Below, piece by piece: positions 1-64,000 of a stretch of 64,000 nt of DNA (position 1 is the stretch's first letter; the number at the start of each line of letters is the position of its first letter). The position numbers were made by a program, and so were the translations under genes. Below the pieces are notes generated by a model. The model saw only the letters and a program-made list of their open reading frames with translations, did no database searches and was not told where the DNA came from. Origin of the DNA: an uncultured Stenotrophomonas sp. (lineage in GTDB: Bacteria; Pseudomonadota; Gammaproteobacteria; Xanthomonadales; Xanthomonadaceae); the NCBI RefSeq assembly GCF_945952405.1, contig NZ_CAMFIA010000019.1, positions 17,118 through 81,117 on the forward strand. The letters are read 5' to 3'.

Positions 1-22
1 AGCCGCGTCCGGCATTGCAGCC

Positions 23-1072
23 TCAAGCGTGCTCGCGCGCCTCATACCACTCGCGTGACCGGTTCACGATCTTCACTACCGAAAGCATCACGGGTACTTC
101 AATCAGCACCCCCACCACGGTCGCCAGCGCCGCTCCGGAGTGGACGCCGAACAGGCCCACGGCCGTCGCGACCGCCAGTTCGAAGAAGTTGCTCGCGCCG
201 ATCAATGCCGAAGGCCCGGCCACGCAATGCGCCACACCCAGGCGCCGATTGAGCAGGTACGCCAGGCCGGAGGTGAAATAGACCTGGATCAGGATCGGGA
301 GCGCGATCAACGCAATCACCAGCGGCTGCTGCACGATCTGCTGGCCCTGGAACCCGAACAGCAGCACCAGCGTCAGCAGCAGCGCCGAAAGTGACAATGG
401 CCCCAGCCGGCGCAACGCCGCCTGCAGCCCGGGCTGACCATGGCGTGACAGGATCCAGCGGCGCAGCAACGCGGCCACCAGCACCGGCGCCACGATGTAC
501 AGGACGACCGAGAGCAGCAACGTTTCCCACGGTACGGTGATGGCTGACAGTCCCAACAGCAGCGCCACTATCGGCGCATAGGCCACCACCATGATCGCGT
601 CGTTCAGTGCCACCTGACTCAGCGTGAAGTTGGCATCGCCGCGGCACAGGTTGCTCCATACGAACACCATGGCGGTGCAGGGCGCGGCGGCCAGCAGGAT
701 CAGGCCGGCGATGTAGCTGTCGATCTGGCCTCCGGGCAGCCAGCCTGCAAAGGTGTGGCGCAGGAAGAACCAGCCCAGCAGTGCCATCGAGAACGGCTTC
801 ACGGCCCAGTTGATGAACAGCGTCACCCCGATGCCTTTCCAGTGCCGCCCGAGCTGGCGCATGGCACTGAAATCCACTCTCAGCAGCATGGGAATGATCA
901 TCAACCAGATCAGCACCGCTACGGGCAGGTTGACCTTGGCCGCTTCGGCCGCGGCCAGCCTGCTGAAGGCGTCTGGCAGAAAGTGACCGAGCAGCGTGCC
1001 GACGATGATGCACAAGGCGACCCAGAGGGTCAGGTGGCGCTCGAACGGCCCCATGGGTGCCACTGCGCTCAT
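23..1072 (-). CDS. arsB: ACR3-type arsenite efflux permease
   Basis: A 349-residue inner-membrane protein with about ten hydrophobic segments. It most resembles the ACR3 (bile acid/arsenite) family, which exports As(III) from the cytoplasm using the proton motive force. The segment AAAPCTAMVFVWS carries the cysteine conserved in ACR3 transporters, and GASNFFELAVA matches the family's later Asn-Glu helix. The frame is open to 1144, but I chose the ATG at 1072 because it overlaps the arsC stop as ATGA and directly precedes a typical ACR3 N-terminus. It is the last gene of a three-gene minus-strand operon arsR-arsC-arsB and is probably released by ArsR upon arsenite binding. The unrelated ArsB superfamily is less likely given the Cys motif and the length. 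Confidence 0.93.
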   Translation of the reverse strand: MSAVAPMGPFERHLTLWVALCIIVGTLLGHFLPDAFSRLAAAEAAKVNLPVAVLIWLMIIPMLLRVDFSAMRQLGRHWKGIGVTLFINWAVKPFSMALLGWFFLRHTFAGWLPGGQIDSYIAGLILLAAAPCTAMVFVWSNLCRGDANFTLSQVALNDAIMVVAYAPIVALLLGLSAITVPWETLLLSVVLYIVAPVLVAALLRRWILSRHGQPGLQAALRRLGPLSLSALLLTLVLLFGFQGQQIVQQPLVIALIALPILIQVYFTSGLAYLLNRRLGVAHCVAGPSALIGASNFFELAVATAVGLFGVHSGAALATVVGVLIEVPVMLSVVKIVNRSREWYEAREHA

Positions 1073-1572
1073 GGCGTGGCCGCTGGTGGAAGCAGATGAC
1101 CGATCCGATCCAGCGCCTGCTGGAGCATCCGGCGGTCTTGCCAAAGCTGTTCGGGCAGCGCCAGCAAGGCACGCACGCGTACCTTCACGATGGCATAGGC
1201 GTGAGCGAAGGCCGCCGCCTTGTCCGCATCGCTGCCTTCGACCCCGGCCGGATCCGGCAAGCCCCAGTGGCTGCGGATGAAGTCACCGAACACCACCGGA
1301 CAGGCTTCCGCTGCCGCCGCATCGCAGACAGTAATCACCAGATCCATGGGGGCGGCATCAGCAAACTCGTCCCAGGATTTGCTGCGCAGTCCAGCGACGA
1401 GGATGCCTTCGGCGCGCAGCTGGGCAAGCGCGAACGGATTGACCTGGCCGGTCGGGCGGCTGCCGGCACTGAAGGCCATGAAGCGCTCGCCGCCCCATGC
1501 GCGCAGGATGGCCTCGGCCATCACACTGCGGGCGCTGTTGCCGGTGCAGAGGAACAGGATGGAGCGGGACAT
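1069..1572 (-). CDS. arsC: Arsenate reductase, thioredoxin-coupled low-molecular-weight phosphatase type
   Basis: A 167-residue cytoplasmic enzyme that reduces arsenate to arsenite for export by the neighbouring permease. Its N-terminus has the phosphatase-type P-loop CTGNSARS (Cys9 to Arg15). TVCDAAAAEACPV supplies the two further cysteines, seven residues apart, used in the Cys-relay of the S. aureus pI258-type enzymes. This makes thioredoxin the likely electron donor rather than glutaredoxin. The ATG start sits 15 bases after the arsR stop, and its own stop overlaps the ACR3 start. Length and motif order are normal for the family. Confidence 0.95.
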   Translation of the reverse strand: MSRSILFLCTGNSARSVMAEAILRAWGGERFMAFSAGSRPTGQVNPFALAQLRAEGILVAGLRSKSWDEFADAAPMDLVITVCDAAAAEACPVVFGDFIRSHWGLPDPAGVEGSDADKAAAFAHAYAIVKVRVRALLALPEQLWQDRRMLQQALDRIGHLLPPAATP

Positions 1573-1587
1573 GGCGGCGTTTCCGTT

Positions 1588-1917
1588 TCAGCAACTGCAG
1601 GGATTGCGTGGCGGTGTGCACTGCTCTCCGGGCGAGCCGGCGCAGCAATTGTGGGTCAGGTACTGGATCAGGCCGGTCATTGCGCTGAAGTCCGCGCGGT
1701 AGCAGACGTGGCGACCCTGGTTCTCGTTCTCGACCAGGCCTGCCTGTACCAGCTCCTTCAGGTGGAAGCTGAGGGTGGCGGGTGCGACCTGGAGGACTGT
1801 GGCGATGTCGCCGGCCATGCGACCGGCTGGGCCGGCCTCGACCAGCAGGCGGAAAGCCGCCAGACGGGTGGCATGGCCGAGCGCAGTGAGGGCAGCGATC
1901 ACGTTTAACGTTTCCAT
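1588..1917 (-). CDS. arsR: ArsR-type arsenical-responsive repressor
   Basis: A 109-residue winged-helix repressor. The core LGHATRLAAFRLLVEAG and the recognition region ATLSFHLKELVQAGLV are typical of ArsR/SmtB proteins. The As(III) site is not the classical ELCVCDL motif in the recognition helix. Instead there is a cysteine-rich tail with four cysteines near NCCAGSPGEQC and two more at the very end, so this is probably a C-terminal-thiol sensor. The frame opens at 1953, but the ATG at 1917 gives the usual N-terminus. The bases just upstream are unusually A+T rich (see the regulatory entry), so the operator probably overlaps the start. There is no clear Shine-Dalgarno sequence. Confidence 0.9.
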   Translation of the reverse strand: METLNVIAALTALGHATRLAAFRLLVEAGPAGRMAGDIATVLQVAPATLSFHLKELVQAGLVENENQGRHVCYRADFSAMTGLIQYLTHNCCAGSPGEQCTPPRNPCSC

Positions 1918-1945
1918 ATTTATAGAATAATCGAAATAATGAGTC
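1910..1945 (-). promoter_or_regulatory. A+T-rich ars promoter/operator region
   Basis: About 35 bases around the arsR start are strikingly A+T rich in a GC-rich genome. On the minus strand a TATAAAT lies directly before the ATG, with imperfectly symmetric TATTT and AAATA blocks. This is the expected place for the ArsR operator and ars promoter. The exact boundaries are inference. The stretch 1946-2106 shows nothing else convincing. Confidence 0.5.
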
Positions 1946-2106
1946 GGCCGCAACGCCTTCGTCGCCCCATCTGCTAGAAGACTTGCTTCCCCAGCCTGAT
2001 CACCGGCCGGTGGCGGCTGGGCGCCTGCTGCAGCATCCGGGCTGGGAAACGCGTGCGGCCCGATATTGGGTGGCGTAGGGCCTTCAGGTTGGGCCAGTCG
2101 GTGCCG

Positions 2107-3036
2107 TCAGCCGGGCCGGTGTGCGCGTGGGCAGATCGCGATGCGCTGGCTGCGCTGGTCGATGAGCAGGACCGCATCCTGCAGTGCATGCGCACCCAGC
2201 ACGGCCTCCGGATACCGATCGGACACCCGCACCTCGAGCCCGCGCAGGGTGAGTCCACTCACCACCACCGGTTCGGCCAGCCATGCGCGGCCCGCTTCGA
2301 GCTGGCCGTGGCCGAGGGTCAGCCGCTCGCCGTCGCGCACCGCACCCGCCGAGGCCTGCCGGTAGAGTGCCGTGGGGAGCACCATTGCGACGTTGGCACC
2401 GGTGTCCAGTTGCGCTTCAGTGGCAACGGTGCCGATCGTCACCGGAATGCGGAAGGCACGTGTGTAGGACAGCGTGCCCGGCTGCGCGGGCAGGAGCTGG
2501 ATGTCGCGACGGAACTGCAGGCGCCGTTGCGGATAGTCGATCACCAGCAGGCCATCAGCGAAGAACCCGCGCGCCAGGATCCCGTCGAATGCTGCCGCCG
2601 CTGATGCCCGCGTGTTGTAGTCGCGGGTGAGCGCAGTCACCTCGCTGCGTCGTACGGTACCGAGCGCCAGCGCGGCAATGCGTGCGGTCTCCGTCGCCGC
2701 GGTCTGCACGCCGTCCGAATTGGCGGTGGGCGCGCCAGCCGGCAGCGCCAGCCGGCGCACCAGGCGTGCATCTGCGCGGGCCAGACCGCTGGCGCCGGTA
2801 TCGACGGCGAACCGGTAGGGGCCGGAATCGTTGACCCGTACCTGCACATGGATGCGGCCGTCGACGACATCGAATGGAACATCGACCAGGGGCTGGCCCG
2901 GGCGTGTGGCGAGCGAGCAGGCGGCCTCTGTTGCCGGCGACCCGTACAGGGCGGTGGGCAGCGCCAGGGTGAGGGCCAGGAGGCCGGGCCTGAGCGGCCT
3001 TGTTGGGGCGTCAGGGGAGTGCGGCGCGTGCGTCAT
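2107..3036 (-). CDS. Retropepsin-like aspartic protease, exported
   Basis: A 309-residue protein with an N-terminal hydrophobic segment (about residues 18-32) that looks like a signal peptide or anchor, followed by two retropepsin-like halves. Each half has the catalytic triad: FAVDTGASG at residues 77-85 and AQLDTGANV at 208-216. AFDGILARGFF and the final LGAHALQD segment resemble the flap and psi-loop parts of single-chain, two-domain aspartyl proteases. The frame extends to 3213, but the ATG at 3036 is best because the upstream translation is low-complexity and lacks a signal. It is divergent from the small membrane protein at 3190. The substrate is unknown, and a periplasmic location is inferred. 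Confidence 0.75.
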   Translation of the reverse strand: MTHAPHSPDAPTRPLRPGLLALTLALPTALYGSPATEAACSLATRPGQPLVDVPFDVVDGRIHVQVRVNDSGPYRFAVDTGASGLARADARLVRRLALPAGAPTANSDGVQTAATETARIAALALGTVRRSEVTALTRDYNTRASAAAAFDGILARGFFADGLLVIDYPQRRLQFRRDIQLLPAQPGTLSYTRAFRIPVTIGTVATEAQLDTGANVAMVLPTALYRQASAGAVRDGERLTLGHGQLEAGRAWLAEPVVVSGLTLRGLEVRVSDRYPEAVLGAHALQDAVLLIDQRSQRIAICPRAHRPG

Positions 3037-3189
3037 GATGATGTTCCATGGTGTCCAGCAACATCTGATGCCGGCGGGGCGGCGGCGGTTGCGTTTGCAC
3101 GCACGGACTGTGAACTGTTGCGCGAGTTGACGTTGCTGGCCACCAGGCGCAGGCTTGGCCGGCACGTTTCCTAACTTGAAGGGAGACTC

Positions 3190-3519
3190 ATGAACGCCAC
3201 GGCCTCGCTGCACCCGGCGCCTGACGCCCCGGCCCGTTCACGCCTCTGGCGTGTGTTCTGGCTGCAAGGCGTCATTCCCAGCAACCTGCTGTGGGCCGTG
3301 GCCCTCTGGGCCCTGGCCAACCAGCGCACCACGCTGCTGCTGGGGGTGTTCGCGGTCCTGCTGCTGTATACCGGTTGGATCATCCCGGCGGTCTGGCGGG
3401 CGGCGCCTGCCGCGCGCACCCCGGATCTGGGCGTGGCCGCGCGCGGCCTGACCGTGGCCTGGGGGCTGAACACCGTGCTGGTGATCTTCTTCCTGACCCT
3501 GCAGCGGGTGGCTCAATAG
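3190..3519 (+). CDS. Small integral membrane protein of unknown function
   Basis: A 109-residue protein with three probable membrane helices (about residues 25-43, 48-68 and 84-105) and no recognisable catalytic motif. The ATG is well supported by GAAGGGAG a few bases upstream. Its last seven bases overlap the stop end of the convergent gene at 3513-3917, so the two transcripts must overlap. It is not obviously related to either neighbour. No function is assigned. Confidence 0.7.
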   Translation: MNATASLHPAPDAPARSRLWRVFWLQGVIPSNLLWAVALWALANQRTTLLLGVFAVLLLYTGWIIPAVWRAAPAARTPDLGVAARGLTVAWGLNTVLVIFFLTLQRVAQ

Positions 3520-3917
3520 AACTGAACAGGCTCGCCGCTGCGGTCGAAGGCGGCAAAGCGCCCGATCTGCCCCTCATGGATGGCATTGACCATCAGCCTC
3601 AGCGGGCGTGCGGCTTCATCGCTGTTCGGCGCGATGCCGGCGCGGCCGTCCATCGCCGCCACGAACACCAGGTCCCAGTCGATGCCGGTAGTGGTGGACT
3701 CGGCCAGCAGCGCCTGGAAGCCCGGCACCTCGCCGGGCAGCTTGTCCACGCACAGCACCGGCGACAGGGTGCCCCCTTCGCGGCGGTCATGCCGGTCGCG
3801 CTGGTCGTCGGTCGGCGATTCGGGCAGCTCCGCGCGCACGAATACGAACAGCAAGCGTTGCGGTTCAGCCTGCTGGCCTGCGGCGTGCAGCAGCTGCTGG
3901 AAATCGTTCATCATCAT
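3513..3917 (-). CDS. Conserved small cytoplasmic protein of unknown function
   Basis: About 134 residues with no signal peptide or membrane segment. The sequence (QQLLHAAGQQAEPQRLLFVF, then SPVLCVDKLPGEVPGF, then DWDLVFVAAMDG) resembles a small proteobacterial family that databases often label 'ribonucleotide reductase subunit alpha'. None of the catalytic or radical motifs of that enzyme is present, so I do not accept that name. Three consecutive ATG codons (3917, 3914, 3911) could each be the start and there is no clear ribosome site to decide. It is convergent with, and overlaps, the membrane protein at 3190-3519. Confidence 0.65.
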   Translation of the reverse strand: MMMNDFQQLLHAAGQQAEPQRLLFVFVRAELPESPTDDQRDRHDRREGGTLSPVLCVDKLPGEVPGFQALLAESTTTGIDWDLVFVAAMDGRAGIAPNSDEAARPLRLMVNAIHEGQIGRFAAFDRSGEPVQFY

Positions 3918-3990
3918 GAGGGTTGTCACACGCCCACTGCACGGAAAGCCGCATGCTGCCACAACGGCTGCGGCGCGGGGCCGATGGCGA

Positions 3991-4004
3991 TTGATTTAAG
4001 TCAT
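3991..4004 (+). promoter_or_regulatory. FNR/ANR-box-like site upstream of moaA
   Basis: TTGATTTAAGTCAT matches 8 of the 10 defined bases of the FNR consensus TTGAT-N4-ATCAA. If the site is centred at -41.5, transcription would start near 4039, and TACTCT at 4027-4032 falls where a -10 box is expected. The spacing makes activation of the Moco operon under low oxygen plausible. It is a prediction from sequence only. Confidence 0.55.
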
Positions 4005-4111
4005 GCCGCTGGAACTGCACGCCGCGTACTCTGGCACTCATTCCAGCAGGCGAGGGTTTCCGGACCGTTCCGGGCACAGGCAAGACGGTGGAGCAACAAG
4101 GTGGACCAGCC

Positions 4112-5092
4112 ATGAGCCAACTCGCCGACGGTTTCGGTCGCAGCTTTCCGTACCTGCGCCTGTCGTTGACCGAAGCCTGCAACTTCCGTTGCAGCTACTG
4201 CCTGCCCGACGGTTACCAGGCCGAGGGCCGCCCGCGCTTCCTGCAGGTGGATGAGATTGCACGACTGGTGCGCGCCTTTGCTGTGCTGGGCATGAGCAAG
4301 ATCCGGCTGACCGGCGGCGAGCCGAGCCTGCGCAAGGACCTGGACGAGATCATCGCGACCGTGGCGGCGGTGCCGGGTATCCGCAAGGTGGCCATCACCA
4401 CCAATGGCACCCTGCTGCCGCGGCGGCTGCCGGGCTGGCACCGGGCTGGCCTGACCGCGCTGAACGTGAGCATGGACAGCCTGCGCCGCGAGCGCTTCAG
4501 GGCCATCACCGGGCACGATCGCCTTGCCGAGATCGAGCAGGGCCTGGCCCTGGCGCAGGCCTTGGGGCTGCCGGCGATCAAGCTCAACGCGGTGCTGTTG
4601 CGCGGCCTGAACGACGACGAGCTGTCGCAGTGGATGGAGTACCTGCGCGACCGCCCATTCAGCGTGCGCTTCATCGAACTGATGCGCACCGGCGACAACG
4701 AAGCCTATTTCCAGCGCCACCACCTGCGCGCCGACGTGGTGATCGAGCAGTTGCTGGCAGCCGGCTGGCATGAGCGCCCGCGCGCAATCGATGCGGGCCC
4801 GGCCCGCGAGTTCGGGCATCCGGACCATCGCGGCAGCATCGGCATCATCGCCCCGTACGCGCGTGACTTCTGCAAGGGTTGCAACCGCCTGCGGGTCACC
4901 GCCAAGGGCGATCTGCGGCTGTGCCTGTTCGGCGACTTCGGTGTGCCGCTGCGCCCGCTGCTGCAGCGCGATGAGGACCACGACGCGCTGCTGGCGCGGA
5001 TCACCACACAGCTTGGCCTGAAAGCGGCCGGGCATGGATTGCACCAGGGCCAGACCGGGCTGACCCCGCACCTGGCCTCGATCGGAGGATGA
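4112..5092 (+). CDS. moaA: GTP 3',8-cyclase MoaA (radical SAM)
   Basis: A 326-residue cytoplasmic radical-SAM enzyme that, with MoaC, converts GTP to cyclic pyranopterin monophosphate, the first step of molybdenum cofactor synthesis. The N-terminal cluster motif EACNFRCSYC gives Cys23, Cys27 and Cys30. The C-terminal substrate-binding cluster is CKGCNRLR followed by Cys271. The chain ends in the conserved Gly-Gly needed for activity. The ATG at 4112 was preferred to the in-frame start at 4088 because the MSQLADGFGR beginning fits the family. It is the first gene of a seven-gene run, preceded by an FNR-like site. Confidence 0.96.
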   Translation: MSQLADGFGRSFPYLRLSLTEACNFRCSYCLPDGYQAEGRPRFLQVDEIARLVRAFAVLGMSKIRLTGGEPSLRKDLDEIIATVAAVPGIRKVAITTNGTLLPRRLPGWHRAGLTALNVSMDSLRRERFRAITGHDRLAEIEQGLALAQALGLPAIKLNAVLLRGLNDDELSQWMEYLRDRPFSVRFIELMRTGDNEAYFQRHHLRADVVIEQLLAAGWHERPRAIDAGPAREFGHPDHRGSIGIIAPYARDFCKGCNRLRVTAKGDLRLCLFGDFGVPLRPLLQRDEDHDALLARITTQLGLKAAGHGLHQGQTGLTPHLASIGG

Positions 5093-6099
5093 GCAGCACG
5101 ATGAGTGGGGAATTGAATGCGGCCTTCCATATGGCCGATGTCCGCAGCAAGCGCATCACCCGCCGCCGTGCGGTGGCGGTAGGCGAACTGCACGCCGGTC
5201 CGGTGGCCTATCCGCTGATCGTCGAGCGCCGCCTGCCCAAGGGCGATGCGCTGGTGATGGCCGAGATTGCCGGCCTGCAGGGCGCCAAGATGGCCTCGAT
5301 GCTGATGCCGCTGTGCCACCCGCTGCCGCTGGAACTGGTGCAGGTGTTCTGCGCGCCGGTGCCGGAGCGGCAGGCGATCCGCGTGTGGTGCGAGTGCGCC
5401 AGCGAGGCACGCACCGGTGTGGAGATGGAGGCGCTGGCCGGCGTCAACGCCGCGCTGCTGACCCTGTACGACCTGAGCAAGCCGGTGGAGCCGGCGCTGC
5501 GCATCGAAGGCATCCGCCTGCTGTTCAAGGAGGGTGGCAAGCGGGGTGTATGGCTGCACCCGGACGGCATGGACGAGGCGGAGCACGCGCGATTCAAGCC
5601 GCGTGCGCCGAAGGGTCTCGAGCGCGCAGCCTGTGCGGTGATCACGCTGAGCGACCGTGCCAGTGACGGTGTCTACGACGATGTGTCCGGCCCGACGCTG
5701 GTGGCCGGGCTGAACACGCTGGGCGGCGAGGTGGTGGCGGCCGAGGTGCTTCCCGATGGTATCGAGCCGTTGGCCGGACGCCTGCAGGCGCTGTCCGCCG
5801 AAGGCGTGCGGCTGTGCCTGTGCACCGGCGGTACCGGGCTGGGTCCGCGTGACCTGACCCCGGAGGCGCTGCGTTCCCTGAACGCGCGACCGGTGCCCGG
5901 CCTGGCGCAGATGGTGCGCGCGTTGAGCGCGCAGCACACGCCGATGGCCTGGTTGAGCCGCGCCGAAGTGGTGCAGCTGGGCGGCATGCTGGTGTTCGCG
6001 CTGCCCGGCAGCCCGAAGGCCGCGGCGCAATGCCTGGAGATCCTGGCGCCAGTGCTGGGCCACGCCCTGGCGATGGTCGATGGCGGGGGCCACGCATGA
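5089..6099 (+). CDS. moaCB: MoaC-MoaB/MogA fusion, bifunctional Moco biosynthesis protein
   Basis: A 336-residue fusion. Residues about 8-165 are MoaC (cyclic pyranopterin monophosphate synthase), with PLCHPLPLELV, TGVEMEALAGVNAALLTLYD and the following catalytic-region Lys in DLSKPV. Residues about 180-336 are a MoaB/MogA-type molybdopterin adenylyltransferase, with ITLSDRASDGVYDDVSGP and CTGGTGLGPRDLTPEA. One chain therefore covers the second half of precursor synthesis and the adenylation of molybdopterin. The ATG overlaps the moaA stop (ATGA), so translation is probably coupled. No separate moaC, moaB or mog gene is in the window. Fusions of this kind are known in databases. Confidence 0.93.
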   Translation: MSSTMSGELNAAFHMADVRSKRITRRRAVAVGELHAGPVAYPLIVERRLPKGDALVMAEIAGLQGAKMASMLMPLCHPLPLELVQVFCAPVPERQAIRVWCECASEARTGVEMEALAGVNAALLTLYDLSKPVEPALRIEGIRLLFKEGGKRGVWLHPDGMDEAEHARFKPRAPKGLERAACAVITLSDRASDGVYDDVSGPTLVAGLNTLGGEVVAAEVLPDGIEPLAGRLQALSAEGVRLCLCTGGTGLGPRDLTPEALRSLNARPVPGLAQMVRALSAQHTPMAWLSRAEVVQLGGMLVFALPGSPKAAAQCLEILAPVLGHALAMVDGGGHA

Positions 6100-7349
6100 T
6101 CGCCTACAGCCAGGCCCTGCAGCATCTGCTGGACGCGGCCACGCCGCTGCCGGCCGAGCGCCTGCCACTGCATGAGGCCGCTGGCCGTACCCTGGCCACT
6201 GACATCCACAGTGGGCAAGCGCTGCCGCCGTTCGACAACTCGGCGATGGACGGCTTCGCGCTGCGCGCCGAAGGCGTGACGTTCGAGGCGGGTGCCGGAT
6301 TCGTGGTGCAGGGCTGGCAGGCGGCCGGCGATGCGGGTGCCGAGGGCGGCGAAGGCGCCTGGGAAATCATGACCGGTGCGCGCATGCCGGCTGGGCTGGA
6401 TACGGTGGTGCCGGTCGAGAGCGTGGAGATCCTCGCCAGCGAGGACGGCCGCCCGACCCGGATCGCCCTGAAGGGCACGGTCAAGCCGGGCCAGAACGTT
6501 CGCCTGCGCGGCCAGGACGTGGGCGAGGGCGAACGCGTGCTGTGCGCCGGGCAGGTGCTGGATATCAATGCGCGCACCCTGCTGCATGCCCTCGGCGTGG
6601 GCGAGGTGGCCGTGGTGGCGCGGCCAAAGGCGGCGGTGATCGCCACCGGCAAGGAGCTGGTGACCGAAGCGGCGCAGACGCTGGAATCCGGCCAGATCCG
6701 CGACAGCAACCGGCCGTACCTGGTCGGTCGCCTGCAGGCCGCCGGTGCCGAGGTGGTGTGGCAGGGCACGGTGGGCGACGACGTGGCCGCGTTCAATGCG
6801 GTGCTGGATGAAGCGCTGGCCGCCGGCGCACAGCTGCTGCTCAGCACCGGCGCGGTGTCGGCCGGGCGCTACGATTTCGTTCCCGATGCGCTGCGTGACC
6901 GCGGTGCGCGCATCGTGTTCCACAAGGTGGCGATCCGCCCGGGCAAGCCGCTGCTGTTCGCGGTGCTGCCCAATGGCGCGCTGTACTTCGGCCTTCCGGG
7001 CAACCCGGTCTCGGCCGCCGTGGGCCAGCGCTTCTTCGTCGAGCCGGTGCTGCGGCGCCTGCTCGGGCTGGCACCGGAAACCGTGTTGCAGCTGCCGCTG
7101 CAGGCCGACGTGCGCAAGCCGCCGGGCCTGCGCTTCCACGCGCGTGCGCGGGTGGAGATGGATGGCCAGGGGCGCCTGAGCGCGCGCGTGCTGTCCGGGC
7201 AGGAATCGTTCCGCTTGATGTCCATGCTGCAGGCCAACGCCTGGGTGGTGCTGGAGGCCGAGGGTGACCTGGCCGCTGCCGGCAGCTACGTGCGCGTGCA
7301 GGGCTGGGGTCACCATGACCCGGTGCAGCTGGCGAGCCAGGAGTCATGA
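6096..7349 (+). CDS. moeA: Molybdopterin molybdenumtransferase MoeA
   Basis: A 417-residue cytoplasmic enzyme that inserts molybdate into adenylylated molybdopterin. Visible motifs are PPFDNSAMDGFALRA near the N-terminus, ESGQIRDSN, AIRPGKPLLFAVLP and YFGLPGNPVSA. The usual TGG-V-S-G loop reads STGAVSAGRYDF, so the second Gly is Ala; this variant may be tolerated. The start overlaps the moaCB stop and its own stop overlaps moaD, so the operon is translationally coupled. The frame extends back to 6030, but the ATG at 6096 fits both the overlap and the family N-terminus. Confidence 0.95.
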   Translation: MIAYSQALQHLLDAATPLPAERLPLHEAAGRTLATDIHSGQALPPFDNSAMDGFALRAEGVTFEAGAGFVVQGWQAAGDAGAEGGEGAWEIMTGARMPAGLDTVVPVESVEILASEDGRPTRIALKGTVKPGQNVRLRGQDVGEGERVLCAGQVLDINARTLLHALGVGEVAVVARPKAAVIATGKELVTEAAQTLESGQIRDSNRPYLVGRLQAAGAEVVWQGTVGDDVAAFNAVLDEALAAGAQLLLSTGAVSAGRYDFVPDALRDRGARIVFHKVAIRPGKPLLFAVLPNGALYFGLPGNPVSAAVGQRFFVEPVLRRLLGLAPETVLQLPLQADVRKPPGLRFHARARVEMDGQGRLSARVLSGQESFRLMSMLQANAWVVLEAEGDLAAAGSYVRVQGWGHHDPVQLASQES

Positions 7350-7609
7350 TGAAACAGGTGAATCTTCAGTTGTTTGGTGCGTTTTCCGATCTGGATGCCA
7401 GCCGCGAGATCGCGGTGGAGGTGGCCGGTGGCACCGTGGCCGACCTGCGCCAGGCGTTGCGCGAGCTGCTGCCGACGCGTTGGCCGGGTTTCCGTGCCGG
7501 CCTGCTGGACTACTCGGCATTTGCCGACCAGCAACGCGTGCTGCGTGACTACGAAGCGCTGCCCGACGATGGCCGGGTGGCGATCCTGCCGCCGGTAAGC
7601 GGGGGCTGA
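7346..7609 (+). CDS. moaD: Molybdopterin synthase small subunit MoaD
   Basis: An 87-residue ubiquitin-fold sulfur carrier. It ends in ILPPVSGG, with the C-terminal Gly-Gly that is thiocarboxylated and inserted into MoaE. The reading frame begins at the ATG of ATGATGA, overlapping the moeA stop; an ATG one codon later is equally possible. It sits directly before moaE, its partner subunit, with a three-base gap. Confidence 0.95.
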   Translation: MMKQVNLQLFGAFSDLDASREIAVEVAGGTVADLRQALRELLPTRWPGFRAGLLDYSAFADQQRVLRDYEALPDDGRVAILPPVSGG

Positions 7610-7612
7610 ACC

Positions 7613-8113
7613 ATGAGCGAGAAGATCATCGCCAAGGTGGTGGACCGCGCGCAGGCGGCGATCGATCCGGCCGAGGGCATCGCTGCGGTGTCTGATGCGG
7701 GCTTCGGTGGCATCGACGTATTCATCGGCAAGGTACGCGACGTCAACGTCGGCCGGCCGGTGACCGGGATCACCTACGATCTGTTCGAGCCGTTGGTGTT
7801 GAACGAATTCAAGCGTCTGGCGGCAGAGGTGGAGGCCAGGTTCGGGCCAAGGCTGAAGCTGTATGTGGCCCATGCGAAGGGCCGGCTCGGCATTGGCGAT
7901 GTGGCGGTGGTGGTGGCTGCGGGCAGCCCGCACCGCGACGAGGCGTTCCGGGCCTGTCGGCAGTTGATCGAGGTGGTGAAGCACCAGTGCCCGATCTGGA
8001 AGCAGGAGCACTACCAGGATGGCGACAGCGAGTGGAGCGAGGGCTGCAGCCTCTGCCATGCGGACAGCGAGCCGGCGCATGCGCGTGACCACGCGCACGA
8101 CCACTCCCATTGA
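7613..8113 (+). CDS. moaE: Molybdopterin synthase catalytic subunit MoaE
   Basis: A 166-residue protein that forms a heterotetramer with MoaD and transfers sulfur to precursor Z to make molybdopterin. Family motifs include HAKGRLGIGDVAVVVAAGSP, HRDEAFRACR and KHQCPIWKQEHYQDG, the last carrying the conserved active-site lysines. The chain continues past the normal end with CSLCHADSE and a His-rich tail (five His in the last twelve residues). The tail looks like a metal-binding extension and is not needed for the synthase fold. Confidence 0.94.
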   Translation: MSEKIIAKVVDRAQAAIDPAEGIAAVSDAGFGGIDVFIGKVRDVNVGRPVTGITYDLFEPLVLNEFKRLAAEVEARFGPRLKLYVAHAKGRLGIGDVAVVVAAGSPHRDEAFRACRQLIEVVKHQCPIWKQEHYQDGDSEWSEGCSLCHADSEPAHARDHAHDHSH

Positions 8114-8120
8114 GTCCGCT

Positions 8121-8145
8121 GCAGCCACGCATGGCGTGGCTCTAC
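8121..8145 (-). repeat. SMAG/REP palindrome in the moaE-mobA gap
   Basis: Read on the minus strand this is a GTAG-headed palindrome (GTAGAGCCACGCCATGCGTGG...). It fills the gap between moaE and mobA and ends four bases before the mobA ATG. It therefore occupies the position where a mobA ribosome-binding site would be expected, and none is visible. Confidence 0.75.
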
Positions 8146-8149
8146 TGCG

Positions 8150-8692
8150 ATGAGCATTGCCGGCATCGTGCTGGCCGGTGGCCTGTCCAGCCGCATGGGC
8201 CGCGACAAGGCGCTGTTGCCGTGGCACGGGCGCACCCTGCTGGAGCACATGCAGGGCCTGCTGTTGCAGGCCGGGGCGGAGCGGGTCTGGGTGAGTGGTG
8301 ACTATCCCGCCTTTGCTGGCATCCCCGATCAGGTGGCACGTTGCGGCCCTCTTGGCGGGCTCTACAGCGTGGCGATGCGCATGCCGGATGGCCCGGCGTG
8401 GGTGGTGCCGGTGGATACGCCACTGCTGCCGGCCCGATTGCTGCAGCAATTGCGTGACGGCCATCGCGGTCCGTGCACGATCTTTTCCGCCCACCCCCTG
8501 CCCATGCTGCTGGAGATGGACGATGCTAGTCGCAGCGTGCTGGGATCGATGCTGGACGACCCGCAGGGTCCGCGCTCGCTGCAGGCGTTGCAGCGTCGCC
8601 TTGGCGTGAACAGCATGGCGCTGGCTTCGGTTGACGAAGCCTGCCTGGTCAACTGCAATACCCCCGAACAATGGGAGGATGTTGCGTCATGA
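8150..8692 (+). CDS. mobA: Molybdenum cofactor guanylyltransferase MobA
   Basis: A 180-residue nucleotidyltransferase that adds GMP to Mo-molybdopterin, giving the bis-MGD form used by NarG. Motifs are AGIVLAGGLSSRMGRDKALL (nucleotide binding), the lysine after GRD, GPLGGLYSV and WVVPVDTPLLP (metal-binding Asp), and the late NCNTPEQW. The ATG at 8150 has no visible Shine-Dalgarno because a SMAG palindrome occupies the upstream 25 bases. The stop overlaps the next gene as ATGA. Its presence fits an operon serving the downstream bis-MGD nitrate reductase. Confidence 0.93.
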   Translation: MSIAGIVLAGGLSSRMGRDKALLPWHGRTLLEHMQGLLLQAGAERVWVSGDYPAFAGIPDQVARCGPLGGLYSVAMRMPDGPAWVVPVDTPLLPARLLQQLRDGHRGPCTIFSAHPLPMLLEMDDASRSVLGSMLDDPQGPRSLQALQRRLGVNSMALASVDEACLVNCNTPEQWEDVAS

Positions 8693-9051
8693 AAGTGCAG
8701 TTGCAGGATCAATCGGTACGGCTTCGCCTGGACGAGGCTGAACTGGCGCGCCTGCTGGCCGGTGAGTCGGTCGAGAACATGACCCGTTTCGGTGGCGCTG
8801 AAGGGTGGGGCCTGGCCGTCTCGCTGCATGGCGGTGAGCAGCCGGTACTGCTTGACGGCGGCACGTTCTGCCGCCTGGTTCTGCCGCGGGACGCCGTGCT
8901 GTCGCTTTCCGCACGGTTGCCGTGCCGCGATGGCCTTTCTTTCGAGCTTGCCCTGGAAGAGGGCGGCCTGCTGCAGCTGCAGTTCGATGTGGACGTGCGC
9001 GACAGCGTGCGCCAGCGCGGGCCCGCCCGCCGCTCCGAACCCGCGGTTTGA
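8689..9051 (+). CDS. Small conserved protein at the end of the Moco operon
   Basis: A 120-residue soluble protein, coupled to mobA by an ATGA overlap. I do not recognise a catalytic motif. The beginning (VQLQDQSVRLRLDEAELARL) recalls small proteins labelled DUF7009; that is recollection, not a tested match. The pattern of short beta-prone stretches and a low-complexity end suggests a compact beta-rich fold. Being last in the Moco operon, it may act in cofactor delivery or be a passenger. Confidence 0.7.
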   Translation: MKVQLQDQSVRLRLDEAELARLLAGESVENMTRFGGAEGWGLAVSLHGGEQPVLLDGGTFCRLVLPRDAVLSLSARLPCRDGLSFELALEEGGLLQLQFDVDVRDSVRQRGPARRSEPAV

Positions 9052-9058
9052 CAAATGT

Positions 9059-9085
9059 CAGGGGCAGGCGGGAAACCGGCCCCTG
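9059..9085 (+). terminator. Hairpin after the Moco operon
   Basis: CAGGGGC and GCCCCTG form a seven-base-pair stem around a 13-base loop, directly after the operon's last stop and immediately before the FNR box of narK. There is no T-run, so it could be a weak or factor-assisted terminator separating the moa and nar transcripts. Confidence 0.5.
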
Positions 9086-9086
9086 A

Positions 9087-9100
9087 TTGATCCAGATCAA
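9087..9100 (+). promoter_or_regulatory. Perfect FNR/ANR box of the nar operon
   Basis: TTGATCCAGATCAA matches all ten defined bases of TTGAT-N4-ATCAA. With the site at -41.5 the transcript would start near 9135, and TAATGG at 9125-9130 lies where a -10 box should be. That is the geometry of a class II FNR-activated promoter. It would drive narK and probably the whole 10.5 kb nar unit, since I see no second site before narG. Confidence 0.85.
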
Positions 9101-9196
9101 CCCCGTCGCTGTTGCTGCGCGGCCTAATGGCTGCATGACGACGGGTCACAACTTGAAACGCAGTACCCACGTCATTCCACAGCCTTGGAGCCATGT

Positions 9197-10615
9197 ATGA
9201 CCGTTGGTAGCGATCCTGTTGTCCGCAGCTCTGCCCGTGCTGGTCGCCTGATCAGTGACTGGACGCCGGAAGACCCCGGCTACTGGGAGCGCACCGGCAA
9301 GCGGGTCGCCACCCGCAATCTGGTCATCTCGATCCCGTCGCTGCTGCTGGCGTTCTCGGTCTGGGTACTGTTCTCGGCGGTGTCGATCAGCCTGCCGAAG
9401 ATCGGCTTCGCATTCAGCACCGACCAGCTGTTCTGGCTGGTGGCACTGCCCAGCCTGTCTGGCGCCACGCTGCGCATCTTCTATTCCTTCGTGATCCCGA
9501 TCTTCGGTGGTCGCCGCTGGACCGCGCTGTCCACGGCCTCGCTGCTGGCGCCGACGATCTGGCTCGGTTTCGCGGTGCAGGACCCGGCCACGCCGTACTG
9601 GGTGTTCGTCGCCATTGCCATCCTGTGTGGCTTCGGCGGCGCGAACTTCTCCTCGTCGATGTCCAACATTTCCTTCTTCTACCCGAAGCAGAAGCAGGGC
9701 CTGGCGCTGGGCCTGAACGCCGGCCTGGGCAACGTGGGCGTGTCGGTGGCACAGGCGGTGATCCCGCTGGTGATCACCGTGGGCGTGTTCGGAGCGCTGG
9801 GTGGGGCGCCGCAGCCTACGCTGGAAGGCGGAGCGCCGCTGTTCCTGCAGAACGCCGGTTTCATCTGGGTGCCCGCGATCGCGCTGTGTGCCGTTGCGGC
9901 CTGGTTCGGCATGAACGACCTGACCAGCGCCCGTTCCTCGTTCTCCGAACAGGCGGTGATCTTCCGCCGCAAGCACAACTGGCTGATGTGCTGGTTGTAC
10001 ATCGGTACGTTCGGATCCTACATCGGCTTCTCTGCCGGCTTCCCGATGCTGGTGAAGAGCCAGTTCCCGGACGTGAACCCGCTGGCCTATGCCTTCATCG
10101 GTCCGCTGCTGGGTGCACTGATGCGCTCGGTCGGCGGCAGCCTGGCCGATCGCTGGGGCGGCGCGCGGCTGACCTTCTGGGTGTTCGCGCTGATGATCGC
10201 AGCCGTGTTCGGCGTGCTGCACTTCCTGCCCAGCCACGGCCAGGGCGGCAACTTCCACGGCTTCCTGCTCAGCTTCATGGCGCTGTTCGTGCTCAGCGGC
10301 ATCGGCAACGGCACCACGTTCCGCATGATCCCGGTGATCTTCCGCACCCTGCATGAGCGCTGGTCAGCCAACCAGAATGCCGAGGGCAAGGCCGCGGCCA
10401 TGCACCAGGCCAGCATCGAGTCGGCCGCCGTGGTCGGTTTCTCCGGCGCGATCGGTGCCTACGGCGGCTTCTTCATTCCCAAGAGCTACGGCTCTTCCAT
10501 CACCTTGACCGGCAGCCCCGACATGGCGCTGTACGGATTCGTTGTGTTCTACGTCACCTGCCTGGCCGTGACCTGGTGGTGGTACTACCGGCGCGGTGCC
10601 GAGACACCCTGCTGA
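9197..10615 (+). CDS. narK2: Nitrate/nitrite transporter NarK, type II-like
   Basis: A 472-residue major-facilitator protein with about twelve membrane helices. The N-terminal WTPEDPGYWERTGKRVATRN extension and the longer loops resemble the NarK2 (nitrate/nitrite antiport) branch, like E. coli NarK. GFGGANFSSSMSNISFFYPK is the first nitrate signature, and GNGTTFRMIPVIF corresponds to the second. The ATG at 9197 is preceded by GGAG; the TTG at 9185 in the same frame is less likely. It heads the nar operon behind a perfect FNR box and pairs with the type I NarK at the far end. Confidence 0.92.
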   Translation: MTVGSDPVVRSSARAGRLISDWTPEDPGYWERTGKRVATRNLVISIPSLLLAFSVWVLFSAVSISLPKIGFAFSTDQLFWLVALPSLSGATLRIFYSFVIPIFGGRRWTALSTASLLAPTIWLGFAVQDPATPYWVFVAIAILCGFGGANFSSSMSNISFFYPKQKQGLALGLNAGLGNVGVSVAQAVIPLVITVGVFGALGGAPQPTLEGGAPLFLQNAGFIWVPAIALCAVAAWFGMNDLTSARSSFSEQAVIFRRKHNWLMCWLYIGTFGSYIGFSAGFPMLVKSQFPDVNPLAYAFIGPLLGALMRSVGGSLADRWGGARLTFWVFALMIAAVFGVLHFLPSHGQGGNFHGFLLSFMALFVLSGIGNGTTFRMIPVIFRTLHERWSANQNAEGKAAAMHQASIESAAVVGFSGAIGAYGGFFIPKSYGSSITLTGSPDMALYGFVVFYVTCLAVTWWWYYRRGAETPC

Positions 10616-10687
10616 CGACATGAAAACGCACCGCAGCCAGACGACACACACAGCCACGATGCCAATGTCCGCAAAGGGAGATCCCCG

Positions 10688-13600
10688 ATGAGTTATTTCC
10701 TTGATCGCTTGCAGTTCTTCAAGCGTGACCCCCAGACCTTTGCCGATGGCCACGGATTCGCCAAGAGCGAAGGCCGTGACTGGGAAAACAGTTACCGCTC
10801 ACGCTGGCAGTACGACAAGATCGTACGCTCCACCCATGGCGTGAACTGCACCGGCTCCTGCAGCTGGAAGATCTACGTCAAGAATGGCCTGGTCACCTGG
10901 GAAACCCAGCAGACCGACTACCCCCGCACGCGCCCGGACCTGCCCAACCACGAACCGCGTGGCTGCCCGCGTGGCGCCAGCTATTCCTGGTACCTGTACA
11001 GCGCCAACCGCCTGAAGTACCCGCTGATCCGCGGCACGCTGCTGCGCCTGTGGCGCGAGGCACGCAGGAGCAAGGCCCCGGTGGACGCCTGGGCCAGCAT
11101 CGTCGAGGACAAGGACAAGGCGCGCTCGTACAAGAGCCGGCGCGGCATGGGCGGCTTCGTGCGCCTGCAGTGGGAAGAGGCCAACGAGATCATCGCCGCC
11201 TCCAACCTGTACACGGTGAAGCAGTACGGCCCCGACCGCGTGGTCGGCTTCTCGCCGATTCCGGCGATGTCGATGGTGTCCTACGCCGCCGGTGCGCGCT
11301 ACCTGTCGCTACTGGGCGGCGCCTGTCTGTCCTTCTATGACTGGTACTGCGATCTGCCACCGGCCTCGCCGCAGATCTGGGGCGAGCAGACCGACGTGCC
11401 CGAATCGGCCGACTGGTACAACAGCCGCTACATCATCGCCTGGGGCTCGAACGTACCGCAGACGCGCACCCCGGACGCGCACTTCTTCACCGAGGCGCGC
11501 TACAACGGGACCAAGACGGTGGCGATCTGCCCCGACTATTCCGAGCTGGCCAAGCTCACCGACCACTGGCTGCATCCCAAGCAGGGCACCGATGCCGCGC
11601 TGGCGTTTGCGTTCGGCCACGTGATCCTGCGCGAGTTCCACGTCGATACGCCCTCGCAGTACTTCCAGGACTACTGCCGCCAGTACTCGGACATGCCGAT
11701 GCTGGTGCGCCTGGAACGCCGTGACGATGGTCGCCTGGTGCCGGGCCGCTTCCTGCGCGCCAGTGAGCTGGGTGGCCTGGGCGAAGCCAACAACCCGGAC
11801 TGGAAGACCCTGGCCTATGACGAGCGCAGCGGCCAGATCGTGGTGCCCAACGGCTCGATCGGCTTCCGCTGGGGCGAGAAGGGCAAGTGGAACATCGAAG
11901 AGAAGGAAAGCAACGGCACCGATACACGCCTGCGCCTGAGCCTGGCCGAGGCCCATGAGGGCATCGAAGCGGTGAGCTTCCCGTACTTCGGCGGCATCGA
12001 AACCGACGGCTGGACCGCCGCCCCCGCCGACGACGTCCTCGAACGCAACATTCCGGTGCGCCGGCTGGCCCTGGCCGACGGCGGCCAGACCCTGGTCGCC
12101 ACGGTCTACGACCTGCTGCTGGCCCAGTACGGCGTGGACCGTGGCTTTGGCGGTGGCAACGTCGCCAGCAGCTTCGATGACATGGTGCCGGGCACGCCCG
12201 CCTGGCAGGAACGCATCACCGGCGTGTCGCGTGCGGAAGTCATCGAGATCGCGCGCGAGTTCGCGCGTACCGCCGACAAGACCCATGGCCGTTCGATGAT
12301 CATCGTCGGCGCCGGCATGAACCACTGGTTCCACAACGACATGAACTACCGCGGCCTGATCAACATGCTGATCATGTGTGGCTGCGTGGGCCAGACCGGC
12401 GGCGGCTGGGCCCATTACGTCGGGCAGGAAAAGCTGCGCCCGCAGACCGGCTGGCAGCCGCTGGCGTTCGGCCTGGACTGGAGCCGCCCGCCGCGCCACA
12501 TGAACGGAACCTCGTTCTTCTACTTCAACACCGGGCAGTGGCGCTACGAGAAGCTGCAGGTGGACGAGCTGCTGTCGCCGCTGGCCGATGCCAGCAAGTA
12601 CAGCGGCAGCCTGGCTGACCTGAACCTGCGCGCAGTGCGCATGGGCTGGCTGCCCTGCGCACCGCAGCTGGACCGCAACCCGCTGCAGCTGGTGCGCGAG
12701 GCCGAAGCGGCCGGCGTGGCGCCGGCCGACTACGCGCTGGGCAAGTTCAAGGATGGCTCGCTGGATTTCGCCTTCGCCGACCCGGATGCACAGCAGAACC
12801 ACCCGCGGATGATGTTCATCTGGCGCTCGAACCTGCTGGGTTCGTCGGGCAAGGGCCACGAATACATGCTTCGGCACCTGCTGGGCACGCGCCATGGGCT
12901 GCAGGGCAAGGACCTGGGCGAGATGGGCGCGATCAAGCCCGAGGAAGTGAAGTGGCGTGATGAGGCTCCGGAAGGCAAGCTCGACCTGCTGGTGACGCTC
13001 GACTTCCGCATGTGCACCACCGCGCTGTACTCGGACATCGTGCTGCCGACGGCCACCTGGTATGAGAAGGACGATCTCAACACGTCCGACATGCACCCGT
13101 TCATCCACCCGCTGTCGAAGGCGGTGGATCCGGCCTGGGAGTCGCGCAGCGACTGGGAGATCTTCAAGGAGGTTGCCCGTACCGTGAGCGAGATGGCGCC
13201 GGGCGTACTGGGCGTGGAGAAGGATCTGGTGCTGGTGCCGACCCTGCATGACACCCCCAACGAACTGGGCATGCCATTCGGCGTGGCTGACTGGAAGAAG
13301 GGCGAGTGCGAGGCTATTCCGGGCCAGAGCATGCCGTCGATGACGGTGGTGGAGCGCGATTACCCGAACCTGTACCGCAAGTTCACTTCGCTCGGCCCGT
13401 TGCTGGACACGCTCGGCAACGGTGGCAAGGGCATGAGCTGGGACACCCGGCACGAGGTCGACTTCCTCGGCAAGCTCAACCACACCGTGCACGATGAGGG
13501 GGTCAGCCAGGGCCGTCCGGCGATCTCGACCGCGATCGATGCGGCCGAGGTGATCCTGCACCTGGCACCGGAAACCAATGGCCATGTGGCAGTGAAGGCC

Positions 13601-14533
13601 TGGGAATCGCTGGGCACCTTCACCGGCCGCGAGCACACCCATCTGGCGGTAGGCAAGGAGCACGAGGCGATCCGCTTCCGTGACATCCAGGCGCAGCCGC
13701 GCAAGATCATCTCCTCGCCGATCTGGTCGGGCCTGGAAGACGACAATGTCAGCTACAACGCCGGCTATACCAACGTGCACGAGCTGATTCCGTGGCGCAC
13801 GGTGACCGGACGCCAGCAGTTCTACCAGGACCATGAGTGGATGATCGACTTCGGCGAGGCCTTCATGGGCTACCGGCCACCGGTCAACACGCGCACGGTG
13901 GAGCCGCTGCTGAACCAGCGCCCGAACGGCAACAAGGAGATCGTGCTGAACTGGATCACACCACACCAGAAGTGGGGCATCCACAGCACCTACAGCGACA
14001 ACCTGATCATGCAGACGCTGTCGCGCGGTGGCCCGATCGTATGGATCAGCGAGGACGACGCGCGCAGCGCCGGTATCGTCGACAACGACTGGATCGAACT
14101 GTTCAACGTCAACGGCGCGATTGCCGCGCGTGCGGTGGTCAGCCAGCGCGTGATGCCGGGCATGGCGATGATGTACCACGCCCAGGAACGCATCATCAAC
14201 GTGCCGGGCTCGGAAATTTCAGGCACCCGCGGCGGTATCCACAATTCGGTAACCCGCATCGTGCTCAAGCCCACTCACATGATCGGCGGCTACGCGCAGC
14301 TGGCCTACGGCTTCAACTACTACGGCACCTGCGGCACCAACCGCGATGAATTCGTGATCGTGCGCAAGATGGACAAGATCGATTGGCTTGACGATGAACA
14401 GGGACGTTCGAGTGTCGCGAGCGCAGGACGCGCAGGAGCGACCGATGAACAGGGACGTTCGAGTGTCGCGAGCGCAGGACGCGCAGTAGCGACGGGCGAG
14501 GCAATACCGGCTGCCGCCAAGGAGGTGGTGTGA
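10688..14533 (+). CDS. narG: Respiratory nitrate reductase alpha subunit NarG, with repeated C-terminal tail
   Basis: A 1281-residue bis-MGD molybdenum subunit that reduces nitrate to nitrite at the cytoplasmic face of the membrane. The FS0 cluster ligands are His50, Cys54, Cys58 and Cys93 ([13 protein letters not shown] and RGCPRG). Asp222 in [10 protein letters not shown] is the probable Mo ligand. The E. coli protein is 1247 residues. The extra length here lies after KIDWLDDE and consists of two copies of a 17-residue unit ([14 protein letters not shown]...) plus a short Ala-rich end. Shine-Dalgarno AAAGGGAG precedes the ATG. The stop overlaps narH as TGATG. Confidence 0.97.
14392..14493 (+). 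repeat. 51-bp tandem repeat inside the 3' end of narG
   Basis: Two nearly identical 51-base units lie head to tail and in frame, starting at the codon for Asp in DEQGRSS. The second differs by a few bases near its end. The unit contains the near-palindromic TCGAGTGTCGCGAGCGC and does not resemble a SMAG. The period is a multiple of three, so the reading frame and the narG-narH coupling survive. Confidence 0.9.
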
Positions 14534-16077
14534 TGAAGGTCCGTGCACAGATCGCGATGGTGCTTAACCTGGACAAGTGCATCGGCTGCCATACCTGCTC
14601 GATCACCTGCAAGAACGTCTGGACGTCACGCGAGGGCGTCGAGTACGCCTGGTTCAACAACGTGGAAACCAAGCCGGGCATCGGTTATCCCAAGGAATGG
14701 GAGAACCAGGACAAGTGGAACGGCGGCTGGGTGCGCACCCGCGCCGGCAAACTGGTGCCCCGCGCCGGTGGCCGCTGGCGCATGCTGGCGAAGATCTTCG
14801 CCAACCCGGACCTGCCGCAGATCGACGACTACTACGAGCCGTTCGACTTCGACTACCAGAACCTGCACACCGCCAAGGACAGCCAGCACCAGCCCACCGC
14901 GCGGCCGCGCTCGCTGATCAGTGGCGAACGCATGCAGAAGATCGAGTGGGGCCCGAACTGGGAGGAGATCCTGGGTTCGGAGTTCAGCAAGCGCTCGCGC
15001 GACTACAACTTCGACCAGGTGCAGAAGGAGATCTACGGTGCCTTCGAGAAGACCTTCATGATGTACCTGCCGCGCCTGTGCGAGCACTGCCTGAACCCGG
15101 CGTGCGTATCGGCCTGCCCATCGGGCGCCATCTACAAGCGCGAGGAAGACGGCATCGTGCTGATCGACCAGGACAAGTGCCGGGGCTGGCGCATGTGCGT
15201 ATCGGCCTGCCCGTACAAGAAGATCTACTACAACTGGAAGAGCGGCAAGTCGGAGAAGTGCATCTTCTGTTACCCACGCATCGAGATGGGTGAACCGACC
15301 GTGTGCTCGGAAACCTGCGTGGGCCGCATCCGCTACCTGGGCGTGATGCTGTACGACGCCGATCGCATTGCCGAGGCCGCTTCGGTGGCCGCCGAGAAGG
15401 ACCTGTATCAGGCGCACCTGGACATCTTCCTGGACCCGAACGATCCGGCGGTGATCGCCGCCGCGCGCAAGGAGGGCATTCCGGACAGCTGGCTGGATGC
15501 GGCGAAGCAGTCGCCGGTGTACAAGCTGGCGATCGACTGGAAGCTGGCCCTGCCGCTGCACCCGGAGTACCGCACGCTGCCCATGGTCTGGTACGTGCCG
15601 CCGCTGTCGCCGATCCAGTCCGCGGCCGAGCGTGGCCGGGTCGGCATGAGCGGCGAGCTGCCGGACGTGGCCTCGCTGCGTATTCCGATGCGCTACCTGG
15701 CCAACCTGCTGACGGCGGGTGACGAGGCGCCGGTGGTGCGCGCGCTGGAGCGGCTGATGGCCATGCGTGCCTGGCGCCGGGCCAAGAACGTGGATGGCGT
15801 GGAGGATACCGCGGTGCTGGAACAGACCGGGCTGAGCATCGCCCAGGTGGAGGAGATGTATCGCTACCTCGCCATCGCCAACTACGAGGACCGTTTCGTG
15901 ATACCGACCGGCCACCGCGAGTACGCCAACGATGCCTTCGGTGAACGCGGCGGCTGCGGCTTCACCTTCGGCAACGGCTGCAACGGCGACAGCCCGGCCG
16001 ACCTGTTCGGCCAGCGCAAGAGCACCACCTTCGTGGTGGACAACGGACCGAACCACCGGCGCAAGGAGGTGGTGTGA
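14533..16077 (+). CDS. narH: Respiratory nitrate reductase beta subunit NarH
   Basis: A 514-residue iron-sulfur electron carrier between NarI and NarG. Four cysteine groups are visible: CIGCHTCSITCKNVW, CEHCLNPACVSACPSGA, CRGWRMCVSACPYKK and the CIFC...CSETCVG pair. The Trp in CRGWRMC replaces a cysteine, which marks the [3Fe-4S] cluster FS4 as in E. coli. The other three should be [4Fe-4S]. The ATG at 14533 overlaps the narG stop. Length and order are typical. It is cytoplasmic and membrane-associated through NarI. Confidence 0.97.
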   Translation: MKVRAQIAMVLNLDKCIGCHTCSITCKNVWTSREGVEYAWFNNVETKPGIGYPKEWENQDKWNGGWVRTRAGKLVPRAGGRWRMLAKIFANPDLPQIDDYYEPFDFDYQNLHTAKDSQHQPTARPRSLISGERMQKIEWGPNWEEILGSEFSKRSRDYNFDQVQKEIYGAFEKTFMMYLPRLCEHCLNPACVSACPSGAIYKREEDGIVLIDQDKCRGWRMCVSACPYKKIYYNWKSGKSEKCIFCYPRIEMGEPTVCSETCVGRIRYLGVMLYDADRIAEAASVAAEKDLYQAHLDIFLDPNDPAVIAAARKEGIPDSWLDAAKQSPVYKLAIDWKLALPLHPEYRTLPMVWYVPPLSPIQSAAERGRVGMSGELPDVASLRIPMRYLANLLTAGDEAPVVRALERLMAMRAWRRAKNVDGVEDTAVLEQTGLSIAQVEEMYRYLAIANYEDRFVIPTGHREYANDAFGERGGCGFTFGNGCNGDSPADLFGQRKSTTFVVDNGPNHRRKEVV

Positions 16078-16757
16078 TGAGCGTGCTCAAGCTGGTCGGG
16101 GTGCTGCTGGACTATCCCCGTGAAGAACTGTGGCAGCACGGCGAGGAACTGCTCGCCGCCTGCGACGACCCGGTGCTGAGCGTGGCCCGTCGCCAGCAGC
16201 TGCGCAGCTTCGTGCAGCAGCTGCTGCAGACCGATGCGCTGGATGCGCAGGCGGCATGGCTGGCCAGTTTCGACCGCGGCCGCTCGATGAGCCTGCTGCT
16301 GTTCGAGCACATCCATGGTGAGTCGCGCGACCGTGGCCAGGCCATGGTCGATCTGGTCGAAACCTACCGCCGCAACGGCTTCGAACTGGATGCACGCGAG
16401 CTGCCGGATTACCTGCCGTTGCTGCTGGAGTTCCTGGCCCATCGCCCCGGCAGCGAGGCCCGCGAGTGGCTGCATCACATCGGCCACATCGCCGGGATGC
16501 TGGCGGCGCGTGCGGCCGAGCGTGAGCTGCCGCACCGGGTGCTGTTCGAGATCCTGGTCGAAGCCGGTGACGGCAAGGCCGATCTGCAGGCGCTGCGCCA
16601 GCGTGCCAGCGAAGAAGTCCGCGACGATACCGCCGAGGCCATGGACCGCTTGTGGGAGGAGGAGGCGGTGCGCTTCGGCGCCGAAGCCCCTGCCGAAGAC
16701 TGCAAGCCGCCCGTGCGTTCGCCGGCCCGTCCTTCGCATCGAGAGGTCCAGCCATGA
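16077..16757 (+). CDS. narJ: Nitrate reductase assembly chaperone NarJ
   Basis: A 226-residue all-helical cytoplasmic chaperone that binds apo-NarG and holds it for Moco insertion and membrane targeting. It is not part of the final enzyme. LLDYPREELWQH at the start and SLLLFEHIHGESRDRGQAMV in the middle are family hallmarks. The ATG at 16077 overlaps the narH stop (TGATG) and the stop overlaps narI. The C-terminal 25 residues are low complexity, as is usual. Confidence 0.95.
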   Translation: MSVLKLVGVLLDYPREELWQHGEELLAACDDPVLSVARRQQLRSFVQQLLQTDALDAQAAWLASFDRGRSMSLLLFEHIHGESRDRGQAMVDLVETYRRNGFELDARELPDYLPLLLEFLAHRPGSEAREWLHHIGHIAGMLAARAAERELPHRVLFEILVEAGDGKADLQALRQRASEEVRDDTAEAMDRLWEEEAVRFGAEAPAEDCKPPVRSPARPSHREVQP

Positions 16758-17461
16758 GTTACTCCCTGCATCAATTCGTCTTCCAGTACTACCCGTACAT
16801 CGCCGTGGCGGTGCTGCTGATCGGCAGCTGGGCCCGCTATGACAAGGCCATGTACACCTGGCGCACCGGCTCCAGCCAGATGCTGTCGGACAAGGGCATG
16901 CGGATCGGCAGCAACTGCTTCCACATCGGTATCCTGGCCATCCTTGGTGGCCACTTGGTCGGCCTGCTGACTCCGCACGCGGTGTACGAGCACTTCATCA
17001 CCTCGTCGCAGAAGCAGATGCTGGCGATGGTGGTCGGTGGTGTGTTCGGCGCACTGTGCTTCATCGGCATCAGCATCCTGCTGGTACGCCGCCTGTTCAA
17101 TGCGCGTGTTCGGGCCACCGGCAGCTTCGCTGACACCCTGGTGTTGGTGCTGCTGTTCGCCCAGCTGTGCCTGGGCCTGTACAGCATCCGGATCTCGTCG
17201 GGTCACCTGGATGGTGGCGTGATGGTGCAGCTGGCCGAATGGGCGCAGCACATCGTGACCTTCCGCGCCGGTGCCGCCGACTACATCGAGGGCGTCAGCT
17301 GGGTCTACAAGATGCACATCTTCCTGGGCCTGACCCTGTTCCTGATCGCGCCGTTCACCCGCCTGGTGCACGTGTGGAGCATTCCGATCAGCTACCTGTG
17401 GCGGCCCTACCAGGTGGTGCGCCGCCGCCAGGCCACGCTGCGCTACGGTCCGCGGGAGTAA
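16754..17461 (+). CDS. narI: Respiratory nitrate reductase cytochrome b subunit NarI
   Basis: A 235-residue inner-membrane protein with five helices that oxidises quinol and carries two b haems. Haem-ligand histidines are recognisable in FHIGILAILGGHLVGLL (the E. coli His56/His66 pair) and in KMHIFLGLTLFLIAP with TRLVHVW (the His187/His205 pair). The ATG overlaps the narJ stop as ATGA. GGGAG at the end of narI provides the ribosome site for the next gene. Confidence 0.96.
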   Translation: MSYSLHQFVFQYYPYIAVAVLLIGSWARYDKAMYTWRTGSSQMLSDKGMRIGSNCFHIGILAILGGHLVGLLTPHAVYEHFITSSQKQMLAMVVGGVFGALCFIGISILLVRRLFNARVRATGSFADTLVLVLLFAQLCLGLYSIRISSGHLDGGVMVQLAEWAQHIVTFRAGAADYIEGVSWVYKMHIFLGLTLFLIAPFTRLVHVWSIPISYLWRPYQVVRRRQATLRYGPRE

Positions 17462-17464
17462 GCC

Positions 17465-18364
17465 ATGGGCAACCTGCCGAAATTCCTGCCGATCACCGTG
17501 ATCGACTCCGCCGCGCCGGTACCGGCCGAGGCGCATGCGCATCACCATGACGCGGCAGTGCAGGGGCCACGTTCGCTCGGCCAGCCGGCACCGTGCCGGC
17601 TGTTCGTGGACGAGACCGCGATCAGCGAGGCCGATATCGCCCGTGAGATGCAGCACCACCGGGCGATGCGCCCGGAGCAGTCGCGTGCCGAGGCGGCCCG
17701 GGCGCTGGTGGTGCGTGAGCTGCTGCGGCTTGAGGCGCAGCGGCTGGGTCTGCAGGTGCCGCAGGGCAGCCAGCTGAGCGACGAGGAAGTGCTGATCCAG
17801 CAATTGCTGGAGGACGCGATCGAGGACCGCGTGCCGACCGACGAGGACTGCCGCCGTTACTTCGAGCAGAACCCGGAGCGGTTCCGCTCGCCCGACCGGG
17901 TGCGCCTGCGCCATATCCTGCTGGCCGCGCCAGCCGACGACGTGGCCGGACGCTTCGCCGCGCGCACCGAAGGCGAGCGGCTGGTCGGACTGCTGAGGGA
18001 ATCGCCGCACTTGTTCGCCGATTTCGCCCTGCGCCATTCGCGCTGTCCCTCCGCCAGTGAGGGCGGTGACCTCGGTTGGCTGCAGCGCGGGCAGACCACG
18101 CCGGAGTTCGACCGCCAGGTGTTCCGCCTGCGCGAGGGGCTGGCCGGGTTCCCGGTGGAATCACGCTGGGGCTATCACGTGGTCTGCATCGACGCCCGCG
18201 AGGAGGGCCAGCCGCAGCCGTTCGAAACCGTGCTGCCGCAGCTGCGTGACTACCTGGAACTGCAGGTGCGGCAGCGCGAAGTGCAGGCCTACCTGCTGCA
18301 GCTGCAGGAACGCTATCCGGTGCGTGGACTGGACCAGATCGAAGCCGAAGCCGAAATCGGCTGA
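17465..18364 (+). CDS. PpiC/NifM-type peptidyl-prolyl isomerase in the nar operon
   Basis: A 299-residue protein with an N-terminal helical part containing a His-rich stretch (HAHHHD near residue 24) and a parvulin-type rotamase domain from about residue 145. The latter shows RLRHILLAAPA, the GGDLGWLQRGQTTPEFD segment and the WGYHVVCID ending typical of PpiC. No signal peptide or membrane segment is evident, so it probably acts in the cytoplasm on nitrate reductase subunits. A ppiC gene directly after narI is also found in Pseudomonas nar operons. It follows narI by three bases. Confidence 0.88.
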   Translation: MGNLPKFLPITVIDSAAPVPAEAHAHHHDAAVQGPRSLGQPAPCRLFVDETAISEADIAREMQHHRAMRPEQSRAEAARALVVRELLRLEAQRLGLQVPQGSQLSDEEVLIQQLLEDAIEDRVPTDEDCRRYFEQNPERFRSPDRVRLRHILLAAPADDVAGRFAARTEGERLVGLLRESPHLFADFALRHSRCPSASEGGDLGWLQRGQTTPEFDRQVFRLREGLAGFPVESRWGYHVVCIDAREEGQPQPFETVLPQLRDYLELQVRQREVQAYLLQLQERYPVRGLDQIEAEAEIG

Positions 18365-18387
18365 CCCATCTTGAACGAGGAAATCCC

Positions 18388-19719
18388 ATGAACCAGGCCC
18401 TTGCCCCCGCCAGTGCCGGGCAGCAGCAGCGTGCGCTGTGGCTGAGCACCTTCGCCTTCACTGTATGCTTCGCGGTGTGGATGATCTTCTCGATCATCGG
18501 CATCCAGATCAGCGAGCAGCTCGGGCTGAACGACACCCAGTTCGGCCTGCTGATCGCCACGCCGGTACTGACCGGATCGGTCAGCCGCGTGTTCCTCGGC
18601 ATCTGGTCCGACCAGTTCGGTGGCCGCAAGGTGATGGTGCTGGTGATGCTGTGTGGCGCCGTCGCCACCTGGATGCTGACCTATGCACAGACCTACACCC
18701 AGTTCCTGATCGCTGCGCTGTGCGTGGGCATCGCCGGCGGCAACTTCTCGGTGGGCGTGGCCTACGTGTCGAAGTGGTTTCCGGCCAGCAGGCAGGGCAC
18801 CGCGTTGGGTATCTTCGGCGCCGGCAACATCGGCTCGGCGGTGACCAAGCTGCTGGCACCGTTGGTGATGGTGGCCGCCGGCTGGACCATGGTCGCCAAG
18901 GTCTGGGCGGTCGCGCTGGCCGTCACTGCGGTGCTGTTTTTCCTGTTCAGCAAGGAAGACCCGTCGCTGGAGCAGCGTCGCCGCGAAGGCGTGAACCCGG
19001 TGCCGTTCGCCGAGCAGATGGCGCCGCTGAAGAATCTGCAGGTATGGCGGTTCTCGCTGTACTACTTCTTCGTATTCGGGGGTTTCGTCGCGCTGGCGCT
19101 GTGGCTGCCGCACTACCTGGTGGGTGCCTACGGCATGGACGTGGGTACCGCCGGCATGCTGGCCGCGTGCTACTCGATCCCGGCCAGTCTGTTCCGCGTG
19201 GTCGGTGGCTGGATGTCGGACCGGATGGGTGCGCGCCGGGTGATGTACTGGACCTTCGGCGTTTCGGCCATCTGTACGTTCCTGCTGGCCTATCCAGACA
19301 CCGAGTACGTGGTGAAGGGCATCCACGGACCGATCCATTTCCACCTGGCGATCGGTGTGGTGCTGTTCACGGTGCTGGTGTTCGTGCTGGGCTTCTTCAT
19401 GTCGCTGGGCAAGGCGGCGGTGTACAAGCACATCCCAGTGTACTACCCGAAGCACGTCGGTGCGGTGGGCGGCGTGGTCGGCATGATCGGCGGCCTGGGT
19501 GGCTTCATCCTGCCCATCGTGTTCGGCGCGCTGAATGATGCGGTCGGCATCTGGAGCAGCTGCTTCATGCTGCTGTTCGTGCTGGTGGCCGCCGCGTTGG
19601 TCTGGATGCATTTCGCCATCCGCCGCATGGAGCGCCGCCACTTCCCGCAGATCGATCGTGAGACCGACCTGCCGGAGGCCATCGATGCGGCTGCCGCCGA
19701 GCGTGTGCGTGGCAGGTGA
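18388..19719 (+). CDS. narK1: Nitrate transporter NarK, type I-like
   Basis: A 443-residue major-facilitator protein with twelve predicted helices and a short N-terminus. It lacks the WTPEDP-like extension of the first NarK and resembles the NarK1 (nitrate/proton symport) branch. Signature segments are GIAGGNFSVGVAYVSKWFP and VGGVVGMIGGLGGFILPI. Two types of NarK in one nar operon is an arrangement known from denitrifiers. GAGGAA precedes the ATG. It is followed by a cluster of SMAG palindromes that probably end the transcript. Confidence 0.92.
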   Translation: MNQALAPASAGQQQRALWLSTFAFTVCFAVWMIFSIIGIQISEQLGLNDTQFGLLIATPVLTGSVSRVFLGIWSDQFGGRKVMVLVMLCGAVATWMLTYAQTYTQFLIAALCVGIAGGNFSVGVAYVSKWFPASRQGTALGIFGAGNIGSAVTKLLAPLVMVAAGWTMVAKVWAVALAVTAVLFFLFSKEDPSLEQRRREGVNPVPFAEQMAPLKNLQVWRFSLYYFFVFGGFVALALWLPHYLVGAYGMDVGTAGMLAACYSIPASLFRVVGGWMSDRMGARRVMYWTFGVSAICTFLLAYPDTEYVVKGIHGPIHFHLAIGVVLFTVLVFVLGFFMSLGKAAVYKHIPVYYPKHVGAVGGVVGMIGGLGGFILPIVFGALNDAVGIWSSCFMLLFVLVAAALVWMHFAIRRMERRHFPQIDRETDLPEAIDAAAAERVRGR

Positions 19720-19726
19720 ACGGGGT

Positions 19727-19842
19727 TGCCGGCCAGCGGCCGGCACTACCGGGACGGTGCGCGGTTGGTGGTGGGGGCTGCCGGCCAGCGGCCGGCACTA
19801 CCGGGTAGCGGGTGAAAGGGTAGTGCCGGCCGCTGGCCGGCA
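19727..19842. repeat. Cluster of three SMAG/REP palindromes
   Basis: Three copies of a GTAGTGCCGGCCGCTGGCCGGCA-type palindrome lie at 19727-19749 and 19779-19801 (minus orientation) and 19820-19842 (plus orientation). The last two can pair with each other to form a long hairpin. They separate the nar operon from the hemN-like/fnr unit and probably act as a terminator or mRNA-stabilising structure. Confidence 0.85.
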
Positions 19843-19864
19843 TGACGCCGCAGATGCGCCACGC

Positions 19865-19878
19865 TTGATTTCAATCAG
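19865..19878 (+). promoter_or_regulatory. FNR/ANR box before the hemN-like gene
   Basis: TTGATTTCAATCAG matches nine of ten FNR consensus bases. Its right end is only 26 bases from the ATG at 19905. Activation from -41.5 would place the transcript start near 19913, inside the gene. The site may therefore repress, or the real start could be the ATG at 19914 on an almost leaderless message. Confidence 0.7.
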
Positions 19879-19904
19879 GGCCACGCGAAGAGGAACGCCC
19901 GAAG

Positions 19905-21128
19905 ATGTGTGCCATGAGCCATCACGCCGACGAGAGTGAAGACACTGCGCTGCAGGCAGCATTGCTGCGGCAACCCCGGCATGTGCTGTTTCCGCCGGCG
20001 GACCAGTTCAGTACCGGCTTCGGAGAAAGCGGTTGGCGCGCCGCGTTGCGCGCCAGCAACGAGCACCTGATTCCGCGCGGCCTGACCCTGGGGTTCCAGG
20101 CGGGCCGTGGTGGCCGCGACGTGCCAGCGCAGGCCTATCTGGAGACCCTGATGCTGGCCCTGAGGCTGCAGGCCGATGCGTTGGCCGAGGACCGCGAGGT
20201 GGTGGCAATGGTGCTGCAGCTGGGGTTGGCCGAGACCCTGCCGCCGCCACAGCTCGGCCAGCTCCTGGATGCGGTGCCGCAGCACCTGCGCACCGTGGCC
20301 CGCCCGCAGGTGGAGGTTCGATTGGATGCAGGCAGCACGCGGTCACCCGCGCAGCTGCGCGCGGTGGGCTGCACCCGGCTCAATGTGATCGACCGCGCGG
20401 ATGCGGCAGGGCCGACCCTGCTGGCGCAGGCGCGGCAGGTTGGGTTCACCGCGCGCTACTACCAGCTGCGGGTGCCGGCCAACGAAGACGGCGGCTTCAT
20501 CGAGCGCCTGCATGAAGTGCTGGCCGAGGCGCCGGAGCGGATCCTGCTGCCGGCACCGTGCGCGCTGCCGCAGCATCCCTCCGCTGCGAACTGGCTGCAG
20601 GCATGGCGCCTGCTGGGGGCGGCGGGCTACGAACCGATCGGTGGCGATCACTATCAGCGCGGGGACCTGCCAAACCCGCATGGGCCCGGTGACGGCCAGC
20701 GCCATTGCGATCTGGCCGGCGTACCGCGCCGTGACCGCAGCGATTTCATCGGGCTCGGCCTGGCCGCCTGCAGCCAGATAGGCGAAGTGTTCTACCGGTT
20801 GCAGGACGAACTGGGCGAATGGCGCGCACGCCTGCAGGCCGGCCACATCGGCGTGTCCGCCGGGCTGATCCTTTCCGAGGACGAGCGGCTGGCGGCTGAA
20901 GTGGCGCAAAGCATCGCCTGCGACCATGCACTGGATGCCGCCGCCTTCGAGTGGCGCAATGATGAACCGTTTGAGGCGTGCTTTGCCGGGCAGCTGCCAG
21001 CGCTGGCACCGTTGCTCGCACAAGGCTGGGCGCGCTGGGACGGGCGTGTGCTGCGGCTGGCCGAAGAAGGGCGTCTGCTGTGGCGTATGATGGCCGCATG
21101 CTTCCGGCCGGCGGCCGCCATCGCTTGA
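19905..21128 (+). CDS. HemN-like protein lacking the radical-SAM cysteines
   Basis: A 407-residue protein whose layout follows oxygen-independent coproporphyrinogen III oxidase: PRHVLFPPADQF matches the HemN PRYTSYPTA region, GGDHYQRGD matches its DHFA motif, and RSDFIGLGLAACSQIGEVFY matches its DLLGMGVSAISMIGD region. The segment where HemN has CxxxCxxC reads GLTLGFQAGRGGRDVPAQAY, with no cysteine, and no other CxxxCxxC exists in the chain. It therefore probably cannot bind the catalytic [4Fe-4S] cluster. GAGG upstream favours the ATG at 19905. It is followed closely by fnr. A haem-binding or regulatory role is possible but unproven. Confidence 0.8.
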   Translation: MCAMSHHADESEDTALQAALLRQPRHVLFPPADQFSTGFGESGWRAALRASNEHLIPRGLTLGFQAGRGGRDVPAQAYLETLMLALRLQADALAEDREVVAMVLQLGLAETLPPPQLGQLLDAVPQHLRTVARPQVEVRLDAGSTRSPAQLRAVGCTRLNVIDRADAAGPTLLAQARQVGFTARYYQLRVPANEDGGFIERLHEVLAEAPERILLPAPCALPQHPSAANWLQAWRLLGAAGYEPIGGDHYQRGDLPNPHGPGDGQRHCDLAGVPRRDRSDFIGLGLAACSQIGEVFYRLQDELGEWRARLQAGHIGVSAGLILSEDERLAAEVAQSIACDHALDAAAFEWRNDEPFEACFAGQLPALAPLLAQGWARWDGRVLRLAEEGRLLWRMMAACFRPAAAIA

Positions 21129-21139
21129 GTGTTGCCCCG

Positions 21140-21916
21140 ATGTCATCGAACCCGCCTTCCCAGGGCCGCCTCGGCCGGGCCACGCCGAACCCCGCCGCCG
21201 CCGATGACGGCGACGCGCTGCGCTTCTGCAGCACCTGTGCGTTCTCCGACGCCTGCATCTCGCAGGGCTATGACAAGACCGCGCTGGGGGAGCTGCATGT
21301 GCTGGTCGACCATGTCGGCCCGTTCCATGCCGGCGACTACATTTTCCGCGCCGGCGAATCGTTCGATTCGATCGCCGCGGTGCGCGCGGGCATGGTCAAG
21401 ACCTTCGTCGATGACAGCCAGGGCAACGAGCAAGTGCTGGGCTTCAGCCTGCCGGGTGAAGTGATCGGCCTGAACGCGATCCATGGTGCGCGCTTTCCCT
21501 GCAATGCGGTGGCATTGGACACCGTGCACCTGTGCCGGATCTCGTTCCCCAAGCTGAGCCTGCTGGCCACGCGCATGCCGGGCCTGCAGGCCAAGCTGTT
21601 CAGCCTGCTCAGCGCGGAGATCGGCAAGGTCGCCACGCTGGCGGCGAACCATCGCACCGAGGAGCGCATGGCCGCGTTCCTGCTGGACATGTCCGAACGC
21701 TATGCGCGGCGTGGCTTCTCCGCCACGCGCTTCAACCTGACCATGGCGCGCACCGAGATCGCCAACTACCTGCGGATGGCGCCGGAGACCGCCAGCCGTG
21801 TGCTGCGCCGGTTGAGCGATGATGGGATCATCGTCGTGAAGCAGCGCGAGATCCTGTTGCTGCAGCCCGAGCGCCTGGCGGCGCTGGCGGTGGCCGATGA
21901 ATCCGATCCGAACTGA
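21140..21916 (+). CDS. fnr: FNR/ANR-family oxygen-sensing transcription regulator
   Basis: A 258-residue Crp/FNR regulator. The N-terminal FCSTCAFSDAC gives Cys30, Cys33 and Cys39. Cys132 (VHLCRISF) corresponds to E. coli FNR Cys122, so all four ligands of the oxygen-labile [4Fe-4S] cluster are present. A cNMP-fold core follows, then a long dimer helix and a helix-turn-helix with APETASRVLRRL; the Glu-x-x-Ser-Arg pattern is the reader of TTGAT half-sites. It is probably the regulator acting at the four FNR-like boxes in the window. It starts eleven bases after the hemN-like gene and is cotranscribed with it and possibly with modABC. Confidence 0.95.
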   Translation: MSSNPPSQGRLGRATPNPAAADDGDALRFCSTCAFSDACISQGYDKTALGELHVLVDHVGPFHAGDYIFRAGESFDSIAAVRAGMVKTFVDDSQGNEQVLGFSLPGEVIGLNAIHGARFPCNAVALDTVHLCRISFPKLSLLATRMPGLQAKLFSLLSAEIGKVATLAANHRTEERMAAFLLDMSERYARRGFSATRFNLTMARTEIANYLRMAPETASRVLRRLSDDGIIVVKQREILLLQPERLAALAVADESDPN

Positions 21917-21932
21917 ACCTGGCCGGGAGCCG

Positions 21933-22679
21933 ATGATGAAGCGAGCAGGACTGTTGTTGCTGGGAGTACTGGTTGCGCTGCCGGCCTGGGCTGGCGAGCT
22001 GACGGTGTCGGCGGCCTCGAGCCTGACCGAGAGCTTCCGCGAACTGGGGACGGCCTATGAGAAGGCACATCCCGGTACCCGGGTTGATTTCAACTTCGCG
22101 GCGTCTGGCGTGCTGCTGCAGCAGATCAGCCGCGGCGCACCGGTGGACGTATTCGCGTCCGCCGATGAAACCACGATGGACCAGGCCCAGCAGCAGGGCC
22201 TGCTGGCCGCCGGCAGCCGTGAGGTGTTCGCGGTGAATGCGTTGTGGGTGGTGGTGCCACCGCAATCCACGGCCGCACCGCGTGCGTTGAAGGAGCTGGC
22301 CGGTGCTGGCGTGCAACGCATTGCGCTGGGCAACCCGGACAGTGTGCCGGTGGGGCGCTATGCCAAGGGTGCGCTGGAAGCGGCAGGTCTGTGGCCGTCG
22401 GTGCAGGGCAAGACCATCACCACGCAGAACGTGCGCCAGTCGCTGGATTACGTGGCGCGTGGCGAGGTGGATGCAGGTTTTGTCTACGCCACCGATGCGC
22501 AGGCCATGCCTGACCGGGTTCGCCGTGCCTTCGCCGTCCCGGTATCGGGGCGCATCGCCTATCCGCTGGCGGTGACCCGGGCCAGCACGCAGCCGGCGGA
22601 GGCCAAGCGCTTCACCGCCTTCGTGCGTTCGGCACAGGGCCAGGCGATCCTGGCCAGGCACGGGTTCGGCAAGCCCTGA
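21933..22679 (+). CDS. modA: Molybdate-binding periplasmic protein ModA
   Basis: A 248-residue substrate-binding protein with a signal peptide (RAGLLLLGVLVALPAWA) and mature start near GELTVSAASSLTESF, a classic ModA segment whose serines bind the oxyanion. FNFAASGVLLQQI and LGNPDSVPVGRYAK are further family motifs. GGGAG upstream supports the ATG at 21933 (or the next codon, also ATG). It is placed 16 bases after fnr and directly before modB, and supplies molybdate for the Moco operon upstream. Confidence 0.95.
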   Translation: MMKRAGLLLLGVLVALPAWAGELTVSAASSLTESFRELGTAYEKAHPGTRVDFNFAASGVLLQQISRGAPVDVFASADETTMDQAQQQGLLAAGSREVFAVNALWVVVPPQSTAAPRALKELAGAGVQRIALGNPDSVPVGRYAKGALEAAGLWPSVQGKTITTQNVRQSLDYVARGEVDAGFVYATDAQAMPDRVRRAFAVPVSGRIAYPLAVTRASTQPAEAKRFTAFVRSAQGQAILARHGFGKP

Positions 22680-22682
22680 GGC

Positions 22683-23366
22683 ATGGACCTGGACTGGAGC
22701 GCACTGGGGCTGTCGCTGAAGGTGGCCGGCTGGGCCACCGCGATCAACCTGGTGCTGGGGGTCGCGCTGGGCGCGCTGCTGGCGCGGCGGCGCTTCCCGG
22801 GCCGTGAACTGCTCGATTCCCTGTTGACCCTGCCGATGGTGCTGCCGCCCACCGTGCTGGGCTATTACCTGCTGGTGCTGATTGGCCGCAACGGCCCGAT
22901 CGGCGCGTGGCTGCAGTCGTGGTTCGGTATCAACCTGGTGTTCACCTGGCAGGCCGCGGTGATTGCCGCGGCCGTTGCCTCGCTGCCGCTGGTGTTCAAG
23001 CCGGCGCGGGCGGCGTTCGAGGAAGTGGACGGGCAGCTGGAGCAGGCCGCGCGCACGCTCGGCGTTTCCGAGGCCGCAGTGTTCTTCCGCATCACCTTGC
23101 CGCTGGCCTGGCGTGGCATTCTCGCCGGCCTGTTGCTGGCGTTCGCGCGCGCGATGGGCGAGTTCGGTGCCACCCTGATGGTGGCCGGCAGCATCCCGGG
23201 CCGCACGCAGACGCTGTCGATCGCCATCTACGAGGCGGTGCAGGCCGGCCAGGACGGCAAGGCCAACGCGCTGGTGATCCTGACCTCGGTGGTCTGCATC
23301 GTGATCCTGCTGCTCGCGGCACGGCTGGTGGGTGGACGCCGCAGGGAGCTGCGCGATGTGGCTTGA
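22683..23366 (+). CDS. modB: Molybdate ABC transporter permease ModB
   Basis: A 227-residue inner-membrane protein with five to six helices. The EAA loop that contacts the ATPase reads EQAARTLGVSEAAVFFRITL, followed by RAMGEFGATLMVAGSIPGRT, the distinctive ModB stretch. It follows modA with a three-base gap, and its end overlaps the modC start by eleven bases. Confidence 0.95.
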   Translation: MDLDWSALGLSLKVAGWATAINLVLGVALGALLARRRFPGRELLDSLLTLPMVLPPTVLGYYLLVLIGRNGPIGAWLQSWFGINLVFTWQAAVIAAAVASLPLVFKPARAAFEEVDGQLEQAARTLGVSEAAVFFRITLPLAWRGILAGLLLAFARAMGEFGATLMVAGSIPGRTQTLSIAIYEAVQAGQDGKANALVILTSVVCIVILLLAARLVGGRRRELRDVA

Positions 23367-24024
23367 CCTGCAGGTACAGCGCCGGTTGCAGGCAGCCGGC
23401 CAGGATTTCGTGCTGGACGTATCGTTGCAGTGCACGCAGCGGCAGGTGGTGCTGTTCGGTCCGTCCGGCGCAGGCAAGAGCCTGACCTTGAAAGCGGTGG
23501 CCGGATTGCTGCGGCCGGGGCAGGGCCATGTGCGCCTGCAAGGGCAGACCCTGTTCGATGCGCTGCGCGGCGTCGACCTGCCGCCACAGCGACGGCGGCT
23601 GGGCTACGTGTTCCAGGACTACGCGCTGTTCCCGCACCTGAGCGTGCGCCAGAATGTGGCGTTCGGGCTGCACAAGGGCTGGTTGAATCCACGCCCCGGC
23701 CAGCGCTTCGACGCGGTGGAGCAGTGGCTGCACGCGTTCCGCATCGATACGGTGGGCGATCTGCTGCCGTCGCAGGTTTCCGGTGGCCAGCGCCAGCGCA
23801 CCGCCCTGGCCAGGGCATTGGTGACCCAGCCGCAGGCGTTGCTGCTGGATGAACCGTTCTCCGCCCTGGACCATGACCTGAGGCAGCACCTGCGCCAGGA
23901 GCTGGAAGCGGTGCTGGACAAGACGGGTATTCCGTTGCTGCTGATCAGCCATGATCCGCAGGATGTGGCCGTGTTCGGCCAGCAGGTGGCACGCGTGGTG
24001 GACGGACGCATCGTCGGCGATTGA
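23356..24024 (+). CDS. modC: Molybdate ABC transporter ATPase ModC, short form without MOP domain
   Basis: A 222-residue ABC ATPase with Walker A GPSGAGKS, Q-loop VFQDYALFPHLSV, signature VSGGQRQR, Walker B LLLDEPFSALD and the switch His in LLLISHD. Typical ModC proteins are about 350 residues and end in a molybdate-binding TOBE/MOP domain that mediates trans-inhibition. Here the chain stops right after the ATPase core (VARVVDGRIVGD). The frame shows no remnant of the missing domain. The ATG at 23356 has AGGGAG upstream and overlaps modB. Confidence 0.9.
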   Translation: MWLDLQVQRRLQAAGQDFVLDVSLQCTQRQVVLFGPSGAGKSLTLKAVAGLLRPGQGHVRLQGQTLFDALRGVDLPPQRRRLGYVFQDYALFPHLSVRQNVAFGLHKGWLNPRPGQRFDAVEQWLHAFRIDTVGDLLPSQVSGGQRQRTALARALVTQPQALLLDEPFSALDHDLRQHLRQELEAVLDKTGIPLLLISHDPQDVAVFGQQVARVVDGRIVGD

Positions 24025-24077
24025 GGGTGCCGGCGTGATCGTGGGCGCGCCGATGTGAGGCCTTGCCGCGGAACCTT

Positions 24078-24149
24078 GTAGAGCCGAGCCCACGCTCGGC
24101 TGCCTTCCGCGTTGCTGCCAACAACAGCCGAGCATCGGCTCGGCTCTAC
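24078..24149. repeat. Inverted SMAG pair between convergent modC and diflavin reductase genes
   Basis: A plus-oriented GTAGAGCCGAGCCCACGCTC palindrome (24078-24102) faces a minus-oriented copy (24126-24149). The two arms can also pair with each other into one long hairpin. Lying between two converging genes, it is well placed as a two-way transcription terminator. Confidence 0.85.
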
Positions 24150-24161
24150 AGGATCAACGGA

Positions 24162-25691
24162 TCAATACAACTCGCAGTGGATACGGCCTTCGCTGCGCAG
24201 CGCCTCCCAGTGGCCCTCGCCGGCGATCAGGTCGATGGCCTCGCGTACCGCACCCTCCAGGTGGCTCTTGTTGCCGCACAGGTAGAGATGTCCGCCGCGC
24301 GCAAGTACGTCGCGTACCTCGTGGCTGCGTTGCCGCAGCACGTGCTGCACATAGACCTTGTCGGCGCCATCGCGCGAGAACGCGGTATGCAGGCCAGCCA
24401 GTACGCCCCGCGCCTGCCAGTCCTGCAGCTGCTCCTGGTACAGGAAATCATGCGCGCGATGCTTCTCGCCGAACACCAGGTGCGCCTCGTGCCCGCAGGC
24501 CCTGGCCTGCAGTTCCTGGATCAGGCCCATCAACGGCGCGATGCCGGTACCGGTACCGACCAGCAACAGCGGGGGCTGTCCAGCATCCGGCAGATGGAAG
24601 CCGGGATTGGAACGGCAGTACACGCGGGCGTGGCCACTGCCATGCAGCAGGCTTCCGGTCGCCGTGCCGGAGCGTTCGCGGCCGCGCAGGGGGTAGCGCA
24701 CCTCGCGCACGCACAGGCTCAGTGTGTCATCACCCGGGTGCGATGCGATGGAATATGCGCGGGGCAGGCGCGGCGACAGCAGCTCGCGCAGGCGTGGCAG
24801 CGGGACGCTGTCAGGGGTGGCGTGGTCCTGCAGTACATCCAGCAGGTCCAGGCCATGCAGGTAGGCCTCCAGCTCGCGCTTCTGGCTGACCTTGAGCAGG
24901 CCCTTCAGCGTTTCGCTGCCACCCAGCCTGGCCAGTTCGCGCAGCACGCTCTTGCTGAGCAGGCGCAGTTCGCGGTCGCACAGGCTGGCAACGGCGGTAC
25001 TGTCGCCGTACCAGCGCGCCAGTGCCTGCAGCAGTGCCGGGTCGTTTTCCGGTACCACGTGCAGGGTGTCGCCCGCGCGGTAGGCCATGCCGCTGCCCGC
25101 GATACCCAGCTGCAGGTGCCAGGCGGCCGGGTCGCTGCCGTTCAAGCGCCGGCGTTCAAGGATCGGTGCGGAAAAGGCATTGTCTTCGCCGTAGGCGGTC
25201 ACCTGCAGGCGCAGGTCGAGGCCGGCGGTGTTGTCGCCTTGCAGCACCTGGCCGAGCACCGGCTGCCATTGCTGGAAGAACTGCTCGTACCCCAGGTCGG
25301 CATCCACGCGCTGCAGCAGCGGCTGTGCATGGCGCTCGCTCAGCGCCGCATCCAACGCCTTGGTGAAGCCACAGAAGCTGGGATAGCCGGTGTCACCGAG
25401 GCCGAACACGGCGTAGCGCAGGCCGGACAGCGTCGGGGTCTGGCGCAGCGTTTCGAAGAACTGCTCGCCGTTGGCCGGTGGCTCGCCGTCGCCGAACGAA
25501 CTGGAGATTGCCAGCAGTACGTCGCCGTGGCCGAGGCTGGCCACGTCGATGTCATTGAACGGAAGGATCTGCGGCCCATGCGGCTGCAGGTCCGCGCCCA
25601 GGCGCTGGGCCAGGGCGCGGGCATTGCCCGACTCGGAGGCGAAGCCCACCAGCAGGCGGCTGATGGGCAGGCGGGCCGGGAGGGCGTTCAC
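24162..25691 (-). CDS. Diflavin (FMN/FAD) NADPH-dependent reductase, CysJ/CPR-like
   Basis: A 509-residue cytoplasmic flavoprotein. Residues about 10-145 are a flavodoxin domain (GFASESGNARALAQRLG, SSFGDGEPPANG, VFGLGDTGYPSFC). The FAD part has RAYSIASHPGDD and GSLLHGSG, and the NADP part LLLVGTGTGIAPLMGL and YLCGNKSHLEGAV. This is the layout of sulfite reductase flavoprotein and cytochrome P450 reductase. No sulfite reductase hemoprotein is nearby, so the electron acceptor is unknown. The likely start is the GTG at 25691, overlapping the PAS gene's stop (GTGA), which means translational coupling. The frame upstream of it runs antisense-free but lies inside the PAS gene. FNR control is probable. 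Confidence 0.85.
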   Translation of the reverse strand: MNALPARLPISRLLVGFASESGNARALAQRLGADLQPHGPQILPFNDIDVASLGHGDVLLAISSSFGDGEPPANGEQFFETLRQTPTLSGLRYAVFGLGDTGYPSFCGFTKALDAALSERHAQPLLQRVDADLGYEQFFQQWQPVLGQVLQGDNTAGLDLRLQVTAYGEDNAFSAPILERRRLNGSDPAAWHLQLGIAGSGMAYRAGDTLHVVPENDPALLQALARWYGDSTAVASLCDRELRLLSKSVLRELARLGGSETLKGLLKVSQKRELEAYLHGLDLLDVLQDHATPDSVPLPRLRELLSPRLPRAYSIASHPGDDTLSLCVREVRYPLRGRERSGTATGSLLHGSGHARVYCRSNPGFHLPDAGQPPLLLVGTGTGIAPLMGLIQELQARACGHEAHLVFGEKHRAHDFLYQEQLQDWQARGVLAGLHTAFSRDGADKVYVQHVLRQRSHEVRDVLARGGHLYLCGNKSHLEGAVREAIDLIAGEGHWEALRSEGRIHCELY

Positions 25692-26116
25692 GCCGCCTCG
25701 TAGAAGTCGTCGAACTTTTCCTTGCTGAACTCGACCAGGTCGTAGTTCTGCATCAGGTCGTTCACCACGCGGCGGATGCTGATGTACGAGGTGATGTTGC
25801 CCTCGGCATCGAACAGCGGCTGCACCGTGGTGTCGACCACGTAGAGCACGCCGCCCTTGCCGAGATTCGGCACGATACCGGTCCAGGTCTTGCCGGCCTT
25901 GATGGTGTCCCACATGTCCTTGTAGACGGCCTTGGGCACGTCCGGGTGGCGCACGATGCTGTGGGGTTGGCCGATCAGCTCCTCGCGGGCGAATCCGGTG
26001 AGCGTGCAGAACAGGTCGTTGGCGTAGGTGATATTGCCCTGCAGGTCAGTGGTGGAGATCACCATGACGTTCTGCATGGCGTTCAGCAGCTGGGCGTTGT
26101 CGGGGGTGTAGCTCAT
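25688..26116 (-). CDS. Stand-alone Aer-like PAS protein
   Basis: A 142-residue cytoplasmic protein that is essentially one PAS domain. ITYANDLFCTLTGFAREELI and SIVRHPDVPKAVYKDMWDTI closely follow the FAD-binding PAS domain of the aerotaxis receptor Aer, including the Arg-His-Pro-Asp stretch. Unlike Aer it has no membrane anchor, HAMP or methyl-accepting domain. The ATG at 26116 has AAGGA upstream; the frame opens further back but without a ribosome site. It is coupled to the diflavin reductase and preceded by an FNR-like box. It is probably a flavin-based redox sensor whose partner is the reductase. Confidence 0.85.
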   Translation of the reverse strand: MSYTPDNAQLLNAMQNVMVISTTDLQGNITYANDLFCTLTGFAREELIGQPHSIVRHPDVPKAVYKDMWDTIKAGKTWTGIVPNLGKGGVLYVVDTTVQPLFDAEGNITSYISIRRVVNDLMQNYDLVEFSKEKFDDFYEAA

Positions 26117-26195
26117 CGCAGGGTCCTTGTGGATGCCGGTAACGCCGGCGTGTTCGGGTCCTGCATAGAAATACGCCCGCGCGGCGGCGGGCGGT

Positions 26196-26209
26196 TTGAC
26201 ATTGATCAA
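26196..26209 (-). promoter_or_regulatory. FNR/ANR box of the PAS-diflavin operon
   Basis: Read on the minus strand, TTGATCAATGTCAA matches nine of ten FNR consensus bases. Centred at -41.5 it predicts a start near 26161, leaving a 45-base leader before the PAS gene. TATTTC at 26173-26168 would be the -10 element. Confidence 0.7.
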
Positions 26210-26285
26210 GCGGCTGACGGGATCGCCTGCGACCGGGTGTCGCAGGCAGGTTTGCCGCGTCCGCGCGGCCGAGCAGTGCCACCGC

Positions 26286-26309
26286 AGCCGAGCGTGGGCT
26301 CGGCTCTAC
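26286..26309 (-). repeat. Single SMAG palindrome downstream of azlD
   Basis: On the minus strand this is GTAGAGCCGAGCCCACGCTC plus its closing arm, of the same subtype as the pair at 24078-24149. It lies just after the azlD stop on that strand and before the FNR box of the PAS operon, where it can end azlCD transcripts. Confidence 0.8.
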
Positions 26310-26325
26310 AGTGGGTTTGCCGGGT

Positions 26326-26640
26326 TCAGCCCAGCAGGTAGCGCAGCAGCCCGGCCGAAACCACGCCGATCAGCACCGTCGGCAGCATCGATAGGCGGGT
26401 GGCCGCGAGCAGGGTGATGGCCAGCGCGGCGAGATCGGCGGGCTTGTCGGCGACGAAGTCGGGGGCGATCACCGAGATCAGCACGCAGCCCGGCGCGGCC
26501 TCCATCACCGTCACCGCGCGCTTGCTCAGGGTGCGGTTGCGCAGCGCGAGGAAGCCGACGATACGGGTCAGGTAGGTCGCGGCGGCCATCAGCACGATGG
26601 TCAGCACCGAGGTCCAGTGGATCAATCCGTTGAAGATCAT
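26326..26640 (-). CDS. azlD: AzlD-type small subunit of a branched-chain amino acid exporter
   Basis: A 104-residue protein with three to four membrane helices. AAATYLTRIVGFLALRNRTL near the start and the hydrophobic remainder fit the AzlD family, which pairs with AzlC to export branched-chain or related amino acids. Its ATG overlaps the azlC stop (ATGA). The gene ends shortly before a SMAG palindrome. Confidence 0.85.
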   Translation of the reverse strand: MIFNGLIHWTSVLTIVLMAAATYLTRIVGFLALRNRTLSKRAVTVMEAAPGCVLISVIAPDFVADKPADLAALAITLLAATRLSMLPTVLIGVVSAGLLRYLLG

Positions 26641-27371
26641 GCCGCGTCCTCCGCCAGCAGCCAGGCGGCCGCCAGGCCGGCCAGCGCGCCACTGGCCACG
26701 TACCATGCGCCGGGAATCAGCAGGTAGGTGGCAGCAGCGACCACCAGGCTGACCAGCCACGGCCGTGCTGCCTTCACGCCTTGCCACATGCCACGCAGCA
26801 GCACCAGGAACACGGCCGGGAACGCCATGTCGAAGCCATAGGCGTGGATGTCGCCCAGCATCGGGCCGACGATCGCGCCGAGGGCGGTACAGGCCACCCA
26901 GACCGTGTACAGGCCTGCCGAGACACCCAGGTAGTAGGCCAGGCTGAATCCGAGCGCACGGCGACGCGCATCGGCGACGCCCAGTGCCCAGCTTTCGTCG
27001 CACATGAAGAACAGTGCCGGCAGCACGCGGCGGCGTGGCAGGTGCTGCAGCAGCGGGGCCAGGCTGGCACCCATCAGCAGATGGCGGCTGTTGACCAGTG
27101 CGGTAATCGCCACGATCAGCGCGATATGGGGCGGCGAGGTCCACAGTTCGACGGCGGCGAACTCCGAGCCGCCGGCAAAGTTGAGGCCGGTCATCAACGG
27201 CACTTCCAACGCGCTCAGGCCCTTCTGGGCGGCCTGGGCGCCAAGGACCAGGGCGAACGGGATGAAGCCGATCATGACCGGCACGGCGGCACGCAGGCCG
27301 CGCAGGAACTCGGCGCGCGGCGCGGTATCGCAGGCGGCGTCAGGCAGGGGGAGGGTGGTGCGGGCGTCCAT
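26637..27371 (-). CDS. azlC: AzlC-type amino acid exporter, large subunit
   Basis: A 244-residue inner-membrane protein. FLRGLRAAVPVMIGFIPFAL, TGLNFAGGSEFAAVELW and FFMCDESWALG are recognisable AzlC segments. It is divergent from an Lrp-type regulator 125 bases away, the usual arrangement in which amino acid binding to Lrp induces the exporter. The substrate is probably a branched-chain amino acid, by family inference only. Confidence 0.9.
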   Translation of the reverse strand: MDARTTLPLPDAACDTAPRAEFLRGLRAAVPVMIGFIPFALVLGAQAAQKGLSALEVPLMTGLNFAGGSEFAAVELWTSPPHIALIVAITALVNSRHLLMGASLAPLLQHLPRRRVLPALFFMCDESWALGVADARRRALGFSLAYYLGVSAGLYTVWVACTALGAIVGPMLGDIHAYGFDMAFPAVFLVLLRGMWQGVKAARPWLVSLVVAAATYLLIPGAWYVASGALAGLAAAWLLAEDAA

Positions 27372-27496
27372 CGAGCGGTGACGAGGTGGGGGTGGCCCAT
27401 GCTAGCGGGCCGAACACGAAATCGGGTTGCGTTGATGCCATTCAGTTCGGGAAGATTGATATTTCCTGCGGCAATAAGCGAAAGGGATGGAATTCC

Positions 27497-27961
27497 ATGC
27501 AGTACCAGCTCGACAACCTCGATCGCCGTATCCTCGACGCCCTGCAGCGTGACGGCCGCCTGCAGAATCTCGAGCTGGCCCGCCAGGTGGGGCTATCGCC
27601 GTCGGCCTGCCTGCGCCGGGTGCGGTTGCTGGAGGACGGCGGCTACATCGATCGCTACGTGGCGCTGCTGAATGAGGCGAAAGTCGGCCGTGGCTTCACC
27701 GTGTTCGTGCGGGTCTGGTTGCGTGGCCAGGACGAGGACACCACCAATCACTTCATCAACAGCATCAAGTCTTTCCCGGAAGTCCTTGAATGCCATCTGA
27801 TGGCGGGCGACTGTGATTTCCTGCTGCGGGTCGCCGTTGCGGACCTGGATGCCTACCGGCAGTTCCAGATGCAGCACCTGAACCGGATTGCCGGGGTGCA
27901 GAACACCAAGACCGAGATCCCGATGCAGCGGATCAAGCAGACCACCCAGTTGCCGCTTTGA
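27497..27961 (+). CDS. Lrp/AsnC-family regulator
   Basis: A 154-residue regulator with an N-terminal helix-turn-helix (ILDALQRDGRLQNLELARQV then SPSACLRRVRLLEDGGYI) and a C-terminal RAM amino-acid-binding domain with the characteristic VLECHLMAGDCDFLLRVAV. The ATG at 27497 is preceded by AAAGGGATGG. Divergent from azlCD, it probably controls that exporter and itself from the shared region 27372-27496. Confidence 0.9.
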   Translation: MQYQLDNLDRRILDALQRDGRLQNLELARQVGLSPSACLRRVRLLEDGGYIDRYVALLNEAKVGRGFTVFVRVWLRGQDEDTTNHFINSIKSFPEVLECHLMAGDCDFLLRVAVADLDAYRQFQMQHLNRIAGVQNTKTEIPMQRIKQTTQLPL

Positions 27962-27975
27962 GGGAGGGGGGGGCG

Positions 27976-27992
27976 GCCGGGTTGCACCCGGC
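27976..27992 (+). terminator. Hairpin after the Lrp-type gene
   Basis: GCCGGGT-TGC-ACCCGGC gives a perfect seven-base-pair stem 15 bases after the stop codon. There is no T-run. It is the only structure I see in the gap 27962-28141. Confidence 0.5.
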
Positions 27993-28141
27993 TCCCGCAG
28001 AGGCAACAGCCGAGGCCACCGGCGGTCATCGCAATGACATGTCGCACCGGTACGGTTTGAGCCCGCTTGCTGGGTGCGTGCGGACCGGACCTCCGGTCGT
28101 ACCGCGTGTCCAGTGCAGCTGCTGTCGCTGCCGAGGGTCAT

Positions 28142-28822
28142 GTGTTCTACGTCAGGGGGCTGAATGGACACCATGCAGTCAGAACTTGGAAAGTGGCCAT
28201 CGCCGCATGGCTGCTGCTGTCCTTTGCCGCTGCCGCGCAGGACGGCATTCATGCCTACGACATTCCGGCGCAACCGCTGGAACAGGCGGTCGAGCGCTTC
28301 AGCGTCATCAGCGGGTGGTCGGTGATGTACCCGGGCGATCTTGCCGCCGGCCGCAGCAGCCATGCGCTGCAGGCCAGCCTGCCGCCGCTGCCTGCACTGC
28401 AGATGCTGCTGCAGGACACCGGCATCGAGGCCGAGCTGACCGGTGCGCAGCGGGTGGTGCTGCGCCGGAGCACGCATGCTCTGGCCGAAACCGGTGGCGG
28501 CGCCGACCTACCCGAGGCCGAGCGCCGGCGTCGCTATGGCGGCCTGCAGCAGCGGCTGCGCGAAGCGTTCTGTGACGACCCTGCGATTGCACCCGGCCGC
28601 TATGCCGCGACGTTGCGTTTCCGCGTCGGCGGCGACGGCCAGGTACAGGCTCCCGAACTGGTGTCCGGCAGTGGCAGTGCCGGCCGCGATGCGCGCCTGC
28701 TGCAGGCCCTGCAGGCACTGCAGCTGGAGGCCGCTGCGGCAGCGCTTCCGCAGCCGGTCACCCTGCAGATCCGTCCTTCCGGCAACGACCACGACTGTGG
28801 CCGGCGCCCGCCCCTTCCATGA
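28142..28822 (+). CDS. Exported STN-domain protein at the head of the FecI/FecR locus
   Basis: About 226 residues. A hydrophobic export signal (VAIAAWLLLSFAAAA) is followed by an STN domain, the short N-terminal signalling domain of secretins and TonB receptors: IHAYDIPAQPLEQAVERFSV, then a beta-alpha repeat to about residue 110. The rest (RYAATLRFRVGGDGQVQAPE) resembles a TonB C-terminal-like fold. The start is uncertain: GTG at 28142 has GAGGG upstream and gives a charged N-region, GTG at 28193 begins inside the signal, and the frame opens at 28067. It is periplasmic and probably signals to FecR, whose gene follows two genes later. Confidence 0.75.
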   Translation: MFYVRGLNGHHAVRTWKVAIAAWLLLSFAAAAQDGIHAYDIPAQPLEQAVERFSVISGWSVMYPGDLAAGRSSHALQASLPPLPALQMLLQDTGIEAELTGAQRVVLRRSTHALAETGGGADLPEAERRRRYGGLQQRLREAFCDDPAIAPGRYAATLRFRVGGDGQVQAPELVSGSGSAGRDARLLQALQALQLEAAAAALPQPVTLQIRPSGNDHDCGRRPPLP

Positions 28823-28838
28823 CTTCAAGGATTCGAAC

Positions 28839-29369
28839 ATGAGCAACGGTACGGCTGGGGCAGTTGACCTGATGGACCATCTGCTGGGCGCCTACGACGA
28901 GCTGAAGCGTCGCCTGGTCCGCAAGCTGGGCTCGGAGGAGCTGGCGGGCGATGCGCTGCAGGACACCTGGATGCGGCTGAGCGCGCGCCGCGACCGCCTG
29001 GACGCGGTGCAGAACCCCGCGGCCTATCTGCTGCGCATGGCGATGAACACCGTGATCGACCGCCAGCGTGCCGACCACCGCCTGCTGAGCCTGGAAGAGG
29101 TGGACACGCTGATGGACATGGCCGACCCGGCACCGGGCCCGGCGCAGGCTGCGGAACTGGATTTCGCACTGGAAGACATGGTCGGGCTGCTGCAGCGCAT
29201 GCCGGAGCGCCGCCGTCGCATCCTGCTGGCGATCCGCGTCGACGGCCTGCAGCAGCGGGATGTCGCCGATCACCTGGGGGTGTCGCTGCGGCTGGTACAG
29301 CGTGAACTGAAGGCGGCCCAGGACTACCTGGCCGAACGCAGCGGCCAGGGGCGCCAGGTGCGGTTCTGA
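28839..29369 (+). CDS. fecI: FecI-type ECF sigma factor
   Basis: A 176-residue sigma factor. Region 2 shows LAGDALQDTWMRLSARRDRL and YLLRMAMNTVIDRQRADHRL; region 4 has MPERRRRILLAIRVDGLQQR followed by VADHLGVSLRLVQRELKAA. This is the iron-starvation (FecI) subfamily, activated through a FecR partner. AAGG lies ahead of the ATG. It is probably the switch for the secretion locus downstream, but no target promoter could be identified by eye. Confidence 0.9.
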   Translation: MSNGTAGAVDLMDHLLGAYDELKRRLVRKLGSEELAGDALQDTWMRLSARRDRLDAVQNPAAYLLRMAMNTVIDRQRADHRLLSLEEVDTLMDMADPAPGPAQAAELDFALEDMVGLLQRMPERRRRILLAIRVDGLQQRDVADHLGVSLRLVQRELKAAQDYLAERSGQGRQVRF

Positions 29370-29438
29370 GCGGCGGCATCCGTCTACACTTTGACGCCGA
29401 GCAGAACCCCGCAGCGTGCGGGTCCGGCATGAGCTCCC

Positions 29439-30419
29439 ATGGATCCTGACGATCGCCCGCAACGCCCGCTGGATGCCGTCGAGCGTCAGGCCCACGCGTG
29501 GGTGGTGCGGCTGACCTCGGGCGAAGCCACCGCCGCCGATGGACGCAGGTTCCGCGCGTGGTGCGAGGCTGATCCGCGCCATCGTGAAGCGTTCGGCCGT
29601 GCGCGTCGGCAATGGGAGCAGGTGCGCGTGGCCGGCGAACAGCTGCCGCGCGACGCGCGCCAGCCCATCGCGCCATCACCGGTGCAGCGCTGGAGCCGCC
29701 GCGCCTTCCTGGGGGCTGCGATTGCCGCGCCCGCCAGCCTGGCGGTGGTGGCGGCACTGCGCCCCCCGCTGGGGCTGTGGCCGTCGGTGACGGCGATGGC
29801 GGCCGATTTCCACACCGGCACCGGCGAGCGGTTGCAGATTGCACCGGTGCCGCAGTTGAAGATCGAACTGGATACGCAGAGCAGCCTGCGCCGTCGCGCT
29901 GATGCGCAGGGCGAAGGGTTCGAACTGGTGCAGGGCCAGGCGGCGATCGAAACCCTGGCCGGCCTGCGCCTGGCGTTGTTTGCCGGGCCGGGCTGCGTGG
30001 TCGCCGATGAAGGTGCGGTGCGCCTGGACGTCCGCAATACCAACGGCCAGGTGCGGGTGACCTGCCTGCACGGCAGTGCCCGCATCGAGCACCCGCAGGG
30101 GCGGCTGCAGCTGCAGGCCGGCCAGCAGACCGGCTACGACGAACGTCTCAGCGGCGTGGTGGCCGAAGCGGTCGCCTCGGAAGTGAGTGCCTGGACCGAG
30201 GGCATGCTGGTGTTCCGCCGTGCTCCCTTGCACGAGGTGGTGGAGGAGATCAACCGCTATCGCCGCGGCAAAGTGCTGCTGGGCGAATCGGCATTGGCGC
30301 GCGCCCCGGTCAGCGGTCGCTTCCGCATCGATGATCCGGACGCAGCGCTGGAGCAGCTGCGGCTGACCCTGTCGCTGGATCTGCGTCGCTTTCCGGGTGG
30401 CATTGCCGTCCTTGGTTAG
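29439..30419 (+). CDS. fecR: FecR-type anti-sigma/signal-transducing protein
   Basis: A 326-residue protein with a cytoplasmic N-terminal DUF4880-like part (AHAWVVRLTSGEATAADGRR and WCEADPRHREAFGRARRQWE), a membrane segment after the twin-arginine-like RRAFLGAAIAAPASLAVVAA (about residues 88-107), and a periplasmic FecR domain (LKIELDTQSSLRRR, GQVRVTCLHGSARI). It ends in an STN-like segment. It transmits a periplasmic signal to the sigma factor encoded upstream. The usual TonB-dependent receptor partner is absent; the STN protein at 28142 is the likely substitute. Confidence 0.9.
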   Translation: MDPDDRPQRPLDAVERQAHAWVVRLTSGEATAADGRRFRAWCEADPRHREAFGRARRQWEQVRVAGEQLPRDARQPIAPSPVQRWSRRAFLGAAIAAPASLAVVAALRPPLGLWPSVTAMAADFHTGTGERLQIAPVPQLKIELDTQSSLRRRADAQGEGFELVQGQAAIETLAGLRLALFAGPGCVVADEGAVRLDVRNTNGQVRVTCLHGSARIEHPQGRLQLQAGQQTGYDERLSGVVAEAVASEVSAWTEGMLVFRRAPLHEVVEEINRYRRGKVLLGESALARAPVSGRFRIDDPDAALEQLRLTLSLDLRRFPGGIAVLG

Positions 30420-30477
30420 ATGAAGACGCTGGCCGTGCGCGCCGCGCAGGGCTGTTGCAAGCAAGGAGAAGCCAAGG

Positions 30478-31029
30478 ATGCGCAACGAGACCATCGGTGT
30501 GCTGGATCTGCGCCGCAATCTGTCGGCGCTGCTGGAAACCACGCAGCGACGGCCGTTGATGGTGCATCGTTATGGGTCGCCCTGGGTGTGCGTGGTCTCC
30601 GACGCACAGTGGCAGCAGCAGGCCGTGCTGCTGGAATTCGACCCGCAGTCGCATCCACTGGCGATGCTGCTGCGCCTGCAGCAGCAGGTACTGCCCCTGG
30701 CCGAGGCCGGGGCACTGCCACCTGCGGCACTGGCACGCGCGCTGCTGCTGATGGGCATGCATGGCATCGACAGCCTCGTTCAGCTGCACGAGCAGGTGCA
30801 GCATCATCGACTGTGGCACTGGTTCGTGGCCGGCACGCATGGCCTGATGGACGGCTGGCAGCTGCCGGCACTGCGCGTGGCGATGGCGTCGTGGCTGGAT
30901 GACGCAGGCATGACCGACGCACTCGCGGCGTTCGCCCAGCGCAGTGACGTGGCGGTGCTGGCGCGGCGCTGCGGCGGAGACGTGCCGCGGCTGGAACGTG
31001 AAGCCTGCAGGTGCATGACGCTGCAGTGA
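30478..31029 (+). CDS. Unknown protein with a Phd/YefM-like N-terminus (paralog 1)
   Basis: A 183-residue soluble protein. Residues about 5-43 (IGVLDLRRNLSALLETTQRR, then PLMVHRYGSPWVCVVSDAQW) have the pattern of Phd/YefM antitoxins: a short strand, a helix, then the RYG-x-x-WV-x-V-S-x-x-x-W strand pair. The rest is helical and not recognised. No toxin gene is adjacent, so this is more likely a DNA-binding or structural relative than an antitoxin. AAGGAG lies before the ATG. It is a paralog of the next gene. Confidence 0.65.
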   Translation: MRNETIGVLDLRRNLSALLETTQRRPLMVHRYGSPWVCVVSDAQWQQQAVLLEFDPQSHPLAMLLRLQQQVLPLAEAGALPPAALARALLLMGMHGIDSLVQLHEQVQHHRLWHWFVAGTHGLMDGWQLPALRVAMASWLDDAGMTDALAAFAQRSDVAVLARRCGGDVPRLEREACRCMTLQ

Positions 31030-31149
31030 CAGTAGGGATGAAGCGCCACGCAGTGCACAGAGATGCATTCGCATTGTCGTTTCGCCAGCCTTGCCGACGT
31101 CTTCTCCAGAGTACGACGCACCGCGCGTCACGGAGCACAGGCGGCGCCG

Positions 31150-31734
31150 ATGGCAGACAGTCGCAGGATCAGCATGCTGGAGCTCGATCGCCACCTGAGC
31201 CAGTCACTGGAGCAGGCCCGGCACGCGCCCCTGAACGTGCAGCGCTATGGGCATTCATGGGTGTGGGTACTGTCCAGCGATGCCTGGGCGGATGCAGGGC
31301 GCTGGGCAGCACTGGACAGCTCATCGCATCCGCTGCTGGCAGTGCGCAGGGCGCTTGACCCGCAGCTGCGGCCCTGGCCTGAGGCCGCCATGACCCTGTT
31401 GCCGTTCGACGCCGGCGACCCGCGCCAGCTGCAACGTGCGGCGCTGCTGGTGGTGCTGCGTGACCTGCGCAGTGCGCAGCGCGTGCACGACGACCTGCGC
31501 TACCACCAGGCCTATCGGCAGTTCATTGGCCTCGACCACGGCAAGGCCTGGTCACCGATGCAGTGCGTGCGCCTGCTCCAGGCCTGCTCGCATCCACTGC
31601 TGCAAGGCTGCATCGAAGCAACGTTGCGGGGTATTCCTGCGCACCTGCTGGATGCAGCGTGCGTTGCGGCCACGCGTGTGGCACCGCTGCAGGCGCAGGC
31701 ACAGCGAATAGCAGGCGGATGTTTATCGTACTGA
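31150..31734 (+). CDS. Unknown protein with a Phd/YefM-like N-terminus (paralog 2)
   Basis: About 194 residues, collinear with its upstream neighbour: ISMLELDRHLSQSLEQARHA and PLNVQRYGHSWVWVLSSDAW match the same positions there, and SSHPLLAVRRALDPQ aligns with QSHPLAMLLRLQQQ. The frame opens at 31063, but the ATG at 31150 preserves the shared N-terminus. It is soluble with no signal peptide. The pair sits between the fecI-fecR switch and the secretion genes, so a regulatory role is reasonable though unproven. Confidence 0.65.
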   Translation: MADSRRISMLELDRHLSQSLEQARHAPLNVQRYGHSWVWVLSSDAWADAGRWAALDSSSHPLLAVRRALDPQLRPWPEAAMTLLPFDAGDPRQLQRAALLVVLRDLRSAQRVHDDLRYHQAYRQFIGLDHGKAWSPMQCVRLLQACSHPLLQGCIEATLRGIPAHLLDAACVAATRVAPLQAQAQRIAGGCLSY

Positions 31735-31791
31735 CACATGCACCGCTGACCATGGCGCAGCGGTCTCTTCCAGGATGACGAGGGCGGAACA

Positions 31792-32229
31792 ATGGCAAGG
31801 CAGGTGGGTGGTCGCAGGACTCGGCAGCAGGGTTTCAGCCTGATCGAGATCATGGTGGTGGTGGTGATCATCGGCATTCTCGCCGCGCTGATCGTACCGC
31901 GGTTGATGGACCGTCCCGACCAGGCGCGCGTGGTCGCGGCGCGGCAGGACATCGCGGCGCTGATGCAGGCGTTGAAGCTGTTCAAGCTGGACAACGGGCG
32001 CTACCCGAGCGCCGAGCAGGGCCTGCAGGCACTGGTGAAGCCGCCACAGGGTAGTGGCGCGATGCCGGTCTCGCCCTATCTGGACCGCCTTCCGAACGAT
32101 CCGTGGGGCCATCCGTACCAGTACCAGGTTCCCGGCACCCACGGCGACATCGATGTGTTCTCGCTGGGCGCGGACAGCAAGCCCGGTGGCGACGCCGGGA
32201 ACGCGGACATCGGTTCCTGGCAACTGTGA
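31792..32229 (+). CDS. gspG: Type II secretion major pseudopilin GspG
   Basis: A 145-residue prepilin-like protein. The prepilin peptidase site QQGFSLIEIMVVVVIIGIL has Gly before the cleavage and Glu at mature position 5. The body shows the GspG signature GRYPSAEQGLQALVKPP, DPWGHPYQYQVPG and the Ca-site-like end FSLGADSKPGGDAGNADIGS. It is the main subunit of the periplasmic pseudopilus. GAGGGCGGA precedes the ATG. It is the first gene of the seven-gene forward half of the T2SS cluster. Confidence 0.95.
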   Translation: MARQVGGRRTRQQGFSLIEIMVVVVIIGILAALIVPRLMDRPDQARVVAARQDIAALMQALKLFKLDNGRYPSAEQGLQALVKPPQGSGAMPVSPYLDRLPNDPWGHPYQYQVPGTHGDIDVFSLGADSKPGGDAGNADIGSWQL

Positions 32230-32238
32230 GGCGAGCCG

Positions 32239-33144
32239 ATGGCAACCCGGATGCGTTCGGTGGCGTTGGCCCGCCAGCGCGGCATGGCAGTGATCGTGGC
32301 GATGCTGGTGGTGGCGCTGGTAGCGGTGATCGCCACCGCCCTGCTGACCCGCCAGTCTGCGCAGTTGCGCGCGCTGCGGGGCGAGCAGCTGCGCGCCCAG
32401 GTGCGGATGGCGGTGGACGCCACGCTGGAGCGCGCGGCCCAGCAGCTGCGCGAGGATGTGCAGGAGCAGCTGACCACTGTTCGCAGCGGGCGCTGGGCGC
32501 GGCCGTTGCGCTCGCAGGTGCCGCTGCCGGTGCAGTTGCAGCTGGTTGATGCACAGTCAATGTTCAATCTACGCAACCTGCTGGCGCATGGCAGGCCCGA
32601 TCCGGAAGCGCGGCGCGCGTTCATCGCGTTGTGTGCCGGGCAGGGGCTGGGGCAGGGCGCTTGCGCATCCGCAGCGGATCATATCCAGGCACGCCTGCGC
32701 GATGGCGACATCCAGGCGCAGGCGCCGCTGCCACGCGAGTCCCTGATCGAGCAGGCGTTCGCCGGTGCCGACCCCGTCGCCGTGCAGGCGCTGGCACGGC
32801 GCACCGTGGTGCTGCCGGCGCAGACCCTGGTCAACGCCAACACCAGTGATTCCAGCGTGCTGCAGGCGGTCATGCCCAGTGTCGAGCCTGGGCGCATGCA
32901 GGCGCTGCTCAGTGAGCGCGATGGGGGCCACTGGTTGCTCAATCGCGGTGACATCGCCAATCGCCTTCAACTGAGCGACGCGCAGATGGAACTGGTACCC
33001 CTTGGCATCCATAGCGAGTGGTTCCTCGCCGTCGGCCAGGTGCAGGCCGATGAGAGTGTGGTCGACTTCCGCGCGCTGATCTGGCGCGAGTACCGCGACG
33101 ACGGCGTGCGTGTGCAACGTGTGTGGACGAGGATCGGTGCATGA
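32239..33144 (+). CDS. gspK: Type II secretion minor pseudopilin GspK
   Basis: A 301-residue minor pseudopilin that caps the pseudopilus tip. RQRGMAVIVAMLVVALVAVI is the GspK-type prepilin segment, which lacks the usual Glu5. QLVDAQSMFNLRNLL is the recognisable family motif, and NANTSDSSVLQAVMP lies in the alpha domain. It follows gspG by nine bases and overlaps gspL (ATGA). GspH, I and J, its tip partners, are encoded 21 kb away in this locus. Confidence 0.92.
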   Translation: MATRMRSVALARQRGMAVIVAMLVVALVAVIATALLTRQSAQLRALRGEQLRAQVRMAVDATLERAAQQLREDVQEQLTTVRSGRWARPLRSQVPLPVQLQLVDAQSMFNLRNLLAHGRPDPEARRAFIALCAGQGLGQGACASAADHIQARLRDGDIQAQAPLPRESLIEQAFAGADPVAVQALARRTVVLPAQTLVNANTSDSSVLQAVMPSVEPGRMQALLSERDGGHWLLNRGDIANRLQLSDAQMELVPLGIHSEWFLAVGQVQADESVVDFRALIWREYRDDGVRVQRVWTRIGA

Positions 33145-34304
33145 GCGTGCAGCTGAGGGTGCGCCTGCCGGCGCTGGAGCGCCTGGGTGCGGACAGCGAG
33201 GTCGAATGGGCCCAGCTGCAGAAAGGGATTGCCCAGGCCCAGGGGCGCGCGCCGCTGGCCCTGCTCGGGCAGCGCTATGCCCAGGCCGAGGTGCTGGCCA
33301 GCCTCGATCCGCATGACCTGATCCTGCTGGAACTGCAGCTGCCACCGCTGTCGGGTCGTCGGCTGCAGGCGGCATTGCAGGGGGAAGTGGAAGCGATGCT
33401 GCTGGACGACCTGCAGGAGGTGGCACTGGCGCATGGCAGCCAGGCGGCCGACGGCAGCGTGCCGGTGGCGTGGCTCGGCCTGCAGGTGATCGTGCAGGCG
33501 CAGCAGCTGCTTGCGTCATGTGGTCTGCGACTGCAGGCGCTGTACCCGACGCCATTGCTGCTGCCCTGGCAGAGCGGGCAGGCGACGCTGCAGGCCAGTG
33601 GTGAGCACCTGCTGGTGCGCAGCGGGCGTGACCGCGGCCTGGTGCAGTGGTGCGGCGGTCGTGACTCAGGCGCGGTGATGCAGGCGCTGGCGGCGCGGCT
33701 GCAGCAGGCAGGCGTTGAGGCCGTGCAATGGGTCGGCAGCGTGCCATCGGCATGGCCGCAAAGCATGCCAGCATCTGTGTTGGCACACGAACTGCAGGCC
33801 AGTGGCCCGCTCCCCGGCTGGTCGCTGCCGCTGCCTGGCGGCGGACGGCAGGCGCCGCGGCTGGCGATCGGGCTGGCGCTGGCGGCCGTGCTGCTGGCCG
33901 CGCTCGGGCTGCAGCTGCAGGTCTCGCGCTGGCGCAGCGAGGGCGAGGCGTTGCAGCAGGACATGGCACGCCAGTTCAGCGCGCACTTTCCGGAGATCAC
34001 CGACGTGGTCGACCCGGTGCTGCAGGCGCGGCGCGCGCTGTCCGTTCCGCCATCGGCACCGCCGTTGCCACCCCTGCAGCGACAAGTCGCCAGCACGCTG
34101 CAGGCGGTCCCGGAGCTGGGCGGACAGGTGCGCGGCCTGCGCTATCAATCCGGCCAGCTGGAGCTGGAGCTGGATGCCGAAGCGCAGGCCGTGGTCGATG
34201 ACGCGCAGCGGTTGGAGCAGTGGCAGCAGGCGGCGCAGGCGCAGGGCCTGCTGCTGGTGCGCGAAGCGGGTGGTCGCCTGCGCGTGAGCGGAGGTGGGCA
34301 GTGA
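33141..34304 (+). CDS. gspL: Type II secretion inner-membrane protein GspL
   Basis: A 387-residue bitopic protein with a cytoplasmic actin-like domain (up to about residue 235), one membrane helix (LAIGLALAAVLLAALGLQLQ) and a periplasmic ferredoxin-like end (LPPLQRQVASTLQAVPELGG onward). It links the GspE ATPase to GspM in the membrane. The ATG at 33141 overlaps the gspK stop. The N-terminal part is divergent, but gene order and topology support the call. Confidence 0.85.
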   Translation: MSVQLRVRLPALERLGADSEVEWAQLQKGIAQAQGRAPLALLGQRYAQAEVLASLDPHDLILLELQLPPLSGRRLQAALQGEVEAMLLDDLQEVALAHGSQAADGSVPVAWLGLQVIVQAQQLLASCGLRLQALYPTPLLLPWQSGQATLQASGEHLLVRSGRDRGLVQWCGGRDSGAVMQALAARLQQAGVEAVQWVGSVPSAWPQSMPASVLAHELQASGPLPGWSLPLPGGGRQAPRLAIGLALAAVLLAALGLQLQVSRWRSEGEALQQDMARQFSAHFPEITDVVDPVLQARRALSVPPSAPPLPPLQRQVASTLQAVPELGGQVRGLRYQSGQLELELDAEAQAVVDDAQRLEQWQQAAQAQGLLLVREAGGRLRVSGGGQ

Positions 34305-34828
34305 CCGCCGCCGCGCTGCGCCTGGGCGCGGGCGCAGCGGGCCTGCAGCGGCGATGGCAGCGCCTGCCGCCGCGCGACCGGCTGATGCTGCGGGCGATGG
34401 TCGCAGCGCTGCTGGTCGCCAGCCTGTGGTCGTTCTGGCTGGAGCCGCTGTTGAAGCAGCGCACCTACTGGCAGGCCGAACTGCCGCGGCTGCAGGCGCA
34501 GGCGCAGGCATTGGCGCCACTGCTGCGTGCGCGCGAGCGCCGGCAGCAGGCGCAGGGGCAACGCCCCACGCTGGCCGGCCTGCGCGAGCAGATCCGCTCC
34601 GCCGGCCTTGCCAAGGGGCTGCATATCGAAGCGCGCGACGGACACTGGCACCTGCAGGTACAGGCGGTGCCCGCCGACGCGTTGTGGAACTGGCTGCTGC
34701 CGTTGCTGGCTGATCCGGCCATCGAGCTACAGCAGCTGCAACTGACACGCACAGGGGATGCGAACATGCCGGCGGCACGGATTTCCGGAAACATCGAAGT
34801 GGCACTCTCTGCGGGTGGCCATCCATGA
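34301..34828 (+). CDS. gspM: Type II secretion inner-membrane protein GspM
   Basis: A 175-residue protein with a short cytoplasmic N-terminus, one membrane helix (AMVAALLVASLWSFWLEPLL) and a coiled-coil then ferredoxin-like periplasmic part. WLLPLLADPAIELQQLQLTR is the typical GspM end strand. The start is the GTG at 34301, overlapping the gspL stop as GTGA; the frame extends to 34220, but this start fits the overlap pattern. Confidence 0.86.
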   Translation: MTAAALRLGAGAAGLQRRWQRLPPRDRLMLRAMVAALLVASLWSFWLEPLLKQRTYWQAELPRLQAQAQALAPLLRARERRQQAQGQRPTLAGLREQIRSAGLAKGLHIEARDGHWHLQVQAVPADALWNWLLPLLADPAIELQQLQLTRTGDANMPAARISGNIEVALSAGGHP

Positions 34829-37206
34829 AGGCGATGCGCAGCCTCGCCTGCAGCAGCGCGCTGGCCCTGCTCGTCGGCATCGCCCATGTTCCGGCGCCGG
34901 CGCTGGCGCAGGAGACCCGCGATGAGCCGGTGCAGTTGAATCTGGTGGATACCGATATCGGTGGCGTGCTGCGCATGGCCGCGCGCTTCACTGGCCGACA
35001 GTTCCTGGTTGACCCGCGGGTGACCGGCAAAATGACGGTGGTCTCCGATGGCCCGGTCAGTCGCACCCAGGCTTACCAGCTGCTGTTGGGGGCGCTGCGC
35101 ATGCGTGGCTTCGCAGTGGTGGAGAACGGCGGTGTCAGCCGTGTGGTGCCGCAGGCCGATGCCAAGCTGCTGGGCGGGCGGGTCGGCACCGGTGGCGCCG
35201 GTGGTGAGGTGGCGACGCGCACCTTCGCGCTGCGCTACGAGAACGCCGCCGCACTGGTGGCGGTGCTGCGGCCGATGATCAGCCCCGACAACCCGATCAC
35301 CGCCAATCCGGGCAACAACACCCTGGTGATCACCGACTACGCCGACAACCTGGAGCGCATCGCGCGGGTGATTGCCAGCGTGGACACGCCGGCCGGCATG
35401 GATACCGATGTGGTCAAGCTGCAGCAGGGCATCGCCGTGGATGTGGCGGCGATGGTCGCGCCGTTGCTCGATGCACAGGGCGCCGAGCCCAGCCAGAAGG
35501 TGGTGGTGATGGCGGACCCGCGCAGCAACAGCGTGCTGCTGCGCTCCAGTAGCCCCGGCCGTACCCGGTTGGCGCGGCAGCTGGTGGAGAAGCTGGACCG
35601 TGCCCAGGACGAGTCCGGCAATCTGCACGTGGTCTATCTTCGCAACGCCCAGGCCAACCAGCTGGCCGGGGTGCTGCGCGGCGTGGTCGCCGGGCAGAGC
35701 GATGCGCAGGCAATGGGCAGCAACGAAGGCATCACGCCGCTGCCCGGTGCCAGCAACCACCCGACGACGCCGCAGCCGTCGCAGCCGCAACAGGCCAAGG
35801 CCGGCGGCAATGCGCTTGAATCACAGCGGCTCGATCCGAACCGCCGCGACCCGATCGATGCCGGCAGCACCGGCTTCAGCCAGAACGGTATTTCGGTGCA
35901 GGCCGATGTTGCCACCAACACGCTGCTGATCTCGGCGCCCGAGCCGGTCTACCGCAACCTGCGGCGGGTGATCGACCAGCTCGACCAGCGCCGTGCACAG
36001 GTGCTGGTGGAAAGCCTGATCGTGGAGGTCAACCAGACCGACGCGGCGGAACTGGGCGTGCAGTGGATGCTGGGCAATGGCCGCACCTTCGGTGGCACCC
36101 ATTTTGGTGGCACCAGCGGTGGCAGCGGCTTGAACACCGCCGCGCGCACCACGCTCGACGTGCTGCCCAAGGATGGCCTGAAGATCGGCGTGATCGACGG
36201 CACCATCAACCTGCCGGGGGTCGGCCAGATCCTCAACATGAAGGCGCTGGCCAATGCGCTGCAGAGCAAGGGTGGCGCCAACATCCTGTCCACGCCGAAC
36301 CTGATGACGCTGGACAACGAGGCGGCCAGCATCATGGTCGGGCAGACCGTGCCCTTCGTCAGCGGCCGCTACGTGACCGACGGCGGCGGCGGCAGCAACA
36401 ACCCGTTCCAGACCATCGTGCGCGAGGACGTGGGCCTGAAGCTGCGCGTGCGGCCACAGATCTCCGAAGGCGGCACGGTCAAGCTGGATATCTACCAGGA
36501 GGTCAGCAGCATCGACGCGCAGAGCGCGAACAGCACGGCCGGCATCATCACCAACAAGCGTGCGCTGGATACCAGCGTGCTGCTCGACGATGGCCAGATC
36601 ATGGTGCTCGGCGGGCTGCTGGAGGACAGCGTCAGCCATGGGCGCGACGCAGTGCCGGGGCTGGGCAAGCTGCCGGTGCTGGGTGCACTGTTCCGCAGCG
36701 ATACGCGCAAGCGCGCCAAGACCAACCTGATGGTGTTCCTGCGCCCGCACGTGGTGCGCGATCCGGCCGCTGGCCAGCGCCTGACCCGTGATCGCTACGA
36801 CTACATGCGCAACGCGCAGGCCGGTGCGCAGCCGGTACAGAGCTGGGCGTTGCCGGCCCTGTCGGCGCCGCAGCTGCCCCCCCAGGACCTGTCCGTGCTG
36901 GGCCAGGGCAACGCCCGCGATGGCCAGGGCCAGCCGCTGCAGAACAGCAGCCTGGCGGCGCTGTACCCGGCCGCTGACGAAGACGCGCAGCTGGTGCAGT
37001 TCGCGCAGGGCCTGGATCCGGCGCGCGCCGGCCAGGGCGTGGCGCAGGTGCGGGCACTGGGCCTGCAGGCCTATGCCGAGGCCACGCCGGGCGGGAACGG
37101 CCAGCGCCTGCGCGTGCGCCTGCCACGCGATCCGGCGAAACTCGATCCGGCGCTGCAGCAGCTGCGTGGGCTCGGCTACACGCCGGAACTGGTGATCGGG
37201 CCGTGA
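34825..37206 (+). CDS. gspD: Type II secretion outer-membrane secretin GspD
   Basis: A 793-residue secretin with a signal peptide (cleavage near APALAQ), an N0 domain (LNLVDTDIGGVLRMAARFTG), three N1-N3 repeats, a Gly/Ser-rich insert and the secretin barrel. VGQTVPFVSGRYVTDGGGGS and LLDDGQIMVLGGLLEDSVS, followed by VPGLGKLPVLGALF and TNLMVFLRPHVV, are diagnostic. The C-terminal extension of about 140 residues is longer than an S-domain usually is. No GspS pilotin gene is nearby. The start overlaps gspM. Confidence 0.96.
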   Translation: MKAMRSLACSSALALLVGIAHVPAPALAQETRDEPVQLNLVDTDIGGVLRMAARFTGRQFLVDPRVTGKMTVVSDGPVSRTQAYQLLLGALRMRGFAVVENGGVSRVVPQADAKLLGGRVGTGGAGGEVATRTFALRYENAAALVAVLRPMISPDNPITANPGNNTLVITDYADNLERIARVIASVDTPAGMDTDVVKLQQGIAVDVAAMVAPLLDAQGAEPSQKVVVMADPRSNSVLLRSSSPGRTRLARQLVEKLDRAQDESGNLHVVYLRNAQANQLAGVLRGVVAGQSDAQAMGSNEGITPLPGASNHPTTPQPSQPQQAKAGGNALESQRLDPNRRDPIDAGSTGFSQNGISVQADVATNTLLISAPEPVYRNLRRVIDQLDQRRAQVLVESLIVEVNQTDAAELGVQWMLGNGRTFGGTHFGGTSGGSGLNTAARTTLDVLPKDGLKIGVIDGTINLPGVGQILNMKALANALQSKGGANILSTPNLMTLDNEAASIMVGQTVPFVSGRYVTDGGGGSNNPFQTIVREDVGLKLRVRPQISEGGTVKLDIYQEVSSIDAQSANSTAGIITNKRALDTSVLLDDGQIMVLGGLLEDSVSHGRDAVPGLGKLPVLGALFRSDTRKRAKTNLMVFLRPHVVRDPAAGQRLTRDRYDYMRNAQAGAQPVQSWALPALSAPQLPPQDLSVLGQGNARDGQGQPLQNSSLAALYPAADEDAQLVQFAQGLDPARAGQGVAQVRALGLQAYAEATPGGNGQRLRVRLPRDPAKLDPALQQLRGLGYTPELVIGP

Positions 37207-38636
37207 GCGCGAACGCGCTCCTGCCGTATGCCTGGGTGCGCAGCCACGGCGTGATGCTGGCCGAGGCCGGTGGCCAGCCCGTGCTGCTGGGCACGGCGGA
37301 TACCGCGGCCTGGGCGGTGGCCGAGCTGCGCCGCCGGCACGGCCCGTTGCCGTTCCACGCGCTGGATGCCGCGGCCTGGCAGCAGCGCCTGGGCGAGCAG
37401 TATCGTGACGGTGGTGACGCCGCCGCCGTGGTCGGCGCCGCTGAAAGCGAGGTGGACCTGGACCGGCTGATGCAGGACATGCCGGAGGTCACCGATCTGC
37501 TCGATGCGCAGGATGACGCGCCGGTGATCCGCATGATCAATGCCCTGCTGGCACAGGCCGCGCGTGATGGTGCCAGCGACCTGCACATCGAGCCGTTCGA
37601 AACCCACTCGGTGGTGCGCTACCGGGTCGACGGCACGCTGCGTGACATGGTGCAGCCGCGGCGTGCCCTGCACGCGGCGCTGGTGTCGCGCATCAAGATC
37701 ATGGCGCACCTGGACATCGCCGAGAAGCGCCTGCCACAGGATGGACGCATCGCGATCCGGGTCGGTGGCCGTCCACTGGACATCCGTGTCTCCACCGTGC
37801 CGACCGGGCATGGCGAACGGGCCGTGCTGCGACTGCTGGAAAAGGACGCCGGGCGCCTGCAGCTGCAACGCCTGGGCATGGCCGATGACACCCTGGCGAC
37901 CTTCACCGGATTGATCCGGCAGCCGCATGGCATCGTGCTGGTGACCGGCCCGACCGGCAGTGGCAAGACCACCTCGCTGTACGCCGCACTGGGCCAGCTC
38001 GACAGCAGCACCAGCAACATCCTGACCGTGGAAGATCCGGTCGAGTACGATTTCGCCGGCATCGGCCAGATCCAGGTCAACGCGCGCATCGGCATGAGCT
38101 TCGGCACCGCGCTTCGCGCGATCCTGCGCCAGGATCCGGACACCATCATGATCGGCGAAATCCGCGATCTGGAAACCGCGCAGATCGCGGTGCAGTCGTC
38201 GCTGACCGGGCACGGGGTGCTGGCGTCCCTGCATACCAATGATGCGATCTCGGCGGTAACCCGCCTCGCCGACATGGGCGTGGAGCCGTTCCTGCTGGCG
38301 TCTTCGTTGCGGGGGGTGTTGGCGCAGCGGCTGGTGCGGCGGTTGTGCACCCAGTGCCGGCGCGCGGAGGTAGGCGAGGACGGCCGTACCGTGTGGCGTG
38401 CCGTCGGCTGTGCCGCGTGTGCGAACAGCGGCTATCGGGGGCGCACCGGCATCCACGAGCTGTTCGTGGTCGATGACCGTGTGCGTGCGCTGATCCACGA
38501 GGGGCAGGGTGAGCCAGCGCTGCGCGAGGCCGCGCGGCGAGCGGGCATGCGCAACCTGCGCGAGGACGGCCAGCGTTGGGTCGACAGCGGGGTGACCACG
38601 CTGGAAGAGATCCTGCGCGTCACCGGCGACGCGTGA
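37203..38636 (+). CDS. gspE: Type II secretion ATPase GspE
   Basis: A 477-residue cytoplasmic ATPase that powers pseudopilus assembly. It shows Walker A TGPTGSGKTTSLYAAL, the Asp box ILTVEDPVEYDF, Walker B ILRQDPDTIMIGEIRD and the His box GHGVLASLHTNDA. The zinc-binding element is CTQC...CAAC, with 20 residues between the pairs, which is shorter than in some relatives. The start is a GTG overlapping the gspD stop. Confidence 0.96.
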   Translation: MSANALLPYAWVRSHGVMLAEAGGQPVLLGTADTAAWAVAELRRRHGPLPFHALDAAAWQQRLGEQYRDGGDAAAVVGAAESEVDLDRLMQDMPEVTDLLDAQDDAPVIRMINALLAQAARDGASDLHIEPFETHSVVRYRVDGTLRDMVQPRRALHAALVSRIKIMAHLDIAEKRLPQDGRIAIRVGGRPLDIRVSTVPTGHGERAVLRLLEKDAGRLQLQRLGMADDTLATFTGLIRQPHGIVLVTGPTGSGKTTSLYAALGQLDSSTSNILTVEDPVEYDFAGIGQIQVNARIGMSFGTALRAILRQDPDTIMIGEIRDLETAQIAVQSSLTGHGVLASLHTNDAISAVTRLADMGVEPFLLASSLRGVLAQRLVRRLCTQCRRAEVGEDGRTVWRAVGCAACANSGYRGRTGIHELFVVDDRVRALIHEGQGEPALREAARRAGMRNLREDGQRWVDSGVTTLEEILRVTGDA

Positions 38637-38643
38637 GGCGACG

Positions 38644-39843
38644 ATGGCATTGTTCGACTACCAGGCCGCCAACGCGCAGGGCCGTATCGAGAAGGGCCAG
38701 CTGGATGCCGACAGCCCGCGCGGCGCGCGCCAGCTGCTGCGCGGGCGCGGGCTGACGCCTGTGCAGGTGAGCGCAGCACGCAGTGCAGGCGGTAGCTGGA
38801 CAGCGCGTCGCCTGTCCGCCAGCGAGCTGGCCTGGGCCACCCGCCAGCTGTCCAGCCTGCTGGCCGCCAGCCTGCCACTGGAAGGCGCGCTGAGTGCGGT
38901 GATCGAGCAGGCCGAACGCCCGCACGTGGCGCAGGCGCTCACGGCGGTGCGCGCCGACGTCCGCGCCGGCCAGCGCCTGACCGTGGCCCTGGCCGCGCGG
39001 CCGCGCGACTTCCCGCCGATCTACCGTGCGCTGGTGGGGGCGGGCGAGGACTCCGGTGACCTCGCCCGGGTGATGGAGCGGCTTGCGGACTACATCGAAG
39101 AGCGCAATGCGTTGCAGGCCAAGGTGCTGACCGCCTTCATCTACCCGGCGGCGATCAGCCTGGTATCGGTGGCGATCGTGATCTTCCTGCTCAGCTACGT
39201 AGTGCCGCAGGTGGTGACCGCATTCGTGCAGGCACGGCAGACCCTGCCGATGCTGACCCAGGTGATGCTGGCGGCCAGCGCATTCGTGCGCAGCTGGGGC
39301 GTGTGGGTGGGGCTGGGCATCGCCGCGTTGGTGGTGGCATGGCGGCTGGCGTTGCGCCGCCCCGAGCTGCGTCTGCGCTGGGACGCGATGCTGCTGCGGC
39401 TGCCACTGCTGGGGCGGTTCGTGCTGGGCGTGAACAGTGCGCGATTTGCTTCGACGCTGGCGATCCTGCTGGATGCTGGTGTGCCGCTGCTGCGCGCATT
39501 GGACGCGGCGCGACAGACCCTGGGCAATACGCTGCTGGCGCGCTGCGCCGATGACGTGTCCGCACGGGTTCGCGAAGGCGCGGCGCTGGGTTCGGCGTTG
39601 AAGGTGCAGAAAGTCTATCCACCGATCCTGGTGCATCTGGTGGCCAGCGGTGAGAAGACTGGTTCGCTGGCGCCACTGCTGGATCGCGCTGCACAGACGA
39701 TCTCGCGCGAGATCGAGCGCCGGGCGATGGCGCTGACCGCGCTGCTGGAACCCACCATGATCCTGGTGATGGGCGGCGTGGTGCTGACGATCGTGCTGGC
39801 GGTACTGATGCCGATCATGGAAATGAACCAGCTGGTGCAGTAG
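38644..39843 (+). CDS. gspF: Type II secretion platform protein GspF
   Basis: A 399-residue inner-membrane platform protein with two repeated cytoplasmic domains and three membrane helices. YQAANAQGRIEKGQLDADSP opens it, GEDSGDLARVMERLADYIEE closes the first repeat and GEKTGSLAPLLDRAAQTISR the second. The TAG stop codon is the TAG of a SMAG palindrome beginning at 39840, so the repeat defines the protein's end. It is the last gene of the forward T2SS half. Confidence 0.95.
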   Translation: MALFDYQAANAQGRIEKGQLDADSPRGARQLLRGRGLTPVQVSAARSAGGSWTARRLSASELAWATRQLSSLLAASLPLEGALSAVIEQAERPHVAQALTAVRADVRAGQRLTVALAARPRDFPPIYRALVGAGEDSGDLARVMERLADYIEERNALQAKVLTAFIYPAAISLVSVAIVIFLLSYVVPQVVTAFVQARQTLPMLTQVMLAASAFVRSWGVWVGLGIAALVVAWRLALRRPELRLRWDAMLLRLPLLGRFVLGVNSARFASTLAILLDAGVPLLRALDAARQTLGNTLLARCADDVSARVREGAALGSALKVQKVYPPILVHLVASGEKTGSLAPLLDRAAQTISREIERRAMALTALLEPTMILVMGGVVLTIVLAVLMPIMEMNQLVQ

Positions 39844-39914
39844 ATCCACGCCATGCGTGGAGGGGGCGCGCGAAGCGCGCCATATGCGCTGCATCCACGC
39901 ATGGCGTGGATCTA
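39840..39914. repeat. Inverted SMAG pair at the gspF end
   Basis: A plus copy GTAGATCCACGCCATGCGTG (39840-39863) and a minus copy (39892-39914) flank a small palindrome GCGCGC-GAA-GCGCGC. The first copy contains the gspF stop codon. The rest of the gap to 40114 holds only a short CTGGA-TTTC-TCCAG palindrome (39922-39935) and a lone CTGTCAT at 39984. Confidence 0.85.
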
Positions 39915-40114
39915 CTGACAGCTGGATTTCTCCAGACAATCCTCCACACCTTTTGCTGATCTTCCACAGGTTTCTTAAGCAGCCTGTCATCGGCGCCGAC
40001 CAGCATAGCCACGTCGCCGCAGAGTGGGCTGGGAGGCCCTCGGCGGCAGCAGGCGTGTAGTGACCGTTCCTCCCTTGGCGTTTCCCTTCGCAGTAAACCC
40101 TTCAGGAGAAGATC

Positions 40115-41353
40115 ATGAACAAGTACAAGACCCTGGCCGCGCTGGTTGCTACCGCGCTGCTCGCCACCGCCGGTGCCGCTTCGGCGCAGACCGCCAATGT
40201 CACCGGCGGCGGCGCCTCGCTGCCGGCCGACCTCTACAAGGGCAAGCCGGACAGCATCCTGCCGGCCAACTTCAGCTATGCCGTGACCGGCTCGGGCACC
40301 GGCAAGAAGGCCTTCCTGGAAAACAACTCGGCGCTGTTCCAGGCGTCCGGCACCGTGCATTTCGCCGGCAGCGACTCGGTGCTGAGCGGCACCGAGCTGA
40401 GCACCTACAACACCACCTACAACGTCAGTGGCGATGCCAACCGTTACGGTGCGCTGATCCAGGTGCCGTCGGTCGCGACCTCGGTCACCGTTCCGTTCAA
40501 CAAGGTCGGTGGCGCCCTGAACCTGACCGTGACCCAGATCTGCGGCGTGTTCTCGGGCAAGATCAACAAGTGGGAAGACATCGCCGGTTCCGGCCGCAGC
40601 GGTGACCTGGTTGTGGTCTACCGTGACGAGAGCAGCGGCACCAGCGAACTGCTGACCCGCTTCCTGACCGCCGCCTGCACCAAGGACGACGTCGCAGGCA
40701 CCAGCCTGAAGCCGGTTGTCTGGGCGCCGAACGAAGTGGCTGCGCCGAAGTTCGCGGTGCAGTCGACCTTCAAGAACCTGTTCGTCAACAATACCGCCCC
40801 GGCCAACTTCATCCCGGCCAGCGCCACCGGCGGCAGCGCGCTGTACAGCACCGTGCAGGCTGCCGTGGGCCGCATCGGCTACGTCAGCCCGGACGCCATC
40901 CCGGCCGCCGACAACACCGAAGCCGCTCGCCAGGCCGCCCTGAGCGACGCCACCAAGGTCGCCAAGGTCAAGGGCTATTCGCCGAACGAAGTGGACGTGC
41001 AGGCCACCCTGGAATCTGCCGCCCCGCCGTCCGGTGCCGCCGCCAGTGATCCGGCCAACTGGGTGCCGGTGTTCGGCAATCCGACCACGGGCTATCCGAT
41101 CGCCGGTTACACCAACCTGGTGTTCGGCCAGTGCTACAAGAACACCACGGTTGCCAACAACCTGCGCACCTTCCTGATGGGCCACTACAACGCCGGCACC
41201 AGCGGCACCAACGACACCGCCGTGCGTGCCCATGGCTTCATCCCGCTGACCAAGACCTGGCGCGAGGCCATCCGTGCGCGCTTCGTGCTGGCCGGCAACG
41301 CTGCAGCCCTGAACAACCCGAGCACCTGCGCCAACATCGGTCGCCCGCAGTAA
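40115..41353 (+). CDS. Exported PstS-like substrate-binding protein
   Basis: A 412-residue protein with a Sec signal peptide ending near AASA-QT (residue 24). The mature start TANVTGGGASLPADLYKGK and YRDESSGTSELLTRFL recall PstS phosphate-binding proteins, where GASxP and SGT bind the anion. Four cysteines (QICG, TAACT, FGQCY, STCAN) could form two disulfides, suiting an extracellular protein. No pstCAB genes follow, so it is not part of a transporter here. Being placed between T2SS halves, it may be a secretion substrate. AGGAGAA precedes the ATG. Confidence 0.8.
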   Translation: MNKYKTLAALVATALLATAGAASAQTANVTGGGASLPADLYKGKPDSILPANFSYAVTGSGTGKKAFLENNSALFQASGTVHFAGSDSVLSGTELSTYNTTYNVSGDANRYGALIQVPSVATSVTVPFNKVGGALNLTVTQICGVFSGKINKWEDIAGSGRSGDLVVVYRDESSGTSELLTRFLTAACTKDDVAGTSLKPVVWAPNEVAAPKFAVQSTFKNLFVNNTAPANFIPASATGGSALYSTVQAAVGRIGYVSPDAIPAADNTEAARQAALSDATKVAKVKGYSPNEVDVQATLESAAPPSGAAASDPANWVPVFGNPTTGYPIAGYTNLVFGQCYKNTTVANNLRTFLMGHYNAGTSGTNDTAVRAHGFIPLTKTWREAIRARFVLAGNAAALNNPSTCANIGRPQ

Positions 41354-41384
41354 TCGCGATCGCCTGTTGACACCTGTTTGACCC

Positions 41385-41417
41385 GACGCCGGTCCCTTGG
41401 GGCCGGCGTCTTCGTTT
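41385..41417 (+). terminator. Rho-independent terminator after the PstS-like gene
   Basis: GACGCCGG and CCGGCGTC form a perfect eight-base-pair stem extended by T-G and C-G pairs around the loop. It is followed by TTCGTTT, 31 bases after the stop. This is the clearest intrinsic terminator in the window. The remaining bases to 41556 show no other structure I can name. Confidence 0.8.
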
Positions 41418-41556
41418 CCGTGGCGGGCTGCCGGCCGGAACGGCAGATTGCTGTCGGCTTCACGTCACGTAGACCGTCTATCAAGGGCAGGGCACACGTT
41501 GCGCGTGCCTCCCGATTGATGCCGCCGCTGCGGCCCACCCGATTGCCGAGGTCCCG

Positions 41557-44500
41557 ATGTCGCACCCGCTCACGTCCGCTGTTCGCCCGGCCGCGCTGCT
41601 GCGCCGCAATCACCCGATGGCCTGGGCCATTGCAGTGGCGCTGGGCTCTGTTGTCGCGCCGGCCAGCCAGGCGCAGCAGGCATTCAGCCCGGCATGGTTC
41701 GCCGACCGCGGTGCTGCCCAGGGGGCAGCGGCACAGAGCGGGCGCATGCCCAATGGCGTCCCGATCCAGTTCCAGCTGCCGGCACAGCAGCAGGACGCGG
41801 CGCGGCAGAAGCTGCAGCAGTCGATCGACAATCTCGGCACCGCTGCGCAGGCCATCGCGCTGCAGCAGCGCCTGCAGGAGCAGGCCCGGCAGCAGCGCCG
41901 CGACGGCGGTTTCGTGATCGCCGACGGCCTGGGCAAGGACGGCCTGAAGGTGGATGAGAACCCGCTCACGCGTGGCTGGATCAACGCACGCGAAGCCATC
42001 CAGTCACAAGGGGCCGATGGCCGGATCCAGGTCAGCATCGAGCAGACCGCAGACAAGGCGATCCTGAACTGGGAGACCTTCAACGTGGGCGGCAATACCA
42101 CGCTGAACTTCCTGCAGAACCCCGATTGGGCGGTGCTGAACCGGGTCAATGATCCCAATGCCCGGCCCAGCCAGATCCTCGGCCAGCTGAAGGCCAGCGG
42201 CACGGTGTTCGTGGCCAACCGCAATGGCGTGGTGTTCGGCAACAACAGCCAGGTCAACGTGCGCAACCTGGTAGCGGCGGCGACGCGCATCAGCGATGCG
42301 CAGTTCCGCGACAACGGCCTGTACAGTGCCGATGCCAACACGGCCGCGCTGACCGAGGCCTTCGGCAAGGTGATGGTCGAGCAGGGGGCGCGCATCAGTA
42401 CCCACGAGCCGACTACCGCCACCCGCGGCGGTGGCTATGTGCTGCTGGCCGGCCACAGCGTGGAGAACGCCGGCCAGATCGAGACCCGCAAGGGCCAGGC
42501 CCAGCTCGCGGCCGGTGACAGTTTCGTGATCCGCCGCGGCGTGGGTACTGCGCAGAACACCTCCTCCACCACCCGTGGCAACGAGATCGCACCGCGCTTC
42601 GTGGCCGACAGCAGTGCCGGCAATGTGCGCAACAGCGGCCTGATCCAGGCGCGCGAAGGCGATATCACCCTGGCCGGGCGCGCGGTCGAGCAGGCGGGCG
42701 TGGCGGTGGCCACCACCACGTTGAACCAGCGCGGCACCGTGCATCTGCTGAACTCGGTCTCCGATGCGAAGGGCAACGTGACCCTGGCATCGGGCTCCAC
42801 CACGGCGGTGCTGATCGAGGACGATGGCAAGAGCACGGTGCTGGACAGCCAGCGCGATGCGCTGATCAAGGAATCGGCCGAGCAGGATGCGCTGCGCGGC
42901 AGGAGCAACAGCGGCACCTTCGACAACCTTTCGCGGCTGCAGGACCGTCGCGAGCAGTCGCGTATCGAAGTTGTCTCCGGCGGCGATGTGAATTTCCAGG
43001 CCGGCTCGATGGCGCTTGCGACCGGCGGCCAGGTGGTCGCGGATGCGGCGCGGCGCAGCTATGTCGGCGATGGTGCGCGCGTCGATGTCTCCGGTGCGGT
43101 GGGCGTGCGGGTGGCGATGGAAAGCAACAACGTCAAGGTGAAAGTGCAGGGCAACGAATTGCGCGATTCGCCGGACAACCGTGACAGCGGCAGGCTGATC
43201 AGCAGCGAGGTCTGGATCGACCGTCGCCTGCTGACCCATGTGGCCGCAGGAACGGGAGGCCATGAGGGCGAGCGCTGGTATGCCGGTGGCGGCCTGCTGG
43301 AGGTGGGCGGCTATCTCGACAACCAGGGCCATTCGATCGGCGAATGGGCGGCCCAGGGCGGCACCGTTCAGCTGGCAGGCAAGGAAGTCGTCAGCCATGC
43401 CGGTTCGCGCATCAACCTGGCCGGTGGCAGCCTGGACGTGCAGTCCGGCGCCATCCAGCAGAGCTGGCTGCGTGGGCGCGATGGGCAGCTGTATCGCCTC
43501 GATGATGCACCGGCGGAGATGCTCTACGACGGCCTCTACCAGGGCTTCGAGGTCAAGCAGGAACGCTGGGGCGTCACCGAGTCGTTCCGCAATCCGCTTA
43601 TCGCCCCCGGGCAGCGCGTGGACAATGGCTACACGGTCGGCCGCGATGCGGGTCGGCTGCTGGTGTCGGCACCGACGGTGGTGCTGGATGGCCAGGTCGA
43701 CACCCAGACCTTCCAGGGCACGCAGCAGGTGCGCCGCCCCGATCAGGCGCTGGACGGCTACACGCAGTCCCAGACCGCCGTGGCCCGCAATGCGCAGCTG
43801 TGGGTGGGCCGCTATGACAGCACGGGCCGTACCGGCGTGTTCGATTCGCAGATCCGCGTGGGCGCGCCGGCCGCGACCGTTACCGACTGGACGCTGCAGG
43901 CGCCGATCGACGAAGCACGCCGCAACACCGTGTGGCTGGATGGTTCGCGCTTGAGTGCGCAGCAGTGGGGCCGGCTCGACCTGGCGACCTCGGCAAGCGT
44001 GGATCTGCAGGGCGCGCTGCGGTTGCAGGACGGTGGCCAGCTGGCCCTGCTCGGCAGCCAGGTGAACGTCGGGGGTGACGTGCGCATCGCCGGTGGCCAG
44101 GTGCGTGCCGGCAACCTGCAGGATGTGCTGGGAACCACGACGGCACTGCTGGCGCAGGGTCGCAGCGCGGTGCGGATCGGCGAGGGCGGGCGTATCGACG
44201 TGGGCGGCGGTTGGAGCAATGCCCTCACCCAGCCGGGCGAAGGCGCGCGCCAGGCATGGACCGACGGCGGCAGCGTCGAGCTGCAGAACAGTCACGATGT
44301 CGTACTGGGCGCCGGCGCCGCCCTCCTGGCCGATGCAGGGGGCATGATCGACGCCAAGGGCAAGGGGCAGATCGGCAAAGGCGGCAGTCTGAACCTGTCT
44401 GCCAACAGCGCGAAGGTCAGCTCCGATGGCAGTGGCCGGGTAGTACTGGGCGAGGGCAGCCACTTCAGCGGCCGTGGCGGCAGTGGGCGTGGCAGCTTTA

Positions 44501-47500
44501 CGCTGGCCAGCGGCGGGCGCGTGCAGATCGGCGAGGGTGGGTCGGCCGATGCGGCGCTGAAGCTGCAGACCTCACTGTTCAGCAGTGGCTTCGGAAGCTA
44601 CGACATCAATGGTCATCAAGGTCTGTCCGTCAGCGACGGCACGCAGTTGCTGGTGACTGCCCCCGGGCTGCGCATGACCGATGCGGCGCGCGGGGCCGAC
44701 AGTACGCCAGTGGCACTGGAGGCCTGGGACGCACCGCTGTACACCGCCGACCCGATCAGCGGACGGGTCAGCCAACGCGCCGGCGCCAGTGTGACCCTGC
44801 GTTCCGGCCGCAATGCCGAAGGTGGCGATGTGCGGATCGGCAAGGGGGCGCTGGTCGCGGTTGATCCGGGCCAGTCGGTCGCGTTGCTGGGCAACAGCAG
44901 CATTGACGTGCGGGGCACCATTCGCGCGCTGGCGGGGCGCATTACCTTGAACGAGGCGTTCACTCCGATCGGGCTCTATGCAGGCCAGCCCAATGGACGC
45001 ACCTGGCGGATTGCGGAAGGCGCCGAGCTGGACGTACGCGGTACGTCCATTGCATTGGCCGACTCCAGTGGGCGGGTGCAGGGCAAGGTGCAGGGAGGTG
45101 GCCGGATCGAGATCGGTGGCCCGCTGGACTGGGAGGCCGCCAATGCCATCGTGCGAGCGCCCGATGCATTCGTGGTGGTCGACAAGGGGGCTCGCCTGCT
45201 GGCTGCGGGTACGTCGGCCACCCTGGATGTGGAAGGACAGGGCCGCACGCCGATTGACAGCGAGGGTGGCAGCATCGTGCTGCGCTCGGCTAACGGCCTG
45301 TATCTGGACGGAGTGATGGATGCGCGGGCCGGCGGCCAGGGCGCCAGTGGTGGCACCCTGGGTATCGCCTTGGTCGGCGGGGTCTACAGCGAGAACGTCG
45401 ACAAGGACAGCAAGGACGTGCGTGCCAGTCGCGCAATCCTGCTCAGCCAGCAGACGACGGAACCAAGCGGGCAGGGGGAGCGCCTCGAATACGGGCATGC
45501 GCCGCTGTCGGTGCAGCAGATCCAGGCCGGAGGCTTCGAGCACCTGTCGCTGCTGGGTGATATCCGCGCCAACGGCGATGTCGAGCTGCGCATGGGGCAG
45601 AGCCTGCGCCTGCACGGCATCCAGGCCAACGCGCTGGGCCTGCTGCCTGGGGCAGCGCAGGGCAGCCGCCTGTCGCTGGCAGCCCCTTACCTGCGCCTGG
45701 CGCAGGGCACCGGCCCGCAGGTGAGCGCCGACAGATTGTCGTTGCCGGCAGTGGCCGCGATGGGCATCGGCCGCGGGCACGCGCTGTCCGTGCAGGCGGA
45801 CCTGCTCGATATCCGTGACGTGAACTGGTTGGCTGGCTTCGATCAGGCCAGCCTGCACAGCACCGGCGATATCCGTTTCCTGGCACCTGGCGCCGCGCGT
45901 GCACAGGAATCGTCGGTGCTTGTGCCGGGTTCGGTGGATGTGCAGGCGGCACGCCTGTATCCCACCCTGCGTGCCAATGGACGCCTGATGGCCGGTGCGT
46001 CGGCCACCGACCTCGGTACGCGCCTCTCCGGCTGGGTCAATCCGGATGCGGTGCTGCGCATCAGCCGCAGCGGCAATGCAGCACTGCCACCGCCGGACTC
46101 GGCCTTCGGCAGCCTTGCCCTGCTGGGCGCAACGGTGCAACAGGGAGGCACCGTGCAGGCGCCCTGGGGCCAGATCCTGATCGGTGGCAGCCAGTCGGGC
46201 CGGAGCAGTGCCGGCCGCGTGGAGCTGTTACCGGGCAGTGTGACCTCGATCAGCGGTGCGGGCCTGAACCTGCCGTTTGGCGGCACGGTCGACGGTGTCA
46301 CCTGGCGCTTCAACGGAGCCGATTTCGACCTGTCAGGGCCGGGCGGCAGCAGCACTCCGATAGGCGTCACCCTCACCGCCAACGTGATCGATGCCGCGCC
46401 CGGCAGCGTGCTGGACGTTTCCGGGGGCGGTGAGCTGAAGGGGGGCGCCTTCGTTGCCGGCCGCGGCGGTTCGGTGGATGTACTGCGCACGGCGCTGGCC
46501 GATGCCAATCCGCGTTATGGTTTCAGCCAATCGGGCAGCGCCGTGTACGCGATCATGCCGGGCCGTGCGGAGGCTTCGGCACCGGTTGGCGTGGCCGATG
46601 GCGCGACCGATCCCCGCATCGGCCAGCGCATCACGCTACCGGCCGGCGTGCCGGGCCTGCCGGCCGGTACCTACACCCTGTTGCCGGCCAGCTATGCGCT
46701 GCAACCCGGCGCGTTCCGGGTGGAAGTGGGAGCGACCGGCACGACGGGCACGAGCCAGCCGCTGTCGACGGGAACCGGTTCCTGGCGCGTGTCCGGCCAC
46801 CAGGGCCAGGGCCTGGGGGGCACCACATCGCCGCTGCTGACCGATCTGGTGGTGACCCCGGCAGAGGTGGTACGCCGTCATTCGGGTTACAACGAAACCA
46901 GCTACAGCGCGTTCGTGCAGGGAACGGCAGAGCGGCGCGGCGAGCCGATGCGTTGGCGTCCGCTGGACGCCGGCAATGTCAATCTCGTGCTGGGCGACGG
47001 GGCGGGACGCACCGGCACGCCGGCCGTCGCGTTTGCTGGACTTGCACGATTCAATCCGGCCAGCGCGCAAGGCCGTGACGGCATCCTGTCGGTCAACCTG
47101 ACCACCGCCGAAGGCAGGACTCTGGAAGTCATCGGAAAGGACCGCACAGCGGCCACCGGTGCCGGCGCGACCATCACCGATGCAGCACTGAATGCGTTCG
47201 CGCCTGCCACGTTGCTGATCGGCGGCAGCTTCAGCCGTGCCGGCCTGACAAGCAGTTCGATTACCGGCAATGCAGGCAGCGTGGTGCTGCGCTCGGGTGT
47301 GACGCTGGCCGCACAGGAGGTGCTGGTTGCCGCGGCGTTCGGTGGCAGCGGCATCCTGATGGAACAGGGGGCATCGATCGATACCCTGTCTGCGGCGAAG
47401 GTATCGAGGGCGGACGAGACGGTCGAGCCTTACTTCGCCCGTGGCGGTCTGCTGGCGGTGTCCAATCGGCGCTTGAATGTGGTCACCACGTCAGGTTCGT

Positions 47501-50500
47501 CAGCGGGAGCAGTTGCGATCGATCTGGGAGGCTGCCAGCGCGACTGCAGCGGACAGACCCGGCTGGTGTCCGATGGCAGCATCACCATTGCCACCGATGG
47601 TGCGTTGAACATCCGTGACGGCGTGAGCTATGGCACGCGGCAACTCGGCCTGGGCATGTCTGCGTTGAACCTGGGCACGGCGGAGGCCATCGCCGCAGCG
47701 GCTGCGGCAGGTGGCCTGCCGCAGGGCATGACCATGAACCAGCAGGTGCTGCAGCAGCTGCTGCGTGGCAATACGGCGACCGGCGCGCCAGCGATGGATA
47801 CGCTCAGCCTGTCCGCACGTGATGCGATCAATGTGTTCGGCAGTGTCGATCTGGATACGCGCGACGCGGTGACCGGACGCAGCAGCCTGCGCAGCCTGGT
47901 GCTGGGTGCACCGGCCATTCATGGCTATGGCGGTGCGAATGACCGTGCACGCATCTTCGCCGATACCCTGGTGTGGGACGGCACGCTGGCGGCCGACCAG
48001 GTGCCCGGCAGCGGCCAGGCACAGGTACCGGGCGAGGCGATGGTGGGCCGCCTTGGCAGCGGCCAGCTGGACATGGTCACCCGCACGCTGACACTGGGGC
48101 GGGCGCCGTTTACCCGGCCGAATTCCGAGGTGGCTGCCGACCGCCAGGTGCTGGGCTTTGCCGGAGTGAACCTGAGTGCCTCCGAGCGCATGGTGTTTTC
48201 TGCCAAGGGCAGCCTGGATGTGTACCAGTCGCAAGGGGCCTACCTCACCGGCCAGGGCTGGCAGTACAGCGGAGGCATGCTGGATATCAACACGCCGCTG
48301 TTGACCGGCGACGCGGCGGCGCGCTTGGCCGTGCGCAGTGGCGGAACACTGCGCGTGCAGGGCGCAGGGGCAACCCCTGGCAGCGATGCGCTGGGCGCGG
48401 AGCTGAGCCTGAAGGCCGACCGGATCGTGCTGGACAGCCGCATCGCGCTGGCGTCCGGGCGGCTGGACGCCGCAGCGCAGAACGGGTTGACGGTGGGCGC
48501 CCATGCGCTGCTGGACCTGGCCGGGCGCAAGGTCAGCCTGTTCGATGCGGACCGGTACAGCTGGGGCGGAGACGTGCTGCTGTCTTCGGCTGCCGGGGAC
48601 ATCCACACCGATGCTGCCTCGCGTATCGACCTGTCTGCACGGAACAACCGTGGTGGTCGCCTGACCGTGACGGCGCTGGGCGCGCAGGGCGGGCGGGTCG
48701 ACCTGGCGGGCGGCGTGCTGGGCAGCGCCAGTGGCCGTTATGATGCCGGCGGCACGATGGTGCCCTACGACGCTGGCGAGGCGGTCATCCGCGCGCGCCA
48801 GCTGCAGGATTTCGCCGGTCTCAACACGCGCCTGACCGCAGGTGGTGTTACCGGTGGCCGCACCTTCCAGCTTGCCGAAGGCGATCTACGGGTAGGTGAT
48901 GAAGTAAAGGCGCGCAACGTCGACATCAGTGTCGATCGTGGCAGCCTGCGGGTGGACGGCCGCATCGATGCCAGCGGCGAACAGGTGGGCAGCATCCGCC
49001 TGTCCGCACGTGACGGGCTGCGGGTGGAGGGCGCGCTGGACGCGCATGGCAGCGGCCTGCGCGTGGACAGCTACGGCAAGATCATCGACAGCCCGAACCG
49101 GGCGATGATCGAACTGACGTCCGCACAGGGTGAACTGGTCCTGGGCAACGCTGCAGGCATGGACCTGCGCGCCGGCACCGGTGTGGCGCTGGGCAAGGCC
49201 GCCGGCCAGAACGATGGTCGTGCGCGCGGCACGGTGAAACTCAACGTGCCGCGGGTCGGAGGCGATGATGCGGCCATCAACGTGGCGGCGGGCGTTCGCA
49301 TTGCCGGTGCCGGGGATATCCAGGTCAACGGCTTCCGCACCTACGACGATGCGCCGCAGGCCAGCGCTCCGGATGTCCACGGCAACCGTCCGCAGGTGAT
49401 CAGCCAGCACTGGCTGAATCTCGTGGTCGATCCGGACAACAGCACGTGGTACAACGCCGCCCTCGCCAATACCGGCCTGCAGCAGCGCATTGCCGCGTTG
49501 GGCGAGTTCCGCCTGCGTCCGGGCGTGCAGATCGTTGCCCGCAAGGGCGGCGACAATCCACGCGGCGATCTGGTTGTGGCCGGTGACATCGACCTGTCCG
49601 GCTATCGCTATGGGCCACAGTCGAACCGCGACGATGCGGCACGTCGTGGCTTCGGCGAGTCCGCGGCGCTGGTGCTGCGCGCCGAGGGTGACATCAACGT
49701 CTATGGCAGCATCAATGACGGTTTCGCGCCACCCCCGGCGAATCCGGACGAAAGCGGCTGGGTCCTGGTGCAGGGACGTGCCCTGAATTCGGCCAACACG
49801 GCATTCGGTGGCGACCTGATGGTACCGGGTGAAGGCGTGCAGCTGCAGCCGGGCACCGAGTTCCAGCAGGGTGCCCGTCTCAACTACGATCTGCCGTTCC
49901 GGGCCATCAGCCTGCCCGCAGGCACGGTGCTGCCGGCGGCGATGGTGCTGTCCGGGGAACTGTTGCTGCCGGCGGGGACCGTGCTGGGTGCGGCGGTCAC
50001 CCAGGGTGGCCAGGTGATTGCAGCGGGAACCGTGCTTGCGCAACCGATCAAGCTGATCGCAGGTGACCAGCTGGGTGCAGGTTTCCGCCTGCGCAGCGAG
50101 GCGCCGATGGCGGCGCAGCTGTGGCCGGCCAACGTTCCATTGCCGGCAAAACTGACGCTTGCCACGCCTCTGAGCCTGCGCGCCGGGTCGCTCATTCCCT
50201 CGATGACCAAGGTGCTGCTGGCCGGGGGCGAGCCGATCAAGCTGCGACCGGCGGACGCGGCAGGCAACCAGGGACGCAATTGGGCGCTGGCATCGATGCT
50301 GCCGGAGGGCACCACCTCCTGGGACCTGACCGCGGTGGCCGGTGCCGACGTGGACGCGGCCGATCCGAGGACGCGGCGCTGGGGCGGTGAGGGCAACATC
50401 GTGCTGGCCGACAGCCACTACGCCACGATCGGCACGGTCAGTACCACCACCATATGGAAGGGTGACCGCGTGGTTTCGGTGGATGGGTCGATGGACTGGG

Positions 50501-53500
50501 CTGGCGATGACAGCCTGGTGGGCAAGTCGGCCAAGGAGGTGGCCGAATTCTTCGGCATGAGCGAGGACGATTTCTGCGCTGCCGGTCCTTACTGCGGCCC
50601 CGCGCCACGCCTGGTCGACAAGCAGGGGTCACTGGATTTCTGGGGCGATGAGACCTATGTGGGGACCTCGGCCAAGGACTTCGCCGAGATGATGGGCATG
50701 ACCGAGGAGGCGTTCTGCGCCACTGTCGGCTATTGCTATGGTGGCGGCACGCTGATCGAAGAGACCACCTATGGCAAGCGCCTGGGTACACCGTCCTGGA
50801 GTGTGTTGCGCACCGGCAAGGGCGATCTGGCGCTGCTGGCGGCGCGGGATGTGCATATGCGTTCGGCGTTCGGCGTCTACACCGCGGGTGCACCCACTGC
50901 GCTCGGTGGCGGCAAGGACGCCGCGTTCAACCCGGGCCGGTCGGCGGCACCTGGCAGCCCCTCGCTGCTGGGACCAACCCTGGTTCCCGGCGCCTATGAT
51001 GGCGCGCTGGCAAACTACCAGGCCTGGTATCCCGATCACGGCGGCAACCTGCGCATCGAAGCGGGCCGCGACATCATCGGTGACGTGTGGAGTGCGCGCG
51101 CCGAGTCGGGAACGCCGGATCGCGACCTGGCCGATCATGCCAGTGCCGCGGTCGGCAACTGGCTGTGGCGCCAGGGTACGGCCGCCGCGGCCGGAGTGCA
51201 GCCGACAGCGACAAGCTGGTGGATCAATTTCGGCACCTACAGCGCGGTGCAGGATGGGGTGAACAAGTCGCCACGGATGGTCGGATTCACCGGCTTCGGC
51301 ACGCTGGGCGGTGGCAACCTGGCGATCGAGGCCGGGCGCGATGCCGGTGTGCGAGATCCCATGGGCAATGCCCTTGGCTTCCTGTCGGCACCCCATTCCA
51401 GTGCGCTGGTGGCGGCGGTCGGCTCTACGGGGCGGGTCAGTGATGGCGAGGTGCACCTCACCGGTGGTGGCGACCTGAGCCTGCGCACAGGAGGTGCACT
51501 GAATCCGGGCCTGCGCGCCAGCAGCCTGGATACGAGCGGCTACCAGCAGGACCTGGATCTGAACGGTGCGTTGATCAACCTGCGTGGCAACGCCCGGGTG
51601 GATGCGGCGCGCATCGGCGGACTCAGTGCCATCCTGAACAGCTATTCCTCGCTGGAACCCTACAAGGTCAGCTCCGCGGTCGCGATGGGAGGAGCGGTGG
51701 TCGTGCTGGGTGATGCCACTGCGCAGCTGCAGACGCGTGGCGATCTGGTGCTGGGCGGGGCGGCCGATCCTGGCCGCGTACCGGTGGCCAACTACACCGA
51801 TATGCTGCTGGACAATGGGCGCCATGCGGCGGGCACCAGCTGGTTCTCGCTGTGGACGGCCAACACTGCCCTGGACCTGTTCTCGGCAGGGGGCAGCCTG
51901 GCGCCTTCGCTGGCCGGCACGATGCACTTCTCCGGAAGCAACGTGCGACCGGAGCAGATCAGGGTGGTCGCTGCCATGGACTACCTGAACTACTGGTTGT
52001 ATCCGTCCCGCTTCAGCGCCGTTGCGGCCAGCGGTGACATTTCGTTGCCACGCCTGGAAGGCGGCACGCAGTCAACGGCAAGAACCACGCAGGACGTCCT
52101 GCTGCTGGCGCCTTCGACCAGCGGCCGCCTCGATATTCTGGCGGGCGGATCGATCTTCTCCGAAAAGTACGGCCTGCAGGTCACCCGTTCGGGAGCTGAT
52201 GTGCGCCTGCCGGGCCCCTTCGACCCGGCATTCATCGCAACGGATGCGTCGGGTGCGACGGTACGCAGCAATGTGGCGGTCGATGCGACCGGTGCCTCGG
52301 TGCAGGCGTCACTGCCATTGTTCGCCTTCGGGCCCAATACGCCGCTGGCAGGTACGCGGGTGTCGCAACCGACCGCGATCAGCCGCTTCTATGCTGCCAA
52401 GGGAGACATCAGCTCCCTGACGGTCGGCAACCAGCGCACGCTGGACCGTTCTTTGGACAATGCCGGCCGCACTGTGGCCAACTGGTACGAAGCCGGCGCA
52501 CCGGTGCAACTGCGCGCCGGCCGCGATGTGCTCGAATCGAATGTCACCTCGCTCAATGCCACCGGCACCGACATCAGCATGATCAGCGCCGGCCGCGACA
52601 TTGTTCGCAGTAGCATGACCGTGGCCGGCCCGGGCAATGCCGAGGTCAGTGCGGGCCGCCAGTTGCGCCAGGAAGAGGCGGGCAGCATTGTCAGTCTGGG
52701 CGGCATCGTGCAGGGCGATACCCGCCCGGGCGCGAGCATCGCGTTGACCGCCGGAAACCAGCACATTGATTTCGATGCAATGCGGGTACGCTACCTGGAT
52801 CCAGGCAACCGGGCCGACCCGGAGCAGTCGCTGGCCTCGCAGCCGGGCAAGGCCGTCAGGATCTACGACAAGGAACTGAAGCAGTGGCTGCTGGAACGCT
52901 TCGGCAGGACGGCTGATGGTGCCGAGGCGTTGGCCCTGTTCGACGCGCTGCCGAAGGAACAGCAACGCATCTTCCTGCGCCAGGTCTACTACGCCGAGCT
53001 GCGTGAGGGTGGCCGTGAGTACACCGATGCGCAGGGGCCGCGGTTCGGCTCCTACCTGCGCGGGCGCGAAGCCATTGCCACGCTGATGCCGGACAAGGAC
53101 GCCAGCGGAGCGACCATCGACCGCACCGGCGATATCGTGATGTACGGCGGTTCCGGCGTGCGCACCGAGGCCGGTGGCAACATCGAGCTGATGGCGCCGG
53201 GCGGGCGGATCGTAGTGGGTGTTCAGGGCGTGGTGCCACCGGCCAGCGCCGGCCTGGTCACCCAGGGCCAGGGCGACATCCGCCTGTTCAGCCAGGACAG
53301 CGTGCTGCTGGGCCTGTCGCGGGTGATGACCACCTTTGGCGGTGACATCCTGGCGTGGTCCGAGCAGGGTGACATCAACGCGGGCCGCGGGTCGCGCACC
53401 AGCCTGCTGTACACCCCGCCGCGCCGTCTCTACGACAATTGGGGCAATGTGATCCTGTCGCCGCAGGCACCGGCCAGCGGTGCGGGTATCGCGACCTTGA

Positions 53501-53940
53501 ATCCGATCGCAGAGGTGCCGCCGGGCGATGTCGACCTGATTGCGCCGCTCGGGACCATCGACGCGGGCGAGGCCGGCATCCGTGTCTCGGGCAACATCAA
53601 CCTGGCGGCACTGCAGGTACTCAACGCCGCCAACATCCAGGTGCAGGGCGAGAGCAAGGGCCTGCCGGTACTGGCGACGGTGAACGTCAATGCACTGGCC
53701 TCGGCCAGTGCTGCAGCCAGCAGTGCCAGCCAGGCGGCACAGGACGTGATGCGCAAGAGCCAGGACGATGCACGGCGCAATCAGCCTTCGGTGATCAGCG
53801 TGCAGATCCTCGGCTTCGGCAGCGGCACCAGCAGCATCGCGCCGCCGGCGCGTGGCGCCACCGCCAACGGCGGCTACGACGTCAACAGCGCGTTCCAGTT
53901 CCCGCAGGCCAGCAGGGATGAAGGCACGCAGCGCCGCTAG
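41557..53940 (+). CDS. Giant filamentous-haemagglutinin-like exoprotein (TpsA)
   Basis: A 4127-residue surface or secreted protein of the two-partner secretion type. A signal region (HPMAWAIAVALGSVVAPASQ) precedes a TPS domain at about residues 140-330, with ADKAILNWETFNVGGNTTLN, VLNRV and VANRNGVVFGNNS. A very long parallel beta-helix follows, rich in G-G-x-V/I repeats. The C-terminal section (SLLYTPPRRLYDNWGNVILS, APLGTIDAGEAGIRVSGNIN) resembles DUF3739, found in FhaB-like proteins. Cysteines are rare: 1993/1997, 3007/3013 and 3054/3060, in two 47-residue repeats. GAGG precedes the ATG. Its transporter TpsB lies 3.1 kb downstream beyond T2SS genes. Confidence 0.92.
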   Translation: MSHPLTSAVRPAALLRRNHPMAWAIAVALGSVVAPASQAQQAFSPAWFADRGAAQGAAAQSGRMPNGVPIQFQLPAQQQDAARQKLQQSIDNLGTAAQAIALQQRLQEQARQQRRDGGFVIADGLGKDGLKVDENPLTRGWINAREAIQSQGADGRIQVSIEQTADKAILNWETFNVGGNTTLNFLQNPDWAVLNRVNDPNARPSQILGQLKASGTVFVANRNGVVFGNNSQVNVRNLVAAATRISDAQFRDNGLYSADANTAALTEAFGKVMVEQGARISTHEPTTATRGGGYVLLAGHSVENAGQIETRKGQAQLAAGDSFVIRRGVGTAQNTSSTTRGNEIAPRFVADSSAGNVRNSGLIQAREGDITLAGRAVEQAGVAVATTTLNQRGTVHLLNSVSDAKGNVTLASGSTTAVLIEDDGKSTVLDSQRDALIKESAEQDALRGRSNSGTFDNLSRLQDRREQSRIEVVSGGDVNFQAGSMALATGGQVVADAARRSYVGDGARVDVSGAVGVRVAMESNNVKVKVQGNELRDSPDNRDSGRLISSEVWIDRRLLTHVAAGTGGHEGERWYAGGGLLEVGGYLDNQGHSIGEWAAQGGTVQLAGKEVVSHAGSRINLAGGSLDVQSGAIQQSWLRGRDGQLYRLDDAPAEMLYDGLYQGFEVKQERWGVTESFRNPLIAPGQRVDNGYTVGRDAGRLLVSAPTVVLDGQVDTQTFQGTQQVRRPDQALDGYTQSQTAVARNAQLWVGRYDSTGRTGVFDSQIRVGAPAATVTDWTLQAPIDEARRNTVWLDGSRLSAQQWGRLDLATSASVDLQGALRLQDGGQLALLGSQVNVGGDVRIAGGQVRAGNLQDVLGTTTALLAQGRSAVRIGEGGRIDVGGGWSNALTQPGEGARQAWTDGGSVELQNSHDVVLGAGAALLADAGGMIDAKGKGQIGKGGSLNLSANSAKVSSDGSGRVVLGEGSHFSGRGGSGRGSFTLASGGRVQIGEGGSADAALKLQTSLFSSGFGSYDINGHQGLSVSDGTQLLVTAPGLRMTDAARGADSTPVALEAWDAPLYTADPISGRVSQRAGASVTLRSGRNAEGGDVRIGKGALVAVDPGQSVALLGNSSIDVRGTIRALAGRITLNEAFTPIGLYAGQPNGRTWRIAEGAELDVRGTSIALADSSGRVQGKVQGGGRIEIGGPLDWEAANAIVRAPDAFVVVDKGARLLAAGTSATLDVEGQGRTPIDSEGGSIVLRSANGLYLDGVMDARAGGQGASGGTLGIALVGGVYSENVDKDSKDVRASRAILLSQQTTEPSGQGERLEYGHAPLSVQQIQAGGFEHLSLLGDIRANGDVELRMGQSLRLHGIQANALGLLPGAAQGSRLSLAAPYLRLAQGTGPQVSADRLSLPAVAAMGIGRGHALSVQADLLDIRDVNWLAGFDQASLHSTGDIRFLAPGAARAQESSVLVPGSVDVQAARLYPTLRANGRLMAGASATDLGTRLSGWVNPDAVLRISRSGNAALPPPDSAFGSLALLGATVQQGGTVQAPWGQILIGGSQSGRSSAGRVELLPGSVTSISGAGLNLPFGGTVDGVTWRFNGADFDLSGPGGSSTPIGVTLTANVIDAAPGSVLDVSGGGELKGGAFVAGRGGSVDVLRTALADANPRYGFSQSGSAVYAIMPGRAEASAPVGVADGATDPRIGQRITLPAGVPGLPAGTYTLLPASYALQPGAFRVEVGATGTTGTSQPLSTGTGSWRVSGHQGQGLGGTTSPLLTDLVVTPAEVVRRHSGYNETSYSAFVQGTAERRGEPMRWRPLDAGNVNLVLGDGAGRTGTPAVAFAGLARFNPASAQGRDGILSVNLTTAEGRTLEVIGKDRTAATGAGATITDAALNAFAPATLLIGGSFSRAGLTSSSITGNAGSVVLRSGVTLAAQEVLVAAAFGGSGILMEQGASIDTLSAAKVSRADETVEPYFARGGLLAVSNRRLNVVTTSGSSAGAVAIDLGGCQRDCSGQTRLVSDGSITIATDGALNIRDGVSYGTRQLGLGMSALNLGTAEAIAAAAAAGGLPQGMTMNQQVLQQLLRGNTATGAPAMDTLSLSARDAINVFGSVDLDTRDAVTGRSSLRSLVLGAPAIHGYGGANDRARIFADTLVWDGTLAADQVPGSGQAQVPGEAMVGRLGSGQLDMVTRTLTLGRAPFTRPNSEVAADRQVLGFAGVNLSASERMVFSAKGSLDVYQSQGAYLTGQGWQYSGGMLDINTPLLTGDAAARLAVRSGGTLRVQGAGATPGSDALGAELSLKADRIVLDSRIALASGRLDAAAQNGLTVGAHALLDLAGRKVSLFDADRYSWGGDVLLSSAAGDIHTDAASRIDLSARNNRGGRLTVTALGAQGGRVDLAGGVLGSASGRYDAGGTMVPYDAGEAVIRARQLQDFAGLNTRLTAGGVTGGRTFQLAEGDLRVGDEVKARNVDISVDRGSLRVDGRIDASGEQVGSIRLSARDGLRVEGALDAHGSGLRVDSYGKIIDSPNRAMIELTSAQGELVLGNAAGMDLRAGTGVALGKAAGQNDGRARGTVKLNVPRVGGDDAAINVAAGVRIAGAGDIQVNGFRTYDDAPQASAPDVHGNRPQVISQHWLNLVVDPDNSTWYNAALANTGLQQRIAALGEFRLRPGVQIVARKGGDNPRGDLVVAGDIDLSGYRYGPQSNRDDAARRGFGESAALVLRAEGDINVYGSINDGFAPPPANPDESGWVLVQGRALNSANTAFGGDLMVPGEGVQLQPGTEFQQGARLNYDLPFRAISLPAGTVLPAAMVLSGELLLPAGTVLGAAVTQGGQVIAAGTVLAQPIKLIAGDQLGAGFRLRSEAPMAAQLWPANVPLPAKLTLATPLSLRAGSLIPSMTKVLLAGGEPIKLRPADAAGNQGRNWALASMLPEGTTSWDLTAVAGADVDAADPRTRRWGGEGNIVLADSHYATIGTVSTTTIWKGDRVVSVDGSMDWAGDDSLVGKSAKEVAEFFGMSEDDFCAAGPYCGPAPRLVDKQGSLDFWGDETYVGTSAKDFAEMMGMTEEAFCATVGYCYGGGTLIEETTYGKRLGTPSWSVLRTGKGDLALLAARDVHMRSAFGVYTAGAPTALGGGKDAAFNPGRSAAPGSPSLLGPTLVPGAYDGALANYQAWYPDHGGNLRIEAGRDIIGDVWSARAESGTPDRDLADHASAAVGNWLWRQGTAAAAGVQPTATSWWINFGTYSAVQDGVNKSPRMVGFTGFGTLGGGNLAIEAGRDAGVRDPMGNALGFLSAPHSSALVAAVGSTGRVSDGEVHLTGGGDLSLRTGGALNPGLRASSLDTSGYQQDLDLNGALINLRGNARVDAARIGGLSAILNSYSSLEPYKVSSAVAMGGAVVVLGDATAQLQTRGDLVLGGAADPGRVPVANYTDMLLDNGRHAAGTSWFSLWTANTALDLFSAGGSLAPSLAGTMHFSGSNVRPEQIRVVAAMDYLNYWLYPSRFSAVAASGDISLPRLEGGTQSTARTTQDVLLLAPSTSGRLDILAGGSIFSEKYGLQVTRSGADVRLPGPFDPAFIATDASGATVRSNVAVDATGASVQASLPLFAFGPNTPLAGTRVSQPTAISRFYAAKGDISSLTVGNQRTLDRSLDNAGRTVANWYEAGAPVQLRAGRDVLESNVTSLNATGTDISMISAGRDIVRSSMTVAGPGNAEVSAGRQLRQEEAGSIVSLGGIVQGDTRPGASIALTAGNQHIDFDAMRVRYLDPGNRADPEQSLASQPGKAVRIYDKELKQWLLERFGRTADGAEALALFDALPKEQQRIFLRQVYYAELREGGREYTDAQGPRFGSYLRGREAIATLMPDKDASGATIDRTGDIVMYGGSGVRTEAGGNIELMAPGGRIVVGVQGVVPPASAGLVTQGQGDIRLFSQDSVLLGLSRVMTTFGGDILAWSEQGDINAGRGSRTSLLYTPPRRLYDNWGNVILSPQAPASGAGIATLNPIAEVPPGDVDLIAPLGTIDAGEAGIRVSGNINLAALQVLNAANIQVQGESKGLPVLATVNVNALASASAAASSASQAAQDVMRKSQDDARRNQPSVISVQILGFGSGTSSIAPPARGATANGGYDVNSAFQFPQASRDEGTQRR
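50485..50736 (+). repeat. Tandem 47-residue cysteine-pair repeat inside TpsA
   Basis: Residues 2977-3013 and 3024-3060 of the exoprotein repeat the pattern GS-x-D-x-x-GD-x-x-x-VG-x-SAK-x-x-AE-x-x-GM-x-E-x-x-FCA, ending in C-x5-C (FCAAGPYC and FCATVGYC). They look helical and acidic, unlike the surrounding beta-helix. Each probably forms a small disulfide loop. Confidence 0.85.
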
Positions 53941-54474
53941 GTGCTGCCGGGCCTTGCATGCATTACCCGATGCGACGCATGGGGTGGCGGTATCGGGCCA
54001 GCCGCCACGGAGCGGTGGCGGCCCCAGCCAGGACGGCACGGAGGGCAGGGAGCGGCCATCGGCGGTGAGGACCACCGACACGGTGCCGCCGGGCGCGGGA
54101 AAGCGCCCGGCGGCAGGAGGGCAGTAGATCCACGCCACGCGTGGATGGCATCAACGGTTCCAGCCCGGCCAGACTCCGCAGTAGATCCACGCCATGCGTG
54201 GATGGCCGGGCAGCCTCAGTGCCGACCAACGGTCGGCTCCCACCGGGCCAGATTCCGCAGTAGATCCACGCCATGCGTGGATGGCATCAACGGTTCCAGC
54301 CAGGCCAGATTCCGCAGTAGATCCACGCCATGCGTGGATGGCCGGGAAGCCTCAGTGCCGACCAACGGTCGGCACCCACCAGGGCAGAATCCAATGCCGA
54401 CCAACGGTCGGCACCCACCAGGGCATGCTCCCGCCCGGGCAGATTCCCGCCAGGGCAGGCCATCCCATGCCGCT
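53941..54474. repeat. Repeat-filled gap between tpsA and gspJ: hairpins plus SMAG array
   Basis: No gene is visible in this 534-base gap between converging tpsA and gspJ. It holds a GCCGCCAC/GTGGCGGC hairpin (54001-54022) and a perfect 13-base-pair hairpin (54084-54115, loop GGGAAA). Four SMAG palindromes follow at 54124, 54181, 54260 and 54317, with three copies of an (A/G)TGCCGACCAACGGTCGGC palindrome (54219, 54355, 54394). The SMAGs and their spacers form a 136-base unit present twice head to tail (54124-54259 and 54260-54395). The block probably terminates transcripts from both sides. Confidence 0.88.
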
Positions 54475-55089
54475 CTAAAGCGCCAGCACCCGCCGGTAGT
54501 TCAACGGCCCGCGCCCATCGCGCAGGCCCAACTGCAACTCCAGCCCCGTCGCTGGCAATACCTCGCCCTCGCCTGGCAGCACGGCCCATCCGGTTCCGGG
54601 TTGCCAGGCCCGCACCTCGAAGCGCTGCACATCACGCGCCACCGCGATGCCCTTCGATGGTTCCGGCGCCGGCAATGGGTACCGGTCCGTGGCCGCGCCG
54701 CTGGCCCGCCACAGCGTGCTGCCCTGGCGCCACCAGCGCACTCGTTGCCAGCGCAGCCCGTCGCTGCCCACGCTGCGGGTGATCTCCATCGCGAAGCTGC
54801 CATCCGGGTGGCGTTCGCTGACCAGCGACGGTGGCAACAAACGCTGCCGACGATCCGCCGGACGTACCGCGCCATTCATCAGTGCATCATCCGCGCGCAT
54901 CTCGATATCGCGCTGGAACTGCTGAAGCACGCGTAGCGCAGCAGTGGTCTCGGCATCGGCCTGGCGCAAACGCTGGTCGCTGCTGGCCACGCTGTCGAGC
55001 GCGCGCCAGCAGATCAGGGCCAGCACGCCCATGATGGTGATCGCGATCATCACTTCGATCAGGGTGAATCCGCCGGTGGCGCGCCTCAT
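54475..55089 (-). CDS. gspJ: Type II secretion minor pseudopilin GspJ
   Basis: A 204-residue minor pseudopilin. The prepilin site TGGFTLIEVMIAITIMGVLA has Gly before the cut and Glu5. The family motif RQADAETTAALRVLQQFQRD and the late GIAVARDVQRFEVRAW strand fit GspJ, which builds the pseudopilus tip with H, I and K. The ATG at 55089 overlaps the gspI stop (ATGA). The frame extends upstream to 55302 only as shadow. Confidence 0.9.
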   Translation of the reverse strand: MRRATGGFTLIEVMIAITIMGVLALICWRALDSVASSDQRLRQADAETTAALRVLQQFQRDIEMRADDALMNGAVRPADRRQRLLPPSLVSERHPDGSFAMEITRSVGSDGLRWQRVRWWRQGSTLWRASGAATDRYPLPAPEPSKGIAVARDVQRFEVRAWQPGTGWAVLPGEGEVLPATGLELQLGLRDGRGPLNYRRVLAL

Positions 55090-55448
55090 GGCGTGGCTGT
55101 CCACGGCAGCTGCATCCGTGCAAGCGACTGCTGCGGCGCATCCTCGGCGACCACGCTCAGTTCCAGCTGTGGCTGGCCGTCGCTGCCGGTGCCCAGATGC
55201 TGCATTACCAGGAAGCTGCCGCGCCCCTGCATGCAGCGCTGCCGGGCATCCTGCGCGGCGCTCCCGCTCAGGCGCAGTTCCTGCCAGCGGTCCTGCGCGC
55301 ACATCAGCGCCAGGCGGCGATCGCGCAGCCGCGATTGGTCGTCGGTGGCCACCGCCACCGAGCGCATCACCGCCGCCAGCGCAATCGAGACGATCGCCAG
55401 CGCGATCAGCACTTCAATCAGGGTGAATCCGCGTATTCGCTGCTTCAC
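55086..55448 (-). CDS. gspI: Type II secretion minor pseudopilin GspI
   Basis: A 120-residue minor pseudopilin. RIRGFTLIEVLIALAIVSIA is the prepilin segment with Gly-Phe cleavage and Glu5, and MCAQDRWQELRLSG is the typical GspI body. It overlaps gspH upstream and gspJ downstream, so the three are translationally coupled on the minus strand. Confidence 0.92.
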   Translation of the reverse strand: MKQRIRGFTLIEVLIALAIVSIALAAVMRSVAVATDDQSRLRDRRLALMCAQDRWQELRLSGSAAQDARQRCMQGRGSFLVMQHLGTGSDGQPQLELSVVAEDAPQQSLARMQLPWTATP

Positions 55449-55891
55449 TGCACGACCTGCAATTGTCCGCTGCCATCGTCAAGAAGACGCAGCGTACGGC
55501 CGTCCAGCGACAACCCCAGTTCCCATGCACTGCCGATCCACTCAGGACTCAGTTCGAGCGCGCCGGCAGGCTGCACCGCAATGCCGGCGGCCTGCCAGCG
55601 CTGCGGCCGCAGCAGGTCATCACGCTGCACGGCCACCCACTGGCTGCCTTCGCGGCGGCTGAAGCGATAGCCGTTGGCGTCGGCCTGCCAGCGCAGGGGA
55701 CGGCCGTCGATACGCGCCTCGTCGCGCGCGACCTGCAGCCGCTGCGCCAGCCGCTCGGCTTCCTGCCGCAGCTGCCGGCCGGGGTCGAGCAGGCTACCGA
55801 GGCCGAGGCCGATGCCGGCCGTGCAGATGCCGATGATCACCAGCACCACCATCAGTTCCAGCAGGGTGAAGCCACGCGGGATGCGCTGCAT
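55445..55891 (-). CDS. gspH: Type II secretion minor pseudopilin GspH
   Basis: A 148-residue minor pseudopilin. IPRGFTLLELMVVLVIIGIC carries the peptidase site and Glu5, and ARDEARIDGRPLRWQADANG resembles the GspH body. Two ATGs compete: 55897 has AGGAGG only two bases away, while 55891 has it eight bases away, the ideal spacing, so I chose 55891. It is first in the minus-strand H-I-J unit and divergent from gspC. Confidence 0.9.
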   Translation of the reverse strand: MQRIPRGFTLLELMVVLVIIGICTAGIGLGLGSLLDPGRQLRQEAERLAQRLQVARDEARIDGRPLRWQADANGYRFSRREGSQWVAVQRDDLLRPQRWQAAGIAVQPAGALELSPEWIGSAWELGLSLDGRTLRLLDDGSGQLQVVQ

Positions 55892-55899
55892 CGACATTG

Positions 55900-55905
55900 C
55901 CTCCT
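55900..55905 (-). promoter_or_regulatory. Consensus ribosome-binding site deciding the gspH start
   Basis: On the minus strand this is a full AGGAGG. It is eight bases from the ATG at 55891 and two from that at 55897, which favours the inner start. Confidence 0.75.
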
Positions 55906-55994
55906 GTCCTTGCCGATGCCTGCCAGCGTAGGCCTGCATGATGAAACAAAAGCGTCAGCGGCAGCTGCTAGCGTGGACGGTCACGAACGTGGCG

Positions 55995-56471
55995 ATGGTG
56001 CGGAACATGGATGGCTGGCGCTGGGATCGCAACCGGAGTCTGACCCTGCTGGCGGCAACGCTGCTGCTTGCCGTGGTCGCCTATTGGGGGATTGCCCTGT
56101 CTGCGGTGGCGCCTGCGGCGGCGGCCAGCGAAGCGCGTGCCGAGGCACCGCTGCGGCCGATGTTCGATGCGGTGGCCAGCCTGCCATTGGTGCGGCTGCT
56201 GTCTCCCGGTGCGATACAGACCGAGGTGGTGGTGCTGGGTGTGATGGCCGGTGAGCACGCGCCGCTGGCCCTGCTCTCGGTGGATGGCCGGCCGGCGCAG
56301 GCGTATGCGCCTGGGCAGCGGCTGGGGCCCTGTACGGTACTGGCCCGCATCAGCGCCAGTGCGGTGGAACTTGACCAGGCCGGGCAGTCGCGCAGCCTGC
56401 CGGTACCACAGCTGCCGCCGGTGCCGACCGACGGCATTGCGCCGGCTGAGCAGCAGGGTGGCACCCTGTAG
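55995..56471 (+). CDS. gspC: Type II secretion GspC-like inner-membrane protein
   Basis: About 158 residues with a short cytoplasmic start, one membrane helix (LTLLAATLLLAVVAYWGIAL) and a periplasmic HR-like domain: IQTEVVVLGVMAGEHAPLAL, LLSVDGRPAQAYAPGQRLGP, then VLARISASAVELDQAG. GspC links GspL/M to the secretin. The PDZ or coiled-coil end of longer GspC proteins is missing, and the chain ends in a Pro-rich tail. The start is uncertain between 55938, 55995 and 56007. The TAG stop is again the TAG of a SMAG (56468). Confidence 0.8.
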   Translation: MVRNMDGWRWDRNRSLTLLAATLLLAVVAYWGIALSAVAPAAAASEARAEAPLRPMFDAVASLPLVRLLSPGAIQTEVVVLGVMAGEHAPLALLSVDGRPAQAYAPGQRLGPCTVLARISASAVELDQAGQSRSLPVPQLPPVPTDGIAPAEQQGGTL

Positions 56472-56549
56472 CGCTGAGCCCATGCTCAGCTGTTTCAGCG
56501 CCGCTTCGCCGATCAATGAAAAGATCGCCGAGCGCGGGCTCGGCGCTAC
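56468..56549. repeat. Inverted SMAG pair after gspC
   Basis: A plus copy (56468-56492, GTAGCGCTGAGCCCATGCTC...) and a minus copy (56527-56549) lie between the convergent gspC and the small minus-strand gene. The plus copy provides the gspC stop. Placement suggests a bidirectional terminator. Confidence 0.85.
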
Positions 56550-56561
56550 AGCTGCGCAGAT

Positions 56562-56897
56562 TCAGCGCGCTGGCCGTTGCGGCACCACCGAGCGACCGAA
56601 TGCATCGCCCATGCGTTGCCGCGTGCCTTCCAGGTTGAATTGCATCAACTGGTTGCCGGGCTGGCGCATCAGGCGCTCGGCTTCGGGAAGCGCCGGCGAA
56701 CGGGCCGGCTTCGGTGCAGGCGCCAGCTTGCGCTGCAGGCAGTCCCAGGCCGGAATCCGTTCGCCATTGACCTGTACCTCGATGCACGGCGCAGTGTCGT
56801 CCGGGGTCTTCCGTGCATCGGCCCGGGCCGGCGCCAGCGCCATCAGCAGCAACAGGGCGAGGGCAGGGCGAACGCCCGCCATCAACGGCACACTCAT
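56562..56897 (-). CDS. Small exported cysteine-pair protein of unknown function
   Basis: A 111-residue protein with a clear signal peptide (VRPALALLLLMALAPARADA) and a short mature region with two cysteines (APCIEVQVNGERIPAWDCLQ) that could form a disulfide. A Pro/Ala linker and a polar end follow. I do not recognise a family. The ATG at 56897 has GAGGGAG at good spacing; the upstream extension of the frame is noise. It is divergent from tpsB across a palindromic operator-like site, which suggests coregulation. Confidence 0.7.
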   Translation of the reverse strand: MSVPLMAGVRPALALLLLMALAPARADARKTPDDTAPCIEVQVNGERIPAWDCLQRKLAPAPKPARSPALPEAERLMRQPGNQLMQFNLEGTRQRMGDAFGRSVVPQRPAR

Positions 56898-56986
56898 CGT
56901 GGATCTCCCTCGGCAAACGCCGCTCTGCAATGAAGACGCGTGGCGCGGGCAGTGTCCGCCCATCGCCGTTCGGGCACCGTCAAAAG

Positions 56987-57002
56987 ATGACAGCACTGTC
57001 AT
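56987..57002. promoter_or_regulatory. Perfect 16-bp palindrome in the tpsB divergent promoter region
   Basis: ATGACAGCACTGTCAT consists of seven-base arms around CA. Rightward it reads on as CTGTCATAAAAC, the first half of a Pho-box-like sequence. Leftward, on the other strand, it reads CTGTCATCTTTTGAC. It is centred in the 192-base gap between the small exported protein and tpsB. It is a likely binding site of a dimeric regulator; the identity is unknown. Confidence 0.6.
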
Positions 57003-57089
57003 AAAACTAATGGCGGTTTTGACGCGACGTGCACGTCCTGTTGGTAGACCCACGCGCCGCTCCATGGCCATTCCCTTCGATACGACGCG

Positions 57090-58715
57090 ATGCCCTCGAT
57101 GACTCCTGTTCCGTGCCGTGCCGTCCGCCTTCCGCTGTGCCCGCATCCACTGGCGCTGGCCCTGGCAGTGATGCCGTTGCCGCTGTTCGCGCAGGACGCA
57201 GCGCCTGCGCCCAGCGTGAACATCAATGAATACATCGTGCGCGGCAACACGGTTCTCGATCCGCGCGAGATCGAACGCGCGGTGGAACCGTACCTCGGCC
57301 CGGGCAAGACCCTGGCCGATGTTGAAAAGGCACGCGATGCGGTGCATGCGCTGTACCAGCAGGCTGGCTACCAGTCGGTCTACGTCGAGCTGCCCGAGCA
57401 GCAGGTCAGTGGCGGCGTGGTGCTGCTGAAGGTGCAGCAGACGCCGATCGGCCAGCTGCGCGTGGTCGGTACCCGCCACGAATCGCCCGAGCGCATCCGC
57501 GAGCGCGTACCCGCACTGGCGGAAGGCAAGGTGCCGGACTTCGACCAGGCACAGAAGGAACTGACCGCGCTGAATGAAGGCGGGCGCCGCCAGGTGATGC
57601 CGCTGATGCGCGAAGGCCAGGCGCCGGGAACCATGGACGTGGACCTGAAGGTCGAGGAGAAGTCGCCATGGCGTGCCAGTGCGGCGCTGAACAACGACCA
57701 CAGTGCTGACACCGAGAAGCTGCGCCTGAGCGCGTCACTGGCGTACGACAACCTGTGGAGGCGCGGGCACAGTGCGAACATCGGCGTGTACCTGGCGCCG
57801 CAGGATACCAAGCAGGCCAAGGTGTTCTCGGCGTCGTACACGATGCCGTTCGAGGGCACGCCGTGGAGCCTGGAAGCTGCCGGCTACAGGTCCGACAGCC
57901 GGGTCCTGAACGCCGGCGGACAGGTCGGTACCGGCACCGGTACCAACGTGATCGGCAATGGCCATTCGATCGGCGTCAAGCTCAACTACCGGCTGGCGGG
58001 CAGCAACCTCTGGTGGCGCCAGCTCAGCCTCGGTGTGGACTTCAAGGACACCGAAGAAGATACGCAGATGGGCAAGGAAAGCCTGAAGACGCCCCTGAAG
58101 TACGCGCCGATCACCCTGGCGTTTGTTGGCGTGCGCCAGGGCGAGCAGGACCAGTTGAGCATCAACACCCAGCTGGTGGCCGGTACCCGGCGCCTGCTCG
58201 GTTATGGCAGCAATGCCACTGCATTCGGGCAGAAACGCTATTGGGCAGACCCGAGTTTCGTGGCGTTCAAGGCCGATGTGGCCAACACCCACACCTTTGG
58301 CAACGACTGGCAGTGGTATGCGCGCGGTTCGCTGCAGGTCACCGACGCGCCGCTGGTGTCGGCCGAGCAGTTCGCCGCCGGTGGCATGTACACGGTACGT
58401 GGCTACCTGTCGGCCGAGGCGATCGGCGACTACGGCGGCCTGGCCAGCCTGGAGTGGCGCACGCCGGCCTGGTCGCTGTGGAGCGGCACCGACCTGCGTG
58501 TCTACAGCTTTGCCGATGCCGCCTACCTGCGCCTGCGCCAGCCGCTGCCCGAGCAGCGTGACAAGTACAACCTGGCGTCGGTCGGACTGGGTGCGCAGCT
58601 GCGCCTGGGTGAGCACCTGCAGCTGCGCCTGGACTATGCCTGGCCCTATGCAGACGGCCCGGTGACGCGCAAGGACGACCCGCGCCTGCATTTCAACATC
58701 AGCACCAGTTACTGA
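57090..58715 (+). CDS. Two-partner secretion outer-membrane transporter (TpsB, ShlB/FhaC type)
   Basis: A 541-residue Omp85-superfamily transporter with a signal peptide (PLALALAVMPLPLFAQ). Two POTRA domains follow: VNINEYIVRGNTVLDPREIE, and GQLRVVGTRHESPERIRERV as the second. A 16-strand barrel then shows the L6 motif MYTVRGYLSAEAIGDYG, whose Arg-Gly-Tyr locks the barrel. It presumably exports the giant TpsA. No Shine-Dalgarno is obvious; the ATG at 57090 is the first in frame, with another three codons later. Confidence 0.92.
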   Translation: MPSMTPVPCRAVRLPLCPHPLALALAVMPLPLFAQDAAPAPSVNINEYIVRGNTVLDPREIERAVEPYLGPGKTLADVEKARDAVHALYQQAGYQSVYVELPEQQVSGGVVLLKVQQTPIGQLRVVGTRHESPERIRERVPALAEGKVPDFDQAQKELTALNEGGRRQVMPLMREGQAPGTMDVDLKVEEKSPWRASAALNNDHSADTEKLRLSASLAYDNLWRRGHSANIGVYLAPQDTKQAKVFSASYTMPFEGTPWSLEAAGYRSDSRVLNAGGQVGTGTGTNVIGNGHSIGVKLNYRLAGSNLWWRQLSLGVDFKDTEEDTQMGKESLKTPLKYAPITLAFVGVRQGEQDQLSINTQLVAGTRRLLGYGSNATAFGQKRYWADPSFVAFKADVANTHTFGNDWQWYARGSLQVTDAPLVSAEQFAAGGMYTVRGYLSAEAIGDYGGLASLEWRTPAWSLWSGTDLRVYSFADAAYLRLRQPLPEQRDKYNLASVGLGAQLRLGEHLQLRLDYAWPYADGPVTRKDDPRLHFNISTSY

Positions 58716-58753
58716 CCCTTTCCTTGAACATGCGTTCCCCGGAGACCCTTCGC

Positions 58754-60538
58754 ATGGACCGTTTGCTTTCCCGAGTGTTGCTGCTGCTGGCCGCGCTGGT
58801 TGCGCTGCCCGCCGCTGCGGCCGATGCCAATTGGTGGCAGGCCGAATGGAAGTACCGCAAGCCGATCACGGTCGACGCCGGCCCGCAGGGCGCAGGCCTG
58901 GCCGGTGACCCGGGCCGCACGCCGCTGCTGCTGCGCCTGCACACCGGCAACTTCGGCTTCGATGGCACGCAGGATGCGGGCAATGACCTGCGTTTTGTTT
59001 CCGGTGATGGCCGCACGGTGCTGGCGCACCAGATCGAGCAGTTCGATCCCAAGCTGGGACTGGCCCTGGTCTGGGTGGACGTGCCTGCGGTCAGTGCTGC
59101 CGCGCCGCAGACGATCTGGATGTACTACGGCAACGAGAAGGCGCCGGCCAGCGGCAATGGCCAGCAGGTGTTCGATCCGGACTACACGCTGGTCTATCAT
59201 TTCGCCGAGGCCAATGCTCCTGCGCGTGATACCACCGCCTACGGCAACAACGCCGGTGCCGTGGTGCCGCCTTCCGAAGGTTCGGTGATCGGCCGTGGCG
59301 TGCAGCTGGGCGCCGGTCCGCTGCCGTTGCCCGCCAGTGCCTCGCTGGCCCAGGAAGCGGGTGCGCCGTTGACCGTCTCGGCGTGGATCAAGCCGGGCGG
59401 CAGCGCGGCAGCGCAGGCGATCTACGCCCGTCGCGAAGGTGCTTCCGAGCTGGTCATCGGTATTGAAAACCGCGTGCCGTTCGTGCAGCTCAATGGCCAG
59501 CGCAGCACGCCGGCGCAGCCGATTCCCGAAGGGCAGTGGGCGCACGTGGCACTGACCGCCGAGAAGGGTGCACTGCAGCTGTACCTCAATGGCCGCGTGG
59601 TCGCGCAGCTCAGCGGCGAGCTGCCTGCGCTGGGCAGCGCGCCGGTGGTCGGTGCCGATGCGCCGGGTGCGGCACAGCCGTTGGCCAACTTCGAGGGCGC
59701 GCTGGACGAACTGCGCATTTCGCGGGTGGCACGCCCGGCGGCGCTGCTGCTGGCCGACGCCACCGCGCAGGGCGCCGACTCGCGCCTGATCAGCTACGGC
59801 GCCGACGAGCAGTCGGCCGGCCAGAGCCATTTTGCCTTCATCCTCAAGGCGATGCCGTTCGACGCCTGGGTGGTGGTTGCCATCCTCGGCCTGATGATGC
59901 TGCTGTCGTGGGCGATCATGATCGCCAAGGGTCGCCATTTCGGCCGCACCAGCAAGGCCAATGCGGTGTTCACCGAGAGCTTCGGCAAGCTGGCCGGTGT
60001 GCCGCTGCGCACCCTGTCCGACCTGGATCGCCAGGGCAAGGCACCGAGCGCGATGCACGAAGGTTCGTTGTGGCGCATCTACCAGGTCGCGATCGATGAA
60101 ATGCAGCAGCGCCATCAGCGCGACGGCAACAGCGGCTACCTGAGCGGAGCCACCATCGACGCGATCCGGGCCTCCATGGATGCGGTGATGGTGCGCGAGC
60201 AGGAAGCGATGGCGCGGCGCATGAACTGGTTGTCGACCACCATCGAAGGCGCGCCGTACGTGGGCCTGTTCGGCACCGTGATCGGCATCATGCTGGTGTT
60301 CGTGGTGGCCGCGATGGCCGGTGCGGTGGACATCAACTCGGTGGCGCCGGGCATGGCCGCCGCGCTGCTGTGTACGGCGGCAGGCCTTGGCGTCGCGATC
60401 CCGGCGCTGTTCGGCTACAACTACCTGGGCGCACGCGCCGAAGCGATCGGCGCCGACATGGCGGTGTTCATCGACGAGTTCGCCGCACGCCTGGCTGAAG
60501 AGCAGGACGGGCGCGGCCCGGCCGCGGTCCAGGGCTGA
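58754..60538 (+). CDS. ExbB/TolQ-type proton channel fused to periplasmic DUF2341 and LamG-like domains
   Basis: A 594-residue protein with a signal peptide (residues 1-22), a DUF2341-like domain (WQAEWKYRKPITVD to IWMYYGNEKAPASG) and a LamG/concanavalin-like domain (DYTLVYHFAEANAPARDTTA, GQWAHVALTAEKGALQLYLN, EGALDELRISR). The ExbB part starts near residue 360 with FAFILKAMPFDAWVVVAILG; GAPYVGLFGTVIGIMLVFVV and GMAAALLCTAAGLGVAIPAL are the channel signature. Ordinary ExbB lacks the roughly 340-residue periplasmic head. GGAGA eight bases before the ATG at 58754 favours that start over ATG 58730. Confidence 0.9.
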   Translation: MDRLLSRVLLLLAALVALPAAAADANWWQAEWKYRKPITVDAGPQGAGLAGDPGRTPLLLRLHTGNFGFDGTQDAGNDLRFVSGDGRTVLAHQIEQFDPKLGLALVWVDVPAVSAAAPQTIWMYYGNEKAPASGNGQQVFDPDYTLVYHFAEANAPARDTTAYGNNAGAVVPPSEGSVIGRGVQLGAGPLPLPASASLAQEAGAPLTVSAWIKPGGSAAAQAIYARREGASELVIGIENRVPFVQLNGQRSTPAQPIPEGQWAHVALTAEKGALQLYLNGRVVAQLSGELPALGSAPVVGADAPGAAQPLANFEGALDELRISRVARPAALLLADATAQGADSRLISYGADEQSAGQSHFAFILKAMPFDAWVVVAILGLMMLLSWAIMIAKGRHFGRTSKANAVFTESFGKLAGVPLRTLSDLDRQGKAPSAMHEGSLWRIYQVAIDEMQQRHQRDGNSGYLSGATIDAIRASMDAVMVREQEAMARRMNWLSTTIEGAPYVGLFGTVIGIMLVFVVAAMAGAVDINSVAPGMAAALLCTAAGLGVAIPALFGYNYLGARAEAIGADMAVFIDEFAARLAEEQDGRGPAAVQG

Positions 60539-60548
60539 GGGGCGCGCC

Positions 60549-60962
60549 ATGGGCCAGAAGGCGAAGTTCGGCATCAAGAAGCGCGAGAAAGGCATCAACG
60601 TGACGCCTTTCGTCGACGTGCTGCTGGTGGTGCTGGTGATCTTCATCCTGACCAGCAATGCCTCCATTCCCGGCATCGAGGTCAACCTGCCGAAGGCCAG
60701 CAACAGCGTTGCGCTGGAGAAGCCGAAGACCAAGGCGATCACCATCGATCCCAGTGGCCAGGTGTTCCTGGACGCGTATCCGGTGACGATGGCCGAGCTG
60801 GAGGACCGCCTGCGCACCGAACGCGCGACGACGCCGGACTTCCCGGTGATCGTGCGTGGCGATGCGCAGGTGCAGTACGCCCGCGTGGTCGAGGTGCTGG
60901 ACCTGCTGCGGCGGCTGGAGCTGGCCCAGGTTGGCCTGGTCACCGGCAAGGCGCAGGGCTGA
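60549..60962 (+). CDS. exbD: ExbD/TolR-type protein
   Basis: A 137-residue inner-membrane protein with one helix. INVTPFVDVLLVVLVIFILT holds the conserved membrane aspartate needed for proton use, followed by a periplasmic ExbD fold (ITIDPSGQVFLDAYPVTMAE, FPVIVRGDAQVQYARVVEVL). It is placed ten bases after the ExbB fusion and forms its motor partner. Confidence 0.95.
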   Translation: MGQKAKFGIKKREKGINVTPFVDVLLVVLVIFILTSNASIPGIEVNLPKASNSVALEKPKTKAITIDPSGQVFLDAYPVTMAELEDRLRTERATTPDFPVIVRGDAQVQYARVVEVLDLLRRLELAQVGLVTGKAQG

Positions 60963-60965
60963 GGC

Positions 60966-61667
60966 ATGACCGCCCATCAACCCCCTCGGCCGGAGCCCGG
61001 CATGCGCGGCCGCCAGCTGCTGGTGACCGTAGCGCTGGTGTTGGCCGCGTTGCTGCTGCTCGGCATCGCGGTGTGGTGGTGGCTGCTCAAGGACACCGCC
61101 AGCACCCGCCGGCCGGTGGTGCAGCCGCCGATGCTGGCGCTGCCACCGCCGCCTCCGCCGCCACCGCCGCCGCCGGAGAAGCCGCCGGAGCCGGAGACGC
61201 CACCGGAAGAAACGATGCCCGAGCCGGAACCGCTGGATCAGCCGACGCCGGCCGAGGAACCGACGCCGACCCCGGCCGACGCCGACCCGGTGACGATGAA
61301 CGCCGACGCACAGGCCGGCGGCGACAACTTTGGCATCCAGTCCGGCAGCGGGGGTGGTTCGTCCGGCGTCGGCCGTGGCGGTGCCGGCAACGCCACCTAC
61401 GGCCGCTATCTCGGCTACCTGATGCAACAGGCGATCTCGCGCGACGACAAGGTCAAGCGCCTGGCGTTCCAGTTGCAGGTGAACGTGTGGCTGGCCGCAG
61501 ATGGCCGCCTGGAAAAGGTCGAGCTGGTCCGTGGCAGTGGCAACGAGGAGGCCGACACGGCCGTGCTCGACGCGCTGCGACGCATCGGCAAGGTCGACCA
61601 GGCCCCACCGCCTTCGCTTGATTTCCCGGCCCGCGTGCTGATCCAGGGCCGCCGGCCCGGGGCCTGA
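60966..61667 (+). CDS. TonB-like energy-transducing protein
   Basis: A 233-residue protein with a cytoplasmic start, one membrane helix (LLVTVALVLAALLLLGIAVW) and a long Pro-rich periplasmic spacer (a run of Pro, then Pro/Glu repeats). A Gly-rich linker and a TonB C-terminal-like domain follow (FQLQVNVWLAADGRLEKVEL, EEADTAVLDALRRIGK). The usual QPxY-type TonB box contact is not obvious. It is the third gene of an ExbB-ExbD-TonB unit, yet no TonB-dependent receptor lies in the window. Confidence 0.88.
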   Translation: MTAHQPPRPEPGMRGRQLLVTVALVLAALLLLGIAVWWWLLKDTASTRRPVVQPPMLALPPPPPPPPPPPEKPPEPETPPEETMPEPEPLDQPTPAEEPTPTPADADPVTMNADAQAGGDNFGIQSGSGGGSSGVGRGGAGNATYGRYLGYLMQQAISRDDKVKRLAFQLQVNVWLAADGRLEKVELVRGSGNEEADTAVLDALRRIGKVDQAPPPSLDFPARVLIQGRRPGA

Positions 61668-61697
61668 TTTCCGACTTCCGTGATTTCCCCTCTTTCA

Positions 61698-63455
61698 ATG
61701 AGAACCGTGATGAACGACCACGTCCGCGCACGAACCGACTCCCGCCGCCCGCGGCCGGCCCGACGGGCGCTGCTGTGCTGCGCCGTGCTGCTCAGCCTGG
61801 CCGCCCCGGCCGGTGCAATGGCCGCCGAAACCACCATGGTCAAGCTGATCAAGGGCCTGATCGCCAGCGGTGCGCTCAAGCCCGAAGATGGCCAGGCATT
61901 GCTGGTGCAGGCCGAAGCCGAGGCGGCAGCCGCGCAGCGCACCGCCGCTGCCGGCAGCAGCGCGGCCGCCGGTGGCGTGGCACTGGAGGCCGGTGACGTA
62001 CGCGTGCCCTACGTGCCACAGAGTGTGCGCGACGGCATCCGTGATGAGGTGCGCCAGGACGTGATGGCCCAAGCCAAGTCGGAAGGCTGGGCCGCACCCA
62101 ACGAAGTGGCCGAGTGGACCAAGCGCATCAAGGTCACCGGTGACATGCGCGTGCGCAGCGAGTCGCGCTTCTATTCCGAGCGCAACAGCGACATCGTGAG
62201 CAACTGGGCGTCGATCAATTCCGGCAACGGCTTCGATACCAATACCAACACCAACCTGCAGCTGCCGCCGCTGCTGAACAGCCGCCAGGACCGCCGCAAC
62301 CTGTGGCGCATCCGCGCCCGCCTCGGCATCGAAGCGACCATCGGCCAGCACACCACCGCCGGCGTGCGCCTGGCCAGCGGCAGCAGCAATGGGCCGGTGT
62401 CGACCACCGAGCAGCTGGGTGGGGGCCTGAGCAAGAAGGATGTGTGGCTGGACCAGGCCTGGTTGGCCTACAGCCCGGCCGACTGGGTGACGGTGCGCGG
62501 TGGTCGCTTCGGCAACCCGTTCTGGACCAGCGATACGCTGTTCTCCAACGACCTGAACTTCGACGGCCTTGCCGCCAACCTGAAGTACGACTTCGGTGGC
62601 AGTGACTTCGACCTGTTCGGTACCCTGGCCGTGGTGCCGCTGGAGTACACCTCCGACAGCTCGCCCAGCCAGAGCCGGGTCAAGACGCCGAACGAGAACA
62701 AGTGGCTGTCTGGCGCCCAGGTCGGCGTGAACTGGCGTTTCAACGACGACAATGCCCTGCGCGCGGCACTGGGCTACTACGACTTCAAGAACATCAGCGG
62801 CCGTCTGTCGTCGCCGTGCGCGCTGTATGCCGGTGCGGTCGGCTGTGATACCGACTGGTCGCGTCCTGCCTTCATGCAGAAGGGCAACACCCTGATGCTG
62901 ATCCGCGACATCGCGCGCAACCCGCTGGATCCGGCCAATACGCCGACCCCGCAGTATGTCGGCCTGGCTTCGGCGTTCCGCCTGGCGACACTGAACCTGC
63001 GCTGGGATACGCAGCTGGCGCAGGATATCGGCATGCGCCTGGAAGGCGACTACATCCGCAACCTGGCCTACGACAAGCAGGCGATGTTCCGCCGTGCCAA
63101 CAACGGCATCGTCAACAACTACGGTGCCGGTGGCACCGCCAGCATCGATACCTTCCGCAGTGGCGATACCGCATGGATGGTGCAGGCCACGTTCGGTGCC
63201 ACCGACCTGAAGGAAAAGGGCCAGTGGCAGGCGCTGCTGGGCTACAAGCACATCGAGGCCGATGCATTGCCGGATGCCTACAACGACCCGAATTTCCACC
63301 TGGGCGGCACCAATGCCCGCGGCTACTACGTGGGCGGGGCCTATGCACTGGATGCGCGCAGCTGGATCAGCGGCAAGTGGATGGCTGCCAAGGAGGTATC
63401 CGGCGCACCGCTGTCGATCGATGTGTTCCAGCTGGAGTTCAATACCGGCTTCTGA
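61698..63455 (+). CDS. Putative outer-membrane porin
   Basis: About 585 residues. A signal region (RALLCCAVLLSLAAPAGAMA) is followed by a helical, probably coiled-coil stretch (LIKGLIASGALKPEDGQALL and the Glu/Ala-rich run after it). A long beta-barrel of alternating strands follows (KITVTGDMRVRSESRFY-like start, WLAYSPADWVTVRGGRFGNP), ending in the outer-membrane signal VFQLEFNTGF with terminal Phe. It fits the 'putative porin' family with an S-layer-homology-like N-terminal helix. The start is unclear between GTG 61680, ATG 61698 and ATG 61710. It follows the TonB-like gene by 30 bases. Confidence 0.85.
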   Translation: MRTVMNDHVRARTDSRRPRPARRALLCCAVLLSLAAPAGAMAAETTMVKLIKGLIASGALKPEDGQALLVQAEAEAAAAQRTAAAGSSAAAGGVALEAGDVRVPYVPQSVRDGIRDEVRQDVMAQAKSEGWAAPNEVAEWTKRIKVTGDMRVRSESRFYSERNSDIVSNWASINSGNGFDTNTNTNLQLPPLLNSRQDRRNLWRIRARLGIEATIGQHTTAGVRLASGSSNGPVSTTEQLGGGLSKKDVWLDQAWLAYSPADWVTVRGGRFGNPFWTSDTLFSNDLNFDGLAANLKYDFGGSDFDLFGTLAVVPLEYTSDSSPSQSRVKTPNENKWLSGAQVGVNWRFNDDNALRAALGYYDFKNISGRLSSPCALYAGAVGCDTDWSRPAFMQKGNTLMLIRDIARNPLDPANTPTPQYVGLASAFRLATLNLRWDTQLAQDIGMRLEGDYIRNLAYDKQAMFRRANNGIVNNYGAGGTASIDTFRSGDTAWMVQATFGATDLKEKGQWQALLGYKHIEADALPDAYNDPNFHLGGTNARGYYVGGAYALDARSWISGKWMAAKEVSGAPLSIDVFQLEFNTGF

Positions 63456-63552
63456 CCGGTGACGTGATGTGGATCACGTCGTGCGTGGCGGGGGCGCAGC
63501 GATGCGCCCGTCTAAGGAAAGGAGACCACGCGTTGTACAAAAGGAGGAGTGG

Positions 63553-63882
63553 ATGAACCGTCGCAAGCTGTTCGAGAGTTCCGAACCGTCCGGCCAGTCG
63601 CTGGGCATCGGGCCGGCCTATGTCTCGGTGGAGGGGCTGCGCCAGCACCTGGCGGAGTTCCTGCTGTATGCCGGGCGGCCGGTGGTGATCATGCGCGGGC
63701 GCAGCGAAGTGGGCTATTTCCTGCCGGCACGCTGCTGGCGCCAGCGCGATGATGACCCACTGGCGGCGGCCGCCGCCGACCAGCTGCTGGACGCGGCCGG
63801 TTTCCAGGCTGAGGACATCCAGCAGGTGGAGCAGGAGTTCAACGCCATGCGCCAGCGCACCGTGCTGCACTCACGGCGCTGA
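63553..63882 (+). CDS. Small unknown protein with a Phd/YefM-like pattern (third copy)
   Basis: A 109-residue soluble protein. VSVEGLRQHLAEFLLYAGRP followed by VVIMRGRSEVGYFLPARCW repeats the strand-helix-strand pattern of the N-termini encoded at 30478 and 31150, though with low identity. The rest is an Ala-rich helical tail. The ATG at 63553 has a perfect AGGAGG about eight bases upstream. It closes the secretion locus, so the same kind of protein stands near both ends. A regulatory role is suggested, not shown. Confidence 0.65.
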   Translation: MNRRKLFESSEPSGQSLGIGPAYVSVEGLRQHLAEFLLYAGRPVVIMRGRSEVGYFLPARCWRQRDDDPLAAAAADQLLDAAGFQAEDIQQVEQEFNAMRQRTVLHSRR

Positions 63883-63889
63883 GGCTCCG

Positions 63890-63917
63890 GTAGAGCCGAG
63901 CCCATGCTCGGCTCTAC
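63890..63917 (+). repeat. Full SMAG palindrome
   Basis: GTAGAGCCGAGCCCATGCTC plus GGCTCTAC is an almost complete palindrome whose end is the reverse of its GTAG head, eight bases after the last gene. It probably terminates the locus. Confidence 0.85.
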
Positions 63918-63918
63918 A

Positions 63919-64000
63919 GTAGATCCACGCCATGCGTGGAGGGTCAGATCCACGCCATGCGTGGAGGGTCAGATCCACGCCATGCGTGGAGGGTCAGATC
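63919..64000 (+). repeat. Tandem 25-bp SMAG-derived array running off the window
   Basis: After one GTAGATCCACGCCATGCGTG element, the core GATCCACGCCATGCGTGGAG plus GGTCA recurs at exact 25-base steps (63922, 63947, 63972, 63997). Only the first unit keeps GTAG; later ones read TCAG. The array is cut by the window end. Confidence 0.9.

Follow-up and report, generated by a model that had tools for sequence, protein, structure and literature searches.

A probable Stenotrophomonas counterpart of the Pseudomonas PUMA3/Vre-Hxc-Pdt locus, with a recurrent core of two-partner secretion, TonB motor and porin genes

The locus described here occupies positions 28142-63882 of the window, a 64,000-nucleotide stretch of contig NZ_CAMFIA010000019.1 from an uncultured Stenotrophomonas sp., and holds 25 genes in total (Table 1). 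Pfam and NCBIfam scans recovered every part named in the original prediction, i.e. a FecI/FecR-type pair, a type II secretion system (T2SS), a PstS-like exported protein, a giant TpsA with its TpsB (two-partner secretion, TPS), an ExbB-ExbD-TonB motor and a porin, and added a VreA-like STN and TonB domain protein, three PhdA-like proteins and a small conserved exported protein. As predicted, the T2SS is complete from core subunits C to M and split around pstS-tpsA, which is borne out by domain scans and gene position; the Pfam matches of GspC, GspJ and GspI lie under the curated cut-off, with position backing all three and N_methyl motifs backing GspJ and GspI. The contig stops at the end of the window, so that genes further downstream in this genome are out of sight.

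Table 1. Features of the locus, in window coordinates
Feature	Position	Strand	Evidence
16-bp element GTCATCGCAATGACAT, 5' of vreA-like gene	28025..28040	+	possible pho box, 11-bp direct repeat
VreA-like exported protein, STN-like and TonB C-terminal domains, no barrel	28142..28822	+	TonB_2 E=1.1e-5
VreI-like ECF sigma factor, FecI-type	28839..29369	+	Sigma70_r2, r4_2; sigma70-ECF E=1.2e-19
VreR-like anti-sigma factor	29439..30419	+	DUF4880 and FecR, FecR E=6e-23
PhdA-like protein 1	30478..31029	+	DUF772 over cut-off; PhdYeFM just E=0.14
PhdA-like protein 2	31150..31734	+	DUF772 under cut-off; same model match as protein 1
gspG, K, L, M, D, E, F	31792..39843	+	Pfam
PstS-like exported protein	40115..41353	+	PBP_like_2 E=1.3e-18; PstS E=3.8e-13, under cut-off
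TpsA, 4127 aa, TPS and DUF3739 domains	41557..53940	+	TPS E=1e-26; DUF3739 E=1.4e-40
gspJ, gspI, gspH	54475..55939	-	N_methyl in all three; GspH over cut-off, T2SSJ and T2SSI under
gspC	55938..56471	+	T2SSC E=0.00028, under cut-off
Small exported protein orf56	56562..56897	-	no Pfam match
TpsB, two POTRA domains and barrel	57090..58715	+	POTRA_2, ShlB (Pfam); AlphaFold
ExbB fusion: signal peptide (by eye), DUF2341, LamG, ExbB/TolQ	58724..60538	+	Pfam Laminin_G_3, NCBIfam
ExbD/TolR, membrane Asp retained	60549..60962	+	NCBIfam
TonB	60966..61667	+	TonB_2 E=1.4e-7; tonB_Cterm over cut-off
Porin_5: helical hairpin, linker with VRVPYVP (residues 107-113), 16-strand barrel	61680..63455	+	Pfam E=1.2e-186; AlphaFold
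PhdA-like protein 3	63553..63882	+	by-eye assignment; no Pfam match

The product of the first gene matches the FecA N-terminus (E=4.5e-8) and, under the cut-off, STN (E=0.015), its TonB_2 match being over the cut-off, and at 226 aa it is too short for a barrel receptor. Classical FecA/FecI/FecR signalling, in which the sensor is a barrel TonB-dependent outer-membrane receptor, does not fit a first gene without a barrel; a small barrel-less VreA adjoining a FecI-type sigma and a FecR-type anti-sigma factor is the PUMA3/Vre arrangement. The 16-bp element is identical in 7/7 Stenotrophomonas loci, and the left flank differs among them. Over the window as a whole, pho-box-like matches are no more frequent than chance would give (4 against an expected 3.88), the element upstream of vreA being the only one fully conserved.

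The resemblance extends to the neighbouring genes. In the published descriptions drawn on here, the Pseudomonas aeruginosa PUMA3/Vre-Hxc-Pdt locus (PA0674-PA0701) likewise combines a VreA of this make-up, a sigma/anti-sigma pair, T2SS, giant TpsA, PhdA, TpsB, ExbB-ExbD-TonB and a putative porin (PA0696, whose likeness is by description). The comparison is with these papers and with the loci of other Pseudomonas species, no P. aeruginosa locus being among the matches listed for the 80 named loci. We consider it highly probable that the Stenotrophomonas locus is the counterpart of this system, sharing its regulatory logic and its TPS-motor-porin unit. The original prediction took the juxtaposition of T2SS, TPS and TonB genes to be unusual; the same arrangement has been in print since 2009 for P. 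aeruginosa, and the idea of a new composite system is rejected, as the whole composite locus is already known in Pseudomonas. Differences are nevertheless evident. In Stenotrophomonas the T2SS is split around pstS-tpsA, a PstS-like gene stands where P. aeruginosa has lapA close to its T2SS, the small exported protein adjoins tpsB, and PhdA-like genes number three, a pair following vreR and a third following the porin. PhdA-like protein 3 is found in all 6 full Stenotrophomonas loci. For 21 of the 22 Pseudomonas loci among the matches listed, the ORF directly 5' of tpsB matches the model of protein 1 or 2, in keeping with the place of phdA ahead of pdtB in P. aeruginosa. Across the 80 named loci, 22 ORFs score above 60 bits as relatives of orf56, again among the matches listed.

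Of 13 Stenotrophomonas genomes sampled, 7 have the complete block, this one included. The anticipated synteny holds within the genus, as 6 of the 7 other fusion-bearing loci read have the full set of 25 genes with its order unchanged; the seventh, G199, has a reduced set. G199 and G190a have no T2SS match within 60 kb, both keeping vreAIR-tpsA-tpsB-motor-porin, and none is seen in 14 of 17 class-level loci, so that the T2SS is rejected as an integral part and is instead an optional part of the locus. A GspD search of nine genomes (five module-less Stenotrophomonas, G199, G190, G195 and G032) gave only paralogues of at most 33% identity, positive controls in two genomes giving at least 90%. Against the T2SS being separable, no block-less genome carrying the same T2SS was found among the genomes tested. 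The occurrence of sub-blocks apart in relatives had been set beforehand as the sign against a single system: the T2SS does separate, the TPS, motor and porin genes hardly do. Of the single regulated programme originally proposed, what stands is that the parts stay together and that the P. aeruginosa neighbours are sigma-dependent; the T2SS as an integral member does not.

What remains constant is the core. Among the 200 genomes of the order sample, the 20 that carry the TpsA domain DUF3739 are also the 20 that carry the ExbB fusion; in the class sample (n=274) 17 genomes have both and 255 neither, with one carrying only DUF3739 (genome 64% complete) and one only the fusion (85% complete). Fisher p values for co-occurrence are 6e-28 and 7e-25, uncorrected for relatedness. 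Strong Porin_5 matches occur in 19/274 class genomes, exactly the union of DUF3739 and fusion carriers. The porin lies at most 3.5 kb 3' of the fusion in 19/19 order-level loci and 13/17 class-level matches, and in the stretch read of 76/80 named loci among the matches listed, the 4 misses being at contig ends; in G209 the motor-porin gap is about 28 kb and the porin adjoins tpsA, and in G334b, G348b and the G317 match the motor has no adjoining porin. In these counts G032, whose fusion sits on a contig of 3.8 kb, was scored for presence and kept out of the synteny comparison, G420 was dropped (DUF3739 match under the cut-off), and G268 (two pieces, one ORF) and G299 (contig-edge fragment) were leniently included. 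The sequences in the alignments (11, 29 and 30) were chosen by hand. Related loci extend as far as Verrucomicrobiota. The stable core is TpsA(DUF3739)-TpsB, the ExbB(DUF2341-LamG)-ExbD-TonB motor and Porin_5, strongly tied to each other and recurring in distant bacteria.

The ExbB, ExbD and TonB domains lie together in the motor, which probably forms a proton-driven complex. The ExbD membrane Asp is present in the window and in 79 of 80 sequences among the matches listed, the other being read as Asn. ExbB/TolQ proteins have a conserved Glu in their third membrane helix, which the fusion proteins lack (Ala 77, Gly 2, Ser 2; n=81, among the matches listed). One ordinary homologue in the same genome retains this Glu, and with its loss from the fusion the motor may be altered. 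Extra N-terminal domains including DUF2341 have also been noted, with function unknown there, in non-flagellar MotA/ExbB relatives (PMC12505986); the portion of that paper drawn on here makes no mention of a tie to TPS ('two-partner', 0 occurrences). The TonB system of the P. aeruginosa locus was termed uncharacterised in 2020 (PMC7035377).

Among possible TonB targets the porin is the most likely, and the secretin the least likely since the motor mostly occurs without a T2SS. In the AlphaFold model of the porin the YVP motif falls in a linker that is predicted with low confidence and has no secondary structure, with helices on either side and the barrel further on. In an alignment of 29 hand-chosen sequences Tyr111 is invariant and Val109 and Pro113 are at least 90% conserved. 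Of the 109 porin ORFs among the matches listed, 79 fit a strict motif pattern; the remaining 30 mostly carry VPYIS, VAVPYVP, HVTYVP or alike by eye, about 5 with far-upstream ORF starts being left unjudged. Strong Porin_5 matches (20) start at profile positions 1-5 and weak ones (31) at or beyond 142, which places the YVP segment of motor-linked porins, at the level of local profile matches rather than of N-termini read directly, outside the region covered by weak Porin_5 matches elsewhere. The segment could also be structural or a tether. The porin would be an unusual TonB target, as it is modelled with 16 strands and no plug, in place of the 22-strand barrel and plug of a TonB-dependent transporter; a PDB sequence search with it gave no match up to E=1.

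These observations suggest the following working order, modelled in its first steps on P. aeruginosa. A starvation signal, probably low phosphate acting via PhoB, would lead to transcription of vreA-vreI-vreR, and VreI and PhoB would then switch on the neighbouring export genes. Both steps have been shown in P. aeruginosa, in which hxc, pdtA, phdA, pdtB, exbB2D2, tonB4 and PA0696 are described as needing the adjacent FecI-type sigma factor (PMC2729926, PMC7035377), and for which sigma-VreI and PhoB are described as governing T2SS, TPS, ExbB2-ExbD2-TonB4 and putative porin. The Hxc-like T2SS may export phosphorus-related proteins such as the PstS-like product, and the giant TpsA would, from what is known of its family, reach the surface via TpsB. 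The motor would then drive TonB against the partner porin with the YVP linker as docking site, so that TpsA would do the capturing at the surface and the porin would be its energised channel through the outer membrane, like HxuA with the TonB-dependent HxuC. In the HxuCBA system of Haemophilus influenzae, too, a TpsA/TpsB pair is described as cooperating with an outer-membrane channel that depends on TonB; the channel there is a TonB-dependent transporter, whereas the Stenotrophomonas partner is a modelled 16-strand porin with its motor encoded in the locus. We favour this last step tentatively, as a plausible reading that falls somewhat short of an even chance.

Alternatively, the motor may act on the TPS itself, in a type Vb variant using proton motive force. 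TonB would then pull on TpsB, or on a TpsA lodged in TpsB, and power the giant protein's export, its retention at the surface or its release. The pair is of type Vb by its domains (TPS in TpsA; POTRA and barrel in TpsB), and FhaC and CdiB, which share these, rank top in the TpsB fold search; those ordinary systems lack the DUF3739 C-terminus, the companion motor and the porin. FhaC has a plug helix ahead of POTRA1, and a helix before POTRA1 is absent from the TpsB model, which speaks for action on TpsB, although at least one ordinary TpsB (L236, of 19 fetched, L225 left out) also has a short N-terminus. Likewise tpsB is the gene 5' of the fusion in 19/19 order-level loci and in 78/80 named loci among the matches listed, a set biased by having been chosen by the fusion, but it is directly 5' of the motor in just 2 of 17 class-level loci (G410, G289); in the other 15, tpsA or other sequence intervenes or the TPS genes lie elsewhere. 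DUF3739 TPS without a motor are found in just 1 of 18 class genomes, against TpsB-family proteins in general over the cut-off in 114/274. A TonB box at the TpsB N-terminus is rejected, as no conserved TonB-box-like stretch was seen between signal peptide and POTRA1 in the sequences read, which include every third of a set of 79, only a variable Ala/Pro-rich linker. TPS are held in a review, as far as drawn on here, to work without an energy source at the outer membrane. We regard action on the TPS as unlikely, though a serious alternative.

Less probable again is that the porin N-terminal segment and LamG-ExbB form a trans-envelope tether anchoring the TpsA/TpsB assembly to the cell wall, with the motor serving Tol-like envelope upkeep and moving nothing across the outer membrane. 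The porin's best fold match is indeed OmpM1, an outer-membrane attachment porin, and by NCBIfam score the ExbB part is closer to TolQ than to ExbB, and the ExbD part closer to TolR than to ExbD. Yet the strict tie to one TPS type is unexpected for a general envelope function, and 13/13 Stenotrophomonas genomes have other ExbB/TolQ-type proteins.

It is very improbable that the motor feeds VreA/VreR signalling, the TonB-like C-terminal domain of VreA linking motor, outer membrane and anti-sigma factor. While the pair vreI and vreR is no more than 10 kb away from the motor in 26/80 named loci among the matches listed, none of the 17 motor-bearing class-level loci has a VreI or VreR match, and signalling is rejected as the motor's main role on these counts; in P. 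aeruginosa, moreover, activation of sigma-VreI is reported not to require VreA (PMC7035377). Chance proximity of independent systems, to which the many loci with the same core and no T2SS might point, has a negligible probability given the gene order kept in 6 other Stenotrophomonas loci, the regulon described as shared in P. aeruginosa and co-occurrence counts that already contradict chance for the TPS-motor-porin core.

Taken more broadly, DUF3739-type TPS may constitute a separate, phylum-spanning class run on proton motive force by a dedicated motor with an altered residue, working either on TpsB or on the 16-strand porin through the YVP linker, a joint reading that we hold to be possible rather than probable. 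If true, this would be either the first case of type V secretion that is energised or a porin driven by TonB. The near-perfect co-occurrence of motor and TPS type across some 471 sampled genomes poses a sharp question, whether the TPS or the porin that accompanies it runs on proton motive force, and our study names the proteins, the linker motif and the controls with which such use could be tested.

The gene inventory of the original prediction for the locus at 28142-63882 is borne out by scans of all 25 genes with Pfam, and of part of them also with NCBIfam (see table). The window ends where its contig ends, and among the matches listed an S. geniculata locus carries an ExbB fusion (the ExbB of the ExbB-ExbD-TonB motor, with DUF2341 and LamG domains) 97% identical to that of the window, which places the window in Stenotrophomonas. 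Repeated peptides appear when the tpsA-gspJ gap is translated, which suggests short intergenic DNA repeats. The small exported protein has no Pfam match; its family conserves two Cys and the C-terminal signature R-M/F-G...P-x-R-P, and at least 22 related ORFs above 60 bits occur among the 80 named loci listed (relatives of the window locus picked by fusion similarity), where the nearest genes are porin, tpsB, tpsA, PhdA-like or vre.

Features of the locus in the window
Feature	Position	Strand	Gene order or place
Locus 5' part			vreA-like, vreI-like, vreR-like, two PhdA-like genes, gspG-K-L-M-D-E-F, pstS-like, tpsA
PhdA-like genes	30478-31734, 63553-63882
Gap tpsA-gspJ	53941-54450
gspJ-I-H		minus	after tpsA; then gspC
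Small exported protein	56562-56897	minus	after gspC, before tpsB
Gap small exported protein-tpsB	56897-57090
ExbB fusion	58724-60538		after tpsB, before exbD
Locus 3' part			tpsB, ExbB fusion, exbD, tonB, porin, third PhdA-like gene

The window genes fit the list published for the PUMA3 locus of P. aeruginosa, the unusual make-up of VreA included. In Llamas et al. 2009 (PMC2729926), VreA has STN and TolA/TonB domains, with the barrel absent, and is followed by VreI, VreR, the Hxc T2SS, a large TpsA, PA0691, TpsB, ExbB2, ExbD2 and PA0696. VreI overexpression raised 30 genes, the majority of regulated genes adjoining the locus, and homologues were described in six further strains or species, each with TPS, ExbBD and PA0696 homologues. 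Later P. aeruginosa papers (including PMC7035377) supply the names PdtA, PhdA, PdtB and TonB4, show PhoB dependence, call PA0696 a putative porin and label the TonB system uncharacterised. The regulated surface-assembly programme first proposed for the locus is therefore already known. In the relatives sampled, its T2SS is separable from the rest of the block. The old label of PA0691 in the 2009 paper, 'similar to transposase', recalls the DUF772 matches of the window PhdA-like genes (one above the Pfam cut-off, one below); the window has three such genes, against the single PhdA named in the P. aeruginosa papers.

Phosphate control of this locus would be expected by homology; pho-box-like matches across the whole window are at chance level. 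A 16-bp element upstream of vreA, with the 11-bp spacing of the pho box, is identical in all seven Stenotrophomonas loci, and some of the relatives also have pho-box-like sites ahead of tpsA and of tpsB; at the cut-off used none was found in the corresponding regions of the window. The small exported protein and tpsB are separated by a gap that, in seven Stenotrophomonas loci, contains the inverted repeat TGACAG-N2-CTGTCA along with a longer conserved stretch.

The ExbB fusion is present in 20 of the 200 genomes of the order sample (E 8e-116 or better), the best match in the remaining 180 (E 6.8e-26) coming from an ordinary ExbB/TolQ. From 18 fusion-bearing genomes, 19 loci were examined, each across 52-60 kb. 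The entire block recurs in six Stenotrophomonas loci and so, with the window, in 7/13 sampled genomes of the genus, and an eighth, G199, has a reduced gene set: here and in locus G190a the small protein-vreA-vreI-vreR-tpsA-tpsB-motor-porin genes are present, and no T2SS, pstS or PhdA-like matches were found in the 52-60 kb. A second family of nine loci shows vreI-vreR-tpsB-motor-porin with tpsA downstream, and VreA in six (tblastn) or all nine (phmmer); six of the nine have an upstream partial secretin-like match of 26-29% identity, with no further T2SS matches found. Two other loci, G190b and G195, have tpsB-fusion-exbD-porin-tpsA, a TonB-like ORF detected by phmmer only, and no Vre match found. 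PstS-like matches follow tpsA in seven second-family loci and in these two. In nine genomes that lack this T2SS nearby, all GspD homologues are paralogues, at 33% identity or below; in this sample the T2SS is thus not found apart from the block, whereas the block is found apart from the T2SS.

The link among TPS, motor and porin is strong. In the order sample the 20 genomes with DUF3739, the TpsA C-terminus, are the same 20 that have the fusion. Among 274 class-sample genomes DUF3739 exceeds the cut-off in 18 and the fusion is found at 1e-60 in 16, to which a laxer search adds G268, and G299 through a contig-edge fragment, giving 17 genomes with both and 255 with neither. The exceptions are one genome with DUF3739 only (G397, 64% complete) and one with the fusion only (G302, 85% complete, on an 8.6-kb contig). 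Fisher p values are 6e-28 (order) and 7e-25 (class), for related, hence non-independent, genomes and for samples sharing three listed genomes. Strong Porin_5 matches occur in 19/274 class genomes, exactly the union of the DUF3739 and fusion sets. TpsB-family proteins exceed the cut-off in 114/274, so an ordinary TPS does not imply a motor.

TPS genes lie within the stretch read in 14 of 17 class-level hits (G317 counted via a second motor copy) and were not found in those of G302, G334b and G348b; a porin lies at most 3.5 kb downstream in 13. T2SS-like matches occur in three (G219, G305, G317), VreI and VreR in none of the 17, and the gene immediately before the motor is tpsB in just two, as tpsA usually lies in between. 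G317 has a second ExbB-fusion-ExbD-TonB set (C3, ~154062-155786, L106-L108), ~25 kb from the TPS-linked one, between gspD-E-F and gspK-I-G-H matches. The named loci, at least 80, cover alpha-, beta- and gammaproteobacteria, Anaeromyxobacter and Verrucomicrobiota among those listed, 22 of the listed 80 being Pseudomonas. Within 10 kb of the fusion these 80 hold tpsB (78), exbD (79), tonB (77) and porin (76), a contig end lying close by where module genes are missing; VreI with VreR is this near in 26. Also among the matches listed, Achromobacter pestifer (L146) has three tandem PstS-like ORFs upstream of the module, and a record titled Bacillus subtilis (L179) carries the Gram-negative module, its fusion 62% identical, and is probably a contaminated or mislabelled assembly. 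Two Bradyrhizobium loci listed (L189, L194) have two vreA-vreI-vreR sets inside ~20 kb, recalling the four PUMA3 sets of Rhodopseudomonas palustris reported in PMC2729926.

Conservation of the ExbD membrane Asp in 79 of 80 sequences from the loci listed makes a proton path in the motor likely. The Glu of the third ExbB membrane helix is replaced in 81/81 fusion proteins (Ala 77, Gly 2, Ser 2) and present in one ordinary TolQ/ExbB-like protein of the window's genome. The porin model (mean pLDDT 81, linker low) has a helical hairpin, a linker with VRVPYVP, a helix and then a 16-strand barrel. An alignment of 29 porin sequences, which share 33-60% identity with that of the window, has Tyr111 throughout and Val109 and Pro113 in nearly all. 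The class sample gave 51 Porin_5 match rows: 20 strong ones, aligned from profile position 1-5 onwards, and 31 weak ones, aligned from 142 or later. This N-terminal segment therefore seems a mark of motor-linked porins. That segment, and the porin adjoining tonB, make the porin our best guess for the target on which TonB of the motor would act. TpsB comes second as target; it is modelled as a barrel with two POTRA domains and no helix ahead of POTRA1, and its best fold matches are CdiB and FhaC. A further possibility is that the porin may serve as a tether, as the best fold match of its model is an attachment porin, OmpM1 of Veillonella.

In the literature searched, mostly at title level, we found no treatment of the TPS-motor-porin unit beyond the PUMA3 papers, and no mention of DUF3739. 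The interpretation originally offered is supported in part. An energised step in this unit is a candidate, and the unit is the part of the locus worth following.
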